Origin: Blastococcus sp.
GTDB lineage: Bacteria; Actinomycetota; Actinomycetes; Mycobacteriales; Geodermatophilaceae
Direction: 5' to 3'
Length of the DNA stretch: 39,578 nucleotides
NCBI GenBank assembly: GCA_025965795.1
Contig: JAOPWH010000117.1
Coordinates: 1 to 39,578, forward strand
Positions 1-39,578 of the stretch are shown here, piece by piece; positions within the stretch are counted from its first letter, which is position 1; the number at the start of each line of letters is the position of its first letter. The notes below the pieces were generated by a model. That model made no database searches and was not told the origin of the DNA. It was given only the letters and a program-made list of their open reading frames with translations. The position numbers and the translations under genes were made by a program.

Positions 1-137
1 CCGCTGGGCGCGGCGAACGGCGAGTGCGGGGCGTGCTCCATCTCCCAGTGGTCGTTGTTGACGTTGCCGCCCTCGACCTGGTGGGCGGCGGTGGCGGCTC
101 CCCAGAGGAAACCGTCGGGGAAGTTCGCGCTGGTCAT
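1..137 (-). CDS. GH1 family beta-glucosidase (N-terminal part only)
   Basis: Only the first 45 codons lie in the window; the gene continues beyond the left edge. The visible N-terminus reads FPDGFLWGAATAAHQVEGG, the classic GH1 opening, with the conserved sugar-binding Gln at residue 20. Family GH1 enzymes cleave terminal beta-glucosides and related aryl glycosides with retention. No signal peptide precedes the domain, so the enzyme should be cytoplasmic. The ATG at 137 overlaps the stop codon of the upstream FAD monooxygenase as ATGA, and AGGAG lies about 7 bases upstream, so the two genes are translationally coupled. The context suggests action on aromatic beta-glucosides. The catalytic glutamates are outside the window, so activity cannot be judged here. 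Confidence 0.9.
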   Translation of the reverse strand, partial: MTSANFPDGFLWGAATAAHQVEGGNVNNDHWEMEHAPHSPFAAPS

Positions 138-1789
138 CGGGAGATCTCCTGGAAGGTGGGGTGGTCGCCGACGGCGATGTTCGGGGCGCCGGCCGCGCCG
201 ACGACGGAGCGGAGCAGGGCGTCCGGATCGGGAACGGTGGTGCCGCGCCAGGCGACGTGCTGGTCGGGCCGGACCAGGACGAGGTCGGCGTCGTAGCGGG
301 GGCGCAGTTCCGTGGGGAGGTCGAGGACCTGCAGGGGCAGGTCGGCGCGTGCCGCCGCGTCGGTCAGGCCGGTTGTGTCCACGTCCCGAGCGAGGCGGAG
401 GAGGGTGAAACCGTCGCCGAGGCGGTCGTAGATCGACGTGCCGTCGGCCAGCCAGGCGTGCGGGAGGCGCGCACCCGGGTGCGCAGACGGCGCGTAGGTG
501 CGCAGCGCCGGCGCCGGAACGGCTCGGCCGTCGGGGACGACGACGGGGGAGTCGGGGTAGTCGTAACCGAGCACCAGGCCGAGGCTGTGGAACTCGCTCT
601 CCTTGACCGAGAGCCGCCGGGCGACGTCGGCCCGGAGCAGCCGGCCCGCCGTGCCGCCGTCGTCGAGGTCGGTCTCGGCGAAGGACGGCGCGAGGAAGGA
701 CTCCTGGTCGCCGGCGGCGCCGATCGTGCGCATCGCGACCGGCCGGCGCTCCGCCTCGTAGCTGTCGAGCAGCGACTCGGGTGCCCACCCGTGCAGGACG
801 GCGGCGAGCTTCCAGCCGAGGTTGACCGCGTCGCCGACGCAGGTGTTGAAGCCGTGCCCGCCCCACGGCGGGTTGAGGTGGGCGGCGTCGCCGACGAGGA
901 ACACGTGGCTGCCGCGGTACCGGTCGACGAGCAGCATCCGCGCCGACCAGGGATCGGTGGCGAGCACCTCGACGTCGATGTCGGCTCCCGCCAGCGCGCG
1001 CACCAGTGCTGCGGGGTCGACGTCGTCAGAGCGCGTGTCGACGCCCTGGACGATGGCCCACCAGGTGCCGTCGAGATCGAGGCGGCCCATGAGGCCGCCG
1101 TGCTCCGCGCCGATGACCCAGTAGTGGACGCCCAGGGCGCACAGCTCGCGCTCCTCGAGCGCCCGGCTGCGGAAGGTGATGCTCAGGTTGGGCAGTGCAC
1201 CCGAGGAGCCCTCGTAGCGCGCGCCGATCGCGGTGCGGCTGACGCCGCCGCTGCCGTCGCAGCCGAGCAGCCAGTCGGCGCTGATGCGGTGCGGCGTGCC
1301 GTCGGGCGCCTCCAGTACCGCCTTGGCCGCGTCCGGTCCGTCGAGCACCGACACCGCGCGCCAGCCGGTCAGCAGCGTGACGGTCGGGAGTTCAGCCGCG
1401 GCCTCGCGGAGCACCTCCTCGACCAGCGGCTGCGGTGCCTGCTGCCCGGCCTCGGCGGCGATCTCCTCACGAGCCGTCCAGAGGCCGAAGGCGTTCTCGA
1501 AGCGGGTGATCTCGGAGCCGAACAGGCCGGTCACGAAGACGACGTCCTGGGCGTGCTCGACCGGCAGGGGAGCGGCTGCGCGCAGCCGGTCGGCGATGCC
1601 CCAGCGGCGCAGGTGCTCCATCGTGCGGACGCTGGTCGTCTTGGCGCGGGGGCGCAGCGGGTCGAGCACCGTCCGCGGCTCGACGACGAGCACCTCGATC
1701 CCGCGCCGGCCGAGCTCGATCGCGGCGGAGAGGCCACTGGGGCCGCCACCGACGACGAGCACCGGGACGGTGGCAGGCACGGTCGTCAT
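134..1789 (-). CDS. FAD-dependent aromatic monooxygenase (PHBH/TfdB/MhpA-like)
   Basis: A 551-residue class A flavoprotein monooxygenase, which would hydroxylate a phenolic ring using NAD(P)H and O2 in the cytoplasm. The dinucleotide-binding motif GGGPSG is at residues 14-19, the DG motif GCDGS at 177-181, and the FAD ribityl-binding GD motif (LVGDAAHLNPPWGGHG) at 298-313. The remaining C-terminal part matches in length the thioredoxin-like tail of the phenol hydroxylase and MhpA group. The reading frame extends upstream to 1930, but the ATG at 1789 has AGGAG at ideal spacing and the glycine-rich motif normally starts about a dozen residues in, so this start is preferred. The gene is coupled to the GH1 gene, and an IclR-type palindrome sits 136 bp upstream. 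Flavonoid or phloroglucinol hydroxylation fits the neighbourhood, but the substrate is inference. Confidence 0.9.
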   Translation of the reverse strand: MTTVPATVPVLVVGGGPSGLSAAIELGRRGIEVLVVEPRTVLDPLRPRAKTTSVRTMEHLRRWGIADRLRAAAPLPVEHAQDVVFVTGLFGSEITRFENAFGLWTAREEIAAEAGQQAPQPLVEEVLREAAAELPTVTLLTGWRAVSVLDGPDAAKAVLEAPDGTPHRISADWLLGCDGSGGVSRTAIGARYEGSSGALPNLSITFRSRALEERELCALGVHYWVIGAEHGGLMGRLDLDGTWWAIVQGVDTRSDDVDPAALVRALAGADIDVEVLATDPWSARMLLVDRYRGSHVFLVGDAAHLNPPWGGHGFNTCVGDAVNLGWKLAAVLHGWAPESLLDSYEAERRPVAMRTIGAAGDQESFLAPSFAETDLDDGGTAGRLLRADVARRLSVKESEFHSLGLVLGYDYPDSPVVVPDGRAVPAPALRTYAPSAHPGARLPHAWLADGTSIYDRLGDGFTLLRLARDVDTTGLTDAAARADLPLQVLDLPTELRPRYDADLVLVRPDQHVAWRGTTVPDPDALLRSVVGAAGAPNIAVGDHPTFQEISR

Positions 1790-1924
1790 CGGATCTCCTG
1801 TCATGGGGCTCGTCCACGGGGACGACGGGCGGAGCGAGTGCGTGCGGACGGACCTCCGCGGTCTGCGGAACCCGTCCGGCTCGGGACCAGCATCCGTGGC
1901 GGCGGTCACTCCGACGTAGGGCGT

Positions 1925-1939
1925 TGCCATTGAGCGGCA
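1925..1939 (-). promoter_or_regulatory. Candidate IclR operator, copy 1 (FAD monooxygenase-GH1 operon)
   Basis: The 15-mer TGCCATTGAGCGGCA is an imperfect palindrome with TGCC/GGCA arms. It is identical to copies 2, 3 and 4 in this window. It lies 136 bp upstream of the FAD monooxygenase start, in the 275-bp gap shared with the divergent HNH gene. The identity to a copy just upstream of the IclR gene suggests this is a binding site for that regulator. Confidence 0.7.
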
Positions 1940-2052
1940 GCGTGAACCGGTCCGATCGAGACCGGGCCGTCGCGGCCATCGGCGCGGGCCGTCCGGTGCT
2001 GCCCGTCTTGGCGTCTGCGCTGCTCAGGCCCGGATTTGTCGTACCCCTTCCG

Positions 2053-2058
2053 TAGCTT
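2053..2058 (+). promoter_or_regulatory. Possible leaderless -10 element for the HNH gene
   Basis: TAGCTT fits the actinobacterial TANNNT -10 pattern and ends 6 bases before the ATG at 2065, the spacing expected when transcription starts at the start codon. No convincing -35 was found at 16-18 bases. A short GAGG also sits just before the ATG, so leadered translation is not excluded. Confidence 0.35.
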
Positions 2059-2064
2059 CGAGGC

Positions 2065-3597
2065 ATGTTCCCGGGTGCGAGCTACGGCGTGGCGGTGTCG
2101 GTCACGCGCCTGCATCCGGAGCTGCCCGAGTTCATCCCGGCCGATGCCGTCGGCCGGCCGGTGCGACTCGACGAGATGCTTCCCGCCGAGTTCCTCACCG
2201 CCGAGGAGCTGGTTCGCGAGATCCAGCGGGCCGAGCAGGTCGAGGCGATGGTCGCCGCGTACAAGGCCGAGCGCATCGCCGAGTTGGCGGCCCGTAGTTC
2301 GGCGTCGACCGATCGCCGCCCTGGCACGCCGGGTGCGGCGGCGGAGCGCGACGAACGCCTGCCGGACGACGTCAGCGAGTTCTTCCCCGACGAACTGGCC
2401 ATGGTCCTCAACTGCTCGCGCACCCGCGCGACGCTGCTCACCGCGACCTCGCAGACGCTGGTCTCCTCTCTTCCCAGGACCTGGCGGGCGCTCGCGGAGG
2501 GGCGCCTCGACTACCCCCGGGCGAGAGCGTTGGCCGCCGAGCTCGGCTGGCCGGCCCGTGAGACCGATCCGGTCGTCGTGTCCGCCGTCGAGGCGGCCAT
2601 GCTTCCGGTGGCGACCACGATGTCGGTCAGGCGGCTGCGTGCGGCCACGCGAGCCGAGCTCCTCGCCCGTGACGCGGCGGCGGCCGAACTGAGGCGGAAG
2701 CGCGCCCAGCGGGCCGCGGACGTGAGTGTGCGGGGGATCGGCGACGGCATGTCCGAGGTGGTGGCCACCATGCCCGCGCCGCTGGCGGCCGCCACCTTCG
2801 ATGCGGTCGACCGTTACGCGCGCATGGCCCGGGCAGCGGGCGACCACGCGCCTCTCGGCCAGCTGCGCAGTGCGATGTTCGCCGATCTGGCGCTGCGGCC
2901 CTGGGACACGTCCCGGCCACCGGTCACCGCTCACCTCACGGTGCTCGCGCCGCTGCCCGCCCTCCAGCAGCGGCCGGGTGCTGTGGCCGAGGTCGGCGGT
3001 GAGCCCATCACCGCGGCGCACGCGCGGAAGCTGCTGGAGTCCCTCGACGCGCTGTGCCCAGGCGGGCTGCGGTCGCCGGCCGGGGGCAGCGTGACGGTGG
3101 CGGTCACCGCGCCGGACTCCGGAGAGCTGCTCGCGGCTCCGAAGCTGCAGGAGCTGCGGAGAGTCGCCCGCCGGGGTTGCCGGACGCATCCGGACGACGA
3201 GTGCGGCTGCCCGGTGCTGGGTCGGCCACCGGCGGTCGACGGATATCCGCCCTCCGCGGGGCAGAAGCGCTGGCTCCGGACCCGCGACCGGACGTGCCGG
3301 CATCCCGGCTGTGACAACGCCGCCGGGTGGGCCGACCTCGACCACGTGATCCCGCATGCGCGCGGCGGTCCGACCGACTGCGCCAACCTGTGCTGCCTGT
3401 GCCGACGGCATCACCGGCTGAAGACCCATGCCCCCGGCTGGCGATTCGTGCTGCACCGCGACGGCACTCTGTCGGTGACCACCCCGACCGGTGTCACGCG
3501 GTCGACCCGGCCACCCGGACTGCACGCCCTGCCGGAGGACTGGCCGGTGCCCCTGCCGGAGCTGGCCGGCCCGCTCGACGACCCCCCACCGTTCTGA
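2065..3597 (+). CDS. DUF222 / HNH endonuclease-domain protein (13E12-repeat family)
   Basis: A 510-residue protein of the DUF222-HNH type that is multicopy in many actinobacteria. The long helical N-terminal region corresponds to DUF222. The C-terminus holds an HNH nuclease domain with a Cys-rich zinc-knuckle look (CRHPGC, then CLCRRHH), the catalytic-type DH pair at residues 426-427 and HH at 449-450. Its cellular role is not established; nuclease activity is inferred from the HNH motif. The gene is on the plus strand and separates the FAD monooxygenase operon from the DUF3500 operon, which are otherwise a continuous minus-strand run. Its stop codon is 16 bp from that of the convergent DUF3500 gene. 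It looks like a later insertion into the catabolic locus and need not belong to it. Confidence 0.9.
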   Translation: MFPGASYGVAVSVTRLHPELPEFIPADAVGRPVRLDEMLPAEFLTAEELVREIQRAEQVEAMVAAYKAERIAELAARSSASTDRRPGTPGAAAERDERLPDDVSEFFPDELAMVLNCSRTRATLLTATSQTLVSSLPRTWRALAEGRLDYPRARALAAELGWPARETDPVVVSAVEAAMLPVATTMSVRRLRAATRAELLARDAAAAELRRKRAQRAADVSVRGIGDGMSEVVATMPAPLAAATFDAVDRYARMARAAGDHAPLGQLRSAMFADLALRPWDTSRPPVTAHLTVLAPLPALQQRPGAVAEVGGEPITAAHARKLLESLDALCPGGLRSPAGGSVTVAVTAPDSGELLAAPKLQELRRVARRGCRTHPDDECGCPVLGRPPAVDGYPPSAGQKRWLRTRDRTCRHPGCDNAAGWADLDHVIPHARGGPTDCANLCCLCRRHHRLKTHAPGWRFVLHRDGTLSVTTPTGVTRSTRPPGLHALPEDWPVPLPELAGPLDDPPPF

Positions 3598-3613
3598 CGA
3601 TGCGGGGATTCGG

Positions 3614-4867
3614 TCAGGCGGTTGCGTTCCGTTCCTGCCACTGGCGCACCCAGGCTCGGCCGTAGTCGTTGCCGTGCGGCGCGCGCAGGACCGTGTGGAT
3701 GTGGAACGGCTGCGGGGTGTCGTAGTCGAGGAAGACGCCGCAGTGGTGGTCCAGCTCGGCGATCAGCACCGGCGACTGGAGGCGGTAGTAGAAGACGTCG
3801 CCGGGCGCGTGCCCGCCGATCCAGGAGAACCAGGTCTCCTCGAGGTGCTCCTCGACCTCGCGCAACCGGGCGGCCCGTGGACCCTCGGGCAGCAGCCGGA
3901 CGAAGGCCTCGGCGATGGACAGAGCCGCCTGCTGGGCCTCGGCCGGCAGATCGGCCACGCGGACGCCCTCGAAGGGGATCACCCGGTTGTCCTGGAAGGC
4001 CCCGGCCAGGTGCCGCTCGTCGCCCGGGTGCACGCGACCGGGCGGCATCGCCGGATCCACCATGTACTCGAAGACGACGGCGGCGCGGCGCTGCTCGGCG
4101 GTCAGGGCGGCCATCAGCGCGAGCCCGAGGTCGATGCGGTCGGCGAAGACGTCGGCGAGCCCGGCGTGCGGGCCGGCGTCGATCTCGTCGGGCTCGGCGC
4201 CGAGGAAGACCGGCGACACGACCATGCGGCCCTCGACCACCAGGCAGTTGACCGCGCAGTGGTGGCCGAACAGCTGCCAGCCCCAGGGCGCGTGCAGGTC
4301 GGGCTCGCCGTAGAGGGCGATGTTGTAGCTGAATTCGTTGAGCACCGTCTCCAGGTCGACCACCTCGCCGAGGAAGCCGTTGATCAGCATCATCGCGTGC
4401 GCCAGGTGGTAGCCCTCGGGGGAGAGCGAGGCTCGCATCAGGCCGAGCGCCTTCTCCCGCACCTCGACCGGCTGCAGGTCCAGCCGCAGGCCGGTGTCGA
4501 ACTGCAGAAACTCCGGATTCGCCCAGGTCTGCCACTCGACGGCGTCCACGTCGAAGGAGATCCGCTTCCGGCCGTCGTCGTCCAGGACGGCGAGCAGCTC
4601 GCGTGCGGCGGCGACCATTGACTCGACCGGTGCTTCCTCCCCGGGACGGGCGGGCTCGAAGGGGTAGAGCCCGTCGCGGAGGGTGCCGTCCTCGGTGACC
4701 CCGCGGAACTCGTTCCGGTAGAGCGGCGTCCAGCCCTCGACGAGGCCGCCGGTGAAGGTGCCGGGCTTCCGCGAGAACTCGCCATACGTGTACGGGTCCA
4801 TGCCGCGCACCTCGGCCACCCTCGGGTGGTCGTGCGGAAACAGGTACTGCCGGTACTCGCCGGACAC
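3614..4867 (-). CDS. DUF3500 family protein, unknown function
   Basis: A 417-residue protein recognised as DUF3500 (Pfam PF12006) by its C-terminal signature, in which LDHHCGVFLDY (372-382) is followed by PFHIHTVLRAPHGNDYG (387-403). Conserved-looking histidines at 202-203, 374-375, 389, 391 and 398 would suit a metal or substrate site; this is inference. There is no signal peptide or membrane segment, so it should be cytoplasmic. The GTG at 4867 was chosen because it starts 2 bases after the stop of the upstream FAH-family gene; the open frame further upstream is the shadow of that gene. It is the last gene of the cupin-esterase-FAH-DUF3500 operon. That position makes it a candidate for an unassigned step of aromatic or aglycone breakdown. 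I know of no characterised reaction for this family. Confidence 0.88.
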   Translation of the reverse strand: MSGEYRQYLFPHDHPRVAEVRGMDPYTYGEFSRKPGTFTGGLVEGWTPLYRNEFRGVTEDGTLRDGLYPFEPARPGEEAPVESMVAAARELLAVLDDDGRKRISFDVDAVEWQTWANPEFLQFDTGLRLDLQPVEVREKALGLMRASLSPEGYHLAHAMMLINGFLGEVVDLETVLNEFSYNIALYGEPDLHAPWGWQLFGHHCAVNCLVVEGRMVVSPVFLGAEPDEIDAGPHAGLADVFADRIDLGLALMAALTAEQRRAAVVFEYMVDPAMPPGRVHPGDERHLAGAFQDNRVIPFEGVRVADLPAEAQQAALSIAEAFVRLLPEGPRAARLREVEEHLEETWFSWIGGHAPGDVFYYRLQSPVLIAELDHHCGVFLDYDTPQPFHIHTVLRAPHGNDYGRAWVRQWQERNATA

Positions 4868-4869
4868 GG

Positions 4870-5718
4870 TCAGGCCTTTCGCGCGGAGTTGTCGACGATC
4901 CGGTTGGTCAGCACACCGATCCGCTCGACCTCGACCTCGACGACGTCCCCGGGCTGCAGCAGCCACGGCGGCGTGCGGGCGTAACCGACGCCGGACGGCG
5001 TGCCGGTGGCCAGCAGGTCGCCCGGCCGGAGCGTGAAGGTGTGCGAGATCAGCGAGAGCGTGTCACCGACGGGATAGACCATCTCGTCGGTGCGCCCGTC
5101 CTGCACGGTCTCGCCGTTGACCCGGGTCTGCACGTGGAGGCCGTCGCGCAGGTCACCGACCTCGGCGGCGGGGACGAGAGGCCCGAGCGGGCCGGAGTTG
5201 TCGCCGTTCTTGCCGAGGATCCACTGCGACGTGAGTTTCTGCGCCCGGCGTGAGGTGAGATCGTTGAAGCACGAGTAGCCGACGACGGCGGCCAGCGCCT
5301 CCTCGGGGGTCGCGTCCACGAGCGTCGAGCCCACGAACGCCATGACCTCGCCCTCCCAGTCGAGCCCGTCCTCGTTCGACGGCACGGGAACCTCGGCGCC
5401 GTCGACCGTGAGCGACTGCGTCCAGCGGGCGAACAGCGTCGGGTACGGCGGGATCTCCTGGTCGCGGAAGCTGCCCTCGGCGACGTGCTCGAGGTAGTTC
5501 AGCCCGATGCAGATCACCCGGGCTCCGGGAAGGACCGGCGGCACGAACCGCAGACCGGCCGCCGGCACCGTCTCACCCGCCGGTTCGCGCGAGAGGAAGG
5601 CCGCCGCGTCGGACCAGAACTCCTCGAGGCAGGCGATCACGGTCACCTGCGCGCCGTCTTCCGAGAGCGAGGCGACGAGCACGTCCCCGCCGTCCCGGCG
5701 GATGCCGACGATCCTCAT
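4870..5718 (-). CDS. Fumarylacetoacetate hydrolase (FAH) family protein
   Basis: A 282-residue FAH-superfamily enzyme. The family hydrolyses or decarboxylates acylpyruvate-type C-C bonds, or cleaves diketo sugar acids, using a divalent metal. The fold markers are CIGLNYLEHVAEG (70-82), the metal-binding Glu pair in DWEGEV (E122 and E124), D153 in CFNDLTSR, GKNGDNSGPLGP, and the C-terminal TGTPSGVGYA. An ATG 7 codons upstream (5739) abuts the stop codon of the preceding gene, but CGAGGACAG gives the ATG at 5718 a better ribosome-binding site. It sits between the esterase and DUF3500 genes in one operon. It could hydrolyse a ring-cleavage product of the aglycone. Alternatively it could act on a 2,4-diketo-3-deoxy sugar acid from L-rhamnose, since two rhamnosidases are encoded nearby. 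Confidence 0.88.
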   Translation of the reverse strand: MRIVGIRRDGGDVLVASLSEDGAQVTVIACLEEFWSDAAAFLSREPAGETVPAAGLRFVPPVLPGARVICIGLNYLEHVAEGSFRDQEIPPYPTLFARWTQSLTVDGAEVPVPSNEDGLDWEGEVMAFVGSTLVDATPEEALAAVVGYSCFNDLTSRRAQKLTSQWILGKNGDNSGPLGPLVPAAEVGDLRDGLHVQTRVNGETVQDGRTDEMVYPVGDTLSLISHTFTLRPGDLLATGTPSGVGYARTPPWLLQPGDVVEVEVERIGVLTNRIVDNSARKA

Positions 5719-5739
5719 CTGTCCTCGTCTCTCGGTCAT

Positions 5740-6642
5740 TCAGGCGCCCAGGCGGCGGCGCAGGCCGTCGATCGTGCGGTCGAGGGCCTTCGACGCGGCG
5801 TCCGGGGAGCCGAGCCACATGTGGTCGGCCCCCTCGTACCGCTCGAGCTCGACGTCCACCCCGGCCGCCTCCAGGAGCGCATACAGCCGGTCGCTCTGGA
5901 CGCAGGGCACGAACCGGTCGTCGAGGCCGTGCAGCAGCAGGAACGGCGGGGCGCCGGGGTGCACGTGCGTGACCGGGCTGGCCTGCGCGGCGAGCTCCGG
6001 CACGCTCGGGGCGGGGGCGCCCAGCAGCTGCGCCTCGCGGGTGGACGGGTCCGCCGGGTCGGCGCCCTTGTCCGGAGCGACCGCCGCGACGTCGCTCGGC
6101 GCGTACCAGGCGACGACGGCGGACACGGCGCTGGAGATCCCGGTGATGCCGACGTCCCCCTCCAACTCCGCGTCGTCGATGGTCAGCCCGAGCAGTTCGG
6201 CGAGGTGGCCCCCGGCCGACTCGCCCCAGGCGGCGATCCGCTCGGGATCGATGCCGATCTCCTCGGCGCGCGCCCGCAGCCAGCGGACGGCGGCCTTCGC
6301 GTCGTGCAGCTGCGCCGGCCAGGTCGCCTCACCGGACAACCGGTAGTCGATGCTGGCGACGGCGATGCCGGCCTGGGCGACCCGCTCGAACGGGCCGCCG
6401 GCCGCGTACGAGGGCCCGAGCGAGTGCCGGCTGCCCATGCGCCACCCGCCGCCGTGCAGGAACACGACGAGCGGCACCGGATTCCCCGTCTCCGGCGGGA
6501 GAACGAGGTCCAGCTCCAGCGGACGGACCCCCGGGATGGCGGCATACGGGACGCCGAGCAGCAGCCGGGTGCCGCCGGAGCCGGCCCGGGCGGGCGGCAA
6601 CGGGGCGACGTGAGCGGGCGGCGGCGGAAGAGCGGGCGTCAC
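5740..6642 (-). CDS. Alpha/beta hydrolase, BD-FAE/HSL-like esterase
   Basis: A 300-residue serine esterase. The oxyanion-hole motif HGGGW is at residues 63-67, the nucleophile is S142 in GESAGG, and the likely acid and histidine are D241 or D242 in HGLDDRF and H274 in GADHM. No signal peptide is seen, so it should act in the cytoplasm. The GTG start at 6642 overlaps the stop of the cupin gene as GTGA. It closely resembles the esterase at 19478-20401: both carry PAQLHDAKAAVR after the oxyanion loop. Directly after a quercetinase-like cupin, the obvious proposal is hydrolysis of the depside formed by flavonol cleavage into a protocatechuate-type acid and a trihydroxybenzoate. Deacylation of acylated glycosides is an alternative. 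The substrate is not shown by the sequence. Confidence 0.88.
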   Translation of the reverse strand: MTPALPPPPAHVAPLPPARAGSGGTRLLLGVPYAAIPGVRPLELDLVLPPETGNPVPLVVFLHGGGWRMGSRHSLGPSYAAGGPFERVAQAGIAVASIDYRLSGEATWPAQLHDAKAAVRWLRARAEEIGIDPERIAAWGESAGGHLAELLGLTIDDAELEGDVGITGISSAVSAVVAWYAPSDVAAVAPDKGADPADPSTREAQLLGAPAPSVPELAAQASPVTHVHPGAPPFLLLHGLDDRFVPCVQSDRLYALLEAAGVDVELERYEGADHMWLGSPDAASKALDRTIDGLRRRLGA

Positions 6643-7196
6643 TCCGCGTCGGGCCACTCGAAGTCGCGCATGAACTGCATGTGGTGCTGCTGGGCAGCGG
6701 CCTGCATGCGCGGGAAGTCCGGGATGAACGGCGGCTGGTCGGTGGTGGGGTGGTCGGTCGGCGTGCCCATGTGCTGGAAGAACCGCTCGAAGCCGCCGGA
6801 CAGCGTGCCCATCAGGCGGGCGGCTTCCTCGATCTTGTAGGCGTGCGCGAACCCGGCCGGCACGTACCCGAAGTCGCCCGGGTTCAGCAGCTCGGAGTGC
6901 TTTCCGCCGTCGGCGTCCTGGAAGAACAGCCGCACCTTGCCCTCCAGCACGTAGAACGTCTCGTGGGTGGCGTTGTGCGAGTGGGTGGGGATGATGTCGC
7001 CGGCCGGGGAGTCGGCGGTGATGATCCCGAACTGGCCCTCGGTCTCGTCGGCGGACAGCAGCACCGTCATCAGGTCGGTGAAGAGCATGGCGTGCTCGCC
7101 CTCGCCGCGGCGCAGCACGTAGGGAACGGGCCTGCCGGGCAGCTGCCCCTTCCATCTCGGGCCGTTCTCGGGGTCGATCAGGTACTCGAAGCTCAT
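6639..7196 (-). CDS. Quercetin 2,3-dioxygenase-like monocupin
   Basis: A 185-residue single-domain cupin. The first motif, HSHNATHETFYVLEG, supplies H72, H74 and E79; the second, PGDFGYVPAGFAHAY, supplies H118. This three-His-one-Glu metal set and the overall length match the monocupin quercetinase QueD of Streptomyces sp. FLA, whose ligands I recall as His69, His71, Glu76 and His115. Such enzymes open the flavonol C ring with O2, releasing CO and a depside. The ATG at 7196 has GGGAGAAA upstream; the longer frame starting at 7283 runs through the operator and is rejected. It is the first gene of a four-gene operon, with a candidate IclR operator 72 bp upstream. Other cupin substrates cannot be excluded, because the family covers many small phenolics and keto acids. 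Confidence 0.85.
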   Translation of the reverse strand: MSFEYLIDPENGPRWKGQLPGRPVPYVLRRGEGEHAMLFTDLMTVLLSADETEGQFGIITADSPAGDIIPTHSHNATHETFYVLEGKVRLFFQDADGGKHSELLNPGDFGYVPAGFAHAYKIEEAARLMGTLSGGFERFFQHMGTPTDHPTTDQPPFIPDFPRMQAAAQQHHMQFMRDFEWPDAE

Positions 7197-7267
7197 GTTT
7201 TCTCCCGGTCCGGTCGACGGTGACGGGCCTGAGCATCGGTGACCGGCGTCACCCGCTCCCACACCGA

Positions 7268-7282
7268 TGCCATTGAGCGGCA
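7268..7282 (-). promoter_or_regulatory. Candidate IclR operator, copy 2 (cupin operon)
   Basis: An exact copy of TGCCATTGAGCGGCA, located 72 bp upstream of the cupin ATG and 37 bp beyond the stop codon of the MFS gene. This is the right place to control the cupin-esterase-FAH-DUF3500 operon. No clear -35/-10 pair could be assigned next to it. Confidence 0.72.
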
Positions 7283-7319
7283 ACCGATCGCCGGTTTCTC
7301 GGGCGGTGCCGCAGTGAGC

Positions 7320-8792
7320 TCAGTCCACCGCGGGAACGGCGGTCGCCTCCGGCGCGGCAGGGGCCGGAGCCCTACGCCGGTCGCGCGGCATGAGCGCGAC
7401 CGCGATCAGCATCAGCGCCCCCACGGCGGCCGTGGCGACGAACACCGAGTGGACCGCATCGGTCAGCGGTCCCGCCGGAACGTGCCCGGCGTCGAGCGAG
7501 GTCCCGTCCAGCACGGTGTTGACGATCGCCCCGAACACTGCGACGCCGACGGCGCTGCCGGTCGACCGGAAGAACATGTTCGTCGCCGTCACGACGCCGC
7601 GCTGCTGCCACTGCACGGCGTTCTGGGCGGCGATGACCGTCGGTACCGCTGCGAACCCCATGCCCAGGCCGATCACGAACGACGTCGCGCCGACCTGGAC
7701 CACGCTCGAGTGCCGGCCGAGCAGGAGCAGCAGGCCGGTGCCGACGACGACGATGGCCGCGCCGAGCAGCGCGGTGTCCCGGAAACCGATCCGGAGGTAG
7801 AAGCGGCCGGACTGGGAGGCCGACAGCGGCCAGCCGATCGTGAGCGCGGCCAGCGCGAAGCCGGCGACGAGTGGTCCGGTTCCCAGGACGTCCTGCACAT
7901 ACGTCGGGACGTAGGTGGTCAGGCCCAGCAGGATGGCGCCCACGCAGACTGCCACCAGGTTGGTGGTGGCCAGGAGCCGGTTCCGCAGCAGGCGCAGCGG
8001 GACGACGGGATCGGCGGCGCGCTGCTCGATGAGGACGAAGAGGACGAGCAGGAGCCCTCCGGACGCGAGGACGCCGATGCTCTGCACCGAGCCCCATGAC
8101 CATGCCTGACCGCCTTCGAGCAGGCCGAGGATCACCAGCGTGAGCGCCGTGGTGAGCACGAGGCAGCCGGCGTAGTCGATGCGCGGCCGGCGGCGTTCGA
8201 CCCGCTCGTGGAACCGGAGGGCGATCATGGCCCCCGCGAGCACGCACAGGGGCAGGTTGACGAAGAAGATCCACCGCCAGCTCACGTACTCGGAGAAGAC
8301 GCCGCCGAGGGTCGGTCCCACGACGGCGGACACCGCCCAGACGCTGGCGATGTAGCCCTGGACCCTGGCTCGCTCCTCGAGCGTGTACAGGTCACCGACG
8401 ATCGTCATCGCCATGGGCTGGACAGCCCCGGCACCGAGCCCCTGCACCGCGCGGAACGCGATGAGCGCGCCCATGCTCCAGGCAGCGCCGCACAGCAGCG
8501 ACCCGACCAGGAACAGGCCGATGCCGACGAGCATGACCGGCTTGCGGCCGAACAGGTCGGCGAGCTTGCCGTACACCGGGACGGTGACCGCCTGCGCCAG
8601 CAGGTAGATCGAGAACAGCCAGGGGAACTCCGTGAAGCCCCCGACATCCGACACGATCGACGGCACCGCGGTGGCGATGATCGTCGAGTCGATCGCCACC
8701 AGGCCGGTGGCCAGCATGACCGCGATCAGCACCGGCCCGCGCTCGGACCGGAAACCGACACCGGAGGCCAGGTCGGCCGGACGCGCGCTCAT
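7320..8792 (-). CDS. MFS transporter, DHA2 (EmrB/QacA-like, 14-TM) family
   Basis: A 490-residue integral membrane protein with many hydrophobic helices. It carries the MFS motif-A-like loop YGKLADLFGRKPVM between helices 2 and 3, and WRWIFFVNLP, typical of the DHA2 drug:H+ antiporter family. Its length suits 14 helices. The ATG at 8792 is used; a TTG one codon earlier is unlikely. No Shine-Dalgarno is visible, but TACTCT ends 7 bases before the ATG, so it may also be made from a leaderless message. It lies 66 bp downstream of an esterase gene on the same strand and may share the operator at 9948-9962. In this context it may export toxic phenolic intermediates or import aglycones. DHA2 members are mostly exporters, so export is preferred. 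Confidence 0.88.
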   Translation of the reverse strand: MSARPADLASGVGFRSERGPVLIAVMLATGLVAIDSTIIATAVPSIVSDVGGFTEFPWLFSIYLLAQAVTVPVYGKLADLFGRKPVMLVGIGLFLVGSLLCGAAWSMGALIAFRAVQGLGAGAVQPMAMTIVGDLYTLEERARVQGYIASVWAVSAVVGPTLGGVFSEYVSWRWIFFVNLPLCVLAGAMIALRFHERVERRRPRIDYAGCLVLTTALTLVILGLLEGGQAWSWGSVQSIGVLASGGLLLVLFVLIEQRAADPVVPLRLLRNRLLATTNLVAVCVGAILLGLTTYVPTYVQDVLGTGPLVAGFALAALTIGWPLSASQSGRFYLRIGFRDTALLGAAIVVVGTGLLLLLGRHSSVVQVGATSFVIGLGMGFAAVPTVIAAQNAVQWQQRGVVTATNMFFRSTGSAVGVAVFGAIVNTVLDGTSLDAGHVPAGPLTDAVHSVFVATAAVGALMLIAVALMPRDRRRAPAPAAPEATAVPAVD

Positions 8793-8799
8793 CAACGCC

Positions 8800-8805
8800 A
8801 GAGTA
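8800..8805 (-). promoter_or_regulatory. Possible leaderless -10 element for the MFS gene
   Basis: Read on the minus strand, TACTCT fits TANNNT and lies 7 bases before the ATG at 8792, where no ribosome-binding site is present. No good -35 was found. This is weak evidence for an internal promoter between the esterase and MFS genes. Confidence 0.3.
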
Positions 8806-8858
8806 GGAGAACGAGACGCGACGCGTACGAGGGCGTTCCCGTCAGAGGGCCGCGGAGC

Positions 8859-9833
8859 TCAGGCCGGCACCCGGGCCCGCACGAGGGTCGCGGCGACCAC
8901 GTCGGCCATCAGGTCGAGCGCCCGGTCGATCGGCTCGATCCCTGCGTGCAGGTTCAGGAAGCCGTGCAGCATCTCCCGGACGAGGACCTGGCGGACGTCC
9001 ACCCCGGCCACGGCGAGCTGTCCGGCGAAGAGCTCGGCCGAGGCTCGTAGGTCGTCGTACTCGGAGTTGAGCAGCAGCACGGGGCACAGGCCCTCGAGCA
9101 CCGCGCCGCCCGGCATGGCGTAGCCGTCGGCCCGGCTGGCCGGGCCGCCGAGGTAGTTCTCGGTGATGCCGCGACGGTCCTCGGGCAGGAAGCGCAGCAG
9201 CCGGGGGATCTCGGGCAGCAGCGGCGCGAGCCCGGCCGACGCGGGCGGGACGACGGCGTGGAACGTCGTGTACGCGAGCAGCAGGGCGGCCGGCACCCAG
9301 CCGTCGTCGTCGCGGAGGCGCAGCGCGGCACCGGTGGCCAGGTTGCCGCCGGCGCTGGCACCGCCGAGCGAGATCCGGTCCGCGTGGACGCCCAGCGGGA
9401 CGGCGTTGTCGCGGGCCCAGCGGACGGCGGCGACGACGTCGTCATGGGGCACCGGGTAGGTGACACCGCCCACGCACAGCCGGTAGTCGACGCTGACCAC
9501 GACGGCGCCGGCCCGTTCGCAGATCTGACGGGCCGTCCAGTCGGCCTCGGGCATGTCCAGGTCGCCCATCCGGAACGCGCCGCCGTGCAGCCACACCAGG
9601 CAGGGCAGGTCGGTGCCGCCGTCCACGGGTGTGTAGATCCGGACCGGGATCCGGCCGTGGGGTCCGTCTGCGGCGTCGTCGCGGACGTCGACCGACGGGG
9701 GCGCGGGTGCGTCCGGAATCGACATGAACTCGTCGAGCCGGGCCCGGGTGGTCGGATCGGCCAGCCCCTGCTCGAAGGACTCGATGCCCTCCAGCAGGGA
9801 GAACTTCGATGCGACGACAGGGTGGATCGGCAC
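8859..9833 (-). CDS. Alpha/beta hydrolase fold-3 esterase (HSL family)
   Basis: A 324-residue hormone-sensitive-lipase-type esterase. The oxyanion motif HGGA is at residues 83-86 and the nucleophile is S160 in GASAGG. A probable acid lies in LNSEYDDLRA and the histidine in EMLHGFLN near the C-terminus. It has no signal peptide. The GTG at 9833 was chosen because GAGGAG lies 7 bases upstream and the domain needs no more N-terminal sequence; the open frame further upstream lacks support. It is only distantly like the two other esterases of the locus, which use HGGG and GESAGG. A candidate IclR operator lies 115 bp upstream, and the MFS gene follows on the same strand. A phenolic ester or a lactone is a plausible substrate, but nothing in the sequence defines it. 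Confidence 0.87.
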   Translation of the reverse strand: MPIHPVVASKFSLLEGIESFEQGLADPTTRARLDEFMSIPDAPAPPSVDVRDDAADGPHGRIPVRIYTPVDGGTDLPCLVWLHGGAFRMGDLDMPEADWTARQICERAGAVVVSVDYRLCVGGVTYPVPHDDVVAAVRWARDNAVPLGVHADRISLGGASAGGNLATGAALRLRDDDGWVPAALLLAYTTFHAVVPPASAGLAPLLPEIPRLLRFLPEDRRGITENYLGGPASRADGYAMPGGAVLEGLCPVLLLNSEYDDLRASAELFAGQLAVAGVDVRQVLVREMLHGFLNLHAGIEPIDRALDLMADVVAATLVRARVPA

Positions 9834-9947
9834 GCGGGCTCCTCGGGGGTGTGCTGCGACGGTCGACCCCGTGGCGGGGAGAGCTCTCGCACCCGCCACG
9901 GGCGCTCCGCGAGCCTCGCCCGGCCCATGCCCTGGGTCACACCACGC

Positions 9948-9962
9948 TGCCATTGAGCGGCA
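9948..9962 (-). promoter_or_regulatory. Candidate IclR operator, copy 3 (esterase-MFS operon)
   Basis: An exact copy of TGCCATTGAGCGGCA, 115 bp upstream of the fold-3 esterase start and 6 bp beyond the IclR stop codon. It would let the esterase-MFS pair be controlled separately from read-through of the IclR gene. Confidence 0.7.
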
Positions 9963-9968
9963 CACGGA

Positions 9969-10790
9969 TCAGGAGGAAGTCGTCCCGGTATGGCCGATGG
10001 AGCGCCGGGCGCCGAGGCCACGGGAGATGGAGCGGGCCGCCGTCCGGACGGCCGGGCCGAGCAGCCGGGGCTCGGCGTTCTCCTCCGGGACGACGACCGA
10101 CAGTGCGGCGGCGATCTTGTCGTCTGCCCCGAAGACCGGTGCGGCGACGCTCACGAGGGGCTGCGGTGAGCGACGTCGGATCGTCGCCAGGCCTTCCCGG
10201 CGGATCTCGGACAGAGTGCGGCGCAGCGCGGCGGGGGAGACAGCGACCTTCTCGGGCAGGTGGACCAGCGGCTGGGCCAGCATCTCCTCCTGGAAGTCCG
10301 ACTCCGCGTAGGCCAGCAGGACCAGACCCACGCCGGTCGAGTGCAGGGGGAGGCGCCCGCCTACCCGGTAGAGCACCTCCATCGCACCGTGCCCGGACAG
10401 CCGCTCGACCATCAGCGCCTCGTTGCCCTCCCGGACGGCGAGCAGCACGTGCTGGCGGGTGACCTCCTCGAGGTCGCCCATGAACGGCAGGGCCACCTGC
10501 TTGAGGCCCTGCCCGCGGGGGGCGAGCGAGGCGACCTCCCACAGGCGCAGCCCGACCGTGAAGCGCCCGTCGGTTCCGCGCTCGAGGGCCCCCCAGGCCA
10601 TGAGCCGTCCGGCCAGGCGGAGGGTCGAGCTGGTCGGGATGCCGCTGCGCCGGCTCAGCTCGCCGAGGCTCAACGAGCGGTGACCGGCGTCGAACGCGGC
10701 GAGCAGGGCGAAGGCGCGGTCGACCACCGGGTCGCCCTGTGGCGGCCGGCGGCCGCGGACGCGACCTGCCTCCGGCGCTGCGTCGCTCAC
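9969..10790 (-). CDS. IclR-family transcriptional regulator
   Basis: A 273-residue IclR regulator. The winged helix-turn-helix occupies about residues 38-75 (SLGELSRRSGIPTSSTLRLA). The remaining C-terminal part is the effector-binding domain, with its signature GGRLPLHSTGVGLVLLAYA. Members of this family often sense aromatic acids or sugar acids. The frame is open to 10832, but that upstream ATG lies inside the operator palindrome. The GTG at 10790, preceded by GGGGATCC, is the better start and leaves the operator 27 bp upstream, as expected for autoregulation. It is divergent from the ABC transporter operon. Five near-identical palindromes upstream of five transcription units make it the likely master regulator of this locus. 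Whether it represses or activates is not evident. Confidence 0.92.
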   Translation of the reverse strand: MSDAAPEAGRVRGRRPPQGDPVVDRAFALLAAFDAGHRSLSLGELSRRSGIPTSSTLRLAGRLMAWGALERGTDGRFTVGLRLWEVASLAPRGQGLKQVALPFMGDLEEVTRQHVLLAVREGNEALMVERLSGHGAMEVLYRVGGRLPLHSTGVGLVLLAYAESDFQEEMLAQPLVHLPEKVAVSPAALRRTLSEIRREGLATIRRRSPQPLVSVAAPVFGADDKIAAALSVVVPEENAEPRLLGPAVRTAARSISRGLGARRSIGHTGTTSS

Positions 10791-10816
10791 GGTGGGATCC
10801 CCGGACCGGTGGTCAT

Positions 10817-10831
10817 TGCCATTGAGCGGCA
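10817..10831 (-). promoter_or_regulatory. Candidate IclR operator, copy 4 (iclR autoregulation)
   Basis: An exact copy of TGCCATTGAGCGGCA that ends 27 bp upstream of the IclR GTG. Its position next to the regulator's own start is the main reason to assign the whole motif family to this protein. Confidence 0.75.
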
Positions 10832-10928
10832 TTCTGCACCCGGGACGGCTGTCCGGGATCCCTCCGAGGGGTGGCCGGAAACCGTCGGGTCACGAGCTGT
10901 TCACGATGAGGCGCGCACCACAGTTGTG

Positions 10929-10943
10929 TTCCATTGAACGGCA
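10929..10943 (+). promoter_or_regulatory. Candidate IclR operator, copy 5 (ABC transporter-GH operon)
   Basis: TTCCATTGAACGGCA differs from the other copies at two positions. It lies 123 bp upstream of the substrate-binding lipoprotein, and its centre is 112 bp from that of copy 4 in the same divergent 275-bp region. It is read in the direction of the transporter genes. Confidence 0.68.
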
Positions 10944-11065
10944 ATGTGCCTGACGTCTCAGCGACGCCGCCCGCATCGTTGCCGCCAAGCCGGGCTTTCC
11001 CGCATCGGCCCGGCCAGGACGGCCCCCCCATGACCCCTCCGTTCTTCGGCGAAGGAGCCAGCACC

Positions 11066-12616
11066 ATGAATCGATTCATCTCTCGGCCCGGCGTGGCGGT
11101 GACCGCGGCAGTGGCCGTCGTCTCCCTCGCCGCATGCGGCGGCGGGAACGGCGGCGGGGGCAGCAGCTCGAGCGCCACCGACACCCTCACCGTGGCCCTG
11201 AACTCGGACGCGTCGCCCAGCGGTTACGACCCGCTGCTCTATTCGCAGGGTCAGTTCCAGTTCTTCAGCGCCCTCTACGACGCGCTGTTCGTGACCGACG
11301 CGGACGGGAAGGTCCAGCCCAGCCTGGTCACCGACTTCTCGAACAGTCCGGACAACCTGAAGCTCACCCTGACGCTGAAGGACGGCGTCACCTTCGCCGA
11401 CGGCTCGGAGCTCGACTCGACGCTGGTCAAGGCGAACCTCGATGCCCGGAGCGACACCGACCTGCTGATCAACGGCACCCTCGGCGCCGGTGGATCCCAG
11501 GAGATCACCGACGTCTCCGCACCCGACCCGAAGACCGTCGTCATCACCTGGAAGGCGCCGCAGGCCGAGGGGCAGAACGCCCTGGCCGACACCAACGGCG
11601 TCATCGTGGGCAAGGACGCTGTCGCCGACCGCGAGTCGCTGGCCACGGCCCCGGACGGGTCCGGTGCATACACGCTCAACGAGGGCAAGACCACCAAGGG
11701 CAGCACCTACACGCTGGACAAGAACGACAAGGCGTGGAGCGCGGACGACTGGTCCTACAAGCACATCACCTTCAAGGTCATCACCGATCCGCAGGCGCTG
11801 GCCAACGCTGTCGTCTCCGGACAGGCCGACGTGGCCGTGCAGCTCGACCAGACCACTGTCGACCTCGTCGACTCCAAGCAGACCACCACCAAGGTGGGCG
11901 GCGTGATCGTCGGCTTCCCGGTCTTCGACAAGCTCGGCTCGAGCAATCCCGCGTTCAAGGACCCCGACGTCCGCCTGGCCCTGAGCTACGGCCTGGACCG
12001 CGAGTCGATCGTCAAGGACCTGCACCCGGCGTCCAAGGCGACCGCCCAGCTGTTCCCGTCCGGCTCCAAGGGCTTCGACGCCGCGCTGAACGAGACGTAC
12101 GCCTACGACCCGGCGAAGGCCAAGAAGCTGCTCGCCGACGCCGGCGCCTCCGACCTGACGATCGACCTCACGTTCCCCGGTCAGCCGACCCCCGACCTGC
12201 TGGCCGTCCAGGACCAGTGGAAGCAGATCGGCGTGACGCTGAACATCGTGCCGGCGACCTCCACCGACCAGATCTTCGCCGCGGCGGCCACCCAGCCGCT
12301 CGGCTTCGGCCCCTTCGGCGTAGGCAGCAACCCGGCCGGTTTCGTGGCCGGCGTCGTCGTCGGTGGCTTCGCGAACCTGCAGAAGGCCAAGGACCCGGCC
12401 ATCGAGGGCTCGCTCGGTGCTGCGCTGGGGGCCACCGGTGCCGCTCAGGAGGGCGCACTGAAGGAGCTCAACGCCGCCCTCACCAACGACGGCTGGTACA
12501 TCCCGATCTACGAGGACTTCACCTACGCCGGCTACAACGCCGACAAGGTGGCCGAGCCCAAGTGGGCCGGTACGAACAACTTCCTCGTGCTCCAGAGCCT
12601 CACGTCCGCGAGCTGA
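11066..12616 (+). CDS. ABC transporter substrate-binding lipoprotein, family 5 (DppA/OppA-like)
   Basis: A 516-residue extracytoplasmic binding protein. A short basic start and hydrophobic stretch lead to the lipobox SLAAC with the lipidated Cys at residue 24, followed by a Gly/Ser-rich linker. The mature protein shows the family-5 fold, with SGYDPLLYSQGQ, LTLKDGVTFADGS and DPDVRLALSYGLDRE. The ATG at 11066 has GAAGGAG upstream; the frame continuing back to 10934 is rejected because it would bury the signal peptide. It is the first gene of the transporter and glycosidase operon. Family-5 proteins bind peptides, nickel and also oligosaccharides and plant glycosides; the following rhamnosidases favour a glycoside ligand here. 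A strong hairpin after the gene may raise its expression over the permeases. Confidence 0.93.
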   Translation: MNRFISRPGVAVTAAVAVVSLAACGGGNGGGGSSSSATDTLTVALNSDASPSGYDPLLYSQGQFQFFSALYDALFVTDADGKVQPSLVTDFSNSPDNLKLTLTLKDGVTFADGSELDSTLVKANLDARSDTDLLINGTLGAGGSQEITDVSAPDPKTVVITWKAPQAEGQNALADTNGVIVGKDAVADRESLATAPDGSGAYTLNEGKTTKGSTYTLDKNDKAWSADDWSYKHITFKVITDPQALANAVVSGQADVAVQLDQTTVDLVDSKQTTTKVGGVIVGFPVFDKLGSSNPAFKDPDVRLALSYGLDRESIVKDLHPASKATAQLFPSGSKGFDAALNETYAYDPAKAKKLLADAGASDLTIDLTFPGQPTPDLLAVQDQWKQIGVTLNIVPATSTDQIFAAAATQPLGFGPFGVGSNPAGFVAGVVVGGFANLQKAKDPAIEGSLGAALGATGAAQEGALKELNAALTNDGWYIPIYEDFTYAGYNADKVAEPKWAGTNNFLVLQSLTSAS

Positions 12617-12630
12617 CTTCCTCGCTGATC

Positions 12631-12664
12631 GGCCGGTGGCCGCGGTACCCCGCGGCCACCGGCC
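12631..12664 (+). terminator. Perfect 15-bp hairpin between binding-protein and permease genes
   Basis: GGCCGGTGGCCGCGG at 12631-12645 and its exact complement at 12650-12664 form a stem with a 4-base loop. No T tract follows. Within an ABC operon this looks like a partial terminator or an mRNA-stabilising element that keeps the binding protein more abundant than the membrane parts. Confidence 0.65.
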
Positions 12665-12717
12665 ACCCGCTCCACCCCAGTCCAGCCCGGTCGACCATCC
12701 CAGACGAGGGAACCCGC

Positions 12718-13659
12718 ATGTTCGCTTATCTCGCCCGGCGGCTGGCGCTGGCGGTCCTGACGGTGCTCGCCGCCGTCCTCATCAGCTTCCTGCTGGTGCA
12801 CGCCACCCCCGGTAGCCCCGGTGCCATCAGGGCCGGTGCCGGCGGCACCGCCGCCGAGATCGCCCGGTACAACTCCGAGCTCGGGTGGGACCAGCCCCTC
12901 TGGCGGCAGTTCCTCGACTACCTCGGTCAGCTCGTCCGGCTCGACTTCGGCACCTCGCTGATCGACAGCAAGGACATCGGCGCAGACCTGGGGCAGCGGC
13001 TGCCGGTCACCGCCTCCATCGCCCTGCTCGCCACGCTGCTCTCGGGCCTCGTGGGCGTGCTGCTCGGTGTGACCGCCGCCGTCCGCGGCGGCCGGTTCGG
13101 CCGCTTCATCACCTCCAGCAGCGGCGTCGCGCTCTCCCTCCCCGCCTTCTGGGTCGGGATCCTGCTGGTCTTCGTGCTGTCGCTGCAGCTCGGCTGGCTG
13201 CCGGCGACCGGCTACACCCGCTTCACCGACGATCCGGTGGGCTGGTTGACGAGCCTGGCCCTGCCCGTGCTCACCCTGACCGTCGGCGGGGCAGCCGTCA
13301 TCGCCCGCACCGCCGGCGCCGGGATGCGCGAGGCGCTGCGCCAGGAACACATCCGCACGCTGCGCGCGGTCGGCACACCCGAGTGGCGGATCCGCTATCT
13401 GCACGCGCTGCGCTACGCCAGCGTGCCGGTCGTCTCGGTGCTCGGCATCCAGTTCATCGCCCTGTTCGGCGGTTCGGTGATCATCGAGAACCTCTTCGCG
13501 CTGCCCGGACTCGGTCAGGCCAGCCAGGCGGCCTCCAGCTCGCACGACCTCCCCGCGCTGGTGGGTGTGGTCGTCATCGCCACGATCGTCGTCGTCGTCA
13601 CGAACCTGCTCCTCGAGCTCGTCGTCGCGGCGCTGGACCCCAAGGTGCGCACCTCATGA
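12718..13659 (+). CDS. ABC transporter permease (DppB/OppB-like)
   Basis: A 313-residue inner-membrane permease of the binding-protein-dependent type. It opens with a hydrophobic helix (YLARRLALAVLTVLAAVLIS), then a periplasmic stretch with QPLWRQFLDYLGQL, and has about six membrane segments. The cytoplasmic EAA-type loop LRAVGTPEWRIRYLHALRYA, which contacts the ATPase, lies before the last two helices. The ATG at 12718 follows GACGAGGGAAC. The stop overlaps the start of the next gene as ATGA. It should pair with the permease half of that protein to form the membrane channel. Confidence 0.93.
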   Translation: MFAYLARRLALAVLTVLAAVLISFLLVHATPGSPGAIRAGAGGTAAEIARYNSELGWDQPLWRQFLDYLGQLVRLDFGTSLIDSKDIGADLGQRLPVTASIALLATLLSGLVGVLLGVTAAVRGGRFGRFITSSSGVALSLPAFWVGILLVFVLSLQLGWLPATGYTRFTDDPVGWLTSLALPVLTLTVGGAAVIARTAGAGMREALRQEHIRTLRAVGTPEWRIRYLHALRYASVPVVSVLGIQFIALFGGSVIIENLFALPGLGQASQAASSSHDLPALVGVVVIATIVVVVTNLLLELVVAALDPKVRTS

Positions 13660-15698
13660 GCGTCCTGCCCCTCCCTGACATGGACGGTGCGGCGGCCGAC
13701 GAGGTCGCCACCGAGCCCGTCCCCCCGAGCCGCCGGCGCGGCCTGCCGCAGCTCCTCCGGCGGCCCGGTTCCGGGCTGGGCGTCGCCTGGCTCGTCTTCC
13801 TCGTGATCGCGTCCTTCACCGCGCCGCTGTGGCGACCGTACGAGGTCGACGAGCAGGACCTGGCCCATCGCCTGGAAGGTCCCTCCGGAGCCCACTGGCT
13901 CGGCACCGACCCCAACGGCCGCGACATCCTCAGCCGCATCTTCACCGCCGGCGCGGAGCCGCTGCTGGTCTCGACGCTCACCGTGCTGGTCGCCTTCGGC
14001 ATCGGCATCCCGCTGGCCCTGATGGCTGCCCAGCGCGGCCGCCGGACCGAGCAGGTGACCAGCCGGCTCACCGAGATCGTCATGGCGCTGCCGTCGACCA
14101 TCCTGCTGCTGGCCGTCATCGGCGTCATCGGCATCAAGATCTATCTGGTGATGGGGATCCTGGGGGTTCTGATCTCCGCCGTCGTCTACCGGATCATGCT
14201 CGGCGTCGCCCAGTCGGTGCGGCAGCGGCTCTACGTGGACGCGGCGCGGGTCAACGGCCTCGGCTCGCTGGCGGTGAACCTGAGGCACGTGCTGCCGGGC
14301 ATGGCGACGGTCATCGCCGTCCAGGCCGCGCAGCTGTTCGGCATCGCCCTGCTCATCCAGTCCGGACTCGCGTTCCTCGGCTTCGGGCCGGCCGAGCCGC
14401 AGCCGAGCTGGGGCGTCATGATCCAGACCGCCTCGCAGCACATCTACGACGCACCGTGGCTGATGGTGCCCACCGGCCTCGTCCTCGCCCTGACCGTGGT
14501 CGCGGTCAACGAACTGGCCGACGCGATCGCCGGCAAGGTGACCGCGGAGCGGGTCGTTCCGCGTCGCCGGAGCCGCGTCGTGGCCTCCTCGACGGCGGCC
14601 CCGGCCGACCCCGACGCCGTCCTCGAGGTGCGGGACCTCTCCGTGGCCGTCGACGGCGGCCCGCAGCTGGTCACCGGCGTCTCGTTCGCACTGCGTCCCG
14701 GACGGGTGCTCGGGCTGGTCGGCGAGTCAGGCTGCGGCAAGACGATGACCGCCCGGGCGCTGCTGGGCCTGCTCCCGGACGGGGTCTCGGTGTCCGGCGG
14801 CTCGATCCTCTGGCAGGGGCGGGAGCTGGTCGGCCTCCCGGACAGCCGGCTCAACGACGTCCGCGGCCGGGAGATCGCGATGATCTCCCAGGAGCCGATG
14901 GTGGCGCTGGACCCGATGTTCTCGGTCGCCTATCAGCTGATCCAGCCGATCCGCCGCTTGCGTGGTGTCGGACGGGCGGAGGCCCGGAAGATCGCCGCCG
15001 AGCTGCTCACCAGCGTCGGCATCGTCGACGCCGAGCGGGTGCTCAAGACCTATCCGCACCAGCTGTCCGGCGGCATGGCGCAGCGGGTCTGCATCGCCCT
15101 GGCGCTGACGGGCAAGCCGAAGCTGCTGATCGCCGACGAGCCGACCACCGCACTCGACGTGACCGTGCAGGCCGAGATCCTCAGCCTGCTGCGCGCCCTG
15201 GTCCGGGACACCGGGCTCTCGGTGGTGATCGTCAGCCACGACCTCGGCGTGGTCGCCGACATCTGCGACGACGTGGCGGTCATGTACGCCGGCGAGGTCG
15301 TCGAGTCCGGATCCGTCGCGGCCGTCCTGGACGACCCGGCTCACCCGTACACGATGGCGCTGCTCGGGGCCAACCCGCACGTGCCCGACGGCGAACCGGT
15401 GCCGCGGCGTCTCGCCTCGATCGCGGGGACGGTGCCCCCTCCCGGTTCCTGGCCCACCGGATGCCGCTTCGCGGCGCGCTGCCAGTTCGCCCAGGAGCAG
15501 TGCACGGTGCCGTTCGTCCCGTTCCCGGCCCATGGCGACGGCAGGGCGACGGGGTCCGTGCGGTGCATCCGCGTCGAGGAGCTCGCCCGGGCTCACGTCA
15601 CGTGGGACGCCGACGACGTCGGTGCCGTGGTGCTGGTCGGCGCCGACCCCCTCGAGCCCGCCGACGAGACCGCCCCGACCGCTGGAGTTCGCTCATGA
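13656..15698 (+). CDS. ABC transporter permease-ATPase fusion (DppC-DppD-like)
   Basis: A 680-residue protein that joins two subunits usually encoded separately. Residues from about 40 to 300 form a DppC-type permease, with the EAA-loop region ARVNGLGSLAVNLRHVLPGM. A linker rich in Arg, Ala and Ser leads to an ATPase domain: Walker A GESGCGKT at about 356-363, signature LSGG at 470-473, and Walker B ending in D494-E495. The C-terminus has the Cys-containing tail (CRFAARCQFAQEQC) usual in oligopeptide-type ATPases. The frame is uninterrupted across the junction, so this is a genuine fusion and not a miscalled start. The gene overlaps both neighbours as ATGA. Such fusions are annotated in other actinobacteria. 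Confidence 0.93.
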   Translation: MSVLPLPDMDGAAADEVATEPVPPSRRRGLPQLLRRPGSGLGVAWLVFLVIASFTAPLWRPYEVDEQDLAHRLEGPSGAHWLGTDPNGRDILSRIFTAGAEPLLVSTLTVLVAFGIGIPLALMAAQRGRRTEQVTSRLTEIVMALPSTILLLAVIGVIGIKIYLVMGILGVLISAVVYRIMLGVAQSVRQRLYVDAARVNGLGSLAVNLRHVLPGMATVIAVQAAQLFGIALLIQSGLAFLGFGPAEPQPSWGVMIQTASQHIYDAPWLMVPTGLVLALTVVAVNELADAIAGKVTAERVVPRRRSRVVASSTAAPADPDAVLEVRDLSVAVDGGPQLVTGVSFALRPGRVLGLVGESGCGKTMTARALLGLLPDGVSVSGGSILWQGRELVGLPDSRLNDVRGREIAMISQEPMVALDPMFSVAYQLIQPIRRLRGVGRAEARKIAAELLTSVGIVDAERVLKTYPHQLSGGMAQRVCIALALTGKPKLLIADEPTTALDVTVQAEILSLLRALVRDTGLSVVIVSHDLGVVADICDDVAVMYAGEVVESGSVAAVLDDPAHPYTMALLGANPHVPDGEPVPRRLASIAGTVPPPGSWPTGCRFAARCQFAQEQCTVPFVPFPAHGDGRATGSVRCIRVEELARAHVTWDADDVGAVVLVGADPLEPADETAPTAGVRS

Positions 15699-16720
15699 CC
15701 GCCGCCCCCGCCGCGGGTGCCACCGCTGCGTCCGCGCTGGACCCCGCCCCCGTCCTCGAGGTGCGCGACCTCGTCGTCCGCTACGGCTCCGGCCGCAGGG
15801 CCCGGAACGCCCCGCCCGCCATCGACGGCGTCAGCTTCGACATCGCGCCCGGCGAGACCCTGGGCGTCGTCGGCGAGTCCGGCTCGGGCAAGTCGACGAT
15901 CGGCAAGGCCGTGCTCGGCCTGCAGCCCGCGACGTCGGGCACGGTGACGCTGCACGGTCAGGACATCACCGCGATGTCGCTCAAGCAGCGCAGCCGGCTG
16001 GTCGCGGATCTGCGGGTGGTCTTCCAGGACCCGTACTCCTCGCTCAACCCCGCCCGCACGATCGGCCAGACGCTGGTCGAGCCGCTCGCGCTGATGGGGA
16101 TCAAGGGCGTCGCGGCGCTGGCCAAGGCGCGCGCCGGCCTGGAGGCGGTCGGGCTGCCCGGTGACGCGGCCGACCGCTATCCGTCGCAGTTCTCCGGCGG
16201 GCAGCGCCAGCGCATAGCCATCGCCCGCGCCCTGGTGTGCGACCCCAAGGTCGTCGTCCTCGACGAGCCCGTGTCGGCCCTGGACCTCTCGACGCAGGCC
16301 CAGGTGCTCAACCTGCTCGCGGACCTGCGCGACCAGCGCGGCCTCGCGTTCATGTTCATCGCCCACGACCTCGGTGTGGTCCGGTTCCTGGCTCAGCGGA
16401 CGGTCGTGCTCTACCGCGGTCAGATCATGGAGACCGGCCCTGTCGAGGCGGTCAACTCCCGGCCCCGGCACCCCTACACGGTCGCCCTGACCGCCGCCGC
16501 TCCGGTGCCGCGCCCGGCCGAGCAGGCTGCCCGCCGTGCCGCCCGCGAGGCGCTCGGGGTCGGCACCGCCGGCGCCGCCCAGCCGGCCGCGACCGGGTGC
16601 CCGTTCGTGCCGCGCTGCCCGCTGGCCACCGACATCTGCGTCGCCGAGCGGCCACCCCTCCGGCTGGTCGAGGGCACGTACGCCGCCTGCCACCACGCGG
16701 AGCGCGTTCCGCAGCTGTAA
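15695..16720 (+). CDS. ABC transporter ATP-binding protein (DppF/OppF-like)
   Basis: A 341-residue cytoplasmic ATPase, the second nucleotide-binding subunit of the transporter. Walker A GESGSGKST is at residues 60-68, the signature FSGGQRQRIAIARAL starts at 166, and the Walker B aspartate and glutamate are D190 and E191 in LDEPVSALD. The Cys-containing C-terminal extension GCPFVPRCPLATDIC is typical of the oligopeptide branch. The ATG at 15695 overlaps the previous stop as ATGA. Together with the three preceding genes it completes a full importer, ending 40 bp before the first rhamnosidase gene. Confidence 0.94.
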   Translation: MTAAPAAGATAASALDPAPVLEVRDLVVRYGSGRRARNAPPAIDGVSFDIAPGETLGVVGESGSGKSTIGKAVLGLQPATSGTVTLHGQDITAMSLKQRSRLVADLRVVFQDPYSSLNPARTIGQTLVEPLALMGIKGVAALAKARAGLEAVGLPGDAADRYPSQFSGGQRQRIAIARALVCDPKVVVLDEPVSALDLSTQAQVLNLLADLRDQRGLAFMFIAHDLGVVRFLAQRTVVLYRGQIMETGPVEAVNSRPRHPYTVALTAAAPVPRPAEQAARRAAREALGVGTAGAAQPAATGCPFVPRCPLATDICVAERPPLRLVEGTYAACHHAERVPQL

Positions 16721-16760
16721 CCCGCCCCGCGTCCTCACCAGCAGCCCGAACAGGAGAACC

Positions 16761-19481
16761 GTGCCTTCATCGCGTGCCCTGCCCCACGCCGCCCTCGACG
16801 GGCTCGTCGGGAAGCCGGACCTCGAGACGAAGACCACCGTGCCCTCCGGTCTGCGGGTCGAGCACCTCGACGAGGCCCTCGGGATCCGGACGACAGCGCC
16901 ACGACTGTCCTGGCACCTTCCGTACGGCGCGCGGCAGCAGCGGGCGTACCGGATCACCGCCGACACCGGCTGGGACACCGGCTGGGTGGACAGCGACCAG
17001 AGCCTGCTGGTGCCCTACTCCGGTCCGCCGCTGGCGTCGTCGCAGCGCGTGGAATGGCGCGTGCGGGTGCGGACCGACCTCGGCGAGAGCCCGGAGTCGG
17101 CGCCGGGCTGGTTCGAGACCGGCCTGCTCTGGCCCGAGGGCTGGAAGGTGTCCTGGATCGAGCCCGGGGCGATGCCGGCAGGAGCAGCGGGGGAGCGGCC
17201 GGCGGTCCAGCTGCGCGTCGAGTTCGACGTCGACCGGCCGGTGGTGTCGGCCCGCCTGCACGCCACCGCGCAGGGCATGTACGAGGCGTTCCTCAATGCC
17301 GGGCGCGTCGGGGACGCCGAGCTGACACCGGGTTTCACCCAGTACGACGAGCGCCTGCAGGTGCAGACCTTCGACGTCACCGCCGCCGTCCGCCAGGGGG
17401 CCAATGCGCTGGGCGTCGTGCTCTCGGACGGCTGGTTCCGCGGCCAGAACGGGATCACCCGGGCCGCCGACCAGTGGGGGAGCCGGCTGGCGGTCCTGGC
17501 GCAGCTGCACCTCGTCCACGAGGACGGCGACGTGAGCGTCGTCGGCACCGGGCCCGGATGGCGCAGCGCCGCCGGGCACGTCGTCGCCGCCGACCTCATC
17601 GCCGGCGAGCGGTGGGACCTCACCCGCATGCAGCGCGGCTGGGACGCAGCCGGCTTCGATGACTCCGGCTGGGACGACGTAACCGTGGTCGAGCACGGCT
17701 TCGCCGGACTGGTCGACTCGCCCGCACCACCGGTCCGCCGGGTGGAGGAGATCGTGCCGGTGTCGGTGACCCGGCTCGAGAACGGGAGGCAGATCGTGGA
17801 CCTGGGCCAGAACATCAACGGCTGGATCCGCCTCGCGAACCTGGGACCGGCCGGCGCCACCCTCACCCTCACGCACGGCGAGTGGCTCGGCGACGACGGC
17901 GACGTCACCACCGACCACCTCCGGCCGGCCGTGCCCTTCCTGCCCGAGCCGCTGCCGGCCGGCCAGGTCGACTCCGTCGTCTCCTCCGGGGTCCCGGGCG
18001 AGGTCTTCGAGCCGCGGCGCACCACGCACGGGTTCCAGTACGTGCGCATCGAGGGGCACCCCGACGACCTGACGCCCGCCGACGTCTGCGGCGTCGTCGT
18101 GCACACCGATCTGCGCCGCACCGGCTGGTTCTCCTCCAGCGACGAGCGGGTCGACCGCTTCCACGAGGCGGCGGTGTGGAGCCTCCGCAGCAACGCCTGC
18201 GACGTCCCGACCGACTGCCCGCACCGGGAGCGCGGTCCGTGGACCGGCGACTGGCAGCTGTACGTCCCGACCGCGGCGTTCCTCTACGACGTCGCCGGCT
18301 TCTCCACCAAGTGGCTGCGGGACGTCGCCGTCGACCAGTGGCCCGACGGCACGGTCGCCAACATGAGCCCGGCCACGAAGGGCGAGGGCCGCGAGGGCCC
18401 GATCGCCTTCCTCAACGGCTCGGCCGGCTGGGGCGACGCCGCGGTGATCGTGCCCTGGGAGCTCTACCGCGCCTACGGCGACACCCAGGTCCTCGACGAG
18501 CTGTGGCCGACGATGGTGCGGTGGCTCGACCGCGTCGAGCGGATGGCCCGCGACCAGCGGCACCCCGACCGCGCGGCGCGATCGCCCCAGGCGGCGCCGC
18601 ACGAGCAGTTCCTCTGGGACAGCGGCTTCCACTGGGGTGAGTGGTCGGTGCCCGGCGAGGAGGTCGGCGACTTCCGGGCCTTCGTGGCCGCGGACAAGGG
18701 CGACGTGGCGACGGCGTACTTCGCGCACAGCGCCGGCCTCATGGCACGCATCGCCGAGGTGACCGGGCGGAGCGAGGACGCCGTCCGCTACAGGGAGCTG
18801 AGTGATCGGGTCCGGGACGCATGGCAGGCCGAGTACGTGGACGGCGAGGGGCGGCTCACCCCGGACACCCAGGCGAACCACGTGCGCGCGCTGGCGTTCG
18901 ACCTGGTGCCCTCCGAGCTGCGGCCGGCCGTCGGGGACCGGCTGGTCGAGCTGATCCGGAAGGCCGACACCCATCTCGGCACAGGGTTCCTCGCCACGCC
19001 GTACCTGCTTCCGGTCCTCGCCGACGCCGGGCACCTCGACGTCGCCTACGAGCTGCTGCTGCAGGACAGCGAGCCGTCGTGGCTGGTCATGGTCGACCGC
19101 GGAGCCACCACGGTGTGGGAGCGGTGGAACGGCGTCTCCGGCGACGGCGTGCCCTACGAGTCGCTGAACCACTACTCCAAGGGCGCTGTCATCTCGTTCC
19201 TGCACCGGTACACCGCCGGCATCGAGCTGATCGAGCCCGCGTACCGGCGCTTCCGGATCCAGCCGCGGCCGGGGGGCGGACTGACGCATGCCGAGGCGGC
19301 CCACGAATCGCCCTACGGACGCATCCGGTCGGCCTGGCGGATCGAGGACGGCGTCCTGGACCTGAGCGTCGTCGTCCCCGCCGGGACGTTCGCCGAGGTC
19401 GTCCTGCCCGACGGGACCGCCGCGACCGCCGGACCCGGCCACCACACGTTCAGCTGTTCCTACGAGGAGACGCCGCGATGA
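16761..19481 (+). CDS. GH78 alpha-L-rhamnosidase (first copy)
   Basis: A 906-residue GH78 enzyme that would remove terminal alpha-L-rhamnose. The N-terminal beta-sandwich and carbohydrate-binding-like region holds ATAQGMYEAFLN and LGVVLSDGWFRGQNG. The catalytic (alpha/alpha)6 barrel carries DCPHRERGPWTGD starting at residue 485, with the general acid likely E490, and the general base likely E787 in TTVWERWNG. The C-terminal beta domain contains AAHESPYGRIRSAWRI. There is no signal peptide, so it acts on imported substrate. The GTG at 16761 is preceded by AGGAGA; the longer open frame upstream lies inside the ATPase gene. Its stop overlaps the next start as ATGA. It shares general layout but not close identity with the second GH78, which suggests a different linkage or aglycone preference. 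Confidence 0.93.
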   Translation: MPSSRALPHAALDGLVGKPDLETKTTVPSGLRVEHLDEALGIRTTAPRLSWHLPYGARQQRAYRITADTGWDTGWVDSDQSLLVPYSGPPLASSQRVEWRVRVRTDLGESPESAPGWFETGLLWPEGWKVSWIEPGAMPAGAAGERPAVQLRVEFDVDRPVVSARLHATAQGMYEAFLNAGRVGDAELTPGFTQYDERLQVQTFDVTAAVRQGANALGVVLSDGWFRGQNGITRAADQWGSRLAVLAQLHLVHEDGDVSVVGTGPGWRSAAGHVVAADLIAGERWDLTRMQRGWDAAGFDDSGWDDVTVVEHGFAGLVDSPAPPVRRVEEIVPVSVTRLENGRQIVDLGQNINGWIRLANLGPAGATLTLTHGEWLGDDGDVTTDHLRPAVPFLPEPLPAGQVDSVVSSGVPGEVFEPRRTTHGFQYVRIEGHPDDLTPADVCGVVVHTDLRRTGWFSSSDERVDRFHEAAVWSLRSNACDVPTDCPHRERGPWTGDWQLYVPTAAFLYDVAGFSTKWLRDVAVDQWPDGTVANMSPATKGEGREGPIAFLNGSAGWGDAAVIVPWELYRAYGDTQVLDELWPTMVRWLDRVERMARDQRHPDRAARSPQAAPHEQFLWDSGFHWGEWSVPGEEVGDFRAFVAADKGDVATAYFAHSAGLMARIAEVTGRSEDAVRYRELSDRVRDAWQAEYVDGEGRLTPDTQANHVRALAFDLVPSELRPAVGDRLVELIRKADTHLGTGFLATPYLLPVLADAGHLDVAYELLLQDSEPSWLVMVDRGATTVWERWNGVSGDGVPYESLNHYSKGAVISFLHRYTAGIELIEPAYRRFRIQPRPGGGLTHAEAAHESPYGRIRSAWRIEDGVLDLSVVVPAGTFAEVVLPDGTAATAGPGHHTFSCSYEETPR

Positions 19482-20401
19482 CCGCAGAGACCACCGAGTG
19501 GGCCGGGCCGACCCGGTTCCTGCCGCCGACCGAGCCCACCCGCGCCGGCGACGGCGCGCTGCACTACTCCGGGATCACCTATGCCGTCGCATTCGGTTTC
19601 CGCCCCCTGCAGCTCGACCTGTGGGTACCGCCGAGGCCTGAGCCGGCGCCGCTGGTCGTCTGGATCCACGGTGGCGGCTTCATGTTCGGTGACCGTCGCC
19701 ACCTGCCCGAGACGCTGCGTCCCAACCAGGTCTTCACCGCGTTGCTGGACGCCGGCCTGGCCGTCGCGACCATCGACTACCGGCACGCGCTCGAGGCGCC
19801 GTTCCCGGCGCAGCTGCACGACGCGAAGGCGGCGGTCCGCTACCTCCGGGCGCACGCCGACGAGCTCGGGATCTGCACCGAGCGGATCGGCGTGATGGGG
19901 GAGTCGGCCGGCGGGCACATCGCCGCGCTCGTCGGCCTCACGGCGCACCGACCCGACCTGGAAGGCACCAACGGCGTGGTCGGTCCGTCGAGCGCGGTGG
20001 ACGTCGTCGTCGACTGGTACGGCCCGGCCGACCTCACCACCATGCCGCGGAAGAGGCTGCCCCCGCAGATCGCCGCCAGGCTGCCGCCAGAGCTGGTCGC
20101 CCCGCCGGAGGAACACCTCACCCGCGGTCTGGAGGGGGCCGCCTACGCCGACGCGAGCCCGATCACGCACGTCACGCCGGATGCGCCACCGTTCCTGCTG
20201 GTGCACGGCACGGCGGACTGGCTCGTGCCGTTCGCGCAGAGCGAGCAGCTCGAGGCCGCCCTGACCGCTGCGGGCGTACCGGTCCGACTGGTCCCCATCG
20301 AGGGTGCCCAGCACATCTTCGACGGCCACGACGACGTCGATGCCGTCGTCCAGCTGTCGGTCGACCACCTGGCCGAGGCACTCCTGGGGGATCACCGATG
20401 A
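19478..20401 (+). CDS. Alpha/beta hydrolase esterase between the two rhamnosidases
   Basis: A 307-residue cytoplasmic serine esterase of the BD-FAE/HSL-like group. The oxyanion motif HGGG is at residues 64-67 and the nucleophile is S143 in GESAGG. The likely acid is in HGTADWLVPF and the histidine in EGAQHIF. It is a paralogue of the esterase at 5740-6642, sharing the PAQLHDAKAAVR block. Both its ends overlap the neighbouring GH78 genes as ATGA, so it is made together with the two rhamnosidases. This favours a role in removing acyl groups (for example acetyl or cinnamoyl) from glycoside sugars before rhamnose removal, but the acyl group is inference. Confidence 0.9.
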   Translation: MTAETTEWAGPTRFLPPTEPTRAGDGALHYSGITYAVAFGFRPLQLDLWVPPRPEPAPLVVWIHGGGFMFGDRRHLPETLRPNQVFTALLDAGLAVATIDYRHALEAPFPAQLHDAKAAVRYLRAHADELGICTERIGVMGESAGGHIAALVGLTAHRPDLEGTNGVVGPSSAVDVVVDWYGPADLTTMPRKRLPPQIAARLPPELVAPPEEHLTRGLEGAAYADASPITHVTPDAPPFLLVHGTADWLVPFAQSEQLEAALTAAGVPVRLVPIEGAQHIFDGHDDVDAVVQLSVDHLAEALLGDHR

Positions 20402-23040
20402 GCGACCTGACCGTCCTGCCCGTCACCGTCGAGCACCACCGAGAGCCGATCGGCGTCGGCGAGAGGACGCCCCGGCTGTCGTGGGTCACGCGCACCGAGC
20501 TGCCGGACTGGCGGCAGGCCGCCTACGAGCTGGAGATCGAGCCGCCGGACGGCGAGATCTGGTCGTCGGGCCGGGTCGAGTCCGCCGAGTCGGTCCTCGT
20601 GCCGTGGGAGGCGCCCGGACTGGTCAGCCGTGACCGGCGGATGCTCCGGGTCCGCGTCTGGGGGAAGGGCTCGGCCGAGCCGTCGGCCTGGAGCGAGGAC
20701 GTCGTCGTCGAGGCGGGGCTCCTCGAGCCGTCGGACTGGACGGCCCAGCTCGCCCGACCGGTACTGCCGGAGCCCGGCGGCACCGGCGAGCCGGTCGCCC
20801 TGCTCCGCCGCGAGTTCGTCCTGGACGAGCCCGTCGTGCGGGCCCGGCTCTACGCCACGGCGCAGGGACTGTACGAGGCCGAGATCGACGGGGTCGTCGT
20901 CGGAGACCACGTCCTCTCCCCGGGCTGGACCAGCTACCGGCATCGGCTGCGCTACCAGACCTACGACGTGACCGCCCTGCTCGGGGCGGGCCGGCATGCT
21001 CTGGGGGTCACCCTCGCCGACGGCTGGTACCGCGGTCACCTGGGCTTCACCGGCGGGCGGCACCTCTACGGCGACCGCACCGGAGCCTTCCTGCAGCTCG
21101 AGGTGGATCACCCCGACGGGACCCGCACGGTCGTGAACACCGACGGCTCGTGGCGGTCGAGCCTGGGCCCGGAGACCCGGGCCGACATCTACAAGGGGGA
21201 GACGGTCGACTTTCGGCGGCAAAGGGCCGGCTGGTCCACCGCGGGGTTCGACGACTCGGACTGGACCCCGGTGGAGCTGGGGTCGCTCGACGCGACCACC
21301 CTGGTCGCCCCGACCGGCCCGCCGGTGCGGCGGATCGAGACGCTCCCGGTGCGGGAGATCTCGGTGTCACCCTCGGGGAAGACGTTGCTCGACTTCGGCC
21401 AGAACCTGGTCGGCCGGATCCGCTTCTCCCTGCCCGACGGCCCGGCCGGTACGGAGATCACCGTCCGGCACGCCGAGGTGCTCGAGCACGGCGAGCTCGG
21501 GGTGCGTCCACTCCGCGCGGCGGACGCCACCGACGTGATCGTCCTGGACGGGAACGGACCCCGGACCTGGGAGCCGAGGTTCACCTTCCACGGTTTCCGG
21601 TACGCCGACGTCACCGGCTGGCCCGGCGAGCTCGGCGCGGACGCGCTCGAGGCCGTCGTCGTCCACACCGATCTGCGCCGCACCGGCACGTTCAGCTGCT
21701 CGGACGCCGACGTCGAGCGGCTGCACGAGAACGTCGTCTGGGGCATGCGGGGGAACTTCGTCGATCTGCCCACCGACTGCCCCCAGCGGGACGAGCGGCT
21801 GGGCTGGACCGGCGACCTGCAGGTCTTCGCCCCGACGGCGTCGTTCCTCTTCGACGCGTCGGGGATGCTGCGGTCGTGGCTCGCCGACCTGGCGGTCGAG
21901 CAGCTCGAGGACCACGACGGCATCGTGCCGATGTACGTGCCGTTCCTCCCGTTCCTGCCCTTTCCGATGCAGGCCGACGTCGGCTGGGGTGACGCGGCGG
22001 TCGTCGTCCCCTGGGTGCTCTACGAACGCACCGGAGATCTCGGCCTGCTCGCCGACCAGTGGACGTCGATGACCACGTGGGTCGACGTCTTCGCTGGTCG
22101 GGCCGGCGCGGACCTGGACTTCCCGGAGGGCGGGTTCTCCTTCGGCGACTGGCTGGACACCGCGGCGCCGCCGGAGAACCCCGCCGCCGCCCGGACCCCC
22201 TGGCAATGCGTCGCCACGGCCTACCTGGCCCGCTCCGCGCGCACGGTGGCGCAGGCGGCCGAGGTGCTCGGCCGCGACGGCAGCCGGTTCGCCGAGCTGG
22301 CCGACCGGGCCGCGGCCCGGTTCCGCGCCGAGTACGTGACGCCGAACGGCCGGGTGTCCTTCCCCTCGCAGACCGCCTACGCGCTCGCCCTGGAGTTCGA
22401 CCTGCTGACACCGGAGCAGCGACAGCACGCCGGCCGGCTGCTGGCCGAGCAGGTGCTGAAGGACGGCTTCCACATCGCCAGCGGCTTCCTCGGGACGCCG
22501 CTGGTCACCGATGCACTGACCAACGCCGGTGAGCCGGCGACGGCCTACGAGCTGCTGCTGCAGCGGGAGAACCCGTCGTGGCTCTATCCGGTCACCATGG
22601 GCGCGACGACGATCTGGGAGCGCTGGGACTCCATGCTCCCCGACGGGTCGATCAACCCCGGCGACATGACCTCGTTCAACCACTACGCGTTCGGTGCGGT
22701 CGCCGACTGGCTGCACCGCACGGTCGCCGGTCTCGCACCCGCCGCGCCGGGTTACCGGCGGCTGCGGTTCGCCCCGCGGCCCGGTCCCGGCATCACGTCG
22801 GCCGCGGCCACTCACGAGACGCCCTACGGGACGGCCTCGGTCGCCTGGACGCTGTCGGGCGGAACGGCGTTCGCCCTCGACGTCACGGTGCCGCCGAACA
22901 CGACGGCGGAGGTCGTGCTGCCCGACGGCAGCGCCCCGGTCGAGGTCGGCGCCGGCCGGCACTCCTTCGAGGCGACGATCGAGGAGCCGGTCCCGGTCGA
23001 GAAGCCGGCGCTGTTCTTCAACCCGGACGACCACCAGTGA
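20398..23040 (+). CDS. GH78 alpha-L-rhamnosidase (second copy)
   Basis: An 880-residue GH78 enzyme. It has the N-terminal sandwich domains (ATAQGLYEAEIDG, LGVTLADGWYRGHLG) and the catalytic barrel with DCPQRDERLGWTGD from residue 460, where E466 is the likely general acid. TTIWERWDSM supplies the likely general base E741, and a C-terminal beta domain follows. No signal peptide is present. This acid motif is the form seen in many characterised bacterial rhamnosidases, whereas the first copy has a one-residue-shorter version. It overlaps the esterase before it (ATGA) and the GH43 gene after it (GTGA), so the operon is tightly coupled. Two different rhamnosidases suggest substrates with more than one rhamnose linkage, such as rutinosides and neohesperidosides; this is inference. 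Confidence 0.94.
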   Translation: MSDLTVLPVTVEHHREPIGVGERTPRLSWVTRTELPDWRQAAYELEIEPPDGEIWSSGRVESAESVLVPWEAPGLVSRDRRMLRVRVWGKGSAEPSAWSEDVVVEAGLLEPSDWTAQLARPVLPEPGGTGEPVALLRREFVLDEPVVRARLYATAQGLYEAEIDGVVVGDHVLSPGWTSYRHRLRYQTYDVTALLGAGRHALGVTLADGWYRGHLGFTGGRHLYGDRTGAFLQLEVDHPDGTRTVVNTDGSWRSSLGPETRADIYKGETVDFRRQRAGWSTAGFDDSDWTPVELGSLDATTLVAPTGPPVRRIETLPVREISVSPSGKTLLDFGQNLVGRIRFSLPDGPAGTEITVRHAEVLEHGELGVRPLRAADATDVIVLDGNGPRTWEPRFTFHGFRYADVTGWPGELGADALEAVVVHTDLRRTGTFSCSDADVERLHENVVWGMRGNFVDLPTDCPQRDERLGWTGDLQVFAPTASFLFDASGMLRSWLADLAVEQLEDHDGIVPMYVPFLPFLPFPMQADVGWGDAAVVVPWVLYERTGDLGLLADQWTSMTTWVDVFAGRAGADLDFPEGGFSFGDWLDTAAPPENPAAARTPWQCVATAYLARSARTVAQAAEVLGRDGSRFAELADRAAARFRAEYVTPNGRVSFPSQTAYALALEFDLLTPEQRQHAGRLLAEQVLKDGFHIASGFLGTPLVTDALTNAGEPATAYELLLQRENPSWLYPVTMGATTIWERWDSMLPDGSINPGDMTSFNHYAFGAVADWLHRTVAGLAPAAPGYRRLRFAPRPGPGITSAAATHETPYGTASVAWTLSGGTAFALDVTVPPNTTAEVVLPDGSAPVEVGAGRHSFEATIEEPVPVEKPALFFNPDDHQ

Positions 23041-24536
23041 CGGCCGCGCGTCCCGTCGTCCCTGGCTTCCATCCCGACCCCAGCATCTGCCGGGCCGGCG
23101 ACACGTACTGGATGGTCGTCTCCAGCTTCGAGTACGCACCCGGGGTGCCGCTGTTCCGCTCTGCGGACCTGCTGTCCTGGGAGCAGGTCGGGCACGTCCT
23201 GGCCCGGCCTGCCCAGCTCGACGTGTCATCGGCGCCGGGCTCCGGCGGCATCACCGCGCCGACGATCCGGTTCCATGACGGCCGGTTCTGGATGATCGCC
23301 ACAAACCTGGCCGACGGCGGGTGGCAGACCCTCGTCACCACCGACGACCCGCTCGGAGCGTGGTCCGAGCCCGTCCGGATGCCCGAGGTCCGCGGCATCG
23401 ACCCCGACCTCGCGTGGGACGACGACGGCACGCTCCTGGTCACCTACGCGGGCTTCGGCCCCGGCGGTCCCGCCGGTCTCGTGCAGCAGGCCGTCGACCC
23501 GGGAACGGGTCGCGCGCTGACCGAGCGCAGGCACGTGTGGCAGGGCACCGGCGGCCGGTTCCCGGAGGGCCCGCACCTCTACCGCATGGGCGAACACTGG
23601 TACCTGCTGATCGCGGAGGGCGGCACCGAGCGCGGGCACGCGGTCACCATCGCCCGCGGCACCGCACCATCCGGGCCGTTCGAGCCGTGCCCGTGGAATC
23701 CGCTGCTCACCCACCGCGGCATCGAGTCGCCGGTGCAGAACACGGGCCACTCCGATCTGGTCCAGCGGCCCGACGGCAGCTGGGCGATCGTCTTCCACGG
23801 CGTCCGCCCCCGCGGGACGAGCCCGCAGTTCCACGTGCTCGGTCGGGAGATCTTCGCCGCGGAGGTGGAGTGGGAGGACGGCTGGCCTCGGCTGGGGGAG
23901 TGGCTCACCCCGCCGGGCCGGGCGATGGAGGTCGAGGAGCTCGGCGGTCCGGCCCTCCCGGTGTCGTGGGTGGCACCGCGCCGGTTCCCGGACGAGGTGC
24001 TCAGGCGGGAGGACGGCGGCTGGCGGCTGACCGCGGTCGAGGCCGAGCCGGCGTCGGAGGACCTCGCGTTCGCCGGCCGGCGGCAGGAGCACCTGGTCGC
24101 GCGTGCCCGGACCGTGGTGGGCCCCGGCGACGGCGTGGGCGGGCTCTCCCTGCGGATGGATGCCCGCCACCACCTCCGGCTGGAGCTGGACGCCGACCGC
24201 GTGCGAGCGATCGCCCAGGTCGGTGCGCTCCGGTCGGTGCTCGGCGAGACCGCTGTTCCGGCCGGCGAGGACGTCGTCCTGGAGGTCCGGGCCATGCCGG
24301 ACGAGGGCCACTTCTCCTCCACCGCACTCGGCCCCGACGTGCTGGTCGCCGGAGTCGTGGGCTGCGACGGCTTCACCGAGCTCGGCCGGCTCGACGGCCG
24401 CTACCTCTCCACCGAGGTGGCCGGCGGCATGACCGGCCGGCTGTTCGGCGTCTGGTGCTCCCGAGGTGAGCTGCTCGTCCGCTCCTTCACGTACAGCGGC
24501 TCCGACCCCGTTCCCACGACGATCGAGGCACAGTGA
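23037..24536 (+). CDS. GH43 beta-xylosidase / alpha-L-arabinofuranosidase
   Basis: A 499-residue inverting glycosidase. The five-bladed propeller starts at once with GFHPDPSIC, placing the general base at D14; the pKa-tuning aspartate is D122 in GIDPDLAWDDDG and the general acid is E177 in FPEGPHLYRMG. The residues after about 310 form the C-terminal beta-sandwich usual in xylosidase-type GH43 members. There is no signal peptide. The GTG at 23037 overlaps the rhamnosidase stop as GTGA, and its own stop overlaps the next start the same way. Whether xylose or arabinose is released cannot be told from these motifs; the xylAB genes further on would use xylose. Confidence 0.92.
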   Translation: MTAARPVVPGFHPDPSICRAGDTYWMVVSSFEYAPGVPLFRSADLLSWEQVGHVLARPAQLDVSSAPGSGGITAPTIRFHDGRFWMIATNLADGGWQTLVTTDDPLGAWSEPVRMPEVRGIDPDLAWDDDGTLLVTYAGFGPGGPAGLVQQAVDPGTGRALTERRHVWQGTGGRFPEGPHLYRMGEHWYLLIAEGGTERGHAVTIARGTAPSGPFEPCPWNPLLTHRGIESPVQNTGHSDLVQRPDGSWAIVFHGVRPRGTSPQFHVLGREIFAAEVEWEDGWPRLGEWLTPPGRAMEVEELGGPALPVSWVAPRRFPDEVLRREDGGWRLTAVEAEPASEDLAFAGRRQEHLVARARTVVGPGDGVGGLSLRMDARHHLRLELDADRVRAIAQVGALRSVLGETAVPAGEDVVLEVRAMPDEGHFSSTALGPDVLVAGVVGCDGFTELGRLDGRYLSTEVAGGMTGRLFGVWCSRGELLVRSFTYSGSDPVPTTIEAQ

Positions 24537-26773
24537 CCCCCGTGACCCGCTCCGACCTGGATGCGCTGCCCCTCGAGCGCAAGGCCCTGCTGCTCTCCGG
24601 CCGGAACTTCTGGTCCACCGAGCCGGTCGAGGAGATCGGTCTCCCGTCGGTGGTGCTCACCGACGGCCCGCACGGCGTCCGCCGTCAGCAGGCGGACTTC
24701 GACCAGGTCGGGTTGATGGACAGCGCACCCGCGACCTGCTTCCCGCCGGCGGTCGCCGTGGGATCCAGCTGGGACCCCGACATCGCCGAGCGCATCGGCA
24801 CGGCGATCGGCAGGGAGGCGCGAGCGCTGGGCGTGCCGGTCGTCCTCGGCCCGGGCGTGAACATCAAGCGGTCACCGCTGTGCGGCAGGAACTTCGAGTA
24901 CTACTCGGAGGACCCGCTGCTGGCCGGCGTGCTCGGCGCCGCCCACGTGCGCGGCCAGCAGAGCCAGGGCGTCGGAGCCTCGGTGAAGCACTTCGCGGCC
25001 AACAACCAGGAGACGTCTCGCATGCAGGTCAGCGCCGACGTCGACGAGCGCACCCTGCGCGAGATCTACCTGCCCGCCTTCGAGCGGGTGGTCACCGAGG
25101 CCCGTCCGGCGACGGTCATGTGCGCCTACAACAAGATCAACGGCGTCTACGCCTCGCAGAACCGCTGGCTGCTCACGGAGGTACTGCGCGACGAGTGGGG
25201 CTTCACCGGCGCGGTGGTCTCCGACTGGGGCGCGGTCGACGACCGGGTGGCGGCGCTCGAGGCGGGCCTCGACCTGCAGATGCCCGGCGACCACGGCGCG
25301 GGCAACCGGCTGGTGATCGAGGCCGTCCGGGCGGGGGCGCTGGACGAGGCGGTCGTGAACCGGAGCGCGCGACGGGTCGCCGCGCTGGCCGAACTCCGGA
25401 GCGAGCCGACGGACGGCTTCGACGTCGACGCGCACCATGCGCTGGCCCGCGAGCTCGCCGCCGGGTGCGCGGTTCTGCTGAAGAACGAGGGCGGCGCGCT
25501 GCCTCTCGCCCGGGACGCGCGCGTCGCCGTGGTGGGGGAGTTCGCCAGGACTCCCCGTTACCAGGGCGGCGGCAGCTCGCACGTCAACGCGACCCGGGTC
25601 GACGACGCGCTCAGCGTGCTGGGGTCCGTCCTGGACGGAACGGTCGCGTTCGCGCCCGGCTTCTCCCTCGACGGCTCCGGCGACGCGGCTGTCCTGCGCG
25701 AGGGCGCGCTCGCCGTCGCCCGGGACGCCGACGTCACGGTCGTGTTCGCCGGCCTGGCCGAGGACGACGAGTCCGAGGGCTTCGACCGCACGACCCTCGA
25801 CCTGCCCGCGATCCAGGTCGAGCTGATCCGCGCGGTGGCCGCGGTCAGCCGGCGGACCGTCGTCGTGCTGTCGACCGGGAGCGTCGTCTCGCTGGAGGCC
25901 TGGCACGACGACGTCGACGCGATCCTGGCCGGCTTCCTGCTCGGTCAGGCCGGCGGTGGCGCGCTCGCCGATCTGCTCACGGGTGCCGTCGACCCCTCCG
26001 GGCGGCTGGCCGAGACCATTCCGCTGCGCCTGCAGGACACCCCCAGCTACCTGAACTTCCCGGGCGAGCTGGGCCATGTCCGCTACGGCGAGGGGGTCAT
26101 GGTCGGCTACCGGCACTTCGTCACCGCCGACGCGCCGGTCCGCTATCCCTTCGGACACGGCCTGAGCTACACGACCGTCGAGACCACCGATCTGCAGGTT
26201 CGGTCGACCGGCGGCGACGCCGCCACCGTCTCGCTGACCGTCACGAACACCGGCGGGCGCGCCGGCCGGCACGTGGTGCAGGTCTACGTCGCGACGTCCG
26301 CAGGACCGGTCCGCCGGCCGGCCCGCGAACTGCGCGCGTTCACCAAGCTGTCGCTGGAGCCGGGCGAGGCGCGGAAGGTGTCGTTCCAGCTGGACCGTCG
26401 GGCGTTCGCGTACTGGGACGTCAGGGAGGGCGGCTGGATCGTCGCACCGGGCGAGTACACGGTGCAGATCGGCCGCAGCTCCGCCGACATCGTGGCCGAG
26501 GCGGCGGTGACCCTGGCCGGGGACGCCGTCGTTCCGGAGCTGACGCTGCAGTCGTCGGTGGTCGAGTGGTTCGAGCACCCGGTGGTCGGCGCCCCGCTGC
26601 TCGAGATCTTCCTCGCCGCGATGCCCGAGGGTGCCGCCGAGATGCACGCGGGGCTGCTGCGCATGATCGGATCGATGCCGATGCGCCGGTTCGCGGCCGA
26701 CTTCGGCGCGACGATCCCCGCCGTGGAGCTCGAGCGCCTCATGGCCGAGGCGAAGGCCGCTCGCGCCGGCTGA
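24533..26773 (+). CDS. GH3 family beta-glucosidase / beta-xylosidase
   Basis: A 746-residue GH3 enzyme, the last gene of the transporter operon. The N-terminal barrel contains KHFAANNQE, MCAYNKINGVYAS and the nucleophile D231 in VVSDWGAVDD. The second domain has LLKNEGGALPL and the probable acid/base E415 in SEGFDRTTLDLP. A fibronectin-III-like domain (NTGGRAGRHVVQVYV) follows, then a tail of about 90 residues. No signal peptide is seen. The GTG at 24533 overlaps the GH43 stop as GTGA. GH3 members remove beta-linked glucose or xylose from aryl and steroid glycosides. Together with the rhamnosidases this completes stepwise removal of a disaccharide such as rutinose. Confidence 0.93.
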   Translation: MTPVTRSDLDALPLERKALLLSGRNFWSTEPVEEIGLPSVVLTDGPHGVRRQQADFDQVGLMDSAPATCFPPAVAVGSSWDPDIAERIGTAIGREARALGVPVVLGPGVNIKRSPLCGRNFEYYSEDPLLAGVLGAAHVRGQQSQGVGASVKHFAANNQETSRMQVSADVDERTLREIYLPAFERVVTEARPATVMCAYNKINGVYASQNRWLLTEVLRDEWGFTGAVVSDWGAVDDRVAALEAGLDLQMPGDHGAGNRLVIEAVRAGALDEAVVNRSARRVAALAELRSEPTDGFDVDAHHALARELAAGCAVLLKNEGGALPLARDARVAVVGEFARTPRYQGGGSSHVNATRVDDALSVLGSVLDGTVAFAPGFSLDGSGDAAVLREGALAVARDADVTVVFAGLAEDDESEGFDRTTLDLPAIQVELIRAVAAVSRRTVVVLSTGSVVSLEAWHDDVDAILAGFLLGQAGGGALADLLTGAVDPSGRLAETIPLRLQDTPSYLNFPGELGHVRYGEGVMVGYRHFVTADAPVRYPFGHGLSYTTVETTDLQVRSTGGDAATVSLTVTNTGGRAGRHVVQVYVATSAGPVRRPARELRAFTKLSLEPGEARKVSFQLDRRAFAYWDVREGGWIVAPGEYTVQIGRSSADIVAEAAVTLAGDAVVPELTLQSSVVEWFEHPVVGAPLLEIFLAAMPEGAAEMHAGLLRMIGSMPMRRFAADFGATIPAVELERLMAEAKAARAG

Positions 26774-26842
26774 CGAGGGCCGCGGCCGCGCGGACGCGGC
26801 TCGGTCCGGGACGGTCCGCTGCGTGGGGAAGTGGGTCGCCGA

Positions 26843-27280
26843 TCACGGCGCGGCCGACCCCGGGGTCGCGGTATCGGGTTCGGCGGTGCGGGTGCGCCGC
26901 AACCAGCCGCCGGCGAACAGAGCCAGAAGCACGAGAACTGGCTGGAAGAACAGCCGGATGAGTCTCTTCCGGTCGGTGTCGAGACCGAAGGCGTCGGTGC
27001 CCTCCAGGTACTGGGCGACATTGCCGGGGAGGACCGCCACGAAGAACACCGCCAGCAAGACTCCGATGAGCCGCCGCTTGCCCGGGAGCGCCACGAAAGC
27101 CACGCCCAGAGCGATCTCGGCGACACCGGAGGCGAGGACCGTCAGGTCTTCGTCGACGGGGAACCAGTCGGGCACCTGGGCCTGGAACGTCTGCCGCTGG
27201 GTCGTCAGGTGGAGAATTCCTGCGCCCACCATCGCCGCGCCCAGCAGGAGCCGAACGGCAGTGCGGACGCCCGTGGCCAT
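26843..27280 (-). CDS. DoxX-like small membrane protein
   Basis: A 145-residue protein with four hydrophobic segments (about residues 6-25, 46-65, 70-90 and 107-126). Its GAGILHL near the start and an arginine-rich cytoplasmic end fit the DoxX-like family. The function of most such proteins is unknown; some take part in redox or surfactant-like membrane systems. It is on the minus strand, convergent with the GH3 gene and divergent from the beta-glucuronidase gene, so it is not part of the glycosidase operon. The 69-bp gap to the GH3 gene shows no convincing terminator. Confidence 0.8.
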   Translation of the reverse strand: MATGVRTAVRLLLGAAMVGAGILHLTTQRQTFQAQVPDWFPVDEDLTVLASGVAEIALGVAFVALPGKRRLIGVLLAVFFVAVLPGNVAQYLEGTDAFGLDTDRKRLIRLFFQPVLVLLALFAGGWLRRTRTAEPDTATPGSAAP

Positions 27281-27354
27281 GCCTGGACGTTAGCCGGGCG
27301 GGCAGCCGCCGATGCCGTGGGCGTGGGCGGTGCCGTGGGCGTGGAGCGAGAGCG

Positions 27355-27369
27355 TTCCATCCAACGGCC
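27355..27369 (+). promoter_or_regulatory. Degenerate sixth IclR operator candidate (beta-glucuronidase gene)
   Basis: TTCCATCCAACGGCC matches operator copy 5 at 12 of 15 positions and the main form at 10 of 15. It keeps the CCAT and CGGC blocks and lies 71 bp upstream of the GH2 start, a distance like those of the stronger copies. It could tie the isolated GH2 gene to the regulon, but the match is weak enough to arise by chance. Confidence 0.4.
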
Positions 27370-27439
27370 GACCGACTGGGCGAGGGCCGTGCAGCGTGAA
27401 GTACTGGCACCGATCCCTGCCCTCGACCAGAAGGACGTC

Positions 27440-29197
27440 ATGCTCCGGCCACAGGACGGTCCCACCCGCGAGCGGAAGAAGCTCGACGGCCTCTGGCGGT
27501 TCGCGCTCGACCCCGGCGGGACGGGCCGAGGGGACGGCTGGTGGCGCGAGCCGTTGCCGGACGCCCGCGAGGTCGCCGTTCCGGCGAGCTACAACGACCT
27601 GTTCGCCGACGCCGCCGTCCGCGATCACGTGGGTGACGCCTGGTACCAGACGGACGTCGTCGTACCCCGCGGGTGGGCCGGCCAGCGGGTGGTGCTCCGC
27701 TTCGACGCGGCCACCCACCGCGCGGTCGTCTGGGTGGACGACGTCGAGGTCGCCGCGCACGAGGGCGGCTACACGCCGTTCGAGGCCGACGTCACCACGC
27801 ACGTCCGGCCGGGCCGGCAGGTGCGGATCACCGTCGTCGTCGACAACCGGCTGACCTGGCAGTCGATCCCGCCCGGCGTCGTCACGGACGGCAGGCAGAC
27901 CTACTTCCACGACTTCTTCAACTACGCCGGCCTGCACCGGTCGGTGTGGCTGTACTCGACGCCGCTCGCGCACATCGACGACCTCACCGTCGTTCCCGGC
28001 CTCGAGGGGACGACGGGCACCGTCGGCTACCGGATCGGGACGTCGGGAGGTGGTGAGGTGCGGGCCGTGCTCCTGGACGCCGGGGGCACCGAGGTGGCCC
28101 GGTCGGACGGCGCCGAGGGTGTGCTGACCGTCGAGGAGGTGCATCCGTGGCGGCCGGGGGAGGGCTACCTCTACGACCTGCGGGCGGAGCTGACCGACGG
28201 GAACGAGGTGATCGACAGCTATCGGCTGCCCGTCGGCATCCGGACCGTGGAGGTGAGGGGAGCGCAGTTCCTGATCAACGGCGAGCCGTTCCGCTTCACC
28301 GGCTTCGGCAAGCACGAGGACATCCCGGTCAGGGGTAAGGGCCACGACGACGCGTGGCTGGTGCACGACGGCGCGCTGATGGAGTGGATCGGCGCCAACT
28401 CGTTCCGAACCGCGCACTACCCGCACGCCGAGGAGGTGCTGGACTACGCCGATCGGCACGGCATCGTGGTCATCGACGAGGCCGCCGCCGTCGGCCAGAA
28501 CATGAAGCTGGCGGCGGTCGTGATGGGGACGCAGTACGAGACGTTCTCGCCGGAGACGATCGACGAGCGCAGCCGGGAGGCGCACGCGCAGGCCGTCCGC
28601 GAGCTGATCGCCCGCGACAAGAACCATCCCAGCGTCGTCCTCTGGAGCATCGCGAACGAGCCGGAATCCGACAGCGACGCCGCCGTCGACTACTTCGAGC
28701 CGTTGTTCGCGCTGACCCGGGGGCTGGACCCCACCCGGCCGGTCGCGTCCGCGAACATGATGTTCGCCCCCCACGGCCGCGACCGGCTCCAGGCCCTCGG
28801 CGACGTGGTGATGCTCAACCGCTACTACGGCTGGTACGCGTTTCCGGGTGACCTCGACGGCGCGGAGCGCGCACTGCAGGCCGAGCTCGAGGCGTGGGCG
28901 GGGGAGGGCAAGCCGATCGTCGTCAGCGAGTTCGGGGCGGACGCGATGCCCGGCGTCCGATCGGTCACGCCGCAGCCGTGGAGCGAGGAGTACCAGGCCG
29001 AGTTCCTGGCGATGTACCACCGCGTCTTCGACCGCATCGACGCCGTCGTCGGCGAGCACGTCTGGAGCTTCGCCGACTTCGCCACCAGCGCGGCCATCGG
29101 CCGGGTCGACGGCAACCGCAAGGGCGTGTTCACGCGGGACCGGCGACCGAAGGCCGCAGCGTTCCTCCTCCGCAGTCGCTGGCGGAAGCTCGGCTGA
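27440..29197 (+). CDS. uidA: GH2 beta-glucuronidase
   Basis: A 585-residue GH2 enzyme with sugar-binding, immunoglobulin-like and barrel domains. The acid/base is E407 in WSIANEPES and the nucleophile E497 in SEFGAD. The N-x-K motif that recognises the glucuronate carboxylate is present as N559-R-K561, with spacing very close to Escherichia coli UidA (E413, E504, N566, K568). This supports glucuronidase over galactosidase activity. There is no signal peptide, so it is cytoplasmic. The ATG at 27440 follows AGAAGGACGTC; the open frame further upstream runs over the antisense DoxX gene. A 12-bp-stem hairpin covers its stop codon. Glucuronides are a common form of flavonoids and triterpenes in plants, so it fits the locus, though it is its own transcription unit. 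Confidence 0.92.
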   Translation: MLRPQDGPTRERKKLDGLWRFALDPGGTGRGDGWWREPLPDAREVAVPASYNDLFADAAVRDHVGDAWYQTDVVVPRGWAGQRVVLRFDAATHRAVVWVDDVEVAAHEGGYTPFEADVTTHVRPGRQVRITVVVDNRLTWQSIPPGVVTDGRQTYFHDFFNYAGLHRSVWLYSTPLAHIDDLTVVPGLEGTTGTVGYRIGTSGGGEVRAVLLDAGGTEVARSDGAEGVLTVEEVHPWRPGEGYLYDLRAELTDGNEVIDSYRLPVGIRTVEVRGAQFLINGEPFRFTGFGKHEDIPVRGKGHDDAWLVHDGALMEWIGANSFRTAHYPHAEEVLDYADRHGIVVIDEAAAVGQNMKLAAVVMGTQYETFSPETIDERSREAHAQAVRELIARDKNHPSVVLWSIANEPESDSDAAVDYFEPLFALTRGLDPTRPVASANMMFAPHGRDRLQALGDVVMLNRYYGWYAFPGDLDGAERALQAELEAWAGEGKPIVVSEFGADAMPGVRSVTPQPWSEEYQAEFLAMYHRVFDRIDAVVGEHVWSFADFATSAAIGRVDGNRKGVFTRDRRPKAAAFLLRSRWRKLG

Positions 29198-29219
29198 CCG
29201 CCCGTGCGGCGGTCAGCCG
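29191..29219. terminator. Bidirectional hairpin terminator between GH2 and ROK genes
   Basis: CGGCTGACCGCC and GGCGGTCAGCCG form a perfect 12-bp stem with a 5-base loop. The two convergent genes end inside it: the GH2 TGA is in the left arm and the ROK stop in the right arm. There is no T run, as is usual in high-GC actinobacteria. Confidence 0.75.
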
Positions 29220-30412
29220 AGGTAGCGGCTCGGATTCGCCAGAACGTCGGCGAAGGCCCGGAACGCGGCGCCGGTGGCTCCCGCGGCGACGGCCCGGCCG
29301 GCGCTCTCGATCGTCGGCCGGCGCCAGCGGGCGGACAGGACGCGGCGGGAGAGGGAGTCCTCGAGTTCGGGGCGGAGCTGCTCGGTGAGCTCGCCCAGGC
29401 TGCCCCCGAGCACGACGGTGGGGATGTCCAGCACGTTGATGACGCCGGCCAGCGCGACGCCGAGCGCGTGCGCGGCGATGCCCAGCGCTCGACGTGCCGC
29501 CGGATCGCCGGCGGCGGCCCGAGCGGCCAGCTCACCCGGCGCGGCGTCGAGGGGAAGGGCGGCCGCCGTCATCAGCGCGTGCCGCCCGGCGTACTGCTCC
29601 AGGCAACCCGTGGAACCGCAGCGGCACGCCGGGCCGGCCGGATCGACGCAGACATGGCCGATCTCGCCCGCCCAGCCCGATCGCCCGGCCATGACGCGCC
29701 CGTCGAGGACCGCGGCGCCACCGATGCCGATCTGCCCGGACAGGTAGAGGAAGTCCCGGTGCGCCCCCAAGCGTCCGGGCGCGGCCTCGGCGACCGTGCG
29801 GGCGGCCAGGTCGGCCTCGTTGCCGAGGCGCAGGTCGAGACCCGGCGGCAGGACGTCCCGGAGGAACGGCGCCGGGCGCAGGTCGGACCACCCGAGGTTG
29901 GGTGCGCGCAGGAGGACGCCGGCCGCCTCGTCGACGATCCCCGGGAGCGCCAGCCCTGCGCCGATCAGCCGGCGATCCGCCGGCAGCGCGTCGAGGATCC
30001 CTGCGGCGAGGCCGGCCAGCCGCGTGAGGGTGTCGGCCGGGTCGCCCGCGACGAAGGTGCCCTCCTCCACGGCCTCGGCGACCACCCGGCCGCCGAGGTC
30101 GAGAACCCGGGCGGTCAGCAGTCCCACGTCGACCTGGAGCCCGAGGGCCAGCGGCGAGCCGGGTACGAGGGGCGTCGCCGGCCGCCCGCGGCGGGCCGGG
30201 AGCACCCGGCCCACCTCATTCACCAGGCCGGCCGCGACCAGCTCGTCGACGAGCCGGGCCGCGGTCGCCCGTGACATCCCCGTTGCCGCGGCCACGTCGG
30301 CCCGGGAGGAGAGCGGCACCGCGCACACGGTGCGCAGGGTCAGAGCCAGATTCGTCGTCCGGAGCGTCGACTGCCGCGCACCCTCGCGTGAGGCGGATTC
30401 CGGGCCCGGCAC
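29213..30412 (-). CDS. xylR: ROK-family transcriptional repressor, XylR-like
   Basis: A 399-residue protein with an N-terminal winged helix-turn-helix (about residues 35-65, [20 protein letters not shown]) and a sugar-kinase-like ROK domain. The latter holds GLALPGIVD and the zinc-binding pattern GHVC...[11 protein letters not shown]. It would bind the xylose operator and release it on binding xylose. It is divergent from xylA-xylB, the classic arrangement. The GTG at 30412 has an AAGGG immediately in front, too close for a ribosome-binding site. However, TAATCT ends 6 bases upstream, so a leaderless message starting at the GTG is likely. The xylose specificity is inferred from the neighbours; the fold alone only says sugar-responsive repressor. 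Confidence 0.88.
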
Positions 30413-30415
30413 CCC

Positions 30416-30444
30416 TTGAGATTAGCCGGCCCCGGCATTATGTT
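30416..30444 (+). promoter_or_regulatory. xylA promoter
   Basis: TTGAGA at 30416-30421 and TATGTT at 30439-30444 are separated by exactly 17 bases. Transcription would begin about 30450, inside the downstream palindrome, so repressor binding would block it. Confidence 0.6.
30419..30424 (-). promoter_or_regulatory. Leaderless -10 element of the ROK repressor gene
   Basis: Read on the minus strand, TAATCT ends 6 bases before the GTG at 30412. A weak -35-like TGGAAC lies 17 bases upstream at 30442-30447. The -10 element overlaps the -35 box of the divergent xylA promoter, so polymerase binding at the two promoters should be mutually exclusive. Confidence 0.5.
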
Positions 30445-30446
30445 CC

Positions 30447-30471
30447 AGGGCGAAACAAACCCTTTCGCCCT
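30447..30471. promoter_or_regulatory. Palindromic operator candidate for the ROK/XylR repressor
   Basis: AGGGCGAAA and TTTCGCCCT form a perfect 9-bp inverted repeat around the 7-base spacer CAAACCC. It covers the expected xylA transcription start and borders the -35 region of the repressor gene. Size and symmetry suit a ROK dimer. It could also form an RNA hairpin in the xylA leader. Confidence 0.6.
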
Positions 30472-30486
30472 TCCGGAGGATCCGCC

Positions 30487-31677
30487 ATGCCCAGTTCCCA
30501 GCCGACCCGCGCGGACAGGTTCTCCTTCGGCCTCTGGACGGTGGGCTGGCAGGCCCGCGACCCGTTCGGCGACGCCACCCGCCCGGCCCTGGACCCGGTG
30601 GAGAGCGTGCACCGGCTGGCCGAGCTCGGGGCGTACGGCGTCACGTTCCACGACGACGACCTGATCCCGTTCGGCAGCGACGACGCCGCGCGGGACGGCC
30701 ACATCAAGCGATTCAGGGCGGCGCTCGAGGAGACCGGTCTGGTCGTCCCGATGGCGACGACCAACCTCTTCACCCACCCGGTGTTCAAGGAGGGGGCGCT
30801 CACGGCCAACGACCGCGACGTCCGGCGGTTCGCCCTGCGCAAGGTGATGCGCAACATGGACCTCGCCGCGGAACTCGGCGCGGAGACCTACGTCCTGTGG
30901 GGCGGGCGCGAGGGCACCGAGGTCGACGCCGCCAAGGACCTCCGGGCTGCGTTCGACCGCTACCGCGAGGGCCTGGACACCCTGGCCCAGTACTCCGTCG
31001 ACCGTGGCTACGGTCTGCGCTTCGCCCTCGAGCCGAAGCCGAACGAGCCCCGCGGCGACATCTTCCTGCCCACCGTCGGGCACGCCCTCGCCTTCATCTC
31101 CACGCTCGAGCACGCCGACCTGGTCGGAGTGAACCCCGAGGTCGGGCACGAGCAGATGGCCGGCCTCAACTTCACCCACGGCATCGCGCAGGCGCTGTGG
31201 CAGGGCAAGCTCTTCCACATCGATCTGAACGGTCAGCACGGCCCGAAGTTCGACCAGGACCTGGTCTTCGGGCACGGCGACCTGCTGTCGGCATTCGCGA
31301 CCGTGGATCTCCTGGAGAACGGCGGGCCCGGCGGCGGCCCGGCCTACGACGGCCCGCGGCACTTCGACTACAAGCCGCTGCGCACCGAGGACGCGGACGG
31401 CGTCTGGACGTCGGCGGCGGCCAACATGCGCACCTATCTGCTGCTCAAGGAGCGGGCGGCCGCCTACCGCGCCGACCCCGAGGTGCAGGAGGCGCTGGCC
31501 GCCGCGGGGGTGCCGGAGCTGGCTGTGCCGACCCTGGGGGAGGGCGAGTCCTACGACGACCTCCTCGCCGACCGGTCCGCGTTCGAGGACTTCGACGCCG
31601 ACGCGGCTGCCGCGCGCGGCGGCGGCGTCGTCCGCCTGGCGCAGCTGGCGGTGGAGCACCTGACCGGCGCCCGGTGA
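30487..31677 (+). CDS. xylA: Xylose isomerase
   Basis: A 396-residue xylose isomerase that converts D-xylose to D-xylulose in the cytoplasm using two Mg2+ or Mn2+ ions. The catalytic His lies in FHDDD (H55, with D58 as its partner), and the metal and substrate residues E182 and K184 lie in [11 protein letters not shown]. These positions are within one residue of the Streptomyces enzyme. The ATG at 30487 has GGAGGA 7 bases upstream. It is the first gene of xylAB, with a ROK repressor divergent. Xylose released by the GH43 or GH3 enzymes of the adjoining locus could feed in here. Confidence 0.97.
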
Positions 31678-33071
31678 CGCTCGTCGCGGGGATCGACTCC
31701 TCGACGCAGGCCTGCAAGGTCGTCGTCCGGGACGCCGACTCCGGCGCCCTCGTCCGGGAGGGCCGGGCGCCGCACCCGCCGGGCACGGAGGTCGACCCGG
31801 CGGCGTGGGCGGCGGCCCTGGACTCGGCGGTGGCCGCCGCAGGGGGGCTGGACGACGTCGCGGCTGTCGCCGTGGGCGGCCAGCAGCACGGCATGGTCTG
31901 CCTCGACGAGGACGGCGAGGTCGTGCGGCCGGCCCTGCTCTGGAACGACACCCGCTCGGCCGGCGCGGCCACCGACCTGATCGCGGAGCTCGGAGGGGCC
32001 CAGGCGTGGGCGGACGCCGTCGGACTGGTGCCGGTCGCGTCCTTCACCGTCACCAAGCTGCGCTGGCTGGCCGAGCACGAGCCGGCCGAGGCCGCCCGGA
32101 CGGCGGCGGTGTGCCTGCCGCACGACTGGCTCACCTGGCGGCTGGCCGGCTCGGAGGCGCTGGAGGAGCTGGTCACCGACCGCTCCGATGCCAGCGGCAC
32201 CGGCTACTGGTCGGCGGCGACCGGCGAGTACCGGCCCGACCTGCTCGAGCTCGGGCTCGGGCACAGCGCCGTCGTCCCCCGGGTGCTCGGGCCTGCCGAG
32301 CGCGCGGGGGAGACGCCGGCCGGTGCGGTGCTCGGCCCGGGCGCCGGCGACAACGCCGCCGCCGCGCTCGCCCTGGCCGCCGAGCCGGGGGACGTCGTCG
32401 TCTCGATCGGCACCTCCGGCGTGGTCTCCATGGTCGCCACGTCGCCGCTCGCCGACCCGAGCGGCACGGTGGCCGGCTTCGCCGACGCCACCGGGCACTT
32501 CCTCCCGCTGATCGCCACCCTCAACGCCGCCCAGGTGCTCGACGCCACCGCTCGGCTGCTCGGCGTCGACCACGACGAGCTGTCCCGGCTCGCGTTGTCG
32601 GCGCCCGCCGGAGCGGGCGGGCTGGTGCTGGTGCCCTACCTGGAGGGTGAGCGCACGCCTGACCGGCCGCATGCGACCGGGGCGGTGCACGGGCTCACCC
32701 AGGCGACCGCCGACCGTGCGTACCTGGCCCGGGCCACGGTCGAGGGCCTGCTCTGCGGCCTGGCCGACGGTCTGGACGCCGTGGCGGCCGGGGGCACTCC
32801 GGTGCGCCGGGTCTTCCTCATCGGCGGCGGGGCGCAGTCCGAGGCTGTGCGGCGCATCGCCCCGGCGGTCCTCGGCGTGCCGGTGCTGGTGCCGCCGCCC
32901 GGCGAGTACGTCGCCGACGGGGCCGCCCGGCAGGCCGCCTGGGTGCTCGGCGGCCGCGACGCCGCCCCCGAGTGGCCCCGCCCCGGGACGACGCTGCACG
33001 AGGCCGATGCGGTTCCACACGTGCGCGAGCGTTATGCCGAGGTCCGGGACCTCACCGCACGACGGAACTGA
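31674..33071 (+). CDS. xylB: Xylulokinase
   Basis: A 465-residue FGGY-family sugar kinase that phosphorylates D-xylulose to xylulose 5-phosphate for the pentose phosphate pathway. It starts with the phosphate-binding [11 protein letters not shown], has the substrate motif GGQQHGMV (Q70-H72), the catalytic-base aspartate D226 in GAGDNAAAA, and a C-terminal IGGGAQSE motif for ATP binding. The GTG at 31674 overlaps the xylA stop as GTGA. The next gene is convergent and starts unrelated functions, so xylAB is a two-gene operon. Confidence 0.96.
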
Positions 33072-33163
33072 GCCCGCAGCGCTCGCCGAGTGTGGACCTG
33101 TGGTCGTCCCGGCAGGGTTATGACGGCCACGAGCCGACACTCGACGCAGAATCGGGTCCAGAG

Positions 33164-34849
<1,686 letters not shown>

Positions 34850-34904
34850 TCAGAACAGGGACGGCGACGCGGGCGCGACGCCGAGCGAGCGGCCGGACGG
34901 CGCT

Positions 34905-34948
34905 CGATGGATCAGGGGATGGCGGACGATGGATCAGGGGATGGCGGA
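34905..34948. repeat. Two exact tandem copies of a 22-bp unit
   Basis: Positions 34905-34926 and 34927-34948 are identical and adjacent, lying between the TetR stop and the MFS start. It may be a recent slippage duplication; no function is evident. Confidence 0.85.
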
Positions 34949-34956
34949 CGACGACG

Positions 34957-35556
34957 TCAGTGCGGCGGAGCGGGCAGACCGGCGGCCAGCACGTCCCAGG
35001 CGTCGTCGACGAGGGCCGGGAGCGACGCGGTGAAGTCGGTGGACAGCCAGCGGTGCAGGGCGGTGCGCATCGCGCAGGCCTGCACCGCCGCCAGCAGCGT
35101 CGGATAGACGTCCGTCCCGACCCGGGTTCCGGTCCGTGCGGCGATCGCCTCGGCGAGCACCCGCTCGGACTCACCGAACGCGGCAGCCAGTCGCCCGATC
35201 AGGCCCGGGTGCGCGTCGATCACCTTCATGCGCAGCGGCCACAGGTCGAGGTCCTGGGCCATTTCCTCGGCCTGGTCGTGGTGGACGGCGCGGATGGCCG
35301 CGACGGGCGTCTCCGAGGCAGGCCGGTTGGCGAAGGCCTCGGCGAGCTGTCGTGGCGCCGACGGGTCGAGGCCGACGACCGCGTCGTCCTTGGTCGGGAA
35401 GTAGTTGAAGAACGTGCGCGCGGAGACGTCTGCGCGCTCGGCGATGTCGTCGACGGACACGCGGTCGAGGCCCCGCTCGGCCACCAGCTGCAGGGCGGCC
35501 TGGTGCAGGGCGAGTCGGGTCGCCCGCTTCTTGCGCTCGCGGAGTCCGGACGTCAC
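34957..35556 (-). CDS. TetR-family transcriptional regulator
   Basis: A 199-residue TetR repressor. The helix-turn-helix lies at about residues 32-58 (VSVDDIAERADVSARTFFNY, then FPTKDD), followed by a helical ligand-binding domain. A much longer open frame runs upstream to 37098 but has no protein-like content; the GTG at 35556 is the start, with a promoter whose -10 ends 6 bases before it, so the message may be leaderless. A palindrome sits between the -35 and -10 boxes. The DHA2 exporter follows 111 bp downstream of the stop on the same strand and is the likely target. The ligand is unknown. Confidence 0.92.
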   Translation of the reverse strand: MTSGLRERKKRATRLALHQAALQLVAERGLDRVSVDDIAERADVSARTFFNYFPTKDDAVVGLDPSAPRQLAEAFANRPASETPVAAIRAVHHDQAEEMAQDLDLWPLRMKVIDAHPGLIGRLAAAFGESERVLAEAIAARTGTRVGTDVYPTLLAAVQACAMRTALHRWLSTDFTASLPALVDDAWDVLAAGLPAPPH

Positions 35557-35562
35557 GCCGCT

Positions 35563-35591
35563 AGTATGCCGAATGTTGCACTCGCTGCAAA
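35563..35591 (-). promoter_or_regulatory. tetR promoter
   Basis: Read on the minus strand, TTTGCA (35591-35586) and CATACT (35568-35563) are 17 bases apart, and CATACT ends 6 bases before the GTG at 35556. The region lies at the end of the upstream monooxygenase gene. Confidence 0.5.
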
Positions 35592-35603
35592 CTTTCAGTT
35601 TGC
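35576..35603. promoter_or_regulatory. TetR operator candidate: two overlapping inverted repeats
   Basis: TTGCA-CTCGC-TGCAA (35576-35590) lies between and over the tetR -35 and -10 boxes. A second perfect repeat, GCAAACT-TTC-AGTTTGC (35587-35603), shares its inner arm and includes the stop codon of the flavin monooxygenase gene. Either or both could bind the TetR dimer and shut off its own promoter. Confidence 0.55.
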
Positions 35604-36770
35604 GCACGGCGTGTCGTCTCGGGCTCTCCGTCCTGGTCGGTCGCGGCGGAGCTCGCGGGCGATCGCCCGGGCCGCGGATCTCGCGTCGAGGTTGATCTGC
35701 AGCAGCAGGCCCTTGAGCGGGGCCGACAGGCCGACGAAACGCAGTCCCGGCGCGCCGGGAGACGTCCGCCCGCCGTGGACCCGCGGCCGCCCCCGCTCGT
35801 CGAGCACACCCAGGTGGCCGACCACCGGTAGGAGGGCCGGTGCGTACCCGATGGCCGCGATCACCACGTCGGGCTGCAGTCGGGTCCCGTCGGCGAGAAT
35901 CACCTCGCGCCCGTCGATCCCTTCCACCGCGGCGACCGGCGTCACCCGGCCGGCCTTGAGCTGCTCGACCAGGCCGACGTCGATGGTCGGCGTCGTTCCT
36001 GTGGCCCGTTGCTGCGCGACGACACCCTGCGGCGCGGCGGGCAGGCCGTAGCGGGTCAGGTCGCCGACGAATCGGCGCTGCAGCACCCGGTTCAGCGGAT
36101 CGGCCAGCCAGGCGGGGGAGTAGTCGAGGGAGATCCCGAGCAGGGCGATCGGCACCGGGCCGAGCTGCCGGGGGATGACGTTGGGCGGTGTCCGGACCGC
36201 CAGCCGCACGCTGCGCGCCCCTCCGGCAGCCAGGTCGGCGGCGATCTCGGCGCCGGTGTTGCCCGCCCCGACGACGAGGACGTCCTTGTCCCGATAGGGA
36301 TCGGGGTTGGCGTAGGCGGAGGCGTGCAGGAGCTCGCCGGCGAAGGAGTCCGCCCCGGGCCAGGCGGGCGGCAGCGGGTCGGAGTTGAACCCGGACGCGA
36401 GGACCACCTGCCGGGCGCGCAGGTCGCCGTCGTCGGTCTGCGCCGTCCAGCCGTCGTCCTCCCGATCGAGCCGGCGGACGACGGTGCCGAACCTCGGCTC
36501 GATGCCGGAGTGGCCGGCGTAGTCGCGGAGGTACCGCACGACGTCGTCCCGGGCCACCCACTGTCCGAAGCTCTTGGGGATGAGCATGCCGGGCAGCCCG
36601 GACTGCATGCGGGGGGTGTGCAGGTGCAGGCGGTCGTACCGGCCGCGCCAGGAGTCGCCGACAGCCGAGCCGCGGTCCACGACGAGCGCCTCGACGCCCC
36701 GCCGGCGCAGCGTCGCCGCCGTCGCCAGGCCCGCGGGCCCGGCCCCCACCACCAGCACCTGCGCGTCCAT
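35595..36770 (-). CDS. Flavin-containing monooxygenase-like NAD(P)/FAD oxidoreductase
   Basis: A 391-residue protein with two Rossmann motifs: GAGPAG at 9-14 for FAD and GAGNTG at 168-173 for NADPH. The FMO fingerprint F-x-G-x3-H-x3-Y is present as FAGELLHASAY (143-153). It would oxygenate a nucleophilic or ketone substrate, as FMO, YUCCA-like or Baeyer-Villiger enzymes do. The ATG at 36770 has a strong AGGAGG 5 bases upstream; the longer frame to 36896 is rejected. It follows the S-I-G-S repeat gene after 17 bp and may be cotranscribed with it. Its stop codon lies inside a palindrome upstream of tetR. The substrate is unknown. Confidence 0.9.
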   Translation of the reverse strand: MDAQVLVVGAGPAGLATAATLRRRGVEALVVDRGSAVGDSWRGRYDRLHLHTPRMQSGLPGMLIPKSFGQWVARDDVVRYLRDYAGHSGIEPRFGTVVRRLDREDDGWTAQTDDGDLRARQVVLASGFNSDPLPPAWPGADSFAGELLHASAYANPDPYRDKDVLVVGAGNTGAEIAADLAAGGARSVRLAVRTPPNVIPRQLGPVPIALLGISLDYSPAWLADPLNRVLQRRFVGDLTRYGLPAAPQGVVAQQRATGTTPTIDVGLVEQLKAGRVTPVAAVEGIDGREVILADGTRLQPDVVIAAIGYAPALLPVVGHLGVLDERGRPRVHGGRTSPGAPGLRFVGLSAPLKGLLLQINLDARSAARAIARELRRDRPGRRARDDTPCAN

Positions 36771-36787
36771 ACCGCCTCCTCGGGCGC

Positions 36788-37090
36788 TCACCCTGCCGGG
36801 AGGACGCCCTGGGCACCAGCTCGGGAAGCGAGGACGCCGCGGCGGGACCGCTCGGAGAGGACCGAGCCGCGGGACAGCCAGGACAGGAGCGACCACGCCG
36901 ACAACGCCGATCCGAGCGAGAGCACCGAGCCGAACGCGGCGATGCTGCCGATCGACAGGGCGGACCCGATGCTGCCGATCGACAGGGCCGACCCGACGCT
37001 GCCGATCGAGAGCACGGAGCCGCGGGAGCCGATGCAGAGCACCGAGTCCGTCGACCAGAGGGAGAGCCGGGAGGTGCCGTCGGGAGCCAT
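36788..37090 (-). CDS. Small S-x-L-S-I-G-S repeat protein, unknown function
   Basis: A 100-residue protein whose middle consists of nine-residue repeats with consensus S-V/A-L-S-I-G-S-V/I-G, repeated about four times, then looser copies (SVLSLG, SALSAW, SLLSWLSRG, SVLS). The composition is almost only Ser, Gly, Leu, Ile, Val and Ala until an arginine-rich end. I know no function for it; a short beta-solenoid or a small-residue-packed membrane hairpin are both possible. The frame is bounded well, ending 17 bp before the flavin monooxygenase gene. The ATG at 37090 has GGAGGG 13 bases upstream, which is far. An out-of-frame ATG at 37098 is better spaced, but its frame gives only Arg/Pro/Ala-rich shadow sequence. 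Confidence 0.65.
   Translation of the reverse strand: MAPDGTSRLSLWSTDSVLCIGSRGSVLSIGSVGSALSIGSIGSALSIGSIAAFGSVLSLGSALSAWSLLSWLSRGSVLSERSRRGVLASRAGAQGVLPAG
36941..37048. repeat. 27-bp tandem repeats encoding the S-I-G-S units
   Basis: Four consecutive 27-bp units start at 36941, 36968, 36995 and 37022. The first two differ at one base, while the third and fourth are more diverged. They lie in frame in the small repeat protein, so each unit encodes nine residues. Confidence 0.85.
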
Positions 37091-37125
37091 CCCGCCATCG
37101 TGTCCCTCCAGCCGGTGCGAGAGGG

Positions 37126-37154
37126 GCCCCGCCGTCCCGGGGGGACGACGGGGC
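37126..37154 (-). terminator. Hairpin terminator after the fasciclin gene
   Basis: On the minus strand a 13-bp stem (twelve Watson-Crick pairs and one G-U) with a 3-base loop lies 19 bp beyond the fasciclin stop codon. It separates that gene from the repeat-protein gene. There is no T tract. Confidence 0.6.
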
Positions 37155-37173
37155 TCCCGGACGAGCGCCCGGA

Positions 37174-37836
37174 TCACATGGCCGGCGGGGTCAGCACCTG
37201 GTCGATGATGTAGACGGTGGCGTTGGCGGTCTGCACGTTGCCGCAGATCACGCTGGCCTTCGTCGTGCCGAGGACGGTGCCGTCGGCGGCGACGCTGAAG
37301 TCCTCCCCGGAGCCCTCGATCGTCACCTCGTCGCCGGCCAGCGTGGTGTGCGTGCCCGCGAGCTCGTCGGGGGCCAGCCGGCCCTCGATGACGTGGTGCG
37401 TGAGCACCGCGGTGAGCTTCGTCTTGTCGGCGAGCAGCGCCTTGAGGGCGTCGGCCGGGACCGCCTCGAACGCCGGGTTCGCGGGGGCGAGCACGGTGAT
37501 GTCCTGCGCGGTGTTCAGCGAGTCGCCGAGGCCGGCCGCACCCACGGCGGTCACCAGGGTGGAGAGGGCCGGGTTGTTGCTCGCGGCGGTCGCGACCGGG
37601 TCCTGGGCCATGCCGTCGAAGCTGCCCGCTCCGTCGGCGGGAACGGCGGAACAGCCGGCGCCGAAGGGCTCGGTGCCCGACGACGGCATGGCGCTGCTCT
37701 CGCTGGTCGACATGCTGCCGGTGTCGGCCGAGGCGCTCGTGGTGGACGAGTCGCCCGAGCCGCAGGCGCTGAGGGTGATCGCCAGGCTCGAGACGGCGGT
37801 GAGGAGGAGGGCGCGGGTGCGAAGGGTGCTCTTCAC
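37174..37836 (-). CDS. Fasciclin (FAS1) domain lipoprotein, MPT70/MPB83-like
   Basis: A 220-residue secreted lipoprotein. The signal peptide ends in the lipobox ITLSAC with the lipidated Cys at residue 25, followed by a Ser/Thr-rich linker of about 30 residues. A single FAS1 domain spans about residues 75-218, with ITVLAPANPAFEAVP and LTHHVIEGRL as typical segments and YIIDQVLTPP at the end. The GTG at 37836 has AAGGAG 9 bases upstream. FAS1 proteins act in cell-surface adhesion or matrix contacts; the exact role in actinobacteria is unclear. It lies 132 bp downstream of the molybdoprotein gene on the same strand, a pairing that might be functional. Confidence 0.92.
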   Translation of the reverse strand: MKSTLRTRALLLTAVSSLAITLSACGSGDSSTTSASADTGSMSTSESSAMPSSGTEPFGAGCSAVPADGAGSFDGMAQDPVATAASNNPALSTLVTAVGAAGLGDSLNTAQDITVLAPANPAFEAVPADALKALLADKTKLTAVLTHHVIEGRLAPDELAGTHTTLAGDEVTIEGSGEDFSVAADGTVLGTTKASVICGNVQTANATVYIIDQVLTPPAM

Positions 37837-37968
37837 GGGGTGGTGCTCCTTGTCGTGTCCGTGCGACGGCGACGTCGCGGGCGGGAAGTGCGCCGGCCGC
37901 GGGTAGCGGTCGGGAACGCTCCGGCGATCGCCGGAACGGGCTCGGGGGTGCGGCCGTGGGCCGGAAGA

Positions 37969-39578
37969 TCAGCGGGCGGTGACCTGGATCGAGTGCCAGC
38001 CGCTGGCGCCGTCGGGGAACGGATCGGCGCGGTCGTCGGTCTGTACCTCGCCGTCCTTGCTCGTGGCCCGGACGGCGACGGTGTGCGGGCCGGCCCGGAA
38101 GTCGTACGGCAGCACCCATTGCCGCCATACGTCGAGGCCGACCTCCGGCGACAGCTCGGCGTCGGCCCAGTCCTCGTCGTCGACCTTGACCTCGACCCGC
38201 TCGATGCCGCGGGTCTGTGCCCAGGCGACCCCGGCGATCGGGCGCCGGCCGGCGGAGAAGGACCGCAGCGCCGCGGGGGTGTCGATCCGGGAGGCGATCT
38301 TGATCGGCCCCTGCGCGGCCCACTCGCGCTCGACCCAGTACGCGTCGAACGCGTCGTAGGTGGTGGCCTCGATCCGCGTCAGCCACTTGCAGGCCGACAC
38401 GTAGCCGTACAGGCCGGGGATGAGCATCCGCACCGGGAACCCGTGCTCGACCGGCAGCGGCTTCCCGTTCATGCCGAACGCCAGCATCGCGTCCTCGACG
38501 TCGAGCGCCGACTGCGTGGGCGCACCGATGGTCATCCCGTCGACCGAGCGGCAGACCAGCTGGTTGCTGGTGGACCGCACGCCGTTCTCGCGCAGGAACG
38601 CACCCAGCGGAACCCCGATCCACCGGGCCGTACCGGCGAGGCTGCCGCCGACCTCGTTGGAGACACAGGTGATCGTGATGTCCCGCTCGATGATGTCGTT
38701 CCGCTCGAGCAGGTCGGTCAGCGTGTAGGAGCGGGGCGAGTCGAACATGCCGGTGAGCGAGAGCCGGTAGTCCGACGGTCGCACCTGCGGCACGGAGATG
38801 GCGGTGTCGACCCGGTAGAAGTCGCGGTTCGGAGTGACCAGCGGAGTGAGCCCGTCCACCTTGCCCGAGAGATCGGCGCCTCGGGGCAGGGCGGCGGCGG
38901 GGGAGGCAGGCCGGGGGAGGACCAGCTCGTCGCGCGCCGAGGCGACGTCGAACCGGCGCTGGAGGAGACGGCCGCCGCCCCCGGCGGCCGCGGCGACGCC
39001 GACGGCGATCCCACCGGCCACGAAGAACCCGCGCCGGTCCAGGCCGGCGCCCTTGCGGTCACCCGAGCCGAGCACCTCCCGCAGCCGGGAGACCACGCGC
39101 TCGTCGGCGTGCTCCTCGTCGGGCGCCGGCGGCGTGGCGGGGGCCGCTCCGGTCGGAACGGTGAGCGGCGCGATCATCGCGAGCAGGGCGACGATGCCGG
39201 CGATCGCGCCGATCACCGAGGGCAGCCCGTCGAGGATGCCGCCGGCCGGCCGGGTGACGGCGGCGACGAAGCCGACCAGGCCGAACACGGCGATGCCGGC
39301 CGCGCCCGGACGGCGGTCGCGCAGGGCGAGCAGCCCGATCGCCAGCGCGTACAGCGCGATGACGATCAGCATGCCGACGACGAGGGCGATCTTGTCGTTC
39401 GCGCCGAACGTCGTGATCGCGAAGTGCTTGAGCGACTCCGGGGTCAGCGTGATGGCGGCGTCCCCGACCGCGATGACCGGCGACGAGGCAGGACCGACCA
39501 GCCCGGCGACGAGCTCGCCGACGCCCAACGCGACGGCGGCGGCCAGGAGCCCCGCGAGCGCGGCGAGGCCCCGGCGCG
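37969..39578 (-). CDS. Membrane-anchored YedY/sulfite-oxidase-like molybdoprotein (5' end outside window)
   Basis: The frame is open to the right edge, so the start lies outside; 535 residues are visible. The first part has several hydrophobic helices (LAALAGLLAAAVALGVGELV, IALVVGMLIVIALYALAIGL, GIVALLAMIAPL). Then comes DRRGFFVAGGIAVGVAAAA, a twin-arginine-like membrane segment that should place the catalytic domain outside the cytoplasm. The sulfite-oxidase fold carries the molybdenum-ligand Cys in TCVSNEVGGSLAG (codon at 38665-38667) and GYVSACKWLTRIE. An Ig-like C-terminal domain (GPHTVAVRATSKDG) follows. The family reduces or oxidises S- or N-oxides with a molybdopterin cofactor; the substrate is not known. 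A TTG at 39528 is an unlikely start because it would cut a membrane helix. Confidence 0.9.
   Translation of the reverse strand, partial: RRGLAALAGLLAAAVALGVGELVAGLVGPASSPVIAVGDAAITLTPESLKHFAITTFGANDKIALVVGMLIVIALYALAIGLLALRDRRPGAAGIAVFGLVGFVAAVTRPAGGILDGLPSVIGAIAGIVALLAMIAPLTVPTGAAPATPPAPDEEHADERVVSRLREVLGSGDRKGAGLDRRGFFVAGGIAVGVAAAAGGGGRLLQRRFDVASARDELVLPRPASPAAALPRGADLSGKVDGLTPLVTPNRDFYRVDTAISVPQVRPSDYRLSLTGMFDSPRSYTLTDLLERNDIIERDITITCVSNEVGGSLAGTARWIGVPLGAFLRENGVRSTSNQLVCRSVDGMTIGAPTQSALDVEDAMLAFGMNGKPLPVEHGFPVRMLIPGLYGYVSACKWLTRIEATTYDAFDAYWVEREWAAQGPIKIASRIDTPAALRSFSAGRRPIAGVAWAQTRGIERVEVKVDDEDWADAELSPEVGLDVWRQWVLPYDFRAGPHTVAVRATSKDGEVQTDDRADPFPDGASGWHSIQVTAR

What the first reader, a model, noticed from the sequence alone, without database searches (positions are those of the whole stretch)
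1..29197. Complete uptake-to-ring-opening locus for plant phenolic glycosides, probably flavonols
Seen directly: a full Opp-type importer; glycosidases for rhamnose (two), xylose/arabinose, glucose (GH3, GH1) and glucuronate; three esterases; a quercetinase-like cupin; an FAD hydroxylase; an FAH-family enzyme; an exporter; and an IclR regulator, in tight operons. Known: flavonol glycosides carry exactly these sugars, and monocupin quercetinases open flavonols to depsides. Inferred: intact glycosides are imported, deglycosylated inside the cell and the aglycone opened. I recall no described single locus combining all these parts in an actinobacterium. Saponins or acylated phenolic glycosides are alternatives.
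Basis: partly seen in the sequence, partly recalled or inferred. Interest (0 to 1): 0.85.

Follow-up and report, generated by a model that had tools for sequence, protein, structure and literature searches.

The report
Flavonol glycoside uptake and breakdown locus
A soil actinobacterium carries one apparently co-regulated set of genes that looks able to import sugar-decorated plant flavonols, strip off the sugars and open the rings, including a little-known enzyme family (DUF3500) that may break the ring whose fate in bacteria was unclear.

Summary
The window has an Opp-type importer, two GH78 rhamnosidases, GH43, GH3, a GH1 cut by the contig edge, three esterases, a quercetinase-type cupin, an FAD hydroxylase, an FAH-family hydrolase, an exporter and an IclR regulator. 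The flavonol reading is well supported and can be sharpened. (2) Five copies of a 15-bp motif precede the FAD gene, cupin, HSL esterase, IclR and importer, and at up to one mismatch occur nowhere else in the 4.0-Mb assembly: probably one IclR regulon. (3) In 112 Geodermatophilaceae genomes cupin and DUF3500 co-occur in 29 (cupin alone 1, DUF3500 alone 5); cupin and GH78 orthologue in 25. (4) Arthrobacter-type loci hold a bicupin YxaG-like quercetinase with the same neighbours. (5) The genome has pcaHG for the B-ring product. The GH2 glucuronidase stands apart and lacks the motif. No activity was tested; THB cleavage by DUF3500 is inferred, and its only solved relative is titled a dehydratase.

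The parts
1..137 (-). GH1 beta-glucosidase family, N-terminal 45 residues only, cut by contig edge; overlaps the FAD gene stop
   Evidence: matching N-terminus found in 20 of 22 relative regions
134..1804 (-). FAD-dependent aromatic hydroxylase (FAD_binding_3 + Rng_hyd_C; PRK06126/RebC/RdmE-like), start inferred
1925..1939 (-). copy 1 of the 15-bp putative IclR operator, upstream of the FAD hydroxylase
3614..4867 (-). DUF3500 protein, proposed polyhydroxybenzene ring-cleavage enzyme (start inferred)
4870..5739 (-). FAH-family (acylpyruvase-type) hydrolase
5740..6657 (-). BD-FAE alpha/beta esterase, proposed depside hydrolase (start inferred)
6639..7196 (-). monocupin quercetinase homologue (185 aa), start inferred
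7268..7282 (-). operator copy 2, upstream of the cupin operon
7320..8792 (-). DHA2-type MFS transporter (no close match at this position in the 22 relative regions)
8859..9833 (-). HSL-type esterase (Abhydrolase_3), start inferred; found in 16 of 22 relative regions
9948..9962 (-). operator copy 3, upstream of the HSL esterase
9969..10832 (-). IclR regulator, closest to the PcaR/PobR model but below its cut-off (true start may be downstream of operator copy 4)
10817..10831 (-). operator copy 4, IclR promoter (overlaps the 5' end of the longest IclR frame)
10929..10943 (-). operator copy 5, importer/glycosidase operon promoter
11066..12616 (+). SBP_bac_5 lipoprotein, lipobox LAAC (start inferred)
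12718..13659 (+). OppB-type permease (start approximate)
13668..15698 (+). OppC permease and OppD ATPase in one open frame (start approximate)
15695..16720 (+). OppF-type ATPase
16761..19481 (+). GH78 alpha-L-rhamnosidase a
19478..20401 (+). BD-FAE esterase 2
20398..23040 (+). GH78 alpha-L-rhamnosidase b
23037..24536 (+). GH43 glycosidase
24533..26773 (+). GH3 glycosidase; best NCBIfam model exo-alpha-L-arabinopyranosidase (888 bits, below its cut-off of 1300)
27440..29197 (+). GH2 beta-glucuronidase family; probably outside the regulon (start inferred)

Best explanation
A single IclR-controlled catabolon for flavonol glycosides. (1) A lipoprotein-dependent Opp-type ABC importer takes up rhamnose-, glucose- and pentose-bearing, possibly acylated, flavonol glycosides. 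(2) Cytoplasmic GH78, GH43, GH3 and GH1 enzymes and BD-FAE/HSL esterases remove sugars and acyl groups. (3) The monocupin quercetinase opens the C-ring with O2, releasing CO and a depside. (4) An esterase, most likely the BD-FAE next to the cupin, splits the depside into protocatechuate (4-hydroxybenzoate from kaempferol) and 2,4,6-trihydroxybenzoate. (5) Protocatechuate goes to the pobA/pcaHG/pcaB genes elsewhere in the genome. (6) The FAD hydroxylase oxidatively decarboxylates 2,4,6-trihydroxybenzoate to 1,2,3,5-tetrahydroxybenzene (THB). (7) DUF3500 opens THB; C1-C2 cleavage would give 2,4-dioxoadipate or its lactone. (8) The FAH acylpyruvase splits that to pyruvate and malonate. Shown from sequence: gene content, order, conservation, shared motif, family membership. 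Inferred: every substrate and every reaction named here; steps 4, 6, 7 and 8 rest on the least.
For: Cupin collinear with QueD (3e-40) with the HxHx4E metal motif. An FAH homologue lies in the fetched flank of 77 of the 80 DUF3500 loci kept (the best of 191 relatives found). Of 44 plasmid records with a DUF3500 match I opened 7: two carried no annotation there, three show an annotated FAH gene next to or near it, one a Rieske oxygenase. A fungal DUF3500 protein is the proposed THB dioxygenase (passage in PMC12388069). In 112 Geodermatophilaceae genomes, own one included: cupin with DUF3500 both 29, DUF3500 only 5, cupin only 1, neither 77; 26 of the 29 within 6 kb. Cupin with GH78b orthologue: both 25, GH78b only 1, cupin only 5, neither 81. 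Near-synteny in 22 relative regions. Five 15-bp motif copies, the only five in the assembly at up to 1 mismatch, reversed-pattern control zero; at the cupin promoter in 21 of 22 relatives. The motif goes with the IclR orthologue: 18 of 22 loci with it, 2 of 58 without. pobA, pcaH, pcaG, pcaB side by side on contig C144; rhamnose isomerase over cut-off. Bicupin YxaG homologue (E 5e-63) in an Arthrobacter locus; bicupins of this kind in 25 of 80 loci, 24 of them with the FAD hydroxylase.
Against: No substrate or activity is tested. The only solved DUF3500 relative (9x86, ApmL/Amc20) is titled a dehydratase, so the fold does not prove dioxygenase chemistry. 41 of 80 DUF3500 loci had neither cupin type in the fetched flanks, so DUF3500-FAH is not flavonol-specific, and one annotated DUF3500 neighbourhood (Komagataeibacter) shows no aromatic-catabolism genes. 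In G083 the cupin and GH78 are together but DUF3500 is 3.4 Mb away. The motif was first seen by eye in these promoters, so the chance estimate is after the fact; a shorter, looser form expects 1.4 hits and 1 of 100 shuffles reached 5; it is rare in the bicupin loci (2 of 25). The FAH protein scores below the cut-off of its best NCBIfam model (142 against 500). The fungal study itself was not readable here. Genomes compared are related, so the Fisher values overstate independence.
Confidence: 0.72

Rival explanations
1. The flavonol route is right down to the depside, but DUF3500 is not the ring-cleaving oxygenase: it dehydrates, hydrates or isomerises a product after ring opening, which happens spontaneously or by another enzyme.
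For: Only solved relative titled dehydratase ApmL (Foldseek E 4e-17, profile E 6e-26); no dioxygenase among the fold matches at E 0.001, where 9x86 stands alone.
Against: Passage in PMC12388069 says the A. nidulans DUF3500 protein is proposed as a putative dioxygenase on tetrahydroxybenzene; among the 29 ORFs Pfam-scanned in the window I see no other plausible ring-cleaving enzyme besides the cupin.
Confidence: 0.25
2. The locus degrades other rhamnosylated or acylated plant glycosides (saponins, phenylethanoids, lignan glycosides), and the cupin acts on a different phenolic.
For: GH78, GH43, GH3 and esterases are not specific to flavonols; three esterases are more than simple flavonol glycosides need.
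Against: The six solved sequences that match the cupin at 1e-10 are all quercetinases; Arthrobacter-type loci carry a different quercetinase architecture with the same neighbours; the trihydroxybenzoate/THB logic fits flavonol A-rings.
Confidence: 0.12
3. Detoxification rather than nutrition: the cupin and the MFS exporter remove antibacterial flavonols, and the glycosidases serve sugar scavenging only.
For: A detoxification role for bacterial quercetinase is suggested in PMC12940152 (passages); an exporter-type MFS is present.
Against: DUF3500, FAH and FAD hydroxylase lie in the same putative regulon; the MFS gene is not found at its place in the 22 relative regions; protocatechuate and rhamnose catabolism genes exist.
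Confidence: 0.06

Closest known systems
QueD monocupin quercetinase of Streptomyces sp. FLA (PDB 5FLH/5FLI)
   Same: single cupin of about 185 aa, collinear over nearly the whole length, HxHx4E and distal His kept
   Different: here embedded in a locus with importer, glycosidases and A-ring genes; QueD's own genomic setting was not examined
YxaG/QdoI bicupin quercetinase of Bacillus subtilis
   Same: same reaction class; bicupin homologues sit in Arthrobacter-type versions of the locus
   Different: bicupin, about 340 aa; the window has a monocupin
Fungal 1,2,3,5-tetrahydroxybenzene central pathway (Martins et al. 2024; one passage about it in PMC12388069, cluster content recalled)
   Same: DUF3500 protein; as recalled, also an FAH-like gene and a monooxygenase, with 2,4,6-trihydroxybenzoate as a substrate
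   Different: bacterial, joined to a quercetinase, an ABC importer and glycosidases under one motif
fde (Herbaspirillum) and ifc (Variovorax) flavonoid clusters (PMC11069340, passages read)
   Same: aerobic soil-bacterial flavonoid catabolism with a FAD monooxygenase
   Different: those hydroxylate and cleave the A-ring, with a glyoxalase-type protein as dioxygenase; here the C-ring would be opened first by a cupin and no glyoxalase-fold protein was hit
Rutin catabolic pathway of fungi (Tranchimand 2010, seen only as a cited reference)
   Same: deglycosylation, quercetinase, depside esterase (recalled)
   Different: to my recollection not a single co-regulated locus with its own importer

Membership tests
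Monocupin quercetinase (QueD type) | best similarity to characterised quercetinases | tested here: met
   YxaG 2e-43, QueD 3e-40; next group 1e-8 or weaker
Monocupin quercetinase (QueD type) | cupin metal ligands His, His, Glu, His | tested here: met
   HSHNATHE and later FAHAY aligned to QueD HSHADTYE and VHAY; motif definition recalled
Monocupin quercetinase (QueD type) | 2,4-dioxygenolysis of flavonols with CO release | not testable with these tools
   needs assay
DUF3500 (PF12006) | score over the Pfam gathering cut-off | tested here: met
   337.9 bits against 27.2
DUF3500 as THB ring-cleavage enzyme | O2-dependent cleavage of 1,2,3,5-tetrahydroxybenzene | not testable with these tools
   function proposed for a fungal relative only
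FAH/acylpyruvase superfamily | FAA_hydrolase domain with E-x-E and D metal residues | tested here: met
   211 bits; WEGEV and FNDLT aligned to YEGEL and INDVT of 6iym; residue roles recalled
2,4-didehydro-3-deoxy-L-rhamnonate hydrolase (NCBIfam equivalog) | score over the model's cut-off | tested here: not met
   142.2 bits against 500
Opp/Dpp-type ABC importer | SBP_bac_5, two permeases, two oligo_HPY ATPases | tested here: met
IclR regulator | IclR_C and HTH_IclR domains | tested here: met
PcaR/PcaU/PobR subfamily of IclR | score over the model's cut-off | tested here: not met
   108.3 bits against 284.75
IclR operator (15-bp motif) | binding of the IclR protein to the repeated site | not testable with these tools
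   position, uniqueness and co-occurrence only
fde/ifc A-ring-first flavonoid route | glyoxalase-fold dioxygenase (FdeC type) in the cluster | tested here: not met
   no glyoxalase/VOC hit among the 29 ORFs scanned; not every ORF was scanned

The most novel reading that the evidence does not exclude
DUF3500 is a ring-cleavage enzyme family shared by bacteria and fungi. In actinobacteria (and, by its neighbours, in some Pseudomonadota) the DUF3500-FAH pair forms a central pathway for tetrahydroxybenzene that plugs into many feeder routes. Here the feeder is a quercetinase, so whole flavonol glycosides are mineralised through pyruvate, malonate and the beta-ketoadipate pathway under one IclR switch.
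Probability: 0.5. Interest if true: 0.85.

Novelty: new variant of a known kind. Interest (0 to 1): 0.7.

Why it matters
Bacterial quercetinases are known, but in the searches listed in the full report I found no described bacterial locus that carries a flavonol from glycoside to both opened aromatic rings. This locus gives a candidate for the A-ring step, gives an unnamed protein family (DUF3500) a testable role in bacteria, and offers a marker gene set and a regulatory motif to recognise likely flavonol-glycoside users among actinobacteria.

Tried and rejected
Led nowhere: fold search against viral structures (nothing at E 0.001); paper searches for quercetinase with gene cluster and rhamnosidase (two gut-microbe reviews), for ApmL (nothing on the enzyme in the ten listed), for Geodermatophilaceae with flavonoids (ten of 325 listed), and for an actinobacterial rutin locus. 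One ORF-clustering script gave a merged giant cluster, of which only a few representatives were used. Dropped from counts: weaker DUF3500 matches in G004, G006 and G012 and a second, weak one in G005, and genomes G091 and G109, whose GH78 matches were only 57% and 42% identical and not counted as orthologues.
Full report
What is there. The window is contig C147 of a 4.0-Mb draft actinobacterial assembly (317 contigs, 88% complete). Two divergent gene blocks meet at an IclR gene. To the right (+): SBP_bac_5 lipoprotein, OppB, OppC and OppD in one frame, OppF, GH78, BD-FAE esterase, GH78, GH43, GH3, with 4-base overlaps from GH78a through GH3. To the left (-): IclR, HSL esterase, DHA2-type MFS, cupin, BD-FAE esterase, FAH-family hydrolase, DUF3500, then, beyond a DUF222 gene on the other strand, an FAD hydroxylase and the first 45 residues of a GH1 glucosidase cut by the contig edge. 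The DUF222 match itself is just below its Pfam cut-off.

The cupin. The six solved sequences that match at 1e-10 are all quercetinases: YxaG/QdoI at 2e-43 and the Streptomyces monocupin QueD at 3e-40, the latter collinear over nearly the whole protein with the metal motif kept. The next solved relatives, SLL1358 and oxalate decarboxylases, score 1e-8 or weaker.

DUF3500. A clear Pfam match (E 8e-101); its inferred start, 4867, follows the FAH stop after two bases. The direct functional statement I found is in PMC12388069 (passage read): in Aspergillus nidulans a DUF3500 protein is proposed, citing Martins et al. 2024, to turn 1,2,3,5-tetrahydroxybenzene into 5-hydroxydienelactone as a putative dioxygenase. 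That paper was not held; from memory its fungal cluster holds a monooxygenase, an FAH-like gene, DUF3500 and a short protein, and covers 2,4,6-trihydroxybenzoate. That acid is released from the flavonol A-ring once the depside is split: PMC12940152 (passages read) names 2,4,6-trihydroxybenzoic and 3,4-dihydroxybenzoic acid as the products. So FAD hydroxylase, DUF3500 and FAH form a coherent A-ring branch. Cleavage between C1 and C2 of THB would give 2,4-dioxoadipate, and an acylpyruvase would make pyruvate and malonate; the FAH protein's solved relatives include L-2,4-diketo-3-deoxyrhamnonate hydrolase (4e-38, third in the list), and the best is titled 5-oxopent-3-ene-1,2,5-tricarboxylate decarboxylase (5e-40). 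This chemistry is my inference. The DUF3500 model is confident (mean pLDDT 89, pTM 0.91). Its only PDB match at E 0.001 is 9x86, titled dehydratase ApmL (Foldseek E 4e-17; profile E 6e-26), which leaves the reaction type open. In an 11-sequence alignment reaching to Komagataeibacter, two adjacent histidines (H202, H203), E371 and an HxH pair (H389, H391) are invariant, which would suit a metal site.

Conservation. One genome-contig scan for DUF3500 found 191 relatives and kept the best 80. With window proteins as queries, an FAH homologue lies in the fetched flank of 77 of 80; 14 loci hold a monocupin, 25 a bicupin and 41 neither. The FAD hydroxylase is in 14 of 14, 24 of 25 and 10 of 41 of these, the BD-FAE esterase next to the cupin in 14, 19 and 4, and GH78 within the 10-kb flanks in 0, 11 and 1 (in the monocupin group GH78 lies farther out, see below). 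One of the 14 monocupins, in L045, is only 38% identical and doubtful. The bicupin of an Arthrobacter locus matches YxaG at 5e-63. A few bicupin loci (for example L065, L071, L085, L091) also hold the whole importer, at about 40-65% identity, with GH78. In 112 Geodermatophilaceae genomes (own one included), DUF3500 occurs in 34 and the cupin in 30: both 29, DUF3500 only 5, cupin only 1, neither 77; 26 of the 29 lie within 6 kb, two are on different contigs, one (G083) is 3.4 Mb apart. The GH78b orthologue (at least 75% identity) is in 26: with cupin 25, without 1; cupin without it 5; in 21 of the 25 it is within 23 kb and in 4 on another contig. These genomes are related, so the Fisher values (1e-20, 6e-19) overstate independence, but the 29 span seven of the tool's genera and presence is patchy. 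Regions fetched from 22 relatives show nearly the same gene set and order; in six (G040, G041, G045, G046, G049, G053) the FAD gene sits between FAH and BD-FAE instead, and the HSL esterase is found in 16. In 17 of 22 both GH78 genes are in the region; four fetched regions stop before them, and G053 lacks importer and GH78 there. A GH1 N-terminus like the window's lies in 20 of 22. The MFS is not seen at its place, and a GH2 like the window's (69-75%) in only three.

One regulon. Five copies of TGCCG[C/T]TCAATGG[C/A]A lie at 1925, 7268, 9948, 10817 and 10929, each before a gene start of the locus; 0.11 are expected at up to 2 mismatches. I first saw the motif by eye in these promoters, so this figure is after the fact; a shorter, looser form expects 1.4 and 1 of 100 shuffles reached 5. 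In the whole assembly, at up to one mismatch, these are the only five, and the reversed control pattern finds none; a looser pattern finds one more elsewhere, with 3 control hits. In the 22 relatives the motif (up to 2 mismatches) precedes the cupin in 21, the FAD gene in 19 and the IclR/importer pair in 19; a few copies lie elsewhere, several before a GH2-like gene; one plain shuffle of each of the 23 sequences gave 1 hit in all. One form, TGCCATTCAATGGCA (G003, G022), is a perfect inverted repeat about its central base. Across the 80 named loci a looser form is in 18 of 22 with an IclR orthologue (at least 50% identity), in 16 of these within 102 bases of the IclR match, and in 2 of 58 without; one of those 2 (L025) is a short contig. 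In the bicupin loci it is found in only 2 of 25, the two with an IclR orthologue at 56%. The IclR protein is thus the likely binder, and it would tie importer, glycosidases, cupin operon and FAD hydroxylase together. No copy precedes the GH2 gene.

Fit to the cell. The binding protein has a lipobox; the glycosidases show no signal-peptide-like start (crude hydropathy check), which fits import of intact glycosides. The genome has pobA, an IclR-type regulator, pcaH and pcaG (both over cut-off) and pcaB side by side on contig C144; pobA and pcaB were read only as fragments in the fetched stretch and score below their full-length cut-offs. It has a rhamnose isomerase over cut-off, and xylA and xylB, both over cut-off, just right of the locus.

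Verdict. A conserved, probably co-regulated flavonol-glycoside catabolon is the best explanation (0.72). Most parts are known families; the new elements are the assembly as one regulon with its motif, and the link of DUF3500-FAH to quercetinase. I found no description of such a bacterial locus in the searches; these cover open-licence papers only, I saw listings with the start of each abstract, and two lists were capped (30 of 1,697; 10 of 325). Passages were read in PMC12388069, PMC8416521, PMC11069340, PMC12366328, PMC5557065 and PMC12940152. PMC11069340 divides bacterial routes into A-ring and C-ring types; the one here would join C-ring opening to a dedicated A-ring branch. PMC5557065 describes the depside being split by an esterase.

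Noticed in passing
window 2065-3597 (+): DUF222-like gene (just below the Pfam cut-off) set between the FAD hydroxylase and DUF3500; seen there in three congeners (54-56% identity) and not there in the other 19 relative regions, so probably an insertion.
   Followed up: partly
window 29213-33071: ROK regulator, xylose isomerase and xylulokinase directly right of the locus; ROK-XylA-XylB also follow the locus in G005. They could serve released xylose.
   Followed up: partly
window 33164-39576: Second DHA2 MFS, MftR-like TetR regulator, fasciclin-domain protein and a SorA/SoxC-like molybdopterin oxidoreductase; no link to the locus seen.
   Followed up: no
G002, G022, G087, G089, G092 and other relatives: Extra gene distantly like GH2 (26-29%) near GH43 and GH3, in several cases preceded by its own copy of the 15-bp motif; not seen in the window.
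   Followed up: no
L016, L018, L021, L034-L037, L039, L040: DUF3500-FAH pairs in Nonomuraea, Microbispora and Streptomyces without a cupin of either type in the flanks; a different FAD hydroxylase (L019:13854-15638 type) is near 8 of the 41 cupin-less loci. Their feeder substrates are unknown.
   Followed up: partly
L094-L097 (plasmids of Paraburkholderia, Thioclava, Rhodococcus, Streptomyces): Plasmid-borne DUF3500 genes near FAH, Rieske oxygenase, AMP-binding or cupin genes: the family may take part in other aromatic pathways. The Komagataeibacter plasmid copy has no such neighbours.
   Followed up: partly
window 26843-27280 (-): Unidentified 145-aa ORF with coding-like composition between GH3 and GH2, no Pfam match.
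   Followed up: no
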